Positions 1 through 64,000 of a stretch of DNA of 64,000 nt are shown here, piece after piece. The notes under the pieces were generated by a model that was not told the DNA's origin, searched no databases, and saw nothing but the letters and a program-made list of their open reading frames with translations. Origin of the DNA: Tubulanus polymorphus (lineage: Eukaryota > Nemertea > Palaeonemertea > Tubulaniformes > Tubulanidae); the NCBI RefSeq assembly GCF_964204645.1, contig NC_134033.1:8900231-8964230 (forward strand), given 5' to 3'. The first letter of the stretch is position 1. Each line of letters starts with the position of its first letter. A program made the translations under genes and the position numbers.

Positions 1-46
1 ATTCATTTAAATCGATATCTTTGAACTGTAGTATCTGTTCATTCAT
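1..46 (-). CDS. D-type element protein, N-terminal fragment (cut by window edge)
   Basis: Reading leftwards from an ATG at 46, the first residues are MNEQILQFKDIDLNE, nearly identical to the start of the proteins in element D (MNEQILHFKDIDLNE). Only 15 codons are in the window. The match supports the internal MNEQ methionine as the true start of this family rather than the longer frames open upstream in D. Function is not known. Confidence 0.6.
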   Translation of the reverse strand, partial: MNEQILQFKDIDLNE

Positions 47-82
47 TTATTAGTCATTTTTTTATTAAAATTGATATTTTCT

Positions 83-376
83 TCAGTACTCGTTATATTT
101 TATATCATTTAACTCATCATTCATATTTCTAATATGAGTTTTAGACTTTAAATGTTCTTTATGATATCTTTTTTTACTGAATGATTGATTACATGTATCA
201 CATTTATATATTTCTTTTTCATTCTTTAATTCTTCTAATTTATTTTCTAATATTTCATCTTTATATTCTAACTTTAATTTATTCTCTAAGTGAGATTTAG
301 TTTTATTGTGTCTTGATTTTTTAGATTTATCTATATTGATTTTCCATGTCGGACAGTAGTACTTATTTGCTTCCAT
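83..376 (-). CDS. Small C2H2 zinc-finger protein of element A
   Basis: A 97-residue lysine-rich protein starting MEANKYYCPTWK. The C-terminal half has a complete finger: Cys-x2-Cys (YKCDTC), twelve residues, His, five residues, His (HLKSKTH), the spacing of U1/matrin-type C2H2 fingers. The N-terminal part looks like a second finger of the same kind (YYCPTW ... RHNKTKSH) in which the second cysteine is replaced by tryptophan, so it probably no longer binds zinc. Between them lies a charged helix-like stretch rich in Glu, Leu and Lys. It lies just upstream, on the same strand, of the D-type gene at 46-1. A nucleic-acid-binding role is inferred from the finger; no closer family was recognised. 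Confidence 0.6.
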   Translation of the reverse strand: MEANKYYCPTWKINIDKSKKSRHNKTKSHLENKLKLEYKDEILENKLEELKNEKEIYKCDTCNQSFSKKRYHKEHLKSKTHIRNMNDELNDIKYNEY

Positions 377-568
377 TTTAATATTAATTTTTTTTAATTG
401 AAATTGATATTTTCTTCAACTCGTTAATTACTGGTTATTTTATGTTAAAATACGAATTTAACACATATAAATATAAATATTCACTGATTTCTCGACGCAA
501 TTTTTCACTTGTTAATTACTCGTTACTTTTTATGTTAAAATCAAGAAATTTAACACATTTAAATTTAA

Positions 569-690
569 AGTAATAGGGATAATAGGGGTTCAGGTCAAAG
601 GTTGAATGGTCGAACAATAAATTCGAGTGTGCGAGAATTTATTTTTCGACCGTTCGACCTTTGGCCTGAACCCCTATTATCCCTACTACT
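569..690. repeat. Terminal palindrome of element A
   Basis: An inverted repeat of about 120 bp that begins AGTAATAGGGATAATAGGGG and ends with its complement (CCCTACTACT, one base off). Inner arm reads CAGGTCAAAGGTTGAATGG; outer arm, complemented, CAGGCCAAAGGTCGAACGG. The centre holds AATTCGAGTGTGCGAGAATT, shared with the termini of the other elements. Confidence 0.85.
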
Positions 691-1089
<399 letters not shown>

Positions 1090-1924
1090 TGTTAAATTGA
1101 CGAGTACAGTTAGATCCATTTTTGGGCGTTTTATAAAGAAGATATGATGTCAATAGAATAGGTTAAGAATATAGGCCTAAAATTGAATACAAATCATGTA
1201 CTAGTATATTTGCTTTTTCCAGAGATACGTATCACTTTTTTCGTACCAGGTATTTTTAGTCGCATGTTGCTGCTTAAAGTCGTACTCATTATAGCCGTAT
1301 GATGCGACAGAACCAGAAGCAAACATTATTTTGTTCAACTGGCGGGAGACAGTTTAGTCACCACTCGCGGCGGTGAGCAGGCACCGACTGCCAGCGAAAC
1401 AAAATCTTGAGCACTTCTGCGATCAATCGCAGCCACAGCCCTGCAATGCAATCACGTGATGGCTTTGTGATAAAAGGCCTATTTTCATGGCATACGTACG
1501 TAGCATCTATGTTTAGATCCGATAAATATATCTGGGTTGTCGGTAAGAATCGTTTTAGTTTTTTTACACTGTATGCTTCAAGTCGACTGACTATGTATCT
1601 GAACTTGACTTTCAACAATTTTTATCTCTCCCTGTAAACAATTTTCTTGTTCAGTTTTCAACTATTTCCCTAGCTCATCTATTTTAAAGGTTCTACCAGC
1701 AATCATACAGAAGCTCGTCGGTATTTCCCATTGCATAGCTCTGAAAATAGTTTATTCACTATGGAAGCTTACATCCAGTGAGTCAAGACTAAGCACACCA
1801 ATTATGAATTAGATTTGGCTCTCAACTGGAACTAGCCAATATTAATTTTCTTTTTAATTGTATCTTCAGCACTGCAAAATCTTTGTCTAATTTCCCTTGG
1901 TGCCACGGACCGGACCCTCAATAC
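1090..1924. other. Unassigned intergenic or intronic DNA
   Basis: No recognisable coding region, splice-bounded exon or repeat. Two opposite-strand open frames near 1358-1637 resemble nothing known to me and look like chance. Confidence 0.4.
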
Positions 1925-2037
1925 AGGGCCCAGTTCCACAGTTGTGAGTTAAGATTTGACCCTGGGTTAAAACATTGAAAATGAACTAACTTTAACTCAG
2001 AGTTAACTCTAACTCACAAACTGCGGAACTGGGTCCT
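1925..2037. mobile_element. Short MITE-like inverted repeat, 113 bp
   Basis: The ends AGGGCCCAGTTCCACAGTT and its near complement (AACTGCGGAACTGGGTCCT) bound a small core that is itself full of TTAACTC / GAGTTAA inverted motifs, so the whole unit can fold into one hairpin. No clear target duplication. Non-autonomous element by structure. Confidence 0.6.
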
Positions 2038-2164
2038 GATCTTTTAATCACGAGTTGCACAACCTCTGACGGTTAATAAGATAAAAACCCACTATTTACA
2101 AATTAAAAAATTTTAAAATCAAGAAATTATTTTTTCGAACAATCAAAATATATAAAATGCATGT

Positions 2165-2203
2165 ACACGACGTTTCGATCTCACCCTAGAGATCATCGCC
2201 AGG
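2165..2203 (-). other. Penelope-like or hammerhead-like motif
   Basis: On the - strand this reads GGCGATGATCTCTAGGG then GAGATCGAAACGTCGTG. The combination of a GATGA box, a short stem-loop and CGAAACGTCG is a very common dispersed motif in animal genomes, found in Penelope-like retroelement repeats, where it belongs to a hammerhead ribozyme fold. The canonical CUGAUGA core is not complete here (CGATGA), so catalytic activity is doubtful. No reverse transcriptase is nearby. Confidence 0.35.
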
Positions 2204-2263
2204 TGTGAGATATAGACTAAAAACCGGGGTATATATACAGAGGAGAACAGGTTAATTGAGTAA

Positions 2264-2269
2264 AGTAGT
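2264..2269. repeat. Target-site duplication of element B (left)
   Basis: AGTAGT directly abuts the element's first base; the same six bases follow its last base at 5110-5115. Confidence 0.85.
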
Positions 2270-2497
2270 AGTAATAGGGATAATAGGCTTTCAAGCCAAA
2301 GGTCGAACGGTCGAGCTCATAAAAAATGAAAAACATGAAAATAATAACGATTTCTACTTGAATTAGTCGCGAAACTCATAAAAAATGAAAAATAATTCTC
2401 ACACACTCGAATTTATTTTTCATTTTTATTCGCTAGAAAAAAGTGTGAGTAAAGTGTGAGTGAAATAAATTCGAGTGTGTGAGAATTATTTTTCATT
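2270..2497. repeat. Left terminal palindrome of element B, second arm cut short
   Basis: The outer arm (CAAGCCAAAGGTCGAACGG ... ATGAAAAACATGAAAATAATAACG ...) runs inwards to a loop rich in AAGTGTGAGT repeats. The return arm stops at ...GAATTATTTTTCATT near 2497, lacking the inner copy of the terminal motif that the right end keeps. Confidence 0.75.
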
Positions 2498-2539
2498 AAC
2501 TTTTAAATGTTTCAAATCAAATAACAATTAAATTTACAA

Positions 2540-3932
2540 CCAAACAATTTAACATTTCAACAGTCAAACAATTTATCATTTCAACTGTCCAATCATTTCA
2601 ACTGTCGAACAATTTATCATTTCAACTGTCAAACAATTTATCATTTCAACTGTCAAACAATTTATCATTTCAACTGTCTCATCATTTCAACAGTCGAACA
2701 ATTTATCATTTCAACTGTCAAACAATTTATCATTTCAACTGTCAAACAATTTATCATTTCAACTGTCAAAAAATTTATCATTTCAACTGTCAAACAATTT
2801 ATCATTTCAACTGTCTTATCATTTCAATAGTCGAACTATTTATCATTTCAACTGTCAAACAATTTATCATTTCAACTGTCAAACAATTTATCATTTCAAC
2901 TGTCAAACAATTTATCATTTCAACTGTCAAACAATTTATCATTTCAACTGTCAAACAATTTATCATTTCAACTGTCAAACAATTTATCATTTCAGCTGTC
3001 AAACAATTTATCATTTCAACTGTCAAACAATTTATCATTTCAACTGTCTTATCATTTAAATAGTCGAACAATTTATCATTTCAACTGTCGAACAACTTAT
3101 CATTTCAACTGTCAAACAATTTATCATTTCAGCTGTCAAACAATTTATCATTTCAGCTGTCAAACAATTTATCATTTCAACTGTCAAACAATTTATCATT
3201 TCAGCTGTCAAACAATTTATCATTTCAACTGTCAAACAATTTATCATTTCAACTGTCAAACAATTTATCATTTCAACTGTCAAACAATTTATCATTTCAA
3301 CTGTCAAACAATTTATCATTTCAACTGTCTTATCATTTCAACTGTCAAACAATTTATCATTTCAACTGTCAAACAATTTATCATTTTAACTGTCAAACAA
3401 TTTATCATTTCAACTGTCAAACAATTTATCATTTCAGCTGTCAAACAATTTATCATTTCAGCTGTCAAACAATTTATCATTTCAACTGTCAAACAATTTA
3501 TCATTTCAACTGTCTTATCATTTCAATAGTCGAACAATTTATCATTTCAACTGTCAAACAATTTATCATTTCAACTGTCAAACAATTTATCATTTCAGCT
3601 GTCAAACAATTTATCATTTCAACTGTCACACAATTTATCATTTCAACTGTCAAACAATTTATCATTTCAACTGTCACACAATTTATCATTTCAACTGTCA
3701 AACAATTTATCATTTTAACTGTCTTATCATTTCAATAGTCGAACAATTTATCATTTCAACTGTCAAACAAATTATCATTTCAACTGTCAAACAATTTATC
3801 ATTTCAACTGTCAAACAATTTATCATTTCAACTGTCAAACAATTTATCATTTCAATTGTCAAACAATTTATCATTTCAACTGTCAAACAATTTATCATTT
3901 CAACTGTCAAACAATTTATCATTTTAACAGTC
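2540..3932. repeat. 24-bp minisatellite array of element B
   Basis: About 58 units of a 24-bp repeat (core CAACTGTCAAACAATTTA). On the - strand each unit is eight codons, MINCLTVE, so open frames run for 60-90 codons. A 17-bp short unit (CAACTGTCTTATCATTT, seven bases deleted) recurs every 185-250 bp and shifts the frame, giving a higher-order structure. Variant units with A-to-G or C-to-A changes (MINCLTAE, MINCVTVE) are scattered. It lies directly 3' of the element's gene. I regard it as non-coding repeat, not a protein gene. Confidence 0.93.
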
Positions 3933-3996
3933 AGATATTTAAACTGTTAGATATTTAAATCATTTAACTCGATTCAATAATTATAATGTTGAATTG

Positions 3997-4647
3997 TTAC
4001 TCTTTACGCCAGTTTTTATGTTTAATTGTTTCATAATGCTTTGATTTATGTGATTTTAAGTATTTACCTCCGCAATAACAATGCACTTTTTCATTAGGAT
4101 TGAATTTTCAAAATTCATCATCTAAATTACATTGAACTGCAATATCTTTATATGATTTTTCATTATCTAATTCACATTGAATTCCAATATTTGATGAATT
4201 TTCATTATAGATAATTTGTTTATTATCAAAATTGAAATAATATAATTGTCTTTTTTCAATTCTTAAGTTAATCAAATCATTGTAATCTTTTGAAAGTATT
4301 ATATCATCATTTCTTTCATTGAAAGGAGTTTTAAGAATATTAATTATGTTTTCATCTAAAGTTCCTTTAAAATTTAAAACTGTATTGAATACTTTAGCAT
4401 TTTTAACACCATTATCAAAAGTATCTACTAGTTCAGTAATTAAATATGTTTCATTTGATAATATTTGATTAATTACAGTAATATTTTCAATTTTATAATA
4501 CCTTGCGTGCACTAAATTTGTTGCTGAAATATAATTTTTAATGTAAAACTGTGAAAATGATTTATTGGTTTCATTGATTTCGATTTTAAAGTTGGGTTCT
4601 TCTTCTTCTGTCTTCATTTTAATAACAAAATTTTTATTAAAACTCAT
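3997..4647 (-). pseudogene. Element B protein of the NEKSYKD/QCNLD family, internal TGA
   Basis: From ATG at 4647 (MSFNKNFVIKMKTEEEEP) the frame is open for 179 codons to a TGA at 4108-4110. Read on in the same frame, it continues for 36 codons to TAA at 3997 and encodes KFNPNEKVHCYCGGKYLKSH then KSKHYETIKH, a Cys/His cluster that aligns with the end of the element D protein. So the TGA has cut off the putative zinc finger. The N-terminal 120 residues (IKNYISATNL ... KIENIT ... YLITEL ... FNTVLNFKG) align with the D protein. A repeated motif follows: QCELDNEKSYKDIAVQCNLD. An OB-fold or nucleic-acid-binding role is a guess. A homologous copy lies in element C. Confidence 0.7.
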
Positions 4648-4767
4648 TCAAATATAAATATTCACTGTTTTAAATATGAATTATTTCACTCACACTTTTA
4701 TATTGAATAATCTATCAATTTATATGTTATTCATATATATTTTATTCATGTATATGAATATTTTAAG

Positions 4768-5109
4768 AGTAATAGGGATAATAGGCTTTCAAGTTAAAGG
4801 TTGAACGGTCGAGTTCATTAAAAATGAAAAACATGAAAATAATAACGATTTCTACTTGAATTAGGAGTGAAACTCATAAAAAATGAAAAATAATTCTCAC
4901 ACACTCGAATTCATTTCACTCACACTTTACTCACACTTTTTTCTAGCGAGTAAAAATGAAAAATAAATTCGAGTGTGTGAGAATTATTTTTCATTTTTTA
5001 TGAGTTTCGCGACTAATTCAAGTAGAAATCGTTATTATTTTCATGTTTTTCATTTTTTATGAGCTCGACCGTTCGACCTTTGGCTTGAAAGCCTATTATC
5101 CCTATTACT
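4768..5109. repeat. Right terminal palindrome of element B, 342 bp
   Basis: A nearly complete palindrome bounded by AGTAATAGGGATAATAGG at 4768 and its complement at 5109. Inner arm CAAGTTAAAGGTTGAACGG; outer arm, complemented, CAAGCCAAAGGTCGAACGG. The centre includes TCACTCACACTTTACTCACAC. The inner end abuts TGAATATTTTAAG, as in elements C and D. Confidence 0.9.
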
Positions 5110-5115
5110 AGTAGT
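5110..5115. repeat. Target-site duplication of element B (right)
   Basis: AGTAGT, identical to 2264-2269. Confidence 0.85.
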
Positions 5116-5256
5116 GAGTGAGTAAGTAATTAGTGTTTGGCAAGGCATGAAGTAATATATATAGAAAGAAGGGCATTGTGCGGAGAAAAGCGATAATTTA
5201 AATCAGCACCAATATCTGAGGGACGAGTAATTAGGGCAGACTCAACTATGTGGGAT

Positions 5257-5649
5257 AGTTTTACTTGCCGACATCGCCGACATTGGGATCGAAGGACTGG
5301 GTGTGTGCGTCGATTACCCTAAAGTGGCTGTGGTCGAGGGCTGTGTGTGTGCGTGGATTACCCTTATATAAAGTGGCTGGGTGTGTGCCTGGATTACCCT
5401 TACATAAAGTGACTGGGATCGAGGGGCTGGGTGTGGCGGGGATTAACCTTATATAAAGTGCCTGGGATCGAGGGGCTGGGTGTGTGCGTGTAATAGCCTC
5501 ACATAAAGTGGCTGGGATCAAAGGGCTGGATGTTTGCGTGATTTACCCTTATATAAAGTGGCTGGGATCCATCGAACCCAATGTCGGCACGTAGAACTAA
5601 CCTACATTAGATATCTCTTCCAATGTCGGCGATGTCGGCAAGTAAAACT
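5257..5649. mobile_element. 393-bp unit with perfect 30-bp inverted ends and minisatellite core
   Basis: Bases 5257-5286 (AGTTTTACTTGCCGACATCG...) are the exact reverse complement of 5620-5649. Between them are about five units of an imperfect 50-60 bp repeat containing GGATTACCCTTATATAAAGT and GGGATCGAGGGGCTGGGTGT. A further partial end copy (CCCAATGTCGGCACGTAGAA) lies at 5578. The perfect arms suggest a MITE-like or recently converted unit; no clear target duplication. Confidence 0.6.
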
Positions 5650-5951
5650 AACCTACATTCAATTGCCGGCCCTTCTCACTGTATGATTTCTTAACATTGC
5701 GTCTGAGGATCCAAATCACAACTTCCGTTTCTATGTAATCATACACCGAAGGAACTACAATCCCATACTTTCCTATAGGCCTTTTTGATCCATTTGTTCA
5801 AAATGGAAGAGAAATGAGAATTTTTCTTAAGACGATGTACCGCACAATTCGGATCAAGTATGAAATATGGTCATGTAGTCCCTCAGTGCGGAAGCTTAAG
5901 ATAAAATGAATGAGTGATTAGGTTCATAATTCTGTATTTGAATTATAACAT
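5650..5951. other. Unassigned DNA
   Basis: No gene or repeat recognised. Confidence 0.4.
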
Positions 5952-6550
5952 CGGCAATCCCGACATTCCGACACTCCCGACATACCAGCAATCCGACATA
6001 CCGGCAATCCGACATACCCGACAATTCGACATACCACGATCCAAGCACCTCTCTACAGGGGATTATTAGGAACCGAACGCCCCACGATCCCGGTACCTCT
6101 GTACAAGGGAATATTAAAAACCAAACTCCCACGATCGCGGTATTTCTCTACAGGGGATTATTAGGAACCGAACGCCCAATGATCCCAACATCTCTCTACA
6201 GGGGATTATTAGGAACCGAACGCCCCAGCCTTACAAATATATATTCTCAAAACAACTGGCCTGGTTACATAATGACTGGAATGTCTGTATGTAGGTTTGC
6301 AGCATTGCCGGCGTGCCGGTTTGTCGGGAGTGTCGGTATGTCGGATTGCCGGTATGTCGGGAGTGCCAGTACGTCGGTATGCCGGGAGTGCCGGTATGTC
6401 GGGAGTGCCAGTATGTCGGTAGGTCGGGAGTGCCGGTATGTCGGTAGGTCGGGAGTGCCGGTATGTCGGATTGCCGGGAGTGCCGGTATGTCGGAAGTGC
6501 CGGTATGTAGGATGTGCCGGTATCTCGGATTGTCGTTATGTCGGGAATGT
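5952..6550. repeat. Inverted pair of short tandem arrays around a 50-60 bp repeat
   Basis: 5952-6035 contains units such as CCGACATACCGGCAAT; 6290-6545 contains the opposite orientation, TGCCGGTATGTCGGGAG, in about twelve units. Between them (about 6020-6230) are four copies of a repeat with the core CTCTACAGGGGATTATTAGG and GAACCGAACGCCC. Open frames with repeated CRYVG residues are products of the array. Confidence 0.85.
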
Positions 6551-9500
6551 TAAGATTGGCAGATCTTTGGTCAGCATTGTGCGTATTGGTACGTCAGGTA
6601 AAAAGGCCATTGGACTAGTTTTCCATATTTTATACTTGAGCCAAAGATTCTTGATGCCTGAATGAAGAGAGTCCTAAAGGACAAGGGGTGCTCTGAAGAT
6701 TTTCTCGGGAAAATCCCTCTAATTGCCACAAGATTTCACAGCACAATAATCTTTTTTACCCATTTTCATTGAATTGATAGCATGAACTCTTTTTGAACAT
6801 GTATCAACAATTGAAGCCATTTTCCGAAGCAACAGATATGAAATGAAAAATGTACGGCCATAAACTCGAATTCCCGCATCGAAAACAGCGCTGAAACTCG
6901 GAATGACATGAGACGCGCTGCGGTTAAATAGCTGTAGAATAAATATTAGGTAAGATATCTGAAGATTTTAAACTTCATTTGAAAGGGAGCGTTCATGCGC
7001 ACAAATCCTGAAATGTTCAAATTTTTTAGAAACTTATTTCTGAAAATACAAAACTTCAAAGTTGAGTACCCTGAATTTTTACACGAGCGGCAAAAACTGA
7101 ACTCCTATTTTCATATCGCTCTCATGTCGCATTATTGGAAGTTTGAGGAATTAATTTTACATAACTGGAACTAGAGATTCATACGGTTTGAACGTTGCTA
7201 AAACTGTGAAAATCCATCTAGGGACCGATGAAATATGATAAAAGACGCATCAAAAATTGTCTTGAAAAGGGGAAAAAAATGACTAAAGTACCCTTACAAA
7301 ATGGCGGCTAGCAACTGTAAAATGGTTTATTGCTCCAAGGTGTATATTTTATTCAGGTTGTTTAGAAGATCATCATTAGGGTAGTTTAGGGTGATGGGAT
7401 GATATTTTGTTTATTCTATCTTTTCGATTGTGTTTCTGGAGTTATTTCGTTACCAAGAACAAATTTTTACTGGAGGATCTTGGGATGAAATTACGAGGAG
7501 TCTTTGGGGTGTTGGCCGAGCTAGTTAGTAGCAGCAGAAAAAAGGTCTATCTGTATCTGAATTTGGTTTTTAGAACACGGTAAACCATAATGTAATATTT
7601 AATTATGCTGCTCGTTATTGGACTAACTACGTATCGTATTTTTCTTACCAAGGATGCAGTAAAAGATTTAATAAGCGGCACGTTACTCGTTTTACGTAGA
7701 CAATATTTTTCACGGATTATTATTTACCCCCGAGCTGGATTTTATGCTCAGCATATAATCTTTTTACATTTATAGTATACTATTAGTACTAGTAAGGACA
7801 GTGACAGGTTTATCATATCGCTTCAAACGACCTACGGCACACGGTGGTCATTTAACATTCCCCGGCAATGCGTCCTACAGTTGTTATCGGATCTAGATGA
7901 TGCAACTTACCAATAATCTGCGTATGTGATATGGGTCATAGGCTACAAGAATATAGAGCCGCTAGGGCCGTGGGGCGGGACACAGGTAACCAGAAAAAGG
8001 GCAGTTCTATAGGATAGCAGTAATATTTGCAAAAGAAAACTTTTATAAAATTTCTGGGGGCAACTGCCCTCCCCCGCCAATTCCTGCCCTGGCCGCATAT
8101 TAACTTTACCCTCGGAGATGTACTAGGGGTGGGATCGATGGTTTCATAAACATTACTACAATTTTAATTTGGATCTCTTCTAAATTTTCTATTGATGTTC
8201 CATGGGTGAAAGAATACAACGATTTTAAGACCGCCTTGTTTGGGGATTCGACCAAAGGGGTCGCCCTACTAGGTAGAGCCATGTTTCTGTGAACTGTTAC
8301 TAATCCTTCTGATTAGACTGTCACCTTATTCTTAACTATGCTTAGCATCTCGTGTATTACTTATCTATTGGTCTGGGTATCTTTAGTATTTGGATCATGG
8401 GATCGTTTGGACGTTTCCTACAATGAACAATGATGAAGTTTACAAAACTGTACCAGCCGACATGCTGTTTGTATCATTCGAAACTTGCAGAGATGTTAAG
8501 ATTCACAAGGAAATTATTCAAAATAGACCATTCAGCAAATCTAACGGCATACTCAAACGATATATAAACTGCCGATCCTTAGTCTTTTCATGGCTATTTA
8601 AAAGACACTAAATTGTCTGATCAGTGACCGCCACTGGGCCAACATAGTAGCATGGATTTGAAGAGAAAAACCAGGGAGCAGTCGCTCAAAAGTTGGTAAG
8701 AGTTAACCAGTGGATAGGCCCTAGTTGACAAATTGGCAATTAAAGGTTTATTGTTACTTCGGTATCTATACACAATAGCCCCTGGTAACTTTCGTCGGGC
8801 GCCCCTACTATTTGAGTTACCAGGGGCCAGTGTGGGGGTGATATTCATTTCCGAAGTGCCAAGGCCCTTGGCTTCTAGTTTGTACACAGGGTTAGTAACG
8901 TAGATACGAAGGATTAATAAATATATGATCTATGACTGCCAACTGGCTCTCATCTCTTTAGTAATCTGTTCAGCCATCCCCAAGACTTCGTAGCGTCGGA
9001 GGTTCGCAGGAACGAAATGCATATCATTAAAAAGGTTTCGAATAGACTTATTTCGTTCCACGAAAAAAAATTTACCACGTCACGTCAGGTAATTTCAACT
9101 AATCAACCTATTGAGCATATTGAGTACGAATTTCAAATCAGCAATTTCCAAAAGGTGCCCGCTGCAAGTAGTTGCGCTTATCGGTGTAAAATCTGGCGTC
9201 ACTTTTCCGAAAAAAAACTATTCATAGTACACTTTTACGTGCTTTGTTCGACGTAAGATTATTAATCTCGTTGATGGGCATTATGGGTGTTAATAGACGT
9301 CGAGGAATAGATTACATAGAGACCCATCACAATCAATGAAGTTAGGTAGGCTATACTTAGATCAATCTTAAAGGAGCTGTTTGAAAATGAGCACTGCAGT
9401 TGAGTCTACACAGGTTCCTGCCTTTCACTAAGCACTTTGTGGTATTTTATATTTAATTTTTGAAGTTTTATAAAATGTCTACTTTCGCACTTGTATGTAT

Positions 9501-10641
9501 GTTGCTACTATTTTATATGACACAATGAACACGTGGTTTAACGGCTGTCCTTTATACTTAATAGCAGATAATCTTGCAACAACGGCTAGATACTAGACGG
9601 TAGTTCCTCTTTCTGCGTTTCTGTTTCTAACTGTCTTCTTCGGTGGTTATCAAGCACTAAGCCATGAAATATGTCTTTCATAATCTATATATCATTTATA
9701 CGGCATATGTACATGGCGAAATAAATATTATTATTATTATTATTTCATTTCCACATGAGCGTGGCTCTACCTAAAGAAACAAGCACTGTCTCTCAACCTG
9801 CATCCAGTTTCACGGTTATGGGTTGGAATTTGGTTCCTATCTAACTATGGAACTGACCCCGGGTCCAGTTCAAGAAAATGTTTACTCTTGAAATCTCTTG
9901 TAATTATATGAGCATATGGTGTTATGGTATATGGAATGGTGATAACCCTTGGCCCAATTACACAGCTGTGGATCAAACATTTATTTTTTATTCAAACAAT
10001 TAATACATATATGTACGGGATATGTACTGAAAACAACTCAAGAGTTGAATCTTTGGAAAAACTCGTTTTGTCCCCCAACGTGAAATTTCTCAATGGTATA
10101 CGCGGTAAAAACCTCCGAGAACTTTGTCGTCGAACATGAGCCTTCTTCGTCGACAAGATTTTGACAAAAAAGTCAGCTACGTAGTGCACGCCGGCCGTAT
10201 TGGCCAATTCTAGAGGGTCATCTTTTTATAGTCAAATTAAAAACATGCTATTCAAGATTTTTATCCTCCATTTATACTTTCCATGCCTGGAAATGTTTTT
10301 CTTTTCATGTATATGAGTGCAAATTTCATACTTAGCTCTTGGTAGGCCTACACTTAGGTCTGTCTACATCAAATCTTTATGGGTTTCGCACATTTAATCC
10401 TGTGTCCAACATTCAGGGGTAAGCTTAACAGCGTGGTAATTGCTGTGGATATTGAAAACTAACTAGCTAAACCAGAAAGTTCAGGCCAACATTTTGCGAA
10501 GTTTAATGAAACATGGAACCCGACCTTGAATATACAAATCATAAATGCTTCACAATTTGTTACAATTTTTTACGTTTAACCTGTATGTCCAGCTGTCTCT
10601 AACATCACACTTACTTACACACTGTTTAATACCGTACGCAG
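6551..10641. other. Unassigned intronic or intergenic DNA
   Basis: About 4 kb with no recognisable exon, domain or transposon protein. A short (TTA)n run lies at 9728-9746. Small open frames (8390-8611, 9924-10139) match nothing known to me and lack convincing splice context. Confidence 0.45.
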
Positions 10642-10767
10642 ATGAGTATGGCAGGTGGTCACGCACGAAGACTTTCTATAATCTCTCATCGCGCTTCGCT
10701 CAGTGATTCCAGCCAGGACAAGCACATTTTTCATCACAATAAACGTGGATCGATCGGTGCAAGTATT
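10642..10767 (+). CDS. Putative upstream exon of the SLC24/NCKX-type exchanger
   Basis: A 126-bp open segment bounded by acceptor TACGCAG and donor GTAAGTAT, exactly 42 codons with phase 0 at both ends. The peptide is Ser/Arg/His-rich (ARRLSIISHRASLSDSSQDK ... NKRGSIGASI), in keeping with the large cytoplasmic loop of NCKX exchangers, where basic and phosphorylatable sequence follows the first membrane domain. The next supported exon at 30872 also begins in phase 0. The polypyrimidine tract is weak, and no transmembrane sequence confirms the assignment, so it may belong to another transcript. If right, the intron to the next exon is about 20 kb. Confidence 0.45.
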
Positions 10768-10984
10768 GTAAGTATAAGTCAAATGTTTTCCTTAATTTTT
10801 AACTTTTTGCACTTACATTTCACCTTAAAATATTCAACCCTATCTCTCTTGTACCTTGAACTCTTCTCTTACTTAACTCCAGCATTTCGATCACGAAAGA
10901 GGCATTGTCTTTGTCTACAACAAACACTTATGTTTGACCATGTTGAATAGTACAATAACAAGTATTTCCTTATTGTATTGGCAC

Positions 10985-11340
10985 ATAGGCATGTTTTGTT
11001 ACCATGATCAATTAGAAAAAATGTAGCTCATGACATGTTCTATGATTATGGTTAGTTTCAAAGTCATTGGGCTTTGCATATGGTCACCAGGGGGGCGTTG
11101 TATAGTAGAATAACTTTGTATTTCCATATTATAGTGGTAACTTGGCATATTTTGTTAGCACAAACAATTTCAAAATCGTAGCTGCTGACATGTTCTACAA
11201 TTGTGGTGAGTTTCAAGGTCATTGTATTTTTTCATAGTCATTGGATAGGGGCGTTGAATATTGAAATTGCTAGATTGTTGAGCGTTTGAAAACCATTTCC
11301 AAGTGGGCATAGTGTCCCTGGCCCCCTAGTTTTAAAGCAT
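10985..11340 (-). repeat. Dispersed repeat related to the 56.3-57.0 kb tandem array
   Basis: Two diverged units with TAGCTCATGACATGTTCTA, GGTGAGTTTCAAGGTCATTG and GGGGCGTTGAATA. These are the reverse complement of the units at 56320-57010 and of the copy near 53000-53250. Non-coding. Confidence 0.7.
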
Positions 11341-11639
11341 GTTGGCCTAGAACTTAGGTTTTTTAGGTGAAATGTACGAAATGTTATGAAACTGTACATA
11401 AAGAATGAAGTCTTATGAAGTCTTATTTCCTATATGCTCTTTCACATTCAAAATCAGAAAATTATCTCAAAATCAGCATATTTTTGAAGGCCATCATTGG
11501 TTTTGTATTTGGTTGCCATTATTTTAGAAAAATCCTTGTTAAGAATTATTGACATTTCCATAGCATTAAGCATGTTGTCAATGCAACCACCAGTCGTCTA
11601 TATAAATCCAATATAAAAAGGTAACGCTACAAGTTTTAC

Positions 11640-12360
11640 TTGAGCAATGCGTAAAATCTGAACTTGGATATATCGTCAAAACCAAGTTCGTGCCTTAGAT
11701 ATTCTATCAAAACTAAATGTCATTTGACTCGTCAAAATCGCTGTCGTGGATACTGTCAAAATTAAATACTTCATATTCAACGCGTCAAATACTATCATAG
11801 AGAGATACCGATAGTGTTTGACGAGTTAAATATGTTTTTATTTTGACAGTGTATGTATCACATTATCGCCCACCATGTGCGGATCAAAATAGTGACGTAT
11901 CCGGCCTTGCATTCCAGATTTCAGTCCAAATACGTTATTTTTAATGAGTAAATGCCAAGTCTAAATATTGTATTTCGACGAGTAAAAGACGATGTTACAA
12001 GCGTATTTGATATGAAACTTCGAATAAGTGAACTGTATGAAACTATGATAGTTTTACTGGAAAAATATGACTGATTGACGAGTAAATTCGCTATTTCTGA
12101 TGGATGAAATCGGAGATATCCATGATAGTATCGGAAGCGCGTAAAATATGATATTTTGACGAGCGTTTTCAACTGAAGACTTATAAATTGCTCGTCACGC
12201 CATCTTTACTTGTGAAATAGCTGGCGATTGACGAGTAGATTTGATTTTTCATTTCGACGGGTAAAAATGAAAGTTTAACGAGTAAATTGTGAAAGTTTGA
12301 CGGGTGATGTTTCATTGTGACATTATATCTATGCCATACCATATTTACTCGTCAAAAACA
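11640..12360. repeat. Cluster of GACGAGTAAA-type motifs in both orientations
   Basis: More than ten copies of short motifs such as TTTGACGAGTAAA or their complements (ACTCGTCAAAA), with the complement orientation on the left (11640-11820) and the direct one on the right (11940-12310). This gives an irregular palindrome. Origin not recognised. Confidence 0.5.
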
Positions 12361-12763
12361 AACAGACTTTTCAGCCTTCTCTACCTCAATCGCTTTTTCT
12401 CGATGAATACAAATTAACTGCCGCAATTTGGCAACTTTTCGTTTTTTCCAGTGTAATGACATAGTTGTCTGTGTCTCATCTGCGCCGTGTAATCAGGTAA
12501 ACGGATTATTTAAAGTTCATATAGGAATGTTGATTGTGTTTTGCGGATTGTTAATTAGTTACTGTATACACAGACCGGGTACCGGCATTCGAGCAGATAG
12601 TATTCACGAGGCATGAACTCCTGCCATAGTAGACGTTACGTTTCTCAGTGACATCAGCGAACCTAGTGTAAAAATCTACACTACACAGTTTGCCTGAAGA
12701 CTTCATTCCGATTGGTCGACTTCTATCTGGTGAACGTTCCGTTTGATTGTATGATTTCTTTGC

Positions 12764-12965
12764 CAACTAGTGAGGTTGGAGATGGAATATTTTGTGCAAA
12801 TTAGTGAAGTTGTACATTAAAGATTGAGCATCAACTACACTAACTGTACTGAGGTTGGGCAGCAAGGATTTTGCGCCAACTAGTAAGGCTGGGCAGTGAA
12901 GATGTTGCGCCAACTATTGAAGTTGGGTAGTGAAGATGTAACGCCAACTATTGAGGTTGGACAGA
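12764..12965. repeat. Minisatellite, about 38-bp unit
   Basis: About five imperfect units containing GCGCCAACTA then TTGAAGTTGGG and CAGTGAAGATGTT, the last three best conserved. Confidence 0.75.
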
Positions 12966-14390
12966 AATGCTTTAAAGGAGATTATGTGCCAAGTAATGGC
13001 TAATGGCTCGTGCCGGCCAATTACTTGACCAATATGGCCGCAAAATTGATGTATATATCCTGTGGCGAATCATTTTTCGCTAGAGGCCGGCACAGACCAT
13101 ATCTTTCGCTAGACGTAAAAAACGATGATAAACGCACGCCGTCTTGCATGGAATGAGAAGAGAACCTCTACTCGAGAGAAAGAATCGCATTACTTCGTAT
13201 AACAACTGTCAACGTTCTTTAGAATTAGTGGTAGATTTCAATTCACTGCATGATGCAAGCAGAGTAATTGACTGAACTCGAAAATCGATCAATGACTTAC
13301 CCGTCATCACCTTAAGAAAATAAAAAAACAAAGTTAGGAAGGCCTAGGCCTACCAATGCCTTTCACCTTTAATAGGTCAACCAAAATGATAATTTCAAAA
13401 AGGCCTTGTTCTGTGACAGTAAAAACTATTTTTTTCGTATTATACACCGCAATGCACTTCAAGTTAGAAATCAGAATATATGAATATCCGTCAAAAACTC
13501 AGCATTAAACGTCTTTATGGAGGAGTTAAATGATTTTGAACCGAATTGCAAACAGTTTCACTTTTCAGCAGTGAGATCTCACCATGATTATGTTCATTAG
13601 TTTCTCAGTATGTTTAGGCGTCTTAGAAAATTCGAATTCTATATTTGAAAAATGGGATTTGAACATGCACACAAGCTCGATTGTCGGCTAAGCAACTTTT
13701 TACTATATTTACATTTATTAAATTTACATTTGTACCTATTATTTTCCCAATAAAACCCTAATCCTAAAGCTAGGCATACTCTAACCTTCACCTGACCCTT
13801 TGTACCCTGTAAACCCATACAATACCTATGTAATACCCTTACGCTCTGGACTATCTGTAGATACAGTACTATTTAAAAGCCGCCATTTTCTATCGGCAAT
13901 CAAGATTGGGATCATCCAATAGCCGTTGTCCTCTTGTGAACAAAAAATCGCTTCACCACGACGTTTACTCTAAAAATACCACGCATCAGATTGGCTAGAT
14001 TTATAGACTGGTGGGCGCTGAGCGGGAACTTATCTCCACCCTGTCTGCATGCCAATATGCAAGTAGTTTACAATAATACCTGCTAAATGTAATCTTCAAG
14101 TACTTCAGATCGCTTTGTTTTCAATACGAATTATGTTGAATAGAATTCGATATCTATCTGAGTAAAATGAATTTCATTAGCTGAATAAATATTGATTGAA
14201 TTTGCTAATCTGCTGCTTCAAGATTCAATTTAACCCATTTGACACTTTGTAAGAGTTTCTGAAACTCAAACTGTATCAAATTGAGTGTGCATCTTGACTA
14301 CGACTAAAATTTCAATGAGGTATGGCTCAATCGAGCTACAAAGATTGCTTAGAAGTCGTCACGCTTGAGGAAGATGGGATATCGACAAGT
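12966..14390. other. Unassigned intron-like DNA
   Basis: No gene, domain or clear repeat recognised. Confidence 0.45.
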
Positions 14391-15903
14391 GCAAGTTCTG
14401 GAATTACTCGTTTGATGGCGCTAGTCAGAACCGGAAATTTGAACCTAAATCCGCCATGTTTTAGTTCATTGGCAATAAAGATCTCTCGCTTCAAGTTTTC
14501 AGTGAGCGTTTTTTCAGTTACTATGTATCGTCACGATTAATCCTTTAAATAGGATATCCTACCGTTACGTTGGATACGATGAAACCTCACTGCAAAGGCT
14601 AGAAATCACTATAAATGTCCGAGAGTTATCAAAAAACATTTTGCAACAGCTGACGTAGTTAGTCACCTAATCGTTGGTGGTAAGCTTTTTATATCGGATG
14701 GGCTTATACCAACGTTAGGGATGACAAGGGCCACAAACACGGTTGAAAAAAATAACACTTCAAAAATATACTTTCTATTCACTTCAGTTCTCAATTAATG
14801 GCTTAAATCACGGACTAACACAGGTACCTTTTGAAATAATCCAATTCTATGTATGTTTCGAGCGATTAATCAACATTATTTTGAGAAATCAATTAATTTC
14901 ACCACAAATTTTGCCATTGGCCGCGATTTCTCTGTATTGCATACATATGGCATGATAGACTAGGTGACCGACAAGGATTTACATAAAACTTTCAAAACGA
15001 AACGACAATTTTCATCTTTGATAGTTTTCCAACTTATATTTCAAATCTTCAGGTGCCAGCCCTCTCCACATGTTTTCAAAATGGCCGCCGTTGAATCGAC
15101 GGAAATTTACTCTCACTTTATGGCCGATTTGCACATAGATTAAGATCGTCAGGTTAGGTTTTATAGGTATCAGACAAACTACGAATCTGTTGTGCGTCGA
15201 TTACAACAAAAATTAGACGGATATCTTAAGAGACAATGTTATGCCAGGCAAATTACTCGTCAGTCAAATTGGCTGACGAAGATTTCATTGAAAAATGACG
15301 TTCCCATTCCTGACTGTGGGGTTTGTGAAAATATCCGATCGTGAAAATAAACCACAGTCAGGTTACTGACTACAGCTGACGATGTTAAGACTGGTTGCCA
15401 GGTATCACATGGTGGCAGCACTTGACGGCTCTATTTTGATTGCAGGTTCGAGTCCTGGTACTTTTCATATTTTTTATGGCTCTACGATAATAGTCCTTCT
15501 AAACTCAATTTTATATCATAATTTAATTTCCTTTTTATCAGTGTAGCCTGCAATAAATTCACCTTAAGAGCCTTGCAGTTAACAACAAAGTGATGACGCC
15601 CGGCACCAGTCCTTACTTCCGTTAGCTGCTTCGAGCGTCATCGCTAAATTTGTGATTTTTGGTAATTTTATGACATTTTCAGTGATCTCTAGCGTTGGAA
15701 GTGAGGTTTTATCGAATCCAACACATTGACAGGATATCATACTTAAAAGATTACGCGTGACGATGTATAGTAAGTTAAATATCGCTAACTAAAAACTTGA
15801 AGCGCGAGATTTTTATTGCAAATAAAATGGAACATGGCGGATTTAGGTTCAAATTTCCGGTTTTGACTAGCGCCATCAAACGAGAAATTCGAGAACTTGA
15901 ACT
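14391..15903. mobile_element. DNA-transposon derivative with long inverted ends
   Basis: The left end (CAAGTTCTGGAATTACTCG, then GGCGCTAGTCAGAACCGG, AAATCCGCCATGTT) is mirrored at 15903 leftwards. Similarity continues inwards for roughly 250 bp, including GATATCCT, AAACCTCACT and AGATCACT blocks. Inside there is no long open frame, so the unit is non-autonomous. No target duplication was identified, and the superfamily is unknown. Confidence 0.7.
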
Positions 15904-15939
15904 TCCCGTATACAAGGAACCCCCGTTAACACCAAGTCA

Positions 15940-16015
15940 TATAGGGCCTGTCTAAAGAACATACCTCTAACCGCCCTTTGGTTTTTTCGATGCGATGCAA
16001 CTTGAATGATACATT
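15940..16015. repeat. Dispersed repeat fragment
   Basis: CCTGTCTAAAGAACATACC and TCTAACCGCC recur, reverse-complemented, at about 28145-28185. No function recognised. Confidence 0.5.
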
Positions 16016-16657
16016 TCAGGACTTCACCCAGTCCTGAGCGTGGCGCTCCGTTAACTGCTTGTACTAAAGAGCTCGCGTGTGTCTGATAGCGATATAGCAC
16101 TGACACTCCCAGGTTTTCACTCAGCGCATTCGTTATCGACTCATGGAACATGTAATTTACAAAAAAAAAACGTCATCATCATTTAGGCTATGCACATGTT
16201 AGACTATATTGATGGAAGTGCTTTTCTCTGCTGTGATGTATCTTAACCACTTCATATAAAGATACATTGTATTTTCAAACATGTACAAGGTATGGAATGA
16301 TCAACTGTCTAAATCTGTTTTGGAATAAAGAGAATATGTGACTAAAATTTAGTTTTCCAATGTTTTTCAGTGTGTAAACTCCATCGTACTCGGCATTGCA
16401 GGGACATTGAGGATTTGAATTTTAGGCGCCTGAGCCCTCAACTTGATTCGAGCCAAACACCTTAATTGACTTAACAGAATTTGATTATGAGTCTAGGATT
16501 TTCTAAATTACTGAATGCTTTCTGCTCTGGTTTTAAGATCAAATTCAATCTTGAATACATAGAACTTATTCAAATGAATTTTCATTTTATTGAAAGAAAT
16601 TCTATTTAACGCAGATTTTCAAATGTATGATGTGTTTGTTGATTTATCGAGGCGAAA

Positions 16658-16854
16658 TGTAACGAGGTCCTATTCTGCCTGTTGTACAGTAGAAGATCCC
16701 TCCAAATATCGACTCCGAGAGCCCAAAAACCAGTAAAAAGGCGGACAAAAGATATAACCACAATCACCCATTGTTCTGTATTTTTCAAGAGAGAGAGAGG
16801 GAAGCACCCTCCAGTTACAACATAGAAAACGACTGATGAACATATTCCATCACA
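16658..16854 (-). repeat. 3' LTR of the Gypsy element
   Basis: 197 bp starting TGTAACGAGGTCC and ending CCATCACA on the + strand, i.e. TG..CA on the element's own strand. Differs from the other LTR mainly by a 9-bp insertion (near 16678) and an extra GA repeat. Confidence 0.92.
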
Positions 16855-16870
16855 CCACCCCCCCCCCCCC
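16855..16870 (-). other. Polypurine tract
   Basis: A run that reads G(13) then TGG on the element strand directly abuts the 3' LTR, the position where plus-strand DNA synthesis is primed in LTR elements. Confidence 0.75.
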
Positions 16871-17368
16871 TTCAACTTGTTCAAACTCCTATTTGAACCG
16901 GAATATATAGTCAAAATATCTACACAAATTTATTTATAGTCCTTATAGTATATTAAGCTCCAAACTTCTCGGCTCTGGATACAGTTGACATCCAACACTA
17001 GTAGTCGTTGTTTCGCATTCGGGTTGCATCTCAGTGATTATGATACATGCAGCTTTCGATCTCCACTAATGGTTTGTGGTTCGTTTTCGGGGCGCACCTA
17101 AGTGTAGTGTCTAACCAAAAATGTCTATACCATCAAAAGGTAGATACGGCCAATGGACGCTGCACTTGGCTTGCCCCTCTGCCACTGTTCCTCATCGTGG
17201 GAAGCTGAAAAATATAATCGAAAGAAAACGGAAAGAAACTGTTCGCAATGGGGTGTGCTACATCTGGGGGTCATGTGTGGTAGAATTTGGACTGAATGGC
17301 TTTTTGTCACTATCATTACAAAGAATAAGCGACAGGTGAACCATCGTTAGGTACCGAAGGAAACACAT
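16871..17368. other. Gypsy internal region between SGNH ORF and polypurine tract
   Basis: No conserved domain recognised; presumed 3' untranslated part of the retroelement. Confidence 0.5.
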
Positions 17369-18121
17369 TCAGACCCGATCTACCACACGGATTATTTCCC
17401 GACAGACAAAGTGCATGGCTGACGTCTTGTAGTGGATCCCCACAAAATCAGAATCCGGGATATCTGGATGGTCGGCCTGTTGGAACCCGGCACGGAGGGC
17501 GAAGACGTTAACCCGGTTGATGTTGTTTACCCGATTGTGGTCACCACGCCAGCAAGGAGGGACAGGGGTCTGTAGGTGGAAAAGGGGGACAGAAGGGTGC
17601 TTGCCCTTGAGTAGCGCCATAACGTCCGTAAACTCCTCTGTCGTCCTGCCATAATCACTGGCATGGTTCATACCATGCGTGACCACAATCGCTCTTGCCC
17701 TAAAGGATACATGTGGGAGGTACTCCAACAAATCACCGAGTCGTTCACCAGGGTGGCAAATCGGAATCAGACTGCCGCTGGCCTTTAGCCCCGTAAACAT
17801 TGAGTCTCCCAGCAACACGATTGGTAAGTCCTCAACTGCCCTCTGTTTCAAGTCTTCAAGCTTTGGCCAGATGTGTGATGAGTCACCACCACATTCGGCC
17901 AGGGCGTTCACTAGTTCCTGGCTGATGTAGTCAAATGCTGCTGTGCTCATCTTTGGCCGAAAACGTCGGGTTTTTGTCGTCTTGAGACCGGTTACTACCG
18001 CACCGGTTACTATGCGACCAGGATCCTCCACAAAGGACTGTTCTACGGCAGAGTTATAAGTCTGCCCATCTTGGCTCTCAATTCGTTGAGGGTCTTGTCC
18101 TGTCTGTGAAGGGTGGAACAA
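17369..18121 (-). CDS. SGNH/GDSL-hydrolase-like ORF of the Gypsy element
   Basis: A 250-residue open frame with the blocks of the SGNH hydrolase fold in order: block I as [13 protein letters not shown] (nucleophile Ser of GDS), a central block as [11 protein letters not shown] in the place of the usual GxND (Asn kept, Asp replaced by His), and a C-terminal DFVGIHY resembling the DxxH catalytic block. Family members are esterases or lipases. Such domains are known in ORF1 of CR1-type LINEs; here it sits between pol and the 3' LTR. A short Leu/Lys-rich frame just upstream (18064-18207) may be its original N-terminus, joined by a frameshift. Activity unproven. Confidence 0.55.
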
Positions 18122-18253
18122 ACTTCATTCGATACCTGCCGTTTAAGGGTCTGTGTCACCTCGTGGAGGCTAGATAACGGGTCTAACTCGATACAGTCCA
18201 TACAAGAAATGATAGTTCAAAACATGAGTTGGCTGCAACGACAAGACATATAT

Positions 18254-18410
<157 letters not shown>

Positions 18411-18484
18411 CACTCGGTTTTTTGGTACAGAGATGTTACCCCACAAATCAGTCAGTGAAATGGGTAGTACCACTCGATGTCTCA

Positions 18485-18614
18485 GGTTCAGGCCAAAGGT
18501 CGAAGGGTCGAGCTCATAAAAAATGAAAAATAAATTCTCGCACGCTCGAATTTATTTTTCATTTTTTACTCACCCCTTCAACCTTTAACCTGAACCCCTA
18601 TTATCCCTATTATT
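18485..18614. repeat. Left terminal palindrome of element C (tip missing)
   Basis: Outer arm GGTTCAGGCCAAAGGTCGA; inner arm, complemented, GGTTCAGGTTAAAGGTTGA, ending CCCTATTATT before CTTAAAATATTCATAT. The first 18 bases of the outer arm are absent. Confidence 0.85.
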
Positions 18615-18886
18615 CTTAAAATATTCATATTTAAATAGTGTGAGTAAAGTGTTAGCATAACAATCTAGATAAATAAGATCAATTATAGATTTCGAATAAT
18701 AAAAAATCAATTTTAAACATAAAAAGTGTGAGTAAAGTGTGAGTAAAGTGCAAACATAAAATGTGTGAGAAAAAGTAACGAGTAATTAACGAGTTGTTAG
18801 AATTAAAATTAATTTTAAACATAAAAAGTGTGAGTAAAGTGTGATTGAAATAATTCATATTTAAATCATTGAAAATTTATATTTGA

Positions 18887-19372
18887 ATGAGTTTTAATGA
18901 AAGTTTTGTTATAAAAATGAAGACAGAAGAAGAAGAACCCAAATTAAAAATCGAAATAAAAGAAACCATTAAATTATTTTCATAGTTTAACATTAAAAAT
19001 TATATCTCAGCAACAAATTTAGTGTCCGCAAGGTATTATAAAATTGATAACATTACTATGATTAATCAAATATCATCAAATGAAACATGTTTAATTACTG
19101 AACTAATTGATACTTTTGATAATGGCGTTAAAAACCCTAAAATATTCAATACAGTTTTAAATTTTAAAGGAACTTTAGATGAAAACATAATAAATATTCT
19201 TAAAACTCCTTTCAATGAAAGAAAAAGTTATATAATACTTGCTAAAGATTACAATGATTTGATTAACTTAAGAATTGAAAAAAAGACAATTATATTATTT
19301 CAATTTTGATAATAAACAAATCATCTATAATGAAAATTCATCAAATATTGATATTCAATGTGAATGAAATAA
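18887..19372 (+). pseudogene. B-type element protein, relic
   Basis: Begins MSFNESFVIKMKTEEEEP, close to the element B protein. An in-frame TAG lies at about codon 33 (LFS-stop-FNIKNY), the frame then runs through SARYYKIDNITMINQ and LNFKGTLDENIINILKTP, and a one-base insertion in an A-run near 19284 shifts it. The match resumes in another frame (YYFNFDNKQIIYNENSSN) and ends at a stop after DIQCE. The NEKSYKD repeat and C-terminal finger are missing. Confidence 0.8.
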
Positions 19373-19532
19373 AATATTAATTTTAAATATATAGTAGTTA
19401 AAGCATTGAGAAATTAGTTAATGAATAACTGTTAGGTAGTAAGTTTAATTGTTATTTGATTTGAAACATATAAAAGTTAAATATTTCTAAAATATTAAAT
19501 ATTTGTCAATTTATTAATTTTTTTCTTAAATA

Positions 19533-19727
19533 AATGGAAGATTTCAGCATGAAAAAAGTGATTTGAAGCATTATTTAGTAGCAGGAGGATTAATTTTGGC
19601 TGCGCTTTTCTTTTACTATGAAAATATCAGTAAGGATTTGATTAATGAAAATATAAAACTGAGTAAAAAGTTAAAGAAGTTAAATGGAAACAATCACAGA
19701 AATAATAACAATAAACAAGAAAATTAA
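19533..19727 (+). pseudogene. Small single-pass membrane protein relic
   Basis: An ATG at 19533 (MEDFSM) runs to an early stop, but the +1-shifted frame then encodes a hydrophobic segment (HYLVAGGLILAALFFYY) followed by a Lys/Asn-rich tail ending NNNNKQEN and TAA at 19725-19727. This looks like a one-base frameshift in a gene of about 65 codons with one transmembrane helix. No family recognised. Confidence 0.4.
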
Positions 19728-19737
19728 TTTTAGAAAA

Positions 19738-20908
19738 TTATTTGACGCCTGGGAAAAAAATGTAGAATTTCTGGGCTAAGCTTATGTGGAATTGCAAATT
19801 TGAAATCGAAGTTTTAAGTAATTTGGGGAATGATGAGATTTGGCGATTTGGTAGATGATACAGGTCTTCGACTCTAGTAGTGGTTTAAATTTTTTCATTG
19901 AAAATTCTCAATAATTGATCGCGAACTTGCGACCGACTTCATTTACTTATGCCTCTAAGCTGGTCTGCAACTTCATTGCCTCCATGGATGAAGAAAGAGC
20001 TCTTCTGATGTCTGCTTCATCATGACTTCGAGCATATCGTGTGGCCTAGCCAGCCGGCCCGGTCTCCGGGCCCGGGCCACGGGTTTGGCTCATTCGATAT
20101 CCTAGAGTCTTGAGTCTGGGTAGGTTGAAGTAGACATTGTCATTTAAAATAACATGCTTATGTTGTTCTGTATGAATTACCCGAGTGTCATGTATGTTGT
20201 ATTAATTTATTTTAAAATTTGTATTTATTGAATTTGGGAATTTTATCCCGGAATTTCAATGTAATAAGGATCAATAAAGAATTGAATTAAATTGTCACCC
20301 AATACACATGCCATCAGAGGACACGGAGCTGTATATGACAGCTATGCTATTATAAATTGCTATTCTCACGAAACTTGCATACTCCTAATATCAAACATAT
20401 TTTCACAAACGATTGAATATTGAAATTATATGTTTACACATTTTCATATTGACCGCTTGTAGCCGCTGATGAAATTCACGCCGGCCCTACACACATCGTT
20501 GATAGCTTCGTCATTCCACCGGCATGCCCACGTCAGGGTCTGACTTTTATATCAGACTTCCGCATCGTGTATACATCCGCCATTTAACCGAATAATCCGA
20601 TTTACTTATCATTTCTATTTATGCCTGCCGCTTCTGATATAATCATACATCCTTTACTATTACAATACGTCTTCTAATGATATTCAATGCAATATAACAT
20701 TTCGACGTTCAAATATAGGTCATTATATAATCACAGGAAGCCATTCTACATCTATGTCAATAATATTTTGCCAGATAGCTTGTTTGTGTACACATAAACC
20801 TGTGACGTTTTGCACATCGATTTACGGCTGTCGTTTGTAAAATGACGCTGAATGGTTAGCATTGTTTAGGTTTCATAATGGTAACGTTTTATAAGGCGTC
20901 AAAAAAGT
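19738..20908. mobile_element. Nested foreign block: LINE-like tail and MITE arm
   Basis: Base composition is less AT-rich than the rest of element C. About 20120-20300 resembles a LINE 3' end (AATAAGGATCAATAAAGAAT then TTGAATTAAATTG). 20690-20905 is a diverged copy of the right arm of the MITE at 47040-47727 (ATGTCAATAATATTTTGCCA, GTGACGTTTTGCACATCGAT, TTATAAGGCGTC). A GC-rich palindrome lies at 20057-20085. The two outer edges share only TTTGACGCC, so this is not shown to be one element. Confidence 0.55.
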
Positions 20909-20983
20909 TAATGATTTTAAAGAATTATAGGATTAAAACAGCATCTTTTAATTTAATTTATTTTATATATTTTAACTATAAAA

Positions 20984-21289
20984 ATGAGTGAAAGTAAGGT
21001 ATTAGAAATATTACACCTTATATATAAAAATCAACAGAATATCAAATCAATCATAATGATTTCAGGTTTATTTTCTTTTTCAATTTATAGTATAAAACAG
21101 TTGTTAGAATTCTATGATAGCTGTTAAATTAGATACGCTGAATTAAAATATAATATAAATTATCTATCAGATCGAATTGATAATATCAAATGCTGTGAAA
21201 TATGCAATAAAAAATATAAAAATTTAAAGACTTTGAGGAATCATAAATATATTCATGAACTTGATGAAAAATTACATAACTCAAATTAA
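20984..21289 (+). pseudogene. C2H2 zinc-finger protein relic of element C
   Basis: From ATG at 20984 (MSESKVLEILHLIYKNQQN) the frame stops at a TAA after 47 codons, then continues in the same frame to TAA at 21289. The second half holds a textbook finger: CCEICNKKYKNLKTLRNHKY then IH (Cys-x2-Cys-x12-His-x3-His). A single stop separates the halves of a protein of about 101 residues. It differs from the A finger protein in sequence but shares size and position. Confidence 0.6.
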
Positions 21290-21404
21290 GCAATAGACTG
21301 TTAAATTGGCTGAAATATATAAAAATAGATTATATTATAACTATTTCTATATTTAGATTAATTTATTTATATTTATAATTTTTATTAAAAACTTATTTAT
21401 ATAA

Positions 21405-21700
21405 TTATGTACTAGACGTACGAGTAAGAAAGTCAGATTCTTGCCAAGAAAGTAAGATTTCTTGGATTCTTACTCGTACCTGTCTTACTTAGTTTTATAA
21501 AAATGAATAAATTATATGTTTTCACTTAATAAAAATAAAAAATAGATTATATTTTAACTATTTCTATACTTAGATTGATAATTTATTCATTTTTATATAA
21601 TCTAAACTAATTTATATATATAGGTACTAGACGTACGAGTAAGAAAGTAAGAAAGTAAGATTTCTTGGATTCTTGGATTCTTACTTGTACGTCTAGTACA
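21405..21700. repeat. Two small hairpins with TACTAGACGTACGAGTAAG ends
   Basis: At 21411-21490 and 21603-21700 a palindrome starts GTACTAGACGTACGAGTAAG and closes with CTTACTCGTAC or CTTACTTGTACGTCTAGTAC; the second is nearly perfect. Each is preceded by a related AT-rich segment (AATAGATTATAT...AACTATTTCTATA), so a 200-bp unit is duplicated directly. The style is like the terminal palindromes but the sequence is different. Confidence 0.7.
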
Positions 21701-22222
21701 TAAATATCATTAATACTTTTGTCATATATATTTCTGTTTCAATATTTATTTATCTCACAGATTTATTATAAATATTTGGAAAAGTATAAATCATATTCAA
21801 TTATATATTTACATTTATCATTAATAAAAGAGGATTACAATGAAACCATTAGATTGTTAAATTGTTTAAGTATTAAATTGCGTAGATTGTATATTCATAA
21901 ACTAAATGATAAATCACGAATAAGACTGTTAAATTAGCTGAAATGTATGAAATATTGTATGAAATATTAGTTAATCAAAAAAGGGGGTTGAGGTATCAAT
22001 GTATTAAATACGTATTCAATACGTATCAAAAAGATTTAAATAAAAAAACAAAAAAATAAAAAATACTCGCTACTTTTTCTCACACATTTTATGTTTGCAC
22101 TTTACTCACACTTTTTATGTTTAAAATTGATTTTTTATTATTCGAAATCTATATTTGATCTTATTTATCTAGATTATTATGCTAACACTTTATTCACACT
22201 TTTTAAATATGAATATCTTAAG

Positions 22223-22373
22223 AGTAATAGGGATAATAGGGGTTCAGGTTAAAGGTTGAGGGGTGAGTGAGTAAAAAATGAAAAATAAATTCGAGCGTGC
22301 GAGAATTTATTTTTCATTTTTTATGAGCTCGACCCTTCGACCTTTGGCCTGAACCCCTATTATCCCTATTACT
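22223..22373. repeat. Right terminal palindrome of element C, 151 bp
   Basis: Bounded by AGTAATAGGGATAATAGGGG and its complement. Inner arm CAGGTTAAAGGTTGAGGGG, outer arm, complemented, CAGGCCAAAGGTCGAAGGG. Abuts TGAATATCTTAAG on the inner side. Confidence 0.9.
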
Positions 22374-24373
22374 AGTGCGCTGTCAAATCGCCTTGATATT
22401 TTGCAGTCACCTGGTGTATAGATGGACCAGTGTCACCACAAGTTGGGCAGTCCCTATGTTTCCTCTGTCTCTTAGGGATGCGAGACAGGGCGTCTGCATT
22501 CAAATGTTTGCTTCCCGCTCGATGTTCGATCACGAAAGCATATTCCTACAGGCGTTCAAGCCACCGAGCCACTTGGCCCTCGGGGTTTTTGAAGGTTTGT
22601 AGCCCCTTGAGTGCTGCGTGGTCTGTGCGAACTTTGAATTCCTGTCTAGTAAATGGTGGCAGAAGTGATCAATCATGTCAACCAAGGCCAACATTTCGCG
22701 TCTGATGGCACAATAGTTCTCCTCTCCACCTTCGATCACTCTCTCAGAACCATCCCGTTGTAGCTGTGACAGCATCCCTCCGATGGCCCAGTTAGAGGCG
22801 TCACAGTCCAAAATGAACTCTCCAGCGCTCACCGAGAAATCTGGGCATGCCAGGATAGGGGAGCTGGTCAGCTTTTCTTTCAGTCCGTCAAACTCTAGTT
22901 GTTGCTTGGATGTCCAGACGAATGGTTCATTTTTCCTCGTAAGACGGTGTAGCGGGGCTGTCAAGTCGGCGAAATCCTTGATGAATTGCGAGTAATATGT
23001 CACAAGACCAAGGAAACTACGCAGTTCGGTAACTGACGTTGGGGTCGGCCAATCCCTGACTCTATCGCATTTGGAACCGTCGGTTTCGACACCGGCCTCG
23101 CTTACTACATGCCCCAATAACTTGAGGCACCGCTGGACAAGCGAGCATTTCCTCGGTTTAAGCTTGAGACCGGCTTTCTGGAAGCAACGAAATACCTCTT
23201 GTAATCGCGTCAGATGGGTTGGTAGATCATGACAAAACACCACTACATCATCCAGGTAGATAAGGCATGTTTTCCATGCAACATCATCCAGTACCATCGC
23301 CATCAGTGTGCTGAATGACGCCAGGGCATTACAGACTCCAAACGGCATGCTATTCCACTCAAATAGATGGTTTTCAGTCGTGAATGCTGTCTTATGTTTG
23401 TCTGATTCCTGTATCGGGACCTGCCAGTATCCGCTGGTCAAATCGAGGGACGAGAACCAGGTTGCGCCCGATAAAGCCTCTAGGGTGCTGTCTATTCTAC
23501 CTAACGGGTGTGCGTCTTTGAATGTCGCGTCATTGAGTCGGCGGTAATCGCAGCATAGACGCAGGAACCATCGGCCTTTTTCGCTAGAACTATTGGGCTT
23601 GACCACGGGCTGGTGGATGGCCGGATCAAGTCGTGTTCTAAAAGCTCCTTGGTCGTCCCCTCAACAAAAGCTCTCCTACCAGGGGGTTGCCGACGAGGAT
23701 GTTGTTTTATCGGTGGGTGGTCACCGGTGTCAATCTCGAATTCAAGCGAATCTGTTCGACCGATGTCAAAGTCTCCCATCGAGAATACTGACTTGTGCTC
23801 CCGTATGATGTCAACAAGCTGTGTTTTCATGTCAGTGGGGATTTCAAGCTGGTCGATTTTCAATTCTTTCAAGTGGTCCATGAATTCAGTATTGTCACCA
23901 CCCTGCAGCTGGATTTTTGGAGTTGACGGGTTTTGAGCATAGTCGTCAACAGTCATGATGTCAACTGACTGTAGGGGGCAGAATCGACCAATAGTCTGGC
24001 CCCTGTCGACTCTAAAAGCCTCATCCGAGAAGTTAGCTAGCCGACCCGGTATCTGGTTTGCCTCCGGTACCACCAGCGTTTTCCCAGTGCAAAAATTATT
24101 CCGTCCACAGCTGCTGATCATCCCTGAGGTTGAATTATTATGAGCATAACTCCGTTTCATGTATCCATTTACCTCGGATCCAGCTGGAATGATTTGGCTC
24201 TTACCGATGAACACCCTGCAAGCAGTCGCGCGTTTGGGGCTCTGGCGGACAGGCACCTCGCTGAGGCTTCCGAAGCGGAGCACTTTGTTACGGTAATCTA
24301 TGTTGCAGCCATATTTCTCGAAGAAATCACTTCCGAGTAAGCAGTCTTGGGCAAAATCCTCGCTGACGATCAT
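22374..24373 (-). pseudogene. pol: Gypsy pol: protease end, reverse transcriptase, RNase H
   Basis: The upstream frame (24373-23501) ends the protease region (DCLLGSDFFEKYGCNIDY) and begins the RT (IRPSTSPWSSPIVLAKKADG). After a frameshift near 23590 the next frame (23606-22530) holds the RT core: DLTSGYWQVPI, MPFGVCNA, the catalytic YLDD (LIYLDDVVVF), LGHVVSEAGV and the Ty3/Gypsy tether. RNase H begins at ILDCDASNWAIGG and is frameshifted again near its end. The spacer motif LNADALSRIP follows around 22490, then element C begins at 22373. The integrase expected next is absent. Frameshifts make it non-functional. Confidence 0.9.
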
Positions 24374-24476
24374 AGGACATGAAATTCTTCAGTTCCAACT
24401 CTCAGACATACCTCAGCTAATTCATGTAACTCCATTGGCTGACCGGTAGCTGTTGTCACGATTCCTTCGATTGGCC

Positions 24477-24968
24477 TCAGTGCAGCGGCTTCACCCTTCG
24501 GGCTACTAGAGTCCCATACTGAATCTCTAATGATGGTGCAGGAGGCACCAGTGTCCAGGAGGCACCAGTGTCCAGGAGTACCACCGCTTTCGAACGGTCA
24601 TTTACTACGACATCACAGAAAAGCCCCGAGGCGTGGAGCCTCACTGTTCCGATGTTTGTAACTAAGCTCGTCTGGGCTGGTTCTGTTCCTGTTGGTTGAA
24701 CCTTGGTGTCGCGCAACTTGTGACAAGTGTTTTCCGTAGCCGGACCGGGAGCCTCACTGTTCTCCGAAGGGTCACGTCGATTTTCTTCTATACTTTGGGT
24801 ATGTTGTGGTGGCCTAACAGTGATGGTTCTAGTAGGATGCAGACCATCAGTAGGTGTATCTCCACTAGAATCACATGCCGGGCCAGCAACCACATATCCA
24901 ACTTGAGGTGTCGTTGGCATATGGTTTGATGGTCTCGATATCATTTGAATATGGTTTGATGGTCTCAC
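24477..24968 (-). pseudogene. pro: Gypsy aspartic protease region
   Basis: The frame contains VLLDTGASWTLVPP, the active-site DTGA motif of retroviral-type aspartic proteases, preceded by a Pro/Thr-rich linker. A short internal duplication (AGGCACCAGTGTCCAGG twice near 24541-24576) lies just after. It is out of frame with the gag and RT frames on either side, so pol was broken or translated by frameshifting. Confidence 0.75.
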
Positions 24969-25165
24969 GCTGGGGGGGGGGGGCTAGTATGATGGGAACC
25001 ATCAATAGGTGCATCTCTACTTGCATCACGCGTTTGGCCATTTGCCATATTCATCCGATTTTTCCTACGTCTTGCGGGGGTATATACAGCGGTACAGGGG
25101 GGACTATTTCCTGATGGGGTTTCCATTGCCCCCCTGAAAACCCCGCTTCTCGTTTCCCTGGTTTC

Positions 25166-26168
25166 CTATAGGTAGGTGGCAGTTACTTGAATAGTGACCA
25201 CTCCCCCGCCATTATAGCATTCAACTTGTGGGCACAAGTTTTTGGGGTGGTCTGCATCCCAGCAACGCCAACATTTATCATCAGCAAGCGGTCGACGATT
25301 GCCATTACCAGAGACAACTGCTTCCAAATGGCCTACTCGATACATCAGCGTTCCCATCATCGATTTCAATTCGTCGAGTTGTTTGGCTATGGCTGAGCTA
25401 GTCGAGTCGAGCTGGGTCTGGTTAACGGATACTTTTTGTTTATGAGTCGTGCCCTCAGTCGAGCGTCTCGCTGTTTCCAAAGTCCGTGCTTGAGCGACTG
25501 CTGCAGCCAGCGAACTTGGCTGGGCCGCATACATTGACTGCTTCACTGAGACGGGTAGGCTATTACCTTAAAGAAATTGGTCTTTGGCCAATGCGTCCTG
25601 TAGCTCGAAAGCAATGCCAGGGTACGCGTTCCTTGCCAGTTCTGCAGTTCTGTCTTTTGGTCCCTCCATTTCAACAACTTAAAGTCATCCACAGTCTTTG
25701 TTTGTTGGAAACGGGATGATAGCCGCCGATAGAAATCATCATACGACAGGCTCGAGTCGAGACGTAGGTTCGAGACAGCCTGGTATGCCTCATGGTCAAG
25801 TCGCATCATCAGGTGTGATTTACGCTGTTCGCCTCCGTTGATGCGAGAACTAATCTGAGCCAGGTCAGCGAACGCGTCAAACCTTTCGAGCCAAACGCAA
25901 AAATTGTGTCCCATGGTATAGGGCTCTGGCGCCGGAATGTTGTGCATTTTTGGGTGGGTGCATCTCTCGTCACGACCCTCTCCATCACTTCAGTCAGGCG
26001 CTGAAGGATGGAATCCTCAGATGTTTTTAGATTTTCAGCTTTCGTCTTCGTTGGACGGCCACGTTTTGGTTTTGACGAGAGGTTACCCTCCCCACTAACC
26101 AGGAGGTCATGATGTGCAGCTCCGGCCGTTGGTGACATAGGCCTAGATAAGGCCAAGGGCTCACACAC
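25166..26168 (-). pseudogene. gag: Gypsy gag with zinc knuckle
   Basis: Three overlapping frames. The first (26168-25809) is basic (KPKRGRPTKTK). The second (25947-25543) has the Gypsy gag core (NFCVWLERFDAFADLAQ ... DDFYRRLSSRFQQ). The third (25546-25166) ends in a zinc knuckle CWRCWDADHPKNLC, a perfect Cys-x2-Cys-x4-His-x4-Cys. The frame changes within what should be one protein indicate at least two disabling indels. Confidence 0.85.
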
Positions 26169-26403
26169 ATCTTTCTCAACATCCGAAATAATTACTATTC
26201 TATTATATAAATGACACAGAAAATACAGGACCGAAAATAAAATTGGGGGAAACAGGCACTAAAATAATACTAAATATGAACTAGGAATTACGAAGTAGGT
26301 AAAAAGTACGTAAAGTACACACAAAAAGTAACCGTAATTTACACAGACTAAACGGAGAAAACGTGTTCACCGCTTCAACTCAATTTCAACTGGTTTTTTC
26401 ACA

Positions 26404-26423
26404 ATCCCACTACGCTGCCACCA
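26404..26423 (-). other. Primer binding site, tRNA-Leu-like
   Basis: Two bases inside the 5' LTR, the element strand reads TGGTGGCAGCGTAGTGGGAT. This matches the complement of a typical eukaryotic tRNA-Leu 3' end including CCA, with one or two differences in the middle. Confidence 0.65.
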
Positions 26424-26425
26424 GA

Positions 26426-26611
26426 TGTAACGAGGTCCTATTCTACAGTAGAACATCCCTCCAAATATCGACTCCAAGAGCCCAAAAACCAGTAAAAAGG
26501 CGGACAAAAGATATAACCACAATCCCCTATTTTTCTGTATTTTTCAAGAGAGAGAGGGTAGCACCCTCCAGTTACGACATAGAAAACGACTGATGGACAT
26601 ATTCCATCACA
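26426..26611 (-). repeat. 5' LTR of the Gypsy element
   Basis: 186 bp, TGTAACGAGGTCC ... CCATCACA on the + strand. Matches 16658-16854 except for small indels and a few substitutions. Followed by GAAA, the right target duplication. Confidence 0.92.
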
Positions 26612-26615
26612 GAAA

Positions 26616-29600
26616 TGATTACAGCAAAATCGAATGACGATCAACAAGGTATAGTTTTCATTTATCTTCGGATAATTTGTCTACCCCTGATGATAGAAGC
26701 ATTTTGGCTACACCTTCTGAAACCTCGACGCTTTATGTACTCGCGCCAATTAGTTAGCCACAGTCGATTTTCGTGCCACGTGACCTCCTTCCAACTGATA
26801 TTAAGCAATCAAATGTAAGAATTACCGGTACTCAGTTATGTAATATAATAGAGGAGTGAAAGAAAGTATAATAGATATCTTAGGAGACCAATTTAAATCT
26901 GCGTTTGTCGTGAAACATCTATTACTACTGTCTTGCAGAGCATAGACACCGACCGTTTATCCATGTAGAATTGGTATTTTAAGGCTATTCGCTTTACTTC
27001 AAAACAAGTATCTGATAAACTTTAAAAAGCTACATATCCAGGGTATGTCGTAGGACTCTTGATGCCCATGAATTATCATCCCATAATAACAATGAATCCA
27101 ATTCTGCATGTACGTTAGCACGACTGATTACTAATCCAAATATTTTAAACATGGCATTAGAAAAAAAACAATTACACAAAACGCCAAGTACTTACAACAT
27201 CTGAGACAGTTGCGCATAAGTTACGGCTTTGACGCGGAAGTAAAATTCCATTTGAAAATTCCTACCACTTCTGTCCATATTACGTTGATTTGAGCCAGAA
27301 ATCTTCAGGAAATGTAGCCAACGTAAATTGAATTAATCATTTGACTCATTTGAGGGATCATAGTTCATTAAAGTCTTAAAGCTCGCCATAAACTTTCGGT
27401 AAATTTAAGCCGAAAATGATTTCAACCATCCGCCACGTTGTTTCATTAATAAGACACTTGTTGCGCACCGGCTGTATATTGATGCGGTAAATGACGGATC
27501 CGGACAGGTTGTAAGTCTGAATCCCTGATTTACGGGTGAGTTTGCCGCTCGAGGTCGTCCGGTAATTTGGGGATGTACTTTTATCAATGCTTTGTGTTAT
27601 TATTGTCGCTGTTTAGACCCGGTAATTACACGGCATTAATTCATAATAAATTACTACACGCAAATTCGAAATGGTCAGAAGCTGAGTTATATTTCTCTGA
27701 GAATTGACAATTACGTTTATAAGCTGTTAGTGGTCGAATCTGAGAGGAGATACATTTTATGAAAAACATTTGTCTGGAAAGTGGAAAAGGTAATAATCAC
27801 GAGAATTACAAGACGGTTTCTGCAAAGCAGCAGAAACCCTAAGAATTAAAACTAAAGTTCAAAATTGATTATCCATTATTACAATTATACCTTTCTCCTC
27901 TGTTGCAGAATTGAAATTTTTTTGAAACTTTTGACATGATATAGCAGAGGTTTAAATGGAGGGGGTAATATGGTAATTATGGTTTGATGCCTGGCCTAGG
28001 CCCGCTATCCATCTGTCCTGGCTTAGAATAATGTAGCTGTCAATTGTACATTTTTGGGGTTAAACCCACTTTAAAGTCATCTTCGATGTCAATTAAACCC
28101 CGGACTGGATTCTATATTTCACCCGAAACGAAAAAAATCAATCGGCGGTTAGAGGTATATTCTTTAGACAGACCCAAGTGATTTAGTCATCCACATATCA
28201 ACTTCCACGGTACATTCGAATAATCTGAACAAATTGTTGATTACCTTTTATTCGAAAATAGCTTTCGAATCGTGATCAACTATTATCTCCTTTCAAGTTG
28301 ATATAGGCCTAATGTAAAATAATTATGAATACAAAGTAACTAGAAATATTATTTAAACGTAATCATATTTTACTTGAATGTATTAACTTGGTAGGCTTTG
28401 TTTTGCGGCAAATGATATTATTAGTAATAGCTCATTTGTTCCTCGAGAGCTGATAAGGTCCTAATGTTGTTAAAATGACCCGAATAATCTGCCTTTGAAA
28501 GGTCTTTGATATCATCATTGGTCATTCGGAGATCGTATTTAGTTCAGGTTTTAATCTTATTTTCCGAGGAGTAGTTTCATACCATCAAAATCAGTTGATG
28601 CCATCAGGTAACGAGTCTTGCGATGCCATCAGGTTGGGGCCATGTGAGGGAGATTAGTGGTAGTATCGTCTGTCTATCACCAGGTTTAAATCGCTGCCAT
28701 TAGAGGATAGATTACCTAGTCCAGGAGCCAGTCTTAGCCATTACTACACAATCGGCCCCAGGGATTTTGGACTGGGAGAGTCACTAGTGCCGGATTGATG
28801 TAGAGCATTGCTGTAAAATGCTTTTGATTGAGGCGGTATGGTTTCTTTTAACATAAATAGACGGGATAGATATGGGTGATTTTGTTTGCGATACAGTCTA
28901 TTGAAAAACTGATGACATGATTCTACTACTTAGTTAGGTCTATGGTGTTCAGAGTTTTCGATCTTTTTTGGATCAAACCATCTTTAATGAAGCTATATTA
29001 TCTCTCTGACACTTATACTGATTTTTCTGTAATAGCATTTTTTAGAGTGATCGTGTCTAGATATCTGATGTTCCTGTTATCCGATTTACAATATGTTGCA
29101 TTATAATTGTTTGGGAACCATCAAACTGCACTAGACCGCAAATATGATGTTTCAACTTATTTTCTGTGTGTCATTTTCAAAAGAGATCATAGTCAACATA
29201 ACTACGCCCTATTCAACAACACCCAAACTTATAAAGATCATTTAAGTTTTATTTTGTATGCTTATGTTCGTAGCATATTTTCTACTCATATCGTGAGAAC
29301 ATCATTCATTGCTGTACCTATGGAGGCTTTTAAGGTTATATCATTTATATTATTCATCACATTGTTCTCTTTCTTTATTTTTTGTTATTATGATTTTTTA
29401 TTGATTCATTCAGAATATTATCGTTGAGAACGACAAAAGGACAGAAAACTGTGAAATGCTTGTGACGAAGGTAAAAATCTGATATTGAAATAAGGTTTAT
29501 TGATTCTAATAACCATAGGCTTAGATCCGCAGTTAAAGCTAAACAAAAGTAGCCCTGCCCATGCCACTGTGTCTGAATGTATTTTAGAGCAACTAAAAAC

Positions 29601-30871
29601 GATGTTAGCTCGATGGATCTACATTGGTGATAGAACTCGTTTGACCAGTGGAATGGTTAGGAATAGTCTCTCTGTGTGCAGTTAATAATTATGATTTAGA
29701 AGAAATCGCTAGGTTTCCATCAGCATCAGTATGTCACTAACTTGTTAATCCTGTTGCTTCTAGTTGCAGCTCTTGAGCACTGACCTCTGAATTTTAGATA
29801 CTGCTTGAACAGATCAAGGTTTTCTAAAAATGAACTGATTTTAGGTGCTAGGCCTCTAACCCACAACTGCGCATTCATAAAATGATCTGAGTGAAATTGT
29901 AGAAACCTAGCATCCCAATTGCTCTAAAGTTATTTGAAGTTAACGATTGGGATGAATATTATAGTATAGGTTAATTTTTCATCAGCATTACCCTGTTTGG
30001 ATGGTGTATATCTCTAGAACCTTTTAGTTTCAAACCTTCCCTTCAAAAATGCTTTCAAGTCTAACTACAATAATCAAACTATCCGGAAAATCTGACCAAC
30101 TGTCGTAAAATAAGCACTTCTTTAATAGAACCAAATTTACCGAACAGCCAGCATCAAATAATATATCAGTTTAAGAGAATCCCACGATCATAAACACAAG
30201 TATGAAGTTTGATTAACTCACGCCGCATCATTTAGTCATCATGTATTATTCCAAAATTTCACACAGCATTCGCTAGCTTTTTCGTATTCTAAAACGATTT
30301 TGGAAATTAAATCTGCTTTGAAAATGGCTCATAGGATAAGAGTCGAAACGTCAAAACACTAATGGTAGCTGTTTTTCAGCAGAAACTATGTTCATTTTTT
30401 CTTTTAAGGTTTCTACTACTTTCTGCTTTCGATTTTTATGATTAAAATCGATTTAATGAATCTTTTAATTTTTGTGAAACTGTGTACTGTAGTTGAATTA
30501 ACGAAATTGTATAAAAAAAGTGTCAATTATGTATTGTTCAACCAATTAATAATGAATACATATTTCTTTTTCCAACTTTTCTTTTTCCACTGTTCACGCT
30601 TTTCTATCATATTCACACTTCATCACCTGCTTGTGTTTTCCTTTGTCAAACCTAACCCACCACCATAACTATGTTGTACTATATATTTGTGATTCTTACA
30701 ATTTCCTTAAAATCTTTCATTAAAAAAATCTTACAATGCCTTTGTTATTGGAAACTGTGTCCGATAATGAAATTTTCTCGTATCGTGATCGGCGTTTCAT
30801 TTGGGATTCGCTGTTTACTCGTGTAATAAAATAATCAAACAATTTGTATAAAATCTGTATATACAAAAAAG
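26616..30871. other. Intron DNA upstream of the supported exchanger exons
   Basis: No coding exon, domain or full element recognised. Includes the dispersed fragment at 28145-28185 shared with 15940-16015. Open frames at 29107-29427 and 30438-30668 are AT-rich and hydrophobic but lack splice context or recognisable motifs. Confidence 0.5.
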
Positions 30872-31312
30872 CGTAGCAATTCGCCCGGTACGTCCTCATT
30901 ACCGCACAGTCCTCGCGCTACGCGGATCGACTGTCATCGTGACAGCGGATTTCAAAGTACGGAACCGAGTTATATTCTGAGTAACGCGACTAGCCAAACT
31001 GATTTATCACATCCGGGAACCCAGCACCATCAGCCGGATTTTAGCTATATCAATGAGGATACACTCCGACCACCTGATTCGGTGACCGGTTGTTTAAATC
31101 CCAGACGCGTCAGAAATCATGCACCAAGCGCTGGCGCCAATGGAAGTGGTATATTTATGTTCGAAAATAACCAAATGAATAGCAATAATGATCGCGAATA
31201 TGATCGCATTAACACCAACGATCAATCATCGACCGATCAGCAACAATCATTCCACATTCAAATTCTGCCAGTTGCCCAGGGCAACGGGCAGAGCGATATG
31301 ATTGATGAAGAG
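30872..31312 (+). CDS. SLC24: SLC24/NCKX-type exchanger, cytoplasmic loop exon
   Basis: 441 bp, 147 codons, phase 0 at both ends. Donor GAAGAG/GTAAAA; acceptor ACAAAAAAG, which is weak but gives the correct phase. The peptide is Ser/Asn/Gln/Pro-rich without hydrophobic segments (RSNSPGTSSLPHSPRATRID ... IQILPVAQGNGQSDMIDEE), as expected for the long, poorly conserved cytoplasmic loop between the two membrane domains. Assignment rests on the open frame across the exon and its in-phase join to 31560-31667 and the membrane exons beyond. Confidence 0.8.
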
Positions 31313-31559
31313 GTAAAACCAAAGTACCTAAAACAAATTTTATCAGTTACTGTTTGCCATTTGCCGTACGTTTTGGTATCGGTTTCATTGCTCGACTGCT
31401 GGTTTTTGTATTGGTATAAGTTGTGATTTTCTAAAAGCCCATTTCTTCTATGGATGAATCTTCTCACGCCAACTGCTCTACTACTACTACTACTCCAAAT
31501 ATCACAATCTCTGTCAATCCTCCTTATGCACTAGCCTCACTTGTGTTTCCTCCTCTCAG
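31313..31559 (+). other. Intron
   Basis: GTAAAACC to a strong polypyrimidine acceptor TTTCCTCCTCTCAG. Confidence 0.8.
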
Positions 31560-31667
31560 GGCGTACGGTCATCGACGCAAGTGCACCACCCTCACTTCAC
31601 ACCAGGGAATGAAGCGATTACCGAGGATGAACTAGAAAGCGAAGAGAGCTCGCCACCTAACCACAAG
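31560..31667 (+). CDS. SLC24: SLC24/NCKX-type exchanger, loop exon 2
   Basis: 108 bp, 36 codons, phase 0 to phase 0, between TCCTCTCAG and CACAAG/GTGCGG. Encodes GVRSSTQVHHPHFTPGNEAI followed by an acidic stretch (TEDELESEESSPPNHK). The length divisible by three means it could be skipped without breaking the frame. The donor GTGCGG is atypical. Confidence 0.8.
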
Positions 31668-33114
31668 GTGCGGAACTAGATGACAAAATCAGGGATGAGC
31701 ATGCTTAACGTGTTGAAACCCTTCAATCCAGTTACTGGGTACCACAAATATATTTTGGTCTGGTTTGGTCTGTTGGTTTTACAATCAATGCTTAACCTAA
31801 GCCAAAATGGTCAAAAGATCAGACTTGCGTAAGGCATTGTATGATGTAAGATCAAATGGTTGTTATCGGGTATCTGATATGTCGGCCAGAACGGCCATCT
31901 TTAGTTTATTGTTTGCATCGTACAGCTTAAATGTTCTTGATGGATTTCCATTGAACTTGTTATGAGAATTTGGGCAGTTGAGATGTCCTTCCCTATTGAA
32001 CATTTTGGTCATTGGCCATCAAAATGATGAGATGTCCAATCATATCTAAAATAGATGTTAGGGGTCACAACAAATGAATTTGGTCTGAGGGCTCATTAAC
32101 GAGTTAATGACCAATAAAGTAAACTCTGCTGTTTTCTATGAAGTATGCAATCTCCGTGCCCATTTCCAAACTGCTTATTGGAGATTTACATGGTATTTCC
32201 ATATTCTAGTTCTTAAGCGTACTCAGCCTTTGATTTTGTTTTTTGTTTTAAAGCTATTAAGAGTTAAGCACGTTTTGCTGATATTTATTTTTCTCTAAGA
32301 AAAACATTTCCGGTGTATAAAACAAACGACTACTGTACCATGACTGTTTAATGTTCAAAAGTGTTTGTTCCTCCCGTGCATGGAATTGAATGTTTAAATT
32401 GTAACATTTCAAGTGATCGAATATGCATTCATACTATGGCAATAAATATGAATAAAAAAGTTAGTCGCGTGGCTCTGTCGATAGTTATTACCACCTTAGT
32501 CTCCTTGATGTTGGAACAGACGGTACAGATTTTTAAGAAAATGGGTACATATTCGATATCTGGTGTGAAACCGAAGAAGCAATGTTGTTTTTGTCACCCA
32601 TGTTTGTTTAGGTGCGTTGGCCTGCGTTGATTAATACCAGTCAGCACCATAGTCTCAACTAACCTAAAACTTGATGCCTTGCGCAGTTCACTGTATTTCA
32701 GGAGGAGAATACCAGAACAGTTGAGCTTTTTAAAAAAATGATTTGTTCAATTAATTAAACAGATTGTAATATCAGACCTGGTCTCCTCCACGAACGCAGT
32801 CATTATGTGTATCATATGCCTGGACCGATTGGTTGATAATGTAATGCACGTGACAGCACGAAATGATCGAAAAGCTGAGGCTTTTTCGGAAAAGGCATTC
32901 GAAATGATTGATTAGGGACTCTATTGGAAAAATGGCTTTTATGCAATATGGTCTTGATCGCATAAGAAATGTTCAAGCTCAAGTAACTATGAGACAATCA
33001 AAAAACAACTTGATTCTTCCTCTCGCATAAAGATTGAACTTTTGAATCGTTGTCACGTTTAGGTTACGATGACGGCCCTGATATACAATATGATTTGTGT
33101 AAAATAAATTTCAG
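31668..33114 (+). other. Intron
   Basis: 1.4 kb with no recognised element; acceptor AAATTTCAG. Confidence 0.75.
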
Positions 33115-33362
33115 GATGCAAAAGACGACATAGAAAATGATAACCATGACAGTGGTGGCGAAGAGGAAGAGGAGGTTGAAGGGATGAAATGCGGTTGCCT
33201 CGTCATCAAAGCTTCATCTCCAAAACTCGATGACGCAAAGAAAGAAGGCGGATGTTGGGCGTGGACGAAATTCGTTCTCCGATGGATCGTTTTCGTGGTG
33301 TCTTTCCCATTCGTTTTATTGTTCTCAATTACTATTCCTGATTGTTCTAGTGAGAAAAATAG
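33115..33362 (+). CDS. SLC24: SLC24/NCKX-type exchanger, acidic loop end and first helix of membrane domain 2
   Basis: 248 bp, starting in phase 0 and ending after two bases of an Arg codon (AAT AG/GTATGA). The first 25 residues are strongly acidic (DDIENDNHDSGGEEEEEVEG), a feature of NCKX loops. Then comes a hydrophobic helix WTKFVLRWIVFVVSFPFVLL and SITIPDCSSEKN. This aligns with the start of the second membrane cluster of SLC24 exchangers, where a helix ending in (T/S)IP(N/D)C is characteristic. Confidence 0.93.
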
Positions 33363-33530
33363 GTATGATTCCTATTTTAAATTATAGTACGAGATGGCTG
33401 TCGTCATATCTTCAAATGTGTGGTTGCGGCTCATTTTCGAATGTGGCATATTTCCACAGTTTGTTGTCTGTTTGGACTTTTGATATACGGTAGTACATTG
33501 AAACTGTTACGGAATATCTTTTTATTTCAG
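33363..33530 (+). other. Intron
   Basis: GTATGATT to CTTTTTATTTCAG, 168 bp, phase 2. Confidence 0.9.
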
Positions 33531-33684
33531 GAAGTTTTTTGCGTTAAGTTTTATCATGGCAGTATTGTGGATTGCAGTGATTAGTTTTGGTCTGGTGACA
33601 CTAGTTGGTCGTACAGGCTGTATTCTGGGCGTTGGGCAGTACACAATGGGTGTCTTAGTTATAGCCGTTGGAACCAGTATACCT
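33531..33684 (+). CDS. SLC24: SLC24/NCKX-type exchanger, start of alpha-2 repeat
   Basis: 154 bp completing the split Arg codon. Encodes RKFFALSFIMAVLWIAVISF, a transmembrane helix, then GCILGVGQYTMGVLVIAVGT and SIP. The end is the first half of the ion-binding alpha-2 repeat, GTSIPD, with the essential Asp supplied by the first codon of the next exon. Donor CCT/GTGAGT. Confidence 0.95.
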
Positions 33685-34389
33685 GTGAGTATCATAGTTT
33701 AACGAAGCAACAGTGACTACGAATCAACAGTGATCGATTTGTCATTTTGGTGTTTGTTAGCAAAATGAAGAATTATTCAAAAATGCAGGATAAAAGTACC
33801 TGGCAAAATGACCGCTGTCTAAAAATGGTTTATTGAATAAAACATATTCGTTGTTGTTTTTATTTCTCACTTCATTTCTTCCCATAGAATAAAGTTGGTG
33901 AATAATTTTCAGCGTTTGCTTTCAAACGTTTCCAAAATTCATATTATGGAATTTTCAATAAAACGACTTTTCGATATTCTAATCTGGATTGGAAGTGGAT
34001 CTACTTGGCGCTGTACCTGAGTTTTATAAAAGATTTTGAAAGAAATTATTCAATCTAGGCATAAATGGTACCTCTAGCAATGATCAGTAAACATCCACAA
34101 TGCCTAATATTTCGCTTCGACTGAAAAGCCTGTATATGTTTTACTACTAGAGGAATTTATGCGTTCCCTGACTAAATTTAAAAGCCATTGATTTTTTTGC
34201 TGGCCGCTTAAAAGGGAACACACTTTAATGATCCGTCAAAGTTGTTATACCATCGCTGTTGGCAAGCCACTGGACCAATGGTCCTTTATCTATAATTTCG
34301 AATACACCTAACTCAAGAATACTTCGATATAGAAAATCGTAAACCGTGCATTGTAGGTATATTCATTTTCATTATAATTTCGCTTGTAG
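33685..34389 (+). other. Intron
   Basis: GTGAGTAT to TTCGCTTGTAG; 705 bp, no element recognised. Confidence 0.9.
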
Positions 34390-34560
34390 GATGCGCTTAG
34401 TTCGGTTTTAGTTGCTCGAGATGGTTATGGAGATATGGCTGTATCGAATGCTATTGGATCGAATGTATTTGACATTAATCTAGGACTCGGTTTACCCTTT
34501 ATCATCCGTACAATAATTAATCGGGGTAAACCTATTTATCTGCTCAACGATGAACTCACG
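34390..34560 (+). CDS. SLC24: SLC24/NCKX-type exchanger, core of alpha-2 repeat
   Basis: 171 bp, 57 codons, phase 0. The sequence DALSSVLVARDGYGDMAVSN and AIGSNVFDI is the hallmark of SLC24 alpha-2 repeats. The first Asp corresponds to Asp548 of NCKX2 (cation ligand) and the Asp of GSNVFD to Asp575, whose loss removes K+ dependence in NCKX2. Both are kept, so a K+-dependent Na+/Ca2+ exchanger is predicted. This is established for the family, not tested here. Ends with LLNDELT and GTAAGTTC. Confidence 0.96.
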
Positions 34561-35157
34561 GTAAGTTCACACTGAATAAAGTAATAACCTGTAAAGTATT
34601 ACTCGTCCCGTGGTATTCATTCTACCACAGGTTAACACAGCTCCCTTGCGAATCTTTTCAATACAAAAAAAGTTGAAACAGGCAAAAGTAAACAAAAAAC
34701 CACCAAGGCGAACATTTTAGACCCTTTTACCCCTCGGCCGTAGGACGCGAGGTAGATGTTGTTCCCGCTTTACAGGTTTAGGTTTGTGGTTGATTTTCTT
34801 GTGACATGGCATGTTTGGTTTAGGTGTGAGGAGGACGAGTCATTGTTTTTGTTATAAAAAAGATGGCCGCCGTAGTAATTTTGATGTGTGAAATAGCCAT
34901 ATTGGAGCTTGTTTCCGCATCATAGTCTAGTTTTATACAGATTTTCTTATCACTTGGTATTTGGATTAAAGGCATAAGAACGAACTCCTACTGTCTTTAA
35001 TGTGCGTAGGCCATCCTAGATGGCCGCCACAGTTATGTCGGTGTCTTAAATAGCCAAATAGCTTGTTACTGCCTCAAGGTGAATAGTTTTGACTGATTTC
35101 ATTCATACTTGAACTGTGGTTTTATGATGGGAGGAGGATGAGCCCTGAAATATAAGT

Positions 35158-35336
35158 CCCACAATCACAAGTTCGAAAGAGATTTTAAAACATCAAAACT
35201 ATAAAAATTTATTAAAACCTCGAATTTTCGGTTTTTTTTGAAATGGTTTTTAGCATGAAACCGAAAATTCGAGGTTTTGATAGATTTTTATAGTTCCGAT
35301 GTTTTAAAATCTTTTTCGAACTTTTGATTGTGGTAC
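35158..35336. mobile_element. Fold-back element, about 180 bp
   Basis: A long imperfect palindrome: CCCACAATCACAAGTTCGAA ... AAAACCTCGAATTTTCGGTTT, short loop, AAACCGAAAATTCGAGGTTTT ... TTCGAACTTTTGATTGTGG. Would form a hairpin of about 80 bp in the intron RNA. Confidence 0.8.
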
Positions 35337-35504
35337 TACTTATATTTCATTCGTCTCTCGCGATATATTGCGTAGTTTTATCACGTTAGGATGAGCATGT
35401 TTGGCATACATCGAAAGCAACCGAATTTCTGCGTGAAATAGGCGTTATGGACCACGTTCTTACTCTACAATTCTATTGCTGCTTTAAAATGCTTTGAAAG
35501 CATT

Positions 35505-36395
35505 TTCTACGGCAGATATCCGCGGTGTTGTCATATCGCAGAATCACGGAATCGCGGAATTTTCCAAAAACACGGAATTTCTTCACTTTCACTTTAAGTG
35601 GTGACCGGTTTCCCACGGGGATACCCGGTGTCGGACAAAGCACTGGATAAATCGATGCACATAGTTAGCTTCGAGACCCACTTTTTCGCGCAATTTTGTC
35701 TGAAATTTAGTAGAACCGAACATCATCAGCTCGAAAATGAGCACGGTCGCTCTAGGTCGGGCCGTAGTTTCAGAATGGCTGCAAACGTGAAATGTGCTAC
35801 GACCAATCATGCACCGGTTCCTTGAAAATTATTTTGATAGAAACCGCCGTCTATAGTACCGATAATATGTTTTTTTAAACCCGAGGAATCAACATAGATG
35901 GAACAGCGTTTTCTTCACAAATAACAGAGTTAAGAAAAGAAACCATATTATAATGTTTATTATCATTCAACCTTTATTAACTTTTGTAGATACACCACAC
36001 TCACATAAATCACAATATAGATGCAGGATACGCATAAAAAATCCAAAGCCAGAATATGCATAGTGTTTATTTATTTTCGTCCGACATCGATCATTTGGGA
36101 TATTTCTCTGGGGTCAGCAGTCAATGTTGATGGATTGGTTGCCTACGTATGTTCCCATTTTCTCGTTGGGAAGTATCGTAAATTTGTTAACTGACGATGG
36201 AATTAGATTATCACATAGGCCTCCGGGTATCGGCAAGGAAAACATGCGTCTGGTACCTTGTCCGACAAATGGTATCCCGTGGGAAAACCCGGTTACTATT
36301 TATAGTGGAAATGAAGAAATTCCCTGTTTTTGGAAATTTCCGCGATCCCGTGATTCCGCGATATGACAACACCGAGATATCCGTATACCGTATTT
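35505..36395. mobile_element. MITE with inverted ends of about 130 bp
   Basis: Left arm GATATCCGCGGTGTTGTCAT ... TTTCCCACGGGGATACC ... TGTCGGACAA; right arm is its diverged complement (TTGTCCGACAAATGGTATCC ... ATATGACAACACCGAGATATC). The core has no transposase. No clear target duplication. Confidence 0.75.
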
Positions 36396-36499
36396 TGGAT
36401 ATAACGCATATATTTTCCGGTCCCGAATGCTGTGTTTACCGCCGTAAAAACTACCCGAAATTTTATTCCATTTAAAATATATGTTCTTTTTGTTTTTAG

Positions 36500-36709
36500 G
36501 CAATATATAACGCCGGCGGTATGGTAATGGTGCCACACGCGAAGTTTGGATTTCTACTGTTTCTCATTTTGCTTATGACGATCGCAATATTCGGCTGCGC
36601 GCGGTTCCGTCTGAACAAATTCATCGGAATATCATTCGTTTGCTTGTATGTTGTGTTCATCGCCTATGCATTACTACAAGACCTTCACTGCAAACAGTAC
36701 CTGTGTTAG
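36500..36709 (+). CDS. SLC24: SLC24/NCKX-type exchanger, terminal exon
   Basis: 210 bp including the TAG stop. Encodes AIYNAGGMVMVPHAKFGFLL then two hydrophobic helices (FLLFLILLMTIAIFGCARF and FIGISFVCLYVVFIAYALL) joined by a basic turn RLNK, and ends QDLHCKQYLC. The layout matches the last two transmembrane segments and short C-terminus of SLC24 exchangers, where an LNK(W)RL-type turn is usual. An additional open exon-like segment lies downstream at 37002-37154. Confidence 0.93.
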   Translation, partial: AIYNAGGMVMVPHAKFGFLLFLILLMTIAIFGCARFRLNKFIGISFVCLYVVFIAYALLQDLHCKQYLC

Positions 36710-39700
36710 GCAGAGAATACCAGTTAAGCTGTGAGTGAAATTAATGAAAAGAATTATCGTCATATGGGGTGAACGTTTTACTACACATGTAGTTGAAATT
36801 AGCGAATTTCATTTCAACGAGTTAACATCACAGAGCAGCGAGCAGCGCCTGATTGAACACTAATCCCATGGTGGCCACATTCACCCCATATATGCGACGG
36901 TACGGAAACTTTTTGTGCCAAATGTATAGGCATTGTATATAAATATACACGCAAACTCTATTGCGATCAGTTCCTCCACAATTCTCAATTCTGTTTTTTT
37001 AGTTCTTGAGCTCAAAAAGAACTGTGGACGGAACCGGTCCTGATGATCATCCTCTCAACGCAAGTTCGTCTCAGATAACTCATACCTCATGTTCTGTACA
37101 GACAGAATCTATAATTTATCCTAACCTTCAACGGCACGGCTATTCCTCGATCTAAAACAATAATCCACTTAACTGTTGTCCATCGCATAATTGTCAATTG
37201 TGAAGAAGTGCATATGAACATTGCCAATTTACATAACGTCGATTGTCACCTGTCTGCTGGAGTGTCACTGGCTGCTTCTAATTCTGCAATGTGATCGCTG
37301 GGAGCGCAAGTATAATGCGATGACAAAGAGTTGATCATCGAACTAAGTAAAATAGTATAACAGCTATAGGTTGGAAGGAATAACGGGTGAAATCAAGTTG
37401 CACACAATTTTGTCGTTCATGGAGATCGATGAGTGGGCAACGCTTAACCCGGTACCGGTACCTCGACAGTTGTGAATTAGACGTAACTCGTTACGTTGTT
37501 TTTCCATAGATTGGTTTAGATTTTAATACCCAGCATTAGAGTTACGATAGACTCCACAGCATCGGATCTTTTGTGGACCATGATTTATATATGTAAAAAC
37601 ATATTACCGACGTATTATCGTGTGAAATAGTTTGCTTTTTCTCTCGAGATTTGCCGATATATCAGAAATTCGACTCCAGAAAAAGCGACACCAATCGATA
37701 ATGATCAAGGATACAATGAAATTGACTCGTGTCTTTCATATGATAATATGATTAACCACAAAAAGTTTTTCTGTGATGTTTCTGTTCTTTTAGTCTAGGG
37801 TCAAATTATTTATATTTGTGCAGAAGCTGGTTTCTGTTGACCTCGATGTTTTTTTCAACCTAAAAAAACCTCGCAAGTCATTGTTACATTATTCATTTTC
37901 AAGATGTTTTCCAAATTCATGTACGGCCTACATATTTAAATAATATTTCCCTTTTCTTGAGAAACATTTTTTTCGTATTTTCGTCTGGTATTCATTAGGC
38001 AGCCATCAATGTAAGTCATATAACTGATTGTACATCCAAGGCAGACGGTGAAATCCCATTCTTTATGAAGGGTAGTCAAACATTTCTTCCGAAGTTTATC
38101 TTTTATACAATGTTTTAAGTGATTACAGTTTGAAAGTTACATGTACATGTATATTGTAAAACAATGTTGAGGAATATTGATGTCCACGAGGATTGGGGTA
38201 CCGGCACGGTGAATATACCGGTATGCATAGTTAAATATATCCGCACGGGAAGGTTATCGTTATAAATCTGTAAATATAATGCCCCTTTGTACCGTTGTAT
38301 AAATATACGAATTGAATATTTTAAAATCCATATTTGAAAATTTACTTTCGGTGGTTGTCTTTTAGTCGAGAAAGGATAGTGCGATTGATATGCATCTTTA
38401 ATGGAGATACCTGGAGACGAGGCAGACCTCAAAAGTAGACATGCAGTGATATCTTGATACAATGGTTGACCGTTGACCAAGGAGCAATGAAGTTACATAA
38501 AACCAAGATCAACCGGAGGTCGCATGACCACACATTCTGAGGTCCAAAATATACCCAGGCCACGCATTTTTGTCAATTTTTTATAGCTTTCGGGGGGGGG
38601 GGGGGCAGGAATGTACATGTGAACGAACAAACCTGTTAGGGCACCTATATCGTACAACACTGATCTCAAATTTATTACACGACTCAAAATATACAATATA
38701 ATGCCTTGTCGGGCATGAAGGAGGCTTACAGAATAAAGGCCAATTCCCCATATAATACTTTATACCCCATTAACCAAACATAATTCAGGACACTCTCGGG
38801 CCCAAAGGTCAATTTATGATAAACGACGATAAATCACGTCTATTTCATATCATATCCCTAATTTTCTCATAAGCAACTACCGCGGTTTTCCTTAACGTCT
38901 TAGAACGTAATGGCGTATTGACCTCGCGATTTCAAAATTTCCGCCACGCACATCATGAACCCTGTGACAGTCAACTTCTAACAGGAAAAGTTTACTTATC
39001 GGTCTTCTATTCGTTACTCCAGAAGTATGAACGAACCAAATTATCGGAAATGCGAATAACATCGGTAATCACACGATACTTCCAAGATGTGGTAAGTCAT
39101 CGTGTTTAAGAACGACTGCACCCACGCGAATATGTTCAGAGTTATTCTTACTTAAGCGTATATATCCATTCGCATAACCTGGTAAAATGTACGGCGTCTA
39201 AATGAAAATAATAATCCCGAACGATATTCTTATTCTTTTATCGATATCAGAACTCTGGGTCGTCAAGTTCTGACTCTTTTACACGGATCTGCGGTAACGA
39301 AGTAAGTTTACGACCAGGGTTAGGGTCAGGTCTACAAATGTATCCACGTGATGCCCAAGGAAGCTCTATGGCCGAAAGAAGTTTGGCTATTTCAGTATAT
39401 CTGACAAAAGTTGAAGCATTGTCGGAATTAAGTTCTTTAGGTAGCGATCGACGGCTAACGAATCCGCGGAAAGCTTAATGAATAAAACTGTCCTTGCTTA
39501 AGTCTCTTTACGGGTGCCTGGTTGCGGCACCCGTAAAAGACAGACGTAAGTCTTTTGTTTCCCGGCTAACAACGGTCCAAGGTAATATATTCTGTTGAAG
39601 AAAAGCGATGGCGCATCTGCGACACTGCTCTGTGGTAAAGGCAGCGAATTTGGTATGAGTATAGCGAGCCTGCTATTTTGCGACACGGCATACATTTAAG

Positions 39701-40933
39701 TAGTATGCGTTTCACAAACGGATGAATTAGACGGGCGGCAGAATCGAAAAAGTAGCTTTTTTAACGAGTTTCTGAGAGACAACCAAAATGTTTATCGTTT
39801 ATATGATAGTCTATTTGTTGCCAATGATTTTAGCAACAATGCTTCCTTGATTTGTGGTATCAGTCACCATGGAAACTGCGTCTGAACATAGCTACTGTTG
39901 GAATAACTAATATCAATACAATATTTCTAATGCGTTTGTTTTCCATAAGCATGTATGACGAAAGAAATAGCAAACAAAATATCGATTCCAAATGATATTG
40001 AGCCGCTCTTTTCGATGGAGGTAAAATCATTCAGCTATATTAACTGGAAGTTATCCAGGAAGAAATACACTAAATATTTGGATGGATATATAAAAGCTGT
40101 GGGTACTGGAGTTTGTAATGGGTAGTGTAGTGTGATCTGTGTGCATTAATGAGGCCAGCACACAGATCACATTGTTCAATGGGGTTTGGTCCAGGACTCG
40201 CGAGATTTTCAACAACACGGAAGTAACGTGTAATAAATGATGACTTGAATTGCATGACTACCTACCACCCCTCATTATTGTTGGAAAACTAAACGTTCGG
40301 CACTGACTAAAAATTGGTAATAACATTTTAGAAATGGCCAGAATTTTAACTTAGGTTCTATCTAATTTTTATTTTATAATTGCGATTGGTATAATCTTTT
40401 TTTAAACGGCCGTTAAGGCTTCATGTTTCGTCTGCAATTCACTGCAAATAGTTACGCAACTACGCACATTTCAGTGTTTTTGGCAGCTGTACACTAAATC
40501 GGCACCGTTCGTGACTAGCTTCACTGCGGAATTATGATTAATTAACATCGCCATATCACATCATCAACTTATATTGTGCCTTAAAACCCTAACAGCCGAA
40601 ATAATTGAAATGCACACACGATTTCTATCATTGAAAATTGAGAGAGTGGCCATGTTTGTGATTGCTGCTTCGCGTAAATCCTGCACGGTGGCGGAACCGC
40701 GCGGAGTGGGGCCGATACGTCCAGTATCGCTCACGAACTATGCTATAGGATTGGTTGTCCCCAGATGAAAACACGCTCTATGCGATTCCTTGACGATGAG
40801 AGCGGCGAACTCACATTTAGGAATCAATACTGGGTATTTCGCTTCGGTATCCAACGGCGAATTATGAATACGACAGCCACACTTCTGATGACCTCTTATT
40901 CATTAATATACAGTCTCAAATGGGAAACAGTTT
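36710..40933. other. Exchanger 3' flank and unassigned DNA
   Basis: Presumed 3' untranslated sequence, then intergenic DNA. Apart from the exon-like segment at 37002-37154 and a poly-G run at 38590-38604, nothing recognised. Confidence 0.5.
37002..37154 (+). CDS. Possible alternative terminal exon of the exchanger
   Basis: Directly after a long pyrimidine tract and acceptor (TTCTGTTTTTTTAG), a frame is open for 50 codons to TAA: FLSSKRTVDGTGPDDHPLNA ... HGYSSI. It is hydrophilic, Ser/Thr-rich and phase 0, the same phase as the donor at 34560. Splicing from there would drop the last two membrane helices, so it may instead use a donor I cannot identify, or be chance. Confidence 0.3.
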
Positions 40934-40939
40934 GATTCT
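40934..40939. repeat. Target-site duplication of element D (left)
   Basis: GATTCT, repeated exactly at 43400-43405. Confidence 0.9.
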
Positions 40940-41128
40940 AGTAATAGGGGTTTAGATGTTCTAGGCCAAAGGTCGAAGGGTCGAGCTCGTAAAAAAATGA
41001 AAATAATAATAATTTACAGTTGAATTAGTCGCGCACACTCCTAATTCAACTGTAAATTATTATTATTTTCATTTTTTACTCACTCGCCCCTTCAACCTTT
41101 AACCTAGAACAACTAAACCTCTATTACT
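40940..41128. repeat. Left terminal palindrome of element D, 189 bp
   Basis: AGTAATAGGGGTTTAG ... CTATTACT. Outer arm CTAGGCCAAAGGTCGAAGGG, inner arm complemented CTAGGTTAAAGGTTGAAGGG. The stem includes AATAATAATTTACAGTTGAA and its complement, with a loop around GTCGCGCACACTC. Confidence 0.92.
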
Positions 41129-41535
41129 CTTAAAATATTCATATATATATAAACATAATTTACATGAATAACATTTAAATTGACAGATTATTCAATATAA
41201 AAGTGTTAGCTCTTATAGAATAGAGATATAGATATATTTTAAACATTATTTCAATATTCATATTTGTATGAGTTAGATTTTTAAACATTAAAAGTGTTAG
41301 TAAAGTGTGATTGAAATAATACATAATATAAATCATTGAATATTTATATTTATATGCGTTAAATTCTTATTTTCAATATAAAAAGTAACTAGTAATTAAC
41401 GAGTGAAATAATTCATATTTAAAACAGTGAATATTTATATTTATATGCGTTAAATTCTTATTTTATGTTTAAAAGTAACGAGTAATTAACGAGTTGATGA
41501 AAATATCAATTTTAATAACAAAATTACTTATAAAT

Positions 41536-42213
41536 ATGAATGAACAGATACTACATTTCAAAGATATCGATTTAAATGAATTAGAAAAATATTTTACAAT
41601 TAAAAATTTCATTCCTATTAAAGATTTGATTAAAACTGCGCGTCTTCGTTTTCAAGTGAAAAATATTACTGAATTAGTGTTTAAAAATCACTATCTGATA
41701 ATAGAGTTATCGAATGATAAAGATAAATTCTTATTCAATACAATAATTCCAAAATTCACAACATTTGATGGAATAGATAAACATTTAATAATTACAGATG
41801 AAATGCAATCACTTTTTAATAATGAAAATTCACATAAAACATTATTTTTACACTTACGTTATTGCCCATTCAGAGAATGCTATGTTATTTTTTACAGTCG
41901 AACAATTTATCATTTCAACTGTCAAACAATTTATCATTTCAACTGTCAAACAATTTATCATTTCAACTGTCAAACAATTTATCATTTCAACAGTCGAACA
42001 ATTTATCATTTCAACTGTCAAACAATTTATCATTTCAACTGTCGAACAATTCTTTTATTTCAACTGTCGAACAATTTATCATTTCAACTGTCGAACAATT
42101 TATCATTTCAACTGTCAAACAATTTATCATTTCAACTGTTAAACAATTTATCATTTCATGCTAAACAATTCATGATCTTTAGGATAGTTACTGAAATCAA
42201 AATGATGTTTTAA
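41536..42213 (+). pseudogene. D-type protein, left copy, fused to minisatellite
   Basis: From the family start MNEQILHFKDIDLNELEK the first 116 codons after that Met are identical to the right-hand copy, up to FRECYV. The frame then runs, without a stop, into the 24-bp array and reads as eight-residue repeats TIYHFNCQ before ending at 42213. The NEKSYKD motif and C-terminal Cys/His cluster are lost. An upstream in-frame ATG at 41497 is open, but element A supports 41536. Probably a by-product of the inverted duplication, though the fused frame is intact. Confidence 0.6.
41898..42173. repeat. 24-bp minisatellite of element D
   Basis: About eleven units of the same repeat as in element B (core CAACTGTCAAACAATTTA), with GTCGAAC variants. 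As in B it lies at the 3' end of the gene in the loop between the arms. Confidence 0.93.
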
Positions 42214-42251
42214 TGTTTTTAAATCATCAGTTATGTTATTAGTTTTTATCT

Positions 42252-42812
42252 TTAATATGTGTTATGATATTTTGATTTAAGATGGTGTGATTTATTGTTT
42301 CGAGTATAATATTTTCCACAATTACATAAAACGCTTTCATTAGGATTATATTTGGGCGCAACAATTTCATTATCTAAATTACATTGAATTCCAACATCTT
42401 TATATGATTTTTCATTTGGAATGTCAGGGATAAATCTCTTTTCTTGTAATCTGAAAAACATAACATAGCATTCTCTGAATGGGCAATAACGTAAGTGTAA
42501 AAATAATGTTTTATGTGAATTTTCATTATTAAAAAGTGATTGCATTTCATCTGTAATTATTAAATGTTTATCTATTCCATCAAATGTTGTGAATTTTGGA
42601 ATTATTGTATTGAATAAGAATTTATCTTTATCATTCGATAACTCTATTATCAGATAGTGATTTTTAAACACTAATTCAGTAATATTTTTCACTTGAAAAC
42701 GAAGACGCGCAGTTTTAATCAAATCTTTAATAGGAATGAAATTTTTAATTGTAAAATATTTTTCTAATTCATTTAAATCGATATCTTTGAAATGTAGTAT
42801 CTGTTCATTCAT
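42252..42812 (-). CDS. D-type element protein with NEKSYKD motif and Cys/His cluster
   Basis: Intact frame of about 186 residues from MNEQ (42812). Residues 1-115: FTIKNFIPIKDLIKTARL ... VKNIT ... NHYLIIELS ... FLFNTIIPKF, aligned with the element B protein and weakly suggestive of a small beta-barrel nucleic-acid-binding domain (guess). Then NEKSYKDVGIQCNLDNE, shared word for word with B. The C-terminus VLCNCGKYYTRNNKSHHLKS then KYHNTY has Cys-x-Cys and three His, probably a metal site. The B copy has a stop just before this. It is the only undamaged member in the window. No known family was recognised; a replication or packaging role as in small DNA viruses would be speculation. Confidence 0.75.
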   Translation of the reverse strand: MNEQILHFKDIDLNELEKYFTIKNFIPIKDLIKTARLRFQVKNITELVFKNHYLIIELSNDKDKFLFNTIIPKFTTFDGIDKHLIITDEMQSLFNNENSHKTLFLHLRYCPFRECYVMFFRLQEKRFIPDIPNEKSYKDVGIQCNLDNEIVAPKYNPNESVLCNCGKYYTRNNKSHHLKSKYHNTY

Positions 42813-43213
42813 ATTTATAAGTAATTTTGTTATTAAAATTGATATTTTCATCAACTCGTTAATTACTCGTTACTTTTGAACATAAAATAAGAATTTAACG
42901 CATATAAATATTCACTGTTTTAAATATGAATTATTTCACTCGTTAATTACTAGTTACTTTTTATATTGAAAATAAGAATTTAACGCATATAAATATAAAT
43001 ATTCAATGATTTATATTATGTATTATTTCAATCACACTTTACTAACACTTTTAATGTTTAAAAATCTAACTCATACAAATATGAATATTGAAATAATGTT
43101 TAAAATATATCTATATCTCTATTCTATAAGAGCTCACACTTTTATATTGAATAATCTGTCAATTTAAATGTTATTCATGTAAATTATGTTTATATATATA
43201 TGAATATTTTAAG

Positions 43214-43399
43214 AGTAATAGGGGTTTAGTTGTTCTAGGTTAAAGGTTGAAGGGGCGAGTGAGTAAAAAATGAAAATAATAATAATTTACAGTTGAATTA
43301 GGAGTGTGCGCGACTAATTCAACTGTAAATTATTATTTTCATTTTTTTACGAGCTCGACCCTTCGACCTTTGGCCTAGAACAACTAAACCCCTATTACT
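43214..43399. repeat. Right terminal palindrome of element D, 186 bp
   Basis: Mirror of 40940-41128. Inner arm CTAGGTTAAAGGTTGAAGGG, outer arm complemented CTAGGCCAAAGGTCGAAGGG. Preceded by TGAATATTTTAAG. Confidence 0.92.
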
Positions 43400-43405
43400 G
43401 ATTCT
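43400..43405. repeat. Target-site duplication of element D (right)
   Basis: GATTCT, identical to 40934-40939. Confidence 0.9.
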
Positions 43406-45836
43406 TCTTGTCGGTTCGAATATTCAATATAAGTTCATTGTAATGCCGTCTCGGAACCGACTTAATCCAATATAATTCCGCAGTCTTAAACTCACATGAA
43501 TCAAGATCATCCAATTTTCGACTTTTGGCGTTGACTCTGCAATTGTAGACAAATCTTAATACTATAACACGCGTTAGCCATTCCCGCTACAAATCTGTGC
43601 TGCCCAAAACCAAGTTGATTAAGACACTCCCATCAAGAAAATAGTGACCAAAACCTTGGTTCATCCAAATCTTAATGACATAGTTAGACACCAATTACCC
43701 GATGAGAGCCAAACTAGTTGAGAGGGCCGGTGAGTTGAGAGTTGTTTATATAGCTATTACATCACTTATTCAAAAATAGTGCCAGTTTGCTGGACATACG
43801 AAATACTCAATAAACAAGACAACCTACTTGGGCTGCCAAAACTGTATCCGGGTAAAAGTGACAAAGACTAAGTTTAGGTCCATTAATGGACATAGGAAAA
43901 ATCTACAGATATGTTTTCTTAGCTACAAATGACCCGGCAAAACATTGATTACAATATTGAAACATAAAACCACAATCCACTGTCACAGATATAAATACTC
44001 CTTGCTTAACTCAATCAAAAAATTCAAATGAAATTTACCAACCAAATAAATAACAGGGTCAATCCCTATTTTAAGATGAAAAAAAAAACACATCCGGTTA
44101 ATGATATTCAACTTCAAGTAGTTCTGCTGTTGAAGTGCTGACTAAACACGTTTCGCTCAAATTCGCGATTTTGTTATTCATTTCATTTCACCGCGTGTTA
44201 GTTTGTTCTCGCTAATCGATCAAAATTTTTAAAACTTACACAGAAAATAATTGTTGGAGTCTAACGAATAGAAATTTGCTCCACAGAGGTCAATTTTTAG
44301 CGATACTAAGTGCGTAAAAAATCATGTTTATTCCAATATCCACATTATCCAACGCAGCCTTTGAACGAGAATCGGTTGATTTAGATTTCGATCTTATTTT
44401 CCATTTCAACTAGAGGACCAAAGGTCCTGAGGCTCGAAAAATATCAGAAATTCAAAGGTGTCCCCCTTTCGAGTTTAGAACATTTATATTCCGTGGTATT
44501 ATACTGGTACCTTCTGAAACATGGCCATGGCCGCGACTGCACATCAATACCTGGCGTTGGGTTTTTCGGTGTTACACTTATATATACATGTACAACTAAA
44601 GTAAACGGAGATTGGGAAAACACAAACAATGAACGCTTTTACGGTTCTCTTCACATTTCCACTGCTCTCTGGAATGATGAGATGAAGAATAAAAATCGAC
44701 ATCAGTAGCACCAAAGCTAACCGTACCATTTTTTCTCACTACTTGAAATAACCTTTGCGCAAAGCCAGAGAAAAATTCGCGATTTTGGAGAGAGATAAAT
44801 ATAATGCAACACTCATCATCGATTCGACACAGCAGTTTTACTTGAATACTTGTAGTAAAGCGCGGTCGATTGATGCGCGCGGGCAGTATCTTATCTTCAA
44901 GCACATAACTATCGAATTGTTTCCAATAAATTTGTTTACACTCTTCGGGTAAAAGTAACGCGACACATCTGAATTTCTTCCGGACAGCAAAGTAAAATTA
45001 GGTGACAATTGGAACTATTTAATTTCGCGCATTGAAAGATGCATACGCTTTAAGCGGCGTGATCAGTACGCACAATAGGGAGCATTTATTGATTGCTAGA
45101 AAAGCGATAAAGCGACTCAACTTGTCGAACTGAACGGTTGATTGTGCGAATAATACTAGTCGCTCCCTACTCTACGGCACATACGATCTGTTAATGCTCT
45201 TTTCGAGCCTAAAAAAGCACGCATGTGCGAGAAAGCTTAACGACTATTTCCTCCAGAAGTTTATGAGTTGAAATATGAATGAAAGGGCGGTGGCAAGATA
45301 TCAATTTCAAATTTTTTATTGTGTAAAATCGTAATAAAGGTGCGGCCCGGGTTGGCGGATATAATTTAACGCGGTTTTATTTGTAGGTTATGTATATAGC
45401 CGCGAACGCTGATACAGCGAGTGTAGTCCACACACGTTTGGATTGTGTTTACAAACAGCATGGGGAGCATGCGCACTGCAAACAAGGCGGAAACTCTCTC
45501 GTGAAAAAAATCGGGGCTTATACAACGTTACTGTCACACCATAAACGAACTTTTAGATCAGGAATTCTTAATTCAGCTAGTACCACGTGACGACTGAGAT
45601 GACCAGCAACAAGTGTCGCCAACAATTCTAGCTGTGGAATTGGAAGTGTTTCGCTACAGGTGCCACGCGAGGTTTTGCTTTCGCAAACACTGAACTATTT
45701 TCATTGACCAAATACGCCACTGCCCCATAGCATAGAAGTAGAATAGAGACATTCATTGAAATTTTGCACATTTTCTCCCAGGACTTCAAACAGTTTAGAG
45801 CTGATGGACAAAAATTGTATCAATACCAACAGCTTT
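43406..45836. other. Unassigned DNA
   Basis: No gene, domain or clear transposon recognised in about 2.4 kb. Confidence 0.45.
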
Positions 45837-46675
45837 TGAGTTTGACTTAGTCATTTTGACGGTTTCGTCAATTCGTCGATCGTCAATCAGAGTGACGAAG
45901 TGACGATCGAAATGACGAATCGACCAAAAGTGACGAACGACTAATTTTGACAAATCTATCATATGGTAAGATGCAGATAACTTTATCACAGCTTATTTCG
46001 AGCAAAAAAGTTAAAGTTTACCAGGTCATATCACCCTAGGACCGGGCCGAGCAGGAAACACATTTTGGACTGCCAGACCGCGGGAGATGATATTTCAATA
46101 AAGAGGATTGATGTTTGTCCTTTATCTAGTCTACAGACGTTTTTTTGGTCATATCACATGGAGGACCGGGCCCATGACTGGCTATGATCGAGGCAAGAAA
46201 CCTGGTACCGGACTCGATAATTGTACCGCGGTTATCATTAGTGCGATGTAGATATTACTTTTGAGTTTGACTTAGTCATTTTGTCGGTTTCGTCAATTCG
46301 TCGATCGTCAATCAGATTTATGAAGTGACGAATCGCCCCAGGACCGGGCCAGGTAGTAAACACATTTTGGACTGCCGGACCGCGGGAGATAATATTTCTT
46401 CAAAAGTGGATCTTTGGGTCATATCACATCGAGGACCGGGCCCATGACTGGCTATGACCGATACAAGTCACCTGGTACCGGACTCGATAATTTTACCGCG
46501 GTTATCATTAGTGCGATGTGGTTATTGCTTTTGAGTTTGACTTTTTGTCATTTTGTCATTTTCGTCATTTTGACGGTTTCGTCGATCGTCAATTCGTCAA
46601 ACTAATTTCACGGCTAATACGATCGAACGTTCGTCGATCGTCAATTCGTCGATCGTCAAACTAACTTTACACACC
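45837..46675. repeat. Duplicated composite repeat with TCGTCAATTCGTCGATCGTC motifs
   Basis: Three kinds of block alternate: (i) TTTGAGTTTGACTTAGTCAT plus GACGGTTTCGTCAATTCGTC at 45837, 46261 and 46530; (ii) AGGACCGGGCC then AAACACATTTTGGACTGCC at 46035 and 46337; (iii) GAGGACCGGGCCCATGACTG and CCTGGTACCGGACTCGATAA at 46160 and 46430. The second half repeats the first with small changes and ends in further GATCGTC motifs. Confidence 0.8.
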
Positions 46676-47039
46676 TTTTTCCCTCGTAACGACAAAACAT
46701 CATTTGTGTATATCCATTGGTTACCCGTAATTCAAAATATGTCTCGCGGTCGTTCGGTGAGTGAAGCGTAGCGAACGCGAGTTCGTTAACGGTCTCTGTG
46801 GTCCTTTTTAGGTTCACACGATCGAACGAATGGCGTTATTATGTTGCGATATTTGCGTTATATCTCAATACCGGTACCGGTGCTACGAGTGTTTTTGTGT
46901 TTGATACTCGTTTAAAAGTGAAATTTCACAACGTGGAATTCATTCATTCGATTACATTATCATCTAATGTTTTCCATTGTTTGGACGGGTGTACGCCGGG
47001 AATTCCCCCTCCCCATCACGTCGTTTTTCGCTTCATTTT
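46676..47039. other. Unassigned DNA
   Basis: Nothing recognised. Confidence 0.4.
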
Positions 47040-47727
47040 TTGACGCCTCATAAAACTTAACCATTATGGAACCTAAACGATGTTAATCATTCTGCGTCAT
47101 TTTACAAATCACAACCGTAAATCGATGTGCTAAACGTCACAGGTCTATGTGTACACATACAAGCTGTTGGAAAAATATTATTGACAAAGATGTAGAATGT
47201 CTTCCAGTGATTATATAGTAACTAGCATTTTCAGTGCACTCGGGTACCAGCTCGTCAAAATAAATCCAAAGTCATCAATGTTCCATCTTGATAAAATATC
47301 TTTTATTCAAATGCTTGATCGGCTTCCGAGCGAAACAACTTCTCAGTACTAAATCTCGTGTGTGTGTCGCGTGTCTTATTCTATCTCAAATGTATCTTAC
47401 GATCTTACTTCCCGCATAGTAACAAAAACTAAGGTTTGAAAAACAAAGGTTATAGGTAGTGAGTAGACAATTTGAGCAACAACATGCCATAAATGAAGAC
47501 AGTGTGGACGTATGACTAATTACTTCACAAACAAGACTGACAAATACATTTCTACACAAAGCAACATTCTACATCTTTGTCAATAATATTTTGCCAAATA
47601 GCTTGTATGTGTACACATAGACCTGTGACGTTTTGCGCATCGATTTACGGTTGTCGTTTGTAAAATGACGCCGAATGGTTAACATTGTTTAGGTTTCATA
47701 ATAGTAACGTTTTATAAGGCGTCAAAA
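47040..47727. mobile_element. MITE with inverted ends of about 165 bp
   Basis: Left TTGACGCCTCATAAAACTTA ... TCACAGGTCTATGTGTACAC ... ACAAAGATGTAGAATG; right is its complement (CATTCTACATCTTTGTCAAT ... GTGACGTTTTGCGCATCGAT ... TTATAAGGCGTC). The core has no open frame of note. A diverged right arm recurs at 20690-20905 inside element C. The flanking T and A runs prevent calling a target duplication. Confidence 0.85.
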
Positions 47728-48041
47728 ATGGCCGATTTTGCGTACAGAGAGGGAGGGGGGTTGAAAAATTCAAATTTTATTGAACAGAACGGTTGAAGAT
47801 ACTACTGATTTACTTTGGAATTACCACACATAAAAAGCTTCATGTATTTGAACTAAATGAATTTACAAAAAATAGAACAACCAAAATGCACATGGCATTT
47901 CAAAAACTATTTAACACATTAAATTAACATTTTTAACATTCCTGACCCGATCTCCTTTGCTTTTTTAAAGCTGACGCCCAAGCAAGAGATATCATAGTTG
48001 CCCCAGTTGAACTATCAAACAGTGAACTAGAGAAATCAGCC

Positions 48042-49501
48042 TTAAAGGGTAAATTACACTTTTTAAAAGATTTTCTACTTTTTACACTAAACGATGGATA
48101 ATAGTATACAATAAGGCTAGGTGATTTCATAATTGGAAAATTCTATTCAATCTAGTCAGAATTGATGATTTAGATGTTCGCGCACCTGTTCAGTGTAAAC
48201 ATTGTTTCTGCTGAACGCGTGGTACGGGTCTATTAATAGAACTACTTCACTAAAGGGACGACTCGGAAATGATGTCTATAGAAATGAAAAGGAAATAAGC
48301 TACAAAAGCAATTTAACTAAATTTCATACCTATTTGGCAATCGAATTCAGACAAAACGCTTCTTGATTTTGAAAGTCTAGATATCAATGATTATAATTAG
48401 CTGTTGAACAGACCACATCCGCTCAACATCCAGTTAAACTAAGCGCAAAAATAGAATTTGAATAGCAATCCATGGCATTTTCTAGAAGACAGCAAGGAAC
48501 ACGGATGTATTAATCATCATTTTGGATTATCATTTAGTGATAGTAAGTAAGATCATGGTTAGATCTAATACCGAGGATATTTTGAACTTATGAACTGATG
48601 AATCTTAAGACAGAATAAGCCGCAGGAATGATTAAAATTCTTTGCTTGAAATACACCTCGCATTGGTAGCAGCTTTGGTCACGAAAAAATATTTCCTCAT
48701 CCATCCTATTCTGAATTTTAAAAATAATGTTTGCGTAAGATTTGTGATGTAATCTCTCAAAACTATTCTGCAGTATGAAACTTGAATCGAAAAACATTTT
48801 TCCTTAGAATATTTGTTGTAAAGGCTGTAGAAATTTATTGACCGTTTTTGTAACGTTAGAATTTTGAAGTTAGTTTTCAAACTACTTAAATGACAATGAA
48901 AAATAGTAAATAGTAAACGAATATCAATTTATTTATTCTTTAGTGAGATCGAAATCTGTGAATGCTTATAAGACACTGTACAGTATGCTTGTGGTGATGA
49001 ACTATAGGTGAACTAAGGAACTGCAGTAAATGGTGAGAGCTTAGCATAGTGTACTTTAATAGCTTCATAGCAGCGGATTGAAATCAGCAACTTCAATTTG
49101 ATCGATTTAGCGTGTTAAAATTACTCATCGATTCTTTGAAATAGGTTTATGCAATAGACAATAGATCCTTCCACCTCCCTGGTCAGTTTCAAAGCTGTAA
49201 AACCATCTGGCATCTTGAGATATAACAGAAAATACACGCAGTTTCCTCAAAATTCAACACATTTCTATAGACACTATTTTTCAGCTGTCCCTTAAATGAC
49301 GTTGCAGCGCGCACCTGCTGATTTAGCCGATGCTAAATGCCGCAGTAAGCGATGTAAACGAAATGCGGTCAGAAATCGTGTAACAAAATCACAAATTGCG
49401 CGTAAACTAAACAGTTTTGAACAGAACGGTTGAAGATAAGTGTACAGATCAATAGAATACATCAGTTTTTGAAATTTAAAAAAGTGTCAGTTACCCTTTA
49501 A
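48042..49501. mobile_element. piggyBac-like non-autonomous element
   Basis: TTAA at 48042-48045 followed by AGGGTAAATTACACTTTTTA; mirrored by AAAAAGTGTCAGTTACCCT then TTAA at 49498-49501. TTAA target duplication is the piggyBac hallmark. No transposase is recognisable in the 1.4 kb between, only small open frames (48588-48880, - strand) with no known domain. Confidence 0.55.
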
Positions 49502-50764
49502 GGTGAGATTTTTTATAGTGGCATTAAGTGCTGGCGTAAATCATCTCATAGTTGCAAAAATGGCAGATATCTAATTGAGGTACTGGTTCTGAAAGTTGAA
49601 ATAAGTGAAGTTTTAGCGTTTTCACTATGGAAGGAGATAATTTTTGCGAATGGATAAAACCAGTAGGCCAATTAACGGCAACGTATCATCAATAGGCCTA
49701 TTGCCCTTTGAATTGACCTCTCAACTTCGATCGATAGTACTGGTGGCTAGTTTTCTTTGACATGCATTTCCTTGATATACACATTCTTTTCCCTCACCCG
49801 ATCTGCAAAGGATCTGCAACGAATCTGATTAATTAACACAACCAAATTTCGATTTAACGCGCCATCTAGCTGTCTCAACGTACAACTTTCTCTGACTTTT
49901 CCCCTAATTTCTAGCTTTTTTTTTTACAAAATTTCCTGACTTCCAGGTAAAATTTTACCGTGTAGTTGCTTTGTTAATTCTCAACCGATTAACTTCAAAT
50001 CAACATTAATACAAACTGCAAGAGACTACTGTAGAGGAACTGTGCTGGCCTGGTGTAGAATAAGTTTCATATGATACAGCGATATGGGACTTCATGGCAT
50101 TAGAGACACTATGAGTGTTGTTCGGTCAACGGCAGGATTACTTGCTACGATGCCTATATGGTCTCCGACGATAAAAATATGCTTGTGTTTAGATTGTTTG
50201 AGTTTTAGATTTTACACGCATTCAATAAATGAATGATCCACAGTTAACTAAGGTTCAGAATGGTACATGACAGCTTCTGGGACTATGATATTACATAGTT
50301 GTAAATTACATAATACACTAGTAGCGAAAGCTTGCGCATCAAATAAACTAGTTAATTCTTTAAGTACTATTCATCTTGTATGTATTCTACACCAGGTTGA
50401 CATGGGTCCTCTACCAATCTTCTGATAGTGAATACCGTAATACGTAACAAATACTTATTTGTAATACTATAATACTGTAATACTTTAACGTCCATGAACA
50501 CAGTCTTTCGTAGTCTACCAGTGAAGGCGTTTACTATAGTAGCAATTTGTTAAAAAAAGGTGGATGAATGAAGCCACCAACCCTGGACCTATCAGAATAA
50601 AGATCAATACGGACAGGTGGAAGTTTTAACTACATAAGGTCCGCAGATGAAGCAACTATTTTTCATTTTTTAATTCAAGTTCCTTTTCCGATTGATTTGA
50701 AGAAACATTCATCTCTTTGACTTTCTTCATCAGCGACCTAGGTAAAAAGGAGAAATAGTTTAGA
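49502..50764. other. Unassigned DNA
   Basis: No gene or element recognised. Confidence 0.4.
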
Positions 50765-50992
50765 TTAATAAATTGCCCATGGGCAAAGTGTGGTTTACCT
50801 TGAAAAAGCTAGAGGTTGTTTGGAGCAAGGGCATTATTTATGGAAAATCTTTTTAATTCGTGACTTGAAAGTTCTATAAGTTTATATTGTATTTTATCTT
50901 TCTCAAAGAATTATTTTGTAGTTAAATCAGACCAAAGGTATACATTGTTTACGGTCAACGTACAACATTTCGTAGGGTACATATAAGCATGG
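50765..50992 (+). repeat. Dispersed repeat, block c (copy 1)
   Basis: AAATTGCCCATGGGCAAAGT, GCTAGAGGTTGTTTGGAGCA, TTTATATTGTATTTTATCTT and GTTTACGGTCAAC recur in the same order at 59630-59820, and the first 45 bases again at 52793-52830. It marks one end of a larger repeated unit that inserted in a LINE at the second site. Confidence 0.8.
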
Positions 50993-51289
50993 CAGGGAAA
51001 CTATTTTATATTTTGAAAAAATATTTTTCACAATATGAAAAAATATTAGAAAAAAATTCATGTCACCAATCAGAGGGTGGCTGATTATCGAGTCTTGGAA
51101 ATCTCTTTCAATGTATGGCTGCGGAAGCTAAAATACCAGGTCTAGGTCTGGATATAATATTCAGACCTAGACCTACTTTACTGCTTAGTATTTTTCAGGT
51201 CACAAGAAATTACTATTTATTACAAATTCTATCACACAGGAAACACAGCGCTCATCTTCTGCTATAAAAGGTTAAATGATTATTCATAA

Positions 51290-51807
51290 GGCCATCCCAA
51301 AATAATGGTCTGTTTGCCGACTCGAACGACCCGACTGCAAAGGTGCACAGTGAAAACTTTTTTCTGGGACTCATTGAAATAGATTTTTGTATAAAACAGC
51401 GGACCCACTGCCGATGTATGAGCTACGTATGTTTGAAGTATGAAAACATGCCTTGCCGTGTGGCCTAGTTTAAGTTTTTCAGGAAACTGGCAGTGTTCCA
51501 ATAAGCTGAGACTCATTCTTAGTGACTACATTTAAGCTGGTAACGTAAAAGCGCGTATAAATTCAATGTACTATTTCATTTTGAACACAGAGATGACGCT
51601 CTGGATGAAGTTATGATTTTAGAAGTATTCTTGAAATCTAGGCTAAATACAAATCTCCCGTGCACAACGCAGATTTTTTCCAAGTAAGAAAAGGTGATAA
51701 ATTTGTTTTTTACCAGAAATTTTGCAAAAAAATTTCTACCTACCTACCGACTCATCCTGAAAACTTGAGTCGGTGTTACGGCAAACAGACAATTATTTGG
51801 GATGGCC
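51290..51807. mobile_element. Harbinger-type MITE candidate with TAA duplication
   Basis: GGCCATCCCAAAATAATGGT ... at the left and the complement (ACAATTATTTGGGATGGCC) at the right, both next to TAA (51287-51289 and 51808-51810). A TWA target duplication and G-rich ends are typical of PIF/Harbinger. Arms of about 32 bp. Part of the interior (51435-51500) is also found at 60010-60075. Confidence 0.55.
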
Positions 51808-51944
51808 TAAAGTGTATTTTCATGTCAAACGTGCACGTGGCCAGCAAGCAGCGTCGCATTATCACTAGCTATATAGTAGAGTATACTGTACAAGTGTTGG
51901 TTTAACAATCTAATGCACTTCGTGCGCACGTGGAGGCCTTACCT

Positions 51945-52470
51945 AAAGTGAATGTTCTCTTACACTTCACTGACAATCAAAACAATCACCGGGGATTAAA
52001 ATGAAACAATAACTATGGCGGATATGTGAAATAATTATATTTTCACCAGCAATGAGCATTTGGAATTCGCAAGTTTACGGCACCTAGTCCAATCAAATGT
52101 TCGCCATTTATAGCTTTCCCGTGGTTATTTTAGTAGCGCCGGAATTCCCCGTATATCCCAGAAACAGCCAATCACATTCGCTCATAGAGACATCGCCCCC
52201 CCCCAATCGAGGTCATTGCAATTTTATATGCAAGAGCTAAGAATTTTCCCGCCAAAAACAGTTTTTCGTAGAGATGTCATCGATGGAGGTTCGCCATGTC
52301 TTCAATCGCATCGATTATACGTCGTTTAGGCTGAGAACCAATACAACATATGCTCACATAAAAAACGTACCGCGATTTTACATGCATTGGTTCAATGCCA
52401 ACTTCATATCGCTGACAAAGGTAAACCAAAAACCGAGGGATCAACTACCATTTCTGCCATAGTTTTAAAC
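51945..52470 (+). repeat. Dispersed repeat, block b (copy 1), promoter-like with short ORF
   Basis: About 500 bp highly similar to 60815-61300. Contains CAGCCAATCACATT, an E2F-like site TTTTCCCGCCAAAAACAG, and about 20 bp later an ATG opening MSSMEVRHVFNRIDYTSFRL and so on for 62 codons to 52462. The second copy begins MSSRKVCCVCNRNDYTAFRP, with a Cys-x2-Cys pair lost here. This looks like the 5' end of a gene carried by a mobile element, possibly THAP-like, but too short to classify. Confidence 0.6.
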
Positions 52471-53339
52471 CAATTAAAAAATTGAGTAGGAGGGTCAAGG
52501 TAAATCGTCTTAGGAGTTACGGTAGTTCTAATGAGACTGAGTGCAAAGGCGGATTTAGGGAGTGGATTAGTCCTACCCTTCAGAATTTGAATGTGCACAC
52601 CAAAAAGTCTGGAAAATATTTTTTGCATAGATTTTTGAAGGAGAAAAATGAATCCAAATGTTGAGGGCCATAAAATACAGAATCTGCCCGTTTCATATTG
52701 GGCGTCCATTTCAATTTGCAGGTCCCACCATTCAAAGAATCCTAGATGTGCCCATGGAATAATCATAAGTTGAGGTAAGGCAACCATGAAATGTAAATTG
52801 CCCATGGGCAAAATGGTTTACCTTAAAAACAGGGGCACATGTTTTCCAAAACAAAACATGTTTTCCAAGGGCATTGCCTCTTTCAGAGTTTTTAACATTC
52901 AAAGTGCATGTTTATATTACATTTTATCTTTTCCACAAATCATTCCATAGACAAAAAGGCCAAAAATACACGCATCACACCACAATCATAGAACATCTCA
53001 TGAGTTACAAATTTGGGATCAATTGTGGTAAAAAAATAAGTACTAATATGCTATGGAAATACCAAGTTATTGTACTACTCATTGCTTCCTGGTAACCTTA
53101 TCAATGAACAAATGACCTTGAAACTCAATGATCATAGAACATGTCAAGAGCTACAACTTTGTAATTGAATGTCGTCACAAAATATGCATAGGTACCATTT
53201 GGTGCCATCATAAACCACGTTATGAGCTATATGTGCTAACATTGTGCTTTTTTTGTTCTCTGGTTTTTAAAAACTACTGAACCAATGGCTGTTAACGAAC
53301 CTAACTGGCCCGAAACATCTCGTAAATAAATGGATAAGA
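52471..53339. other. Repeat-derived DNA without genes
   Basis: Includes a third copy of the TTGCCCATGGGCAAA start (52793) and a unit (about 52960-53210) related to the 56.3-57.0 kb tandem array. Confidence 0.5.
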
Positions 53340-54480
53340 ACATGGAAGGAGCCCCAAAAAGTTCCTTTGCAGATCTAATCAAAAGAAGCGCCTTTGAAGG
53401 CAGATCAAGATGAAGCCAGTGATTTGACCAGATGTGAAAACTGCTTCCTTGGACTCTGGAGCTCCTTCCCTATTCAGAGCCTCTTTAATCAAGGTCACAA
53501 TCCACCTTGCCACGGTATCCCTAGAGATATCATCCTCTGAATTCTACTTCTGAGATAAAAACAACCTTTCTCTACCCTTCCTAAAAGGTCATGTGTGAGC
53601 TAAATAAGCTTTGAGAGCCCTGACTGGGCAGAGAGCGCCATCTGGTAATCATCCAAAACCCCGTAATTTGAAACCGGTATCGTCCATGACCTTCCTGCGA
53701 AAGTGGATTTTTGGTTCTTGGCCAACAACTGAAGCCCAGGCCTCAAGGTGAGCGAACGACCATGTGGACCAAAAACTACATGGCAGCCTCACTGACAAGG
53801 CATCGATCTCAGACCTCTGAGCTACCAAAGCCAAGCATAAAAAAATTACCGCAGCGCGGTCTTCCTTGTCAGTCTTGCCAATGAAAGACTGTCCAAAGGC
53901 CCCGAAGGGTGCTCCATCAAGTATTTCAGAACCGCAAATCTCACGGGGAACCTCCCTCAATGCATGGCCCCTGAATCGAAAAACCCACAACTAACTGAGC
54001 TATTCTAGGACCATGTGACTGATGGGTGACACCGGGCACATAGCCGACACCGGACACCTGGCATTGAACCTGGTCGCAAATAGTTCCACAACAGGATGAC
54101 CCATCAGAGCCTTAGCCCTGTCTGCCACGGATTGGTGAAGTACCCATTCCGCCAGGAAAGCCTTGTCCCGAATAAAGAGGACGTCTGCTACAATGTTCTG
54201 CGGCCGGCCAGGTGAGACACCGACAATAGAATGATGTGGGCGTGAGACCACAACAAGACTGTCGTCGTCAGAGATGTCAGCAGGGACGACCGGGTGCCTC
54301 CCTGATTTTTCAGATAGTCTCTGACTGTTGTGTTGTCTGTTACTACCCAAACATGATGGCCGTCAAACCTTTGCAAAATATTTCAGGGCCTTCATAACTG
54401 CCAGAAGTTCGAGGTAGTTTACATGACATGTTGTCTCTTTCTGGTCGAGCAGGCCCCCCGCCTTTCATGACTCCTCGACG
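53340..54480 (-). pseudogene. DIRS-type retroelement remnant: RNase H and tyrosine recombinase
   Basis: Reading leftwards: RNase H features HVWVVTDNTTVRDYLKNQGG and ILLSVSHLAGR (54376-54188), then in another frame ADVLFIRDKAFLAEWVLHQ and VVELFATRFN, the usual DIRS segment after RNase H. Next comes a tyrosine-recombinase region (53990-53649 and on): EDRAAVIFLCLALVAQRSEI and, after frameshifts, LCPVRALKAYL. Several frame changes show it is dead. RT and terminal repeats are not found here. Confidence 0.75.
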
Positions 54481-54496
54481 TTAGCCACCAGCCATA

Positions 54497-54877
54497 ATGG
54501 CTTGCTCGGCCCTGTATACAGGTAAACTTGCGCCCCGAGCTGGGCACAGTAATGATATCACAAGCCAGAGGAAAAATGGGCTCTATAGCTCCATAGCCAA
54601 TGAAGTCAATGCAGTTGATGGGAATAACCGAACCATCGACCAGCTAAAAGAGAAATGGCACGGTTTGAAGAAATGTGTAAAAAAAGCATGCATCCTACGA
54701 AGCTGCCGTGTGCTGAGAACAGGGCAAGACCAGCGCCAATTGTATTACGTTCAGAAATCCTACTACGAGGAGAAATTGGAACTTCACAGGATACAAATAC
54801 ACCAACAACCGGTATCGCAGTCCAAGACAGATATCCACAATGACATAAATAATGGAAATACGTATAAACAACTGTGA
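54497..54877 (+). pseudogene. Harbinger Myb/SANT-like protein, C-terminal part
   Basis: The frame contains YSSIANEVNAVDGNNRTIDQ and LKEKWHGLKKCVKK, the pattern of the Myb/SANT-like DNA-binding protein of PIF/Harbinger transposons (W...RT..QLK.KW..LK). The first helix is missing or altered: upstream residues look unrelated, so the 5' end was lost at the junction with the DIRS remnant. Its partner nuclease lies 265 bp away in the opposite orientation. Confidence 0.6.
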
Positions 54878-55141
54878 AGACTGAATAAATCTCGTGATAT
54901 GAGTCGTATTATTTCGTCCTTTATTTTCACAAAGTGTTTCAATGAATATAATCGTTTTATACAATTATACATCAATTCATTGTGTTCAGCTTATGACTCA
55001 TATGATTTTTGCAAAAGACTAATTTCCAAGTGTGTGAAGGATACATATAAGGTTTTAAAAGGCTGACCGTAAATGTATCAAACACAAAATCTGGGTTTTT
55101 TTTCAAAAGCTACCGTAAAACTTAAATACCAACTATATGCA

Positions 55142-55775
55142 TTAATCACGTTGCATAAATAGTCGGCGAACGATATTGTCTCTGGCTGGAAAAGCATGAC
55201 CTGGTTCACAGTGTATGTCCTCATCATTTACGGCAGGCTCAAAGTTTAGGCCCTCCCAATGCCCATCGGCTAATGTAAAGTTATGCAGTGTGGCACATGC
55301 TGCTATCACCTTTGATGCACGATCCGGTTGAAACATTATCTTCTTCATTAGGCAACGCTATCGCATTTTCGATATGCTGTTGCATCTCTCAACATTTGAT
55401 CTTATATGCATATGCGTATTATCATAAGCTATTTGTGGCATGAAAACCTTTCCGATTCACATATGCAAACTCATTTGCTGGAGGAGCTGGTGATAAAACC
55501 AGTATTTGCGTACCATTAATTAATCCCACAATTCTCGGGGAATCATACTTTTAATGAAACTTTTGAATTGATAGTCGCATTCCTTGTTCATCAGGCGAAA
55601 TTACTAAGTCATCAATCCTGTTGGCCAATGCACCCTACACTGAGTGTACTGCGTTACTAGCAGAATGCTCGGACACTCCGTGCATGTCACCGATCATTGA
55701 CATATATCCACCTTGAGGTAAATAACGCAATGCCACACACAGTTGTAGGTCTGCGTCTAAAGCTTAGTTTCTGAA
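55142..55775 (-). pseudogene. HARBI1-like DDE nuclease relic
   Basis: From 55770 leftwards: QLCVALRYLPQGGYMSMIGD, MHGVSEHSASNAVHSV, then after a stop IDDLVISPDEQ, PRIVGLINGTQI (the usual GxIDGT with Asp changed to Asn), NRKGFHATN, and the end QPDRASKVIAACATLHNFTL. Several stops and frame changes. The catalytic Asp loss and stops mean it is inactive. With the Myb frame it is a decayed Harbinger transposon. Confidence 0.8.
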
Positions 55776-56319
55776 AAAAAGAGAAATTTTAGAAAGAATG
55801 AATTTGAACTCTCTTGAATCTTTTTTATTAGTGGTAAATCTTTTCCGAGTCTACATAGGTATAATATTTCACCAACACTAACGTCGTTTAATCCTCAGAA
55901 ATGGGGAGTTCAAACATTAGGAAAGCGTCGATTTCAAAATGATAACTTATTCTTTTTGAGGCTGAGGAACTCGGAATTTTGAATTTTTTGAATGGTTGGT
56001 GTGACAGACAATAGTTAACAATATTTAGGATTTTAAACACTCACCCGTGTGTAGCACATTCTATATCGGGCGTTATGATGTCTAGTAAATCGTAGAATTT
56101 ACATTTTCCCATCCGGTATCTATCAAACAAGAGACCTCCATGACGCAGTAGAAGAATGATCCAGTATTCAAAGTTTTATAGAAAGATTTACATTGTTACA
56201 ATTTAACAAGTTTCAAAATAGTTCAGATGGTACAGACTGTGTGGCGATAATGTTCTTTTACTGTTAATATATCGTAATACGAAAAGACAAGCCCATTTTA
56301 GCTGCCCCAAAGATTACAC
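55776..56319. other. Unassigned DNA
   Basis: Nothing recognised. Confidence 0.4.
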
Positions 56320-57010
56320 TACATGAAACTAGGGGTCCAGGGACACCATGCCCACTTGGGAAGTGGTTCCAAATGCTCAACAATCTAACAATTTCAATAT
56401 TTGACGCCCCCTGATGACCATATACGAAAACCAATGACCTTGAAACTCACAACAATCATAGATAATGTCAGCAGCTACAAATTTGTAATTGATTGTGATA
56501 ACAAAATATGCCTCGTTACCAATTTAATATGGAAATACTAAGTTATTCTACTACTAGGTGACCATATTTGAAAAACCCAATAACCTTGTTACCCACCACA
56601 ATCATAGAACATGTCATGAACTACAACTTTGCAATTGATCATGGTAACAAAATATGCCTAGGTACCAATATAATAAGGAAATACTAAGTTATTCTACTAT
56701 TCAACGCCCCTGGTGACCATATAGAATAGCTAATTTCCTTAAAACTCACCACAATCATAGACAATGTCATGAGCTACAACTTTGCAATCGATTGTGGTAA
56801 CAAAATATGTGTTGGTACAAATATAATATAGAAATACTATGAGATATTGTATCATTCAACGCCCCCTGGTGGCCATATACAAAAACCAATGAACTTGAAA
56901 ATCACCACAATCATAGAACACGTTATAAGCTACAACTTTCTAATTCATTGTTGTAACAAAATATTCTTAGGTATCAATATAATGTGGAAAAACTTTTCCC
57001 ACCTACGAAT
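56320..57010 (+). repeat. Tandem array, about 160-bp unit, four copies
   Basis: Each unit has CACCACAATCATAGAACATG, GAGCTACAACTTTGCAATTG, GGTAACAAAATATGCC, and AACGCCCCCTGGTGACCATA. Related copies lie at 10985-11340 (inverted) and 52960-53210. Confidence 0.85.
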
Positions 57011-57179
57011 GAGTACTGATGACACCAAGATGGCCGTCAATTGCGCCATTATTGGCTGATCAAAAATACCTGTCTCAGGTATGAAACATGCCTTTCCAAA
57101 GAATACCCATCAGCAATTGCAATGAGAAATGGCAAACCAGTAGGAAGCTACAGGACTCGGGCCAATATTAACATTTTTG

Positions 57180-58060
57180 GGCACTTAAAAGGTCATAGGA
57201 CGACCATCTTGAGTCCGATCGACCCAATTTTTCTAATGCTGATGGGCCCTGGAGGGGTTCAAATATATACAAAAGATCAAGGTAGTTGAACAAGGCATCT
57301 TCAAAATTTCCCTAAAAAAGTTCAAAAACGAGTATAAAGTGCTGATTTTGGCGAACAACAATGGCTGCCAGTCGGCCATCTTGATTCTGACAGGGCCAGT
57401 TTTTTGGCTGAAGATGTGTCTAGGGTAGATACATGCATAAACCAAATATAAAGACATTACCTTGAAGCGTCTTCAAAACTTCCCAAAATAACTGGATTCC
57501 GTCTGCGGATGGACGGACGGACGGACGGACGGACGATGGACGAAAAGTGAACGCAATAGCCCGCAGGGACTTAAGTCCCAAGTGGGCTAAAAATGCATTA
57601 AGAATTCGTGTAGGCATCGTGCTGAAAAGAAATCCAAGATGGATAGCACCCCTGGCGGCCATACTTGAATTCAATTTTCAATAAGGGGTAGACATTTCGC
57701 CTACCAAAATTCTTACACCTAGTATCATGAAAATGCATCAATAATTGAAGGCCGTTTCGTGCGTGAAATTCAAGATGGCTGACCTGGCGCCCATTTCAGA
57801 AAGCTGGTGATCCCCATATATAATAGGCATGGACAGCTTACCTACCCTGATCCTCACAACAAATTGTGCGGAAAACCATCAAGAATTGCGGGCTGCATCG
57901 TGCAAACAAGAAATTCAAGATGGCCACCCCAATGGCAGCCATATTTGATCACCAATGACCTTTTTTACAATAGGGGTGGACATCTCGCCAGACCCAATCT
58001 TCAAGCTAATTTCAGAAAGATTAGGCTAACAGGTCTTACAAGTGGGCTTTAAAGGTGCGG
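57180..58060. repeat. Diverged tandem repeat with (GGAC)n
   Basis: Two units of about 190 bp (CTTCAAAATTTCCC near 57300 and CTTCAAAACTTCCC near 57475), a GGAC microsatellite (57508-57535), then three units of about 135 bp with TTCAAGATGGC and GGCGGCCATA-type motifs. Open frames inside are not convincing genes. Confidence 0.65.
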
Positions 58061-59140
58061 TTGACTTCTAATTCATTGCAAAAATCAATTCATATCTTCT
58101 AGGGTCCTGTCCTTCTGGTGCTATGACCTATTTCATCGAACCAATTCATTGAAAATTGCGAGTGAACACAACATGCCGCTGGTCCCTAGGGTGCTAAAAA
58201 TTAGGCACTTACTTTTCGTGGTGAATGGATAAATGATAGACCGATCCCACCAACAAAGACGTCAGGAGACCAGCTGGACTCGCTTTTCTAAAAAGTATAA
58301 TACATGAAAGTGTTAACGATAGATTGATCACGAATCAATTAAATGTTGTTGAGAATCCCCTTATGATTCAAACACTATAGGACCAAAGGTCCTGTCCTCT
58401 TGAGTTTCTATTTTCATAATCTTAATGTAAATACGTATATCACTTCTCTTTTAATGATACAGATTTGTTTATTTTTACAAGTGCCCTGGAGCACTTCAGC
58501 CAGTCTGTAGTATCATCTATTGTTTTCATAAAATAGCAATATCTTCTAAAACTGTGTAATTGTTTTTTTCAACACAGAAAATGCTTGGCAGGAACAAATA
58601 CTTCCTACAGATTTGTTTTCTCCGACAAATTATGCTGATTTTTTGGCTGAATAAAATTCAACTAAATTGGGTACCCAGCCGCTTCATATTTTGATTTGAT
58701 TTAATCACTATGACTATCAAATCCTCATATGAAATTTGAAACTCATACTGCACCAATCAGAGCGTGTTACTCCACTACGCCTGAGATATCAGAGTAAAAT
58801 ATGGTTAGAAAGATCGACAGCTATGAGGATTGCAAGGTGCTGTTCACACTGTGTAATGTAGTCATCTGCATATTTATTGACTAGGTAAAATGAATTAATC
58901 TGAACAAATTCTTGATAACTTATTACAGTATTTGAAAATCCTTAACAAGCTGGCCCTAGGCGACAACAGTTCTCGAGCTCAGGCTCATACCAAAGTTCAA
59001 AATCACCCTGTGTAAGTTCCCATAGCATTTTGGATATGTTGTAACCTGGTACAGATGTAACCTGGTACTAAATTTTTTCAAGACGTTTGAATTTCGACCC
59101 CATTCCTCAGTTATGAGGTCATATTGTACTGGACCCATTT
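58061..59140. other. Unassigned DNA
   Basis: Nothing recognised. Confidence 0.4.
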
Positions 59141-59297
59141 TTGCACTGCAGAACTAGACCCCGTACTAACATATTACCAAGATTATCAAAATTGACATCT
59201 TCAGTTTTCGGAATATTTTTTGAATCATCACTTTATGTATATGTTAATGGACATATTTCCAAAAAGAGCTATCATATACATGAATTCAATACTGTGA

Positions 59298-59635
59298 GTG
59301 TTGAATTCCAAACAAACTTGGCAAAACAATTTTTTTGGCAAAAGTACATGGGAAAGTTGTCCAGACAATTTTAAACATGATTCTGTTGTAGGCATACTAA
59401 AAAGTGATGTACAAATAGCAAATGCTTTTAATAATTATTTTGTTTCCATAGGGCCGAATTTAGCAAAAAATACAGCGAAAACTTCAGCAGTCAATTTTGA
59501 TAATCTTTTAATTGACTCGAATGATAAAAATATATTCTTCAACCCTACCTCAGCGATTGAAATTTGCTAAGGCAAGGAAACTTAAAAATACTACTAGTTC
59601 AGATGGTATTAGCCAGAAAATATTAAATAAATTGC
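59298..59635 (+). pseudogene. CR1/L2-like LINE reverse transcriptase, 5' fragment
   Basis: Encodes IANAFNNYFVSIGPNLAKNT and, after a frame change near 59560, ARKLKNTTSSDGISQKILNK. These are the conserved lines just before the RT core in CR1/L2/jockey-like LINEs (F..YF..IG; K...S.G.D.I). The match stops abruptly at 59635, where a repeat unit begins, and resumes at 61862. Confidence 0.8.
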
Positions 59636-61861
59636 ATATGGGCAAAGTGTGGCTTACCTTGAAAGCTAGAGGTTGTTTGGAGCAAGGGCATTGCTTATAA
59701 AAAATCTTTTTAAGTCGTGACTTCAAAGTTCTTTAAGTTTATATTGTATTCTATCTTTCTCAGAGGATTATTTTGTAGTCAAATAAGACCAAAAATATAC
59801 TTTTGTTTACGGTCAACCAGTGTTTTCATTAATAGCCGGGTGTCGGGTCCCTGACCCGTCTGTCAATCTTTAAAGACCCTGCTGATTTTTCAAAGCGACA
59901 TCGTTCCCAAACGGCCATATCATAAGTATTTGTGAATATATGCTTCACACACGTATCACTCAGACTACTGCCGCGTGGTTTGACTCTACTGACTATTGCT
60001 AGTTATGAGAAAAAAGGCGCCTCGATACGTGTGGCCCAGTTTAAGTTTTCCAAGAAATTGGCAATGTTCCAATCAGCTGTCGAAGCTGGAAGTGCCGCGC
60101 ATGTTGCCTGTTGCTACGGGATTTTGTTCGTAGCAGGCCTTGCAATCATTGAATTATTAAAAGGGAAATTCAAGGTCTTAAATTCAACAATGGTTTTCAA
60201 AATCGATTTAGGGCCTTAAATTTAAAAAATGTTGCAAATCTATAGATCTATGATTGTTTTTGTAATGATGGAAATCGTGGAAACAGTGTGACGATGTTTA
60301 ATACAGATATATAAATTGTATTGATTTCTTTTTCAATGTTGTACGGAAGGTGTCTATTTTGAGTTATTGGGGAAAACTTACTACCACAAATATCCATGAT
60401 AAATCATCATGCAGTTGTGTGTGATTTCAGGGAGATCTTGTCCTTTGACGGATTTTCATACAAATTTCTTGGTTCAAGGGGACACATGTTAGGCTTTAAT
60501 CACTGGAGCCCGGATCCCCTTTGAATTCATCATATCTAACTTTAAAACCAACTTTTCCCTGATAATTCCGTCTTGATTTATGATCTAATCATTTGAAAAA
60601 AGTAAGATTTCTCATCATTTGAATTCAATGCAATCCAGTTTTCATTCTTTATTTTTCTGCAGTCCTTCCAAGATTTTACACAGAAAATACTCAAAGAAGG
60701 AAGCTATGATCCCTTACACTTTGATAGATCTGTAATCTTAAAAAATAACATTTTATATGAGATTGTAAATCAGTACAATCAGTCATAAATCAGTGATACT
60801 GTGCGTGTGTGCGTGCGTAAGTGAATGTTCGCTTACACTTCAATTTCAATCAAAACAATCACCGGGTATTAAAATGAAACAATACCTATGGCGGATATGT
60901 GAAATAATTATATTCTCACCAGCAATGAGCATTTGGAATTTGCAAGTTTGTGGCATCAAGTCCAATCAAACGTTTCCTTTTATGGCTTTCCCATAATTAT
61001 TTTAGTAGCACCGGAATTCCCTGTACATCCCAAAAACAGCCAATCACATTTGCTCGTAAAGACGACACCCCAAAATGTGGTCATCGCAATTTTATACCCA
61101 AGAGCTTAGAATTTTCCCGCCAAAAACAGTTTTTCGGTGAATCATAACAAAGTTGACCATGTCATCGAGAAAGGTTTGCTGTGTCTGCAATCGCAACGAT
61201 TATACAGCGTTTAGGCCAAGAACCAATGAAACATATGCTTAAAAAAAAACGTACCGCGATTTTACATAATTGGCTCAACGTATATTTCAAGATGACTGAT
61301 GACGCTGGTCGTCAGACACCCGACGCATATCGTCTTAGAAAGTGATCATGGAGAGAATTTTATGATGTGCCGTACTACATGTATTTCATAATGTACATCT
61401 ACTACCCATGTTATATAGTGGAAACTCGATGACAGGTGATATTTTTTATCATTGTTCATCGAAGCATGAACCCTTTACGGCTGGCTGGTTACCGATTTGA
61501 TTCCTTATTTTTGTCACCAAGGCTACGCGATTTACTGTGAATTATCGTGGATTATCGAGAATATTCTAACCACTGGTGTATAATATCTAATAAGGAGGAA
61601 GAGGAGATGACTGATAACCTGTCCAATCTCTCAAAGTCCCAGAGAAAACGATGTCGGAGAATGACAGGGACTAGTGAGGACGAAAGCCAAGTTGATTCAA
61701 AACAGAGATAATAGATCTCACCAACGAGGAACTATCTAAACAGTGGTCAGAAATTACGAAACTATTAAAGAGCAAATATTCTTTGTGGTCTTTTCTTCGT
61801 TCTATTACAGTAATACTTAATTATTATTATTATCATTATTATTATTGTTATTATTATTATC
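59636..61861. mobile_element. 2.2-kb insertion splitting the LINE reverse transcriptase
   Basis: The LINE protein breaks after SQKILNK and resumes at LYSGIVPNLFK, missing about 15 residues. The inserted DNA starts with block c (TTGCATATGGGCAAAGTGTG), also found at 50765, and contains block b at 60815-61300, also at 51945. So the unit matches 50765-52470 in order and orientation. A short basic frame (61607-61710, MTDNLSNLSKSQRKRCRRMT) and a (TTA)n run (61820-61867) lie near the right edge. No terminal repeats or transposase identified. Confidence 0.6.
60815..61300 (+). repeat. Dispersed repeat, block b (copy 2), promoter-like with short ORF
   Basis: Pairs with 51945-52470. Has CAGCCAATCACATT, TTTTCCCGCCAAAAACAG (E2F-like) and an ATG at 61159 opening MSSRKVCCVCNRNDYTAFRP RTNETYA before a stop. 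The Cys-x2-Cys is intact here. The shared stretch past the start codon suggests a conserved coding exon. Confidence 0.6.
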
Positions 61862-62340
61862 ATTATTAATTGTAGTTTGTATTCTGGAATTGTACCTAAT
61901 CTATTCAAAGATGCACTTATTACTCCTTTGTACAAAAATGGTGACAGTAATTCAAATTATCTACCAATTTCGTATTATCTCGAAAAAATTGTTTTTAATC
62001 GTGTTATCAAGTTTTTGGAAAAAATATCATGTAATTACAGATTCACAGGATTTTCTACAGAAATGGCTCTTGCCTTAATCACTAATGAAATTTTAAGAAA
62101 TTCATTAGAAAATGGTGATACCAAAATTGGCACATACTTTGATCTATCCAAAGCATTTGATATGTTGGATCATCAAATATTCAACAAAAAAACATTTTCA
62201 GTATGGTATACATGGAGTTTCTCTTTTATGGTTTAAAGATTTTTTTACAAAATTGCTTGCAAACCATTAAATTCAAATCTCCTCGCTCATCACCTAGCAA
62301 ATGAGTATGCGCTGTACCGCAGGGTTCGATTCTTGCCCCG
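61862..62340 (+). pseudogene. CR1/L2-like LINE reverse transcriptase, core fragment
   Basis: Frame 61877-62236 encodes SGIVPNLFKDALITPLYKNG, NYLPISYYLEKIVFNRV, TEMALALITNEI and GTYFDLSKAFDMLDHQIFNK: RT motifs 1, 2 and A (F-D-L-S-K-A-F-D). The match goes on in other frames (TWSFSLLWFKDF-like; VPQGSILAPLL-like near 62318). The catalytic YADD and 3' end are missing; the copy ends near 62340-62365. Confidence 0.85.
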
Positions 62341-62365
62341 TTATTATCTATTATACATGTAGAAA

Positions 62366-62849
62366 AAAAAAAACATGGCCGACGTAGCCAGTTCACGTTC
62401 TAACGAGCTCTGGGAATAATATAGCTTTCTACCTTCATGGCTGCGTAAAATCTTGGATATACGCTATACTGATCATCAAAATTTCAGTTCGTCGGCTTGA
62501 TAGATCACCGTGATCAATTAGGGTATGTCGAATTAACTGATTAAGTTGAAGTAGACAGCACAGTGATTATAAATGGATGAGTAATCAGCAGTTACAAAGT
62601 TGTCTTTTTTGCTGAAATTGAGTTTCTCTTAGTAACTCCGGATATTGAAATGCTATAAGAGAAATAAAGAAAAATCTGGGATGAGATTAAGAGGAATCGT
62701 ATCGAATTTCTGCCTGCAATTCCAAGGTCACTATAATGTTTCTATGCGTAAACGGTGGTGTCAAATCTATCTGAATAAAACTGTACTCACGCGTGTCACT
62801 CTACAATCTCTACAGCGTAATCAGACAATAATCTGTGATCTTAACAACC
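62366..62849. other. Presumed 5' untranslated region of the second LINE
   Basis: Sequence between the poly-A-like run at 62365 and the ORF1 start; no coding signal. Confidence 0.4.
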
Positions 62850-63836
62850 ATGGCTGATCAAAGTACAACAGAGCAAGATAAACCACAGGGTAGTGACCTT
62901 GCAAATAAATCAACTGAAAGCGAGGATTTTATGAATTCTGGAAATATTGATGCTACGGACAAAACTTATGAACCTGCCCCTTCTGCTTCCCTATCTGCTG
63001 ATAAATCTGATAAACGCCCGCAAAAGAAAAAAACGCAAACAGGTCCTGTATCATCCTCTGATGGCGATACCTCAATTAACAATACGAATGTCGATGCTAT
63101 TGTAAACACGGATAATGAACACCGATTATCCAAATAGTGCCTCTTCCTCTGCTATTTGTGAAACTCTAGTTATGATTCAAAAGTCCATGGTAACACACGA
63201 AAGTCTTGAAAAGTTTAAGCTCTCTCTGGAGGATACTATGGACCGAAAATTAGAATCGCATTACCAACGCGTAGAAAAAAACACTAGAATATGAATGCCG
63301 CCTTTACGATCTCGAACGAGAAAATGATAATCTAAAGAAAGAACTAAAAGATCTTAATTTCAAAGATGACGAGCAAAAACTTGAGTTAAAATGTCTGAAA
63401 CAGGACCTAATATCTATCAAAAAGGGTTGAAAATGAACAATATTCCCGCTGTAATAATATTCGTGTTTTTGGAATAAAGTAACAGGCCGGAGAAGACTGT
63501 GGGCTTACGCTGAAGGATATCGATGTTTGTCACAGGAAAAAGCCAAAAATACCCAGCGTTGACGAGGATGGAGAGTACCTCCCGAATCCAATAATTGTTC
63601 GCTTCAAAGACCACCATGTTCATAACAGGATATTTTTCAATAAAAAACACTTGAAAGGGAAAAAAATATTCGTGAAAGAAGATTTGTCGCCTGAAATTGT
63701 CACTTTTATGGCTACTGTTAGAAAAAATAGGGATTTCCTCAAAATGTGGGCGATCAATGGCAAAATTCATGCTCTTAACAAAGACGGTAAAAAACTGCCA
63801 ATTAAACTTTATGAATTCAAATATAAAAACAATTAA
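62850..63836 (+). pseudogene. LINE ORF1 protein (coiled coil plus RRM-like domain), frameshifted
   Basis: Starts ACCATGG, MADQSTTEQDKPQGSDLANK, with a Ser/Asp/Lys-rich N-terminus to 63137. After a frameshift the next frame reads SSSAICETLVMIQKSMVTHE and SLEKFKLSLEDTMDRKLESH. A second shift leads to a coiled coil (LERENDNLKKELKDL) and NNIRVFGIK, then a stop. The rest carries DIDVCHRKK, NPIIVRFKD and KGKKIFVKEDLSPEIV to TAA at 63836: the RRM-like and C-terminal domains of L1/CR1-type ORF1 RNA-binding proteins. At least three disabling changes. Any ORF2 would begin near or beyond the window end. Confidence 0.8.
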
Positions 63837-64000
63837 GTAATTTTCAAATTTACTGTACTGTGCTTATTTCTGCTTTTGTTTACTTATTAATGTGAAGTCA
63901 TGTCTGTAATTCTATAATTCTCTCTGCTCCAGTGACGATGACTATCATTGCGCGCGGATTACAGAATTTATTATAGGTTTCCCTCAGCATGCTCACTTTT
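63837..64000. other. Spacer after ORF1
   Basis: No coding signal; probably the gap before ORF2, which lies outside the window. Confidence 0.4.

Follow-up and report, generated by a model that had tools for sequence, protein, structure and literature searches.

Results

Four elements with common ends

The window, meaning the whole 64,000-nucleotide stretch of DNA that we analysed, contains four AT-rich elements, A to D. Only the right part of element A is present (positions 1–690) and its left end lies beyond the window. The right palindrome of A (569–690, 122 bp) has the outer tip AGTAGTAGGG. On the minus strand, a 97-aa ORF (83–376) corresponds to the N-terminal, C2H2-like zinc-finger part of a Polinton polymerase ORF. 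Positions 114–411 match the polymerase-end region of the long relatives L040, L043, L046 and L047, described below, at 87–89%.

Element B (2270–5109, 2840 bp) is non-autonomous and has inverted ends of ~230 bp that are 99% complementary. The element lies between two copies of AGTAGT, the 6-bp target duplications at 2264–2269 and 5110–5115. The right-terminal palindrome measures 342 bp (4768–5109) and its arms are 94% complementary over 149 bp. The left-end palindrome is incomplete: its inner arm is lost, leaving the centre and the outer arm. Reading of the sequence revealed an AT-rich minisatellite array within B (limits approximately 2540–3930, units ..AACAATTTATCATTTCAACTGTCA..), which is also present in D according to B–D sequence matches. 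A 179-aa ORF (4108–4647, minus strand) is 31% identical to a 199-aa ORF of D and had no match in Pfam and PHROGs searches.

Element C occupies positions 18485–22373. Its left terminus is truncated, with a palindrome remnant at about 18485–18614, and its right-terminal palindrome is 151 bp long (22223–22373). Because the outermost ~18 bp of the left end are lost, C has no flank duplication to compare. The element is 90.5% identical to B over 569 bp and carries an 83-aa fragment of the same small ORF (19058–19309, plus strand). Its interior contains stretches that resemble L047, for example 20901–21332 (82% over 434 bp).

Element D (40940–43399, 2460 bp) is flanked by the 6-bp duplication GATTCT (40934–40939 and 43400–43405). 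Inverted repeats of ~958 bp, 98–99% complementary, enclose a core of ~550 bp. The outermost parts of these repeats are the palindromes, of 189 bp on the left (40940–41128) and 186 bp on the right (43214–43399). The latter was the query that retrieved the long relatives. A 199-aa ORF (42252–42851, minus strand) ends in a motif that, by eye, is zinc-finger-like; none of 53 candidates was a homolog at E ≤ 0.001. A 113-bp piece of polymerase-ORF DNA (42148–42260), 92–94% identical to L040, L042, L043 and L046, is the relic of an internal deletion.

The sequence-only reading of this DNA had described ends common to A–D, palindromes at all complete termini and exact 6-bp duplications around B and D. 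The palindromes and duplications are those listed above. The common ends were confirmed by a shared motif, AGTAATAGGG, with nine matches in the window, far above chance (0.09 expected; 0 of 100 shuffles reached nine). The exact motif is absent from the 10 kb to the left of element A (L054). The small proteins had been left unrecognised, in place of integrase or polymerase. A–D do have small ORFs only, and no full integrase or polymerase gene of their own, but the ORF of A is a polymerase N-terminus: over 89 aa it is 79% identical to the beginning of a 1357-aa polymerase ORF in L040.

Long relatives with the same ends are Polintons

Further copies in the host genome had been anticipated, and AGTAATAGGG has 3126 matches there (1563 + 1563) compared with 393 (188 + 205) for a reversed-pattern control. 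We read four long elements of 11–19 kb from the same genome, all with the same palindromic ends. Their inverted repeats, 246–449 bp when aligned, extend past the palindrome into the interior. Between them, the four encode an rve integrase, an A32-type ATPase, a protein-primed DNA polymerase and a double-jelly-roll capsid protein; a long relative with integrase, polymerase or capsid genes had also been envisaged at the outset.

In Pfam searches, the rve match in L039 (2.5e-9) was above the cut-off and a Chromo match in the same element (7.9e-5), the domain that often accompanies the retrovirus-type integrase of Polintons, was below the family cut-off. The packaging ATPase matched Pox_A32 (6.9e-12), and DNA_pol_B_2 was found in L042 (1.1e-9). 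The 1357-aa ORF of L040 did not match DNA_pol_B_2 at E 0.01 and gave Endonuclease_7 alone (2.4e-5). However, this ORF has a YFDTDS motif and, around motif C, shows an 88–97% match to L042. Two of the seven polymerase copies that we fetched across motif C contain an intein. The capsid candidate had no match in Pfam and PHROGs sequence searches. Its AF2 model (pLDDT 84.5) matched PDB structures including iridovirus, PBCV-1 and mavirus capsid proteins, so that the gene is predicted to be of double-jelly-roll type. A further product, L040:3960–4715 (minus strand), which we take to resemble the Polinton minor capsid protein, had no match in Pfam, PHROGs or NCBIfam. Searches of PHROGs, NCBIfam and PDB sequences with the other long-element proteins gave nothing convincing except the intein. 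The adenain-type protease motif H[WY]..[FWY]D[SP].G was absent from ORFs of at least 80 aa in six pieces, a search that a divergent protease could escape. Among viral contigs, the terminus pattern and the ATPase had 0 matches each, and none of 38 pattern matches from the capsid alignment was confirmed.

The long relatives are almost certainly Polintons/Mavericks, and A–D belong to the same family. The outer ~401 bp of D are 88–93% identical to the ends of Polintons L041 and L043–L046, and across the long relatives the ends match those of D at 86.7–93.1% over 209–417 bp. D and A also keep polymerase DNA. These matches support the earlier guess of a defective or satellite Polinton-like lineage. 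A–D are internally deleted, non-autonomous relatives that share Polinton ends and not autonomous Polintons. The family is young, high-copy and recently active.

The outermost letters of the ends are AGTAAT or AGTAGT, i.e. 5'-AG inverted ends. We assembled 16 end pairs with their flanks in view. Identical 6-bp flanks were present in 15, including B and D, and the 16th pair differs by one base. On contig C1, all 33 sampled palindromes were element ends and none was solo; inner tips are thus seemingly unused for integration. An independent MITE origin was rejected on the same sample.

Terminal palindromes have matched tips and polar arms

We next compared 70 termini. Loci L026 and L051 are one place and were counted once; two candidate pairs were left out, one in L001 due to chance and one in L055 in an alternative register. 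These termini are not independent units for counting, since they share ancestry and in some cases both ends of an element are included. Palindrome length ranges from 122 to 413 bp and mean arm identity is 89%. Both ends of the elements are long palindromes predicted to be able to fold into hairpins, and the 3'-ended strand gives the more stable fold in 70 of 70 termini.

Outer and inner tips covary. The 23-nt tips are identical in 50/70 termini, across 12 tip versions. Mismatches between outer and inner tips total 49, compared with a mean of 264 and a minimum of 214 when inner tips were shuffled among termini. Concerted copying between arms could hold tips alike without function.

The arms have a fixed polarity. 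A marker reads ..GGTC in the outer and ..GGTT in the inner arm of 68 termini, and in the other two one arm does not carry it. Most inner tips are followed by a CTTAAAATATTC-like junction. Genome-wide, there are 952 T-type and 52 C-type inner junctions. When the second marker of the C-type junctions was compared with the curated set, 45 were inner-only, 1 both-arm, 4 neither-arm and 2 outer-only. We read the two outer-marker cases. One is an outer end that adjoins CTTAA host flank. The other is L088, where interior sequence lies on either side of one palindrome and the left partner looks truncated. There was no clear inverted (flop) palindrome among the 52 C-type junctions, five of which are unassigned.

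Arm mismatches also differ between strands. Those giving G.T number 408 on the 3'-ended strand and 33 on the 5'-ended strand; 501 of the 942 arm mismatches are transversions, which fit neither strand. Counted as distinct combinations of column and type, the ratio of 3'-ended to 5'-ended strand is 13:1 for differences shared by at least three termini and 5:8 for private ones (Fisher p 0.004), a comparison that rests on 14 shared transition classes. For differences seen in two termini the ratio is 4:2. The G.T pattern would arise equally, with no selection, from C-to-T damage biased towards an exposed strand.

Discussion

Taken as a whole, the data are probably best explained by deleted Polinton relatives together with a hairpin-origin mechanism, an account that blends identity and mechanism. 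For the mechanism by itself, we tentatively suggest that protein-primed replication starts from a hairpin at the 3' terminus, and not parvovirus-style rolling hairpin copying; we regard this as possible, short of likely. The integrase of full-length elements would presumably move A–D in trans, recognising the outer tips and generating the 6-bp target duplication that is seen around integrated copies. Protein-primed copying by strand displacement would release a single strand, the 3' end of which could fold into a hairpin. The outer and inner tips would then pair and so restore a duplex origin at this end. In adenoviruses, a panhandle forms between opposite ends; a hairpin origin would dispense with this. 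The inner tip may also template repair of an eroded outer tip, and the fixed base differences between arms may bar the inner tip from serving as an integration end. Since B persists with one incomplete palindrome, a full palindrome on both sides is not demonstrably required. It is rather unlikely that the full proposal applies, namely a hairpin-ended protein-primed replicon with a single-stranded stage, in which the hairpin at the 3' end would be a self-contained origin for the polymerase.

The palindrome could instead have no job. One ancestral inverted duplication of an end, due to polymerase fold-back or template switching, would leave a passive relic in which gene conversion keeps the arms alike. 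The free variation in palindrome size, the arm identity of only 89% on average and the incomplete palindrome of B are all consistent with this. However, blind conversion should erase differences between arms, whereas the ..GGTC/..GGTT marker holds in 68/70 termini and tips stay matched through 12 versions. Furthermore, the wobble bias is found in shared and not private arm differences, and we consider a relic somewhat unlikely. Hairpins of the parvovirus or poxvirus type, with 3' self-priming and hairpin transfer, would account for the presence of one motif at both tips of a long terminal palindrome, with conserved interior sequence adjoining. L088, with its single palindrome flanked by interior sequence, is what a dimer bridge would look like. 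Yet such transfer inverts the palindrome each round and predicts both orientations, which the excess of T-type junctions and the lack of a clear flop argue against. Some parvoviruses do keep a fixed orientation of one end, and integration could select one orientation. Among the 20 ORFs scanned with Pfam there was no HUH endonuclease or NS1/Rep-type match. We view hairpin transfer as improbable.

An RNA role, with hairpins acting as terminators or double-stranded RNA, would turn the G.T bias into a G.U bias that RNA tolerates. This is highly improbable: in L039 and L040, the ORFs of at least 120 aa nearest both ends point inward, so that end-proximal transcripts would carry the C-A mismatched strand and not the G.T strand, and the tips are conserved as far as the integration boundary. 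The motif at both palindrome tips does resemble a minimal element, as if short palindromic MITEs had inserted at both ends and carried the middle along. Such a composite deserves next to no credence, given the want of solo palindromes in the sample, inverted repeats that continue beyond the palindrome in D and in the four long elements, and the CTTAAAATATTC-like junction after most inner tips.

The Polinton kind is itself known; the new aspect is a Polinton family with palindromic, polar ends. In the open-access literature that we searched, as far as its text was accessible, we found no description of terminal palindromes or inteins in Polintons. Extrachromosomal copying of Polintons is known by deduction and not by observation, and one source goes no further than noting that a single-stranded, protein-primed route has been suggested (PMC4061559). 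A young family with long, polar, palindromic ends gives a concrete and testable handle on this copying. From the covarying tips and strand-biased wobbles, the folding strand and the position of the origin can be predicted, and natural comparisons are available in the same genome, which has numerous similar copies as well as short elements derived by deletion. A hairpin-ended replicon, if true, would link dsDNA Polintons functionally to the ssDNA world of bidnaviruses and parvoviruses. The family also bears on how protein-primed polymerases entered ssDNA viruses related to the hairpin-ended parvoviruses.

Comparison with known systems

The likeness to Polintons/Mavericks comprises the protein-primed polymerase, rve integrase, A32-type ATPase, double-jelly-roll capsid protein, 6-bp duplications and 5'-AG ends. 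Vertebrate Mavericks, as described in the available text of one study, measure 12.7–24.6 kb and have repeats of 46–1447 bp, 6-bp duplications and the end motifs (AG)3 and (AGT)2 (PMC8097293). The family described here differs in that each end is a long palindrome with polar arms and in the intein of two of seven polymerase copies. The adenain-type protease motif was not found in the six pieces searched.

In AAV-type parvoviruses, the end is a terminal palindrome in which the outer sequence is repeated, inverted, adjoining the unique interior. The elements here have the same palindrome layout. The sequence-only reading had drawn this analogy with parvoviruses and hairpin telomeres; it stands for shape, but the flip and flop orientations expected of rolling-hairpin copying were not clearly found among integrated copies. 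The protein-primed PolB and the integrase-type 6-bp duplications are further differences from parvoviruses. Bidnaviridae, according to the accessible text of one source, are ssDNA viruses with a Polinton-derived protein-primed PolB and inverted terminal repeats that form no parvovirus-type hairpins (PMC4061559). On that account, both the type of polymerase and the inverted repeats are shared with the Polinton described here, whereas the ends of the latter appear capable of forming hairpins.

Long elements sharing the ends of the window elements

We searched the host genome with the right end of D (40940-43399), one of four AT-rich elements, A to D, in the window, and scored 40 places of 1,193 candidates. 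Among these best 40 of 1,193, the matches occur as facing pairs, at spacings that include 7.6, 11.3, 16.5, 18.2 and 18.8 kb. The 7.6-kb pair was read whole and the other four in two pieces each; for further pairs on host contig C1, spaced by up to 24 kb, the end sequences alone were read. The four long elements carry palindromes of 186-190 bp at both termini.

Selected ORFs were assigned to families. Locus L039 encodes an rve integrase, with a chromodomain match below threshold, and a Pox_A32-type ATPase, while locus L042 encodes a DNA_pol_B_2 polymerase. A 415-aa L039 protein has an AF2 model (pLDDT 84.5) that matches double-jelly-roll capsid proteins, the iridovirus, PBCV-1 and mavirus proteins among them. 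At locus L040, a 1357-aa polymerase ORF falls short of the E 0.01 limit for DNA_pol_B_2; it contains YFDTDS and its sequence matches L042. A search by motif only found no adenain-type protease. Taken together, the integrase, ATPase, polymerase and capsid genes identify the long relatives as Polintons/Mavericks by their defining gene set, the minor capsid protein being unconfirmed. A long relative with the same ends and with integrase, polymerase or capsid genes, for which the sequence-only reading had proposed a search, exists in the host genome.

The first long ORF of the L039 element, L039:2000-2662(+), has by eye an HNH-like pattern (HIDHVLPISKF..NLRPL) and no Pfam match. An intein with LAGLIDADG domains lies within polymerase motif C (YFD/TDS) in L042 (~4900-5954(-)) and in locus L048 (~1975-3036(+)). 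Profile matches are LAGLIDADG_3 (2.1e-8), Hom_end (5.2e-5) and Intein_splicing (7.4e-5, below its cut-off). The intein is present in two of seven fetched polymerase copies spanning motif C; in the L042 copy the frame is interrupted and a C-terminal piece is repeated. According to PMC5784728, inteins of eukaryotes are reported from the nuclei of fungi, the chloroplasts of algae and some viruses.

The window elements

The terminal motif AGTAATAGGG, proposed from the sequence as common to the window elements, has 9 matches in the window against 0.09 expected. Across the host genome there are 1,563 + 1,563 matches, compared with 188 + 205 for the reversed control. The exact duplications claimed for B (2270-5109) and D are both present, with AGTAGT and GATTCT, respectively, on both flanks. 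Terminal palindromes were borne out at five termini (122, 342, 151, 189 and 186 bp), whereas the palindrome at the left end of B is present in part only and the left end of C (18485-22373) has lost its tip. Inverted repeats of ~958 bp make up almost all of D apart from a core of ~550 bp. The outermost ~401 bp of D show 88-93% identity to the ends at L041 and L043-L046; matches to L039, L040, L042 and L047 are shorter. A 113-bp piece inside D is 92-94% identical to polymerase-ORF DNA. Of the small unrecognised proteins reported earlier, B and D have one in common (31% identity, no assigned family), with no database homolog for that of D at E<=0.001. The ORF of A (1-690) corresponds to the beginning of the polymerase ORF, with 79% identity over 89 aa. 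Judged from these alignments, A to D are deleted relatives of the long elements.

The tip TAGGGATAATAGGG occurs at 569-587, 2270-2287 and 22223-22241. Compared over 14 positions with the core recognition site of the homing endonuclease I-SceI, it has a single difference; this is probably coincidence, though odd beside LAGLIDADG inteins of the same family. A long (TCTG)n microsatellite lies at 950-1090, ~260 bp right of A.

Target duplications and abundance

We assembled 16 end pairs from facing ends with their flanks in view. The 6-bp flanks are identical in 15 of 16 pairs, B and D included, and differ by one base in the other. The family is both young and abundant. Inverted repeats are identical over 357 bp in one element and 95-98% identical over 246-449 bp in three others. 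In the ATPase search, identity to the query is 94% or more in all 150 scored copies, and 141 of these (hand count) lack an internal stop; being the best 150 of 1,572 candidates, they are biased to intact copies. Exact matches number 1,301 for the outer-type tip pattern and 1,151 for the inner-type one, from which we infer a Polinton family of the order of several hundred elements.

At L048/L049 (C4:10574925-10626107), facing ends 51 kb apart have matching ATCGTT duplications. A full palindrome between them (L049:4977-5380) has outer and inner tips unlike each other; the arrangement is one of nested insertions. On C1, for which the listing is complete, strict inner junctions all lie in the middle (12.1-19.9 Mb of 32.1 Mb), a pattern that points to a refuge near the centromere or in DNA of low recombination. 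Elsewhere on C1 the bare motif is found as well.

Anatomy of the terminal palindromes

Removing a chance pair, an alternative register and one duplicate reading of the same place reduced 73 candidate termini to 70. About half had been found by likeness to the D end and the rest came mostly from the C1 motif listing. Since the termini have common ancestry, the figures describe a consistent pattern and not independent trials. Reading inward from the tip, the outer arm has ..AAGGTC.. (C-type) and the inner arm ..AAGGTT.. (T-type) in 68 of 70 termini; in the other two the marker is missing from one arm. The more stable fold is that of the 3'-ended strand in all 70. Over their first 23 nt, outer and inner tips are identical in 50 of 70 termini, in 12 different versions. 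Outer-inner tip mismatches sum to 49, whereas shuffling the inner tips between termini gives a mean of 264 and a minimum of 214. Past the tip, differences between the arms recur at particular positions. Arm mismatches give G.T pairs 408 times on the strand with the 3' element end and 33 times on the other; transversions number 501. The bias was also counted with each column-and-type taken once over the first 50 positions, a difference being shared when seen in three or more termini. G.T pairs on the 3'-ended versus the other strand were then 13 versus 1 for shared, 4 versus 2 for twice-seen and 5 versus 8 for private differences (shared versus private, Fisher p 0.004).

None of 33 motif pairs noted on C1 (two, L079 and L081, identical) is a solo palindrome, and palindromes as independent elements were therefore rejected. 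Each of the 33 is bordered by element interior at one edge and by host DNA at the opposite edge. At L059 a loose pattern flagged both sides, yet the host flank AATCAA matches the partner's duplication. Of 96 exact C-type tips between 12 and 18.84 Mb of C1, 70 are paired with an exact T-type tip placed as in a palindrome, a lower bound because at least 4 of the 26 unpaired tips belong to palindromes whose inner marker is a variant. Pairs of C-C type number 2 and of T-T type 0.

Flip/flop transfer of the hairpin predicts both arm types at inner junctions. Genome-wide, these have a T-type arm in 952 cases and a C-type arm in 52 (control 0 for each). Compared with the curated set, the second marker of the 52 is inner-only in 45, both in 1, neither in 4 and outer-only in 2. 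The two outer-only junctions were fetched and read; the 5 with a marker of both or neither kind are unassigned. By eye, L087 is an ordinary outer end adjoining CTTAA host flank. L088 (C4:14344950-14345450) is, also by eye, one palindrome with interior on both sides, head-to-head, the left partner apparently truncated; a dimer intermediate or a nested event may have left it behind.

A model for the palindromic ends

The 6-bp duplications, polar palindromic ends, covarying tips and strand-biased pairing are all observed features of these elements. In protein-primed strand displacement, the strand needing a duplex origin would be the strand whose 3' end forms the terminus. A 3' hairpin pairing outer with inner tip could rebuild that origin locally. 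The best-kept hairpin belongs to the 3'-ended strand, the same strand that would have to present the duplex origin. Fixed arm differences and the absence of solo palindromes among the pairs noted on C1 suggest that integration does not use the inner tip as an end.

Two alternatives may also account for these features, namely strand-biased C-to-T damage of an exposed strand and conversion between arms.

Comparison with known systems

PMC4061559 states that bidnavirus repeats form no parvovirus-type hairpins and that a single-stranded protein-primed route has been suggested for Polintons, and PMC11071308 describes the terminal-protein domain of the Polinton polymerase. The literature searched, partial in coverage, yielded no description of terminal palindromes in Polintons, and neither palindrom- nor hairpin occurs in the main text of PMC8097293. 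That paper describes vertebrate Mavericks with end motifs (AG)3 and (AGT)2, repeats of 46-1447 bp and 6-bp duplications, the last as in 15 of the 16 end pairs here.
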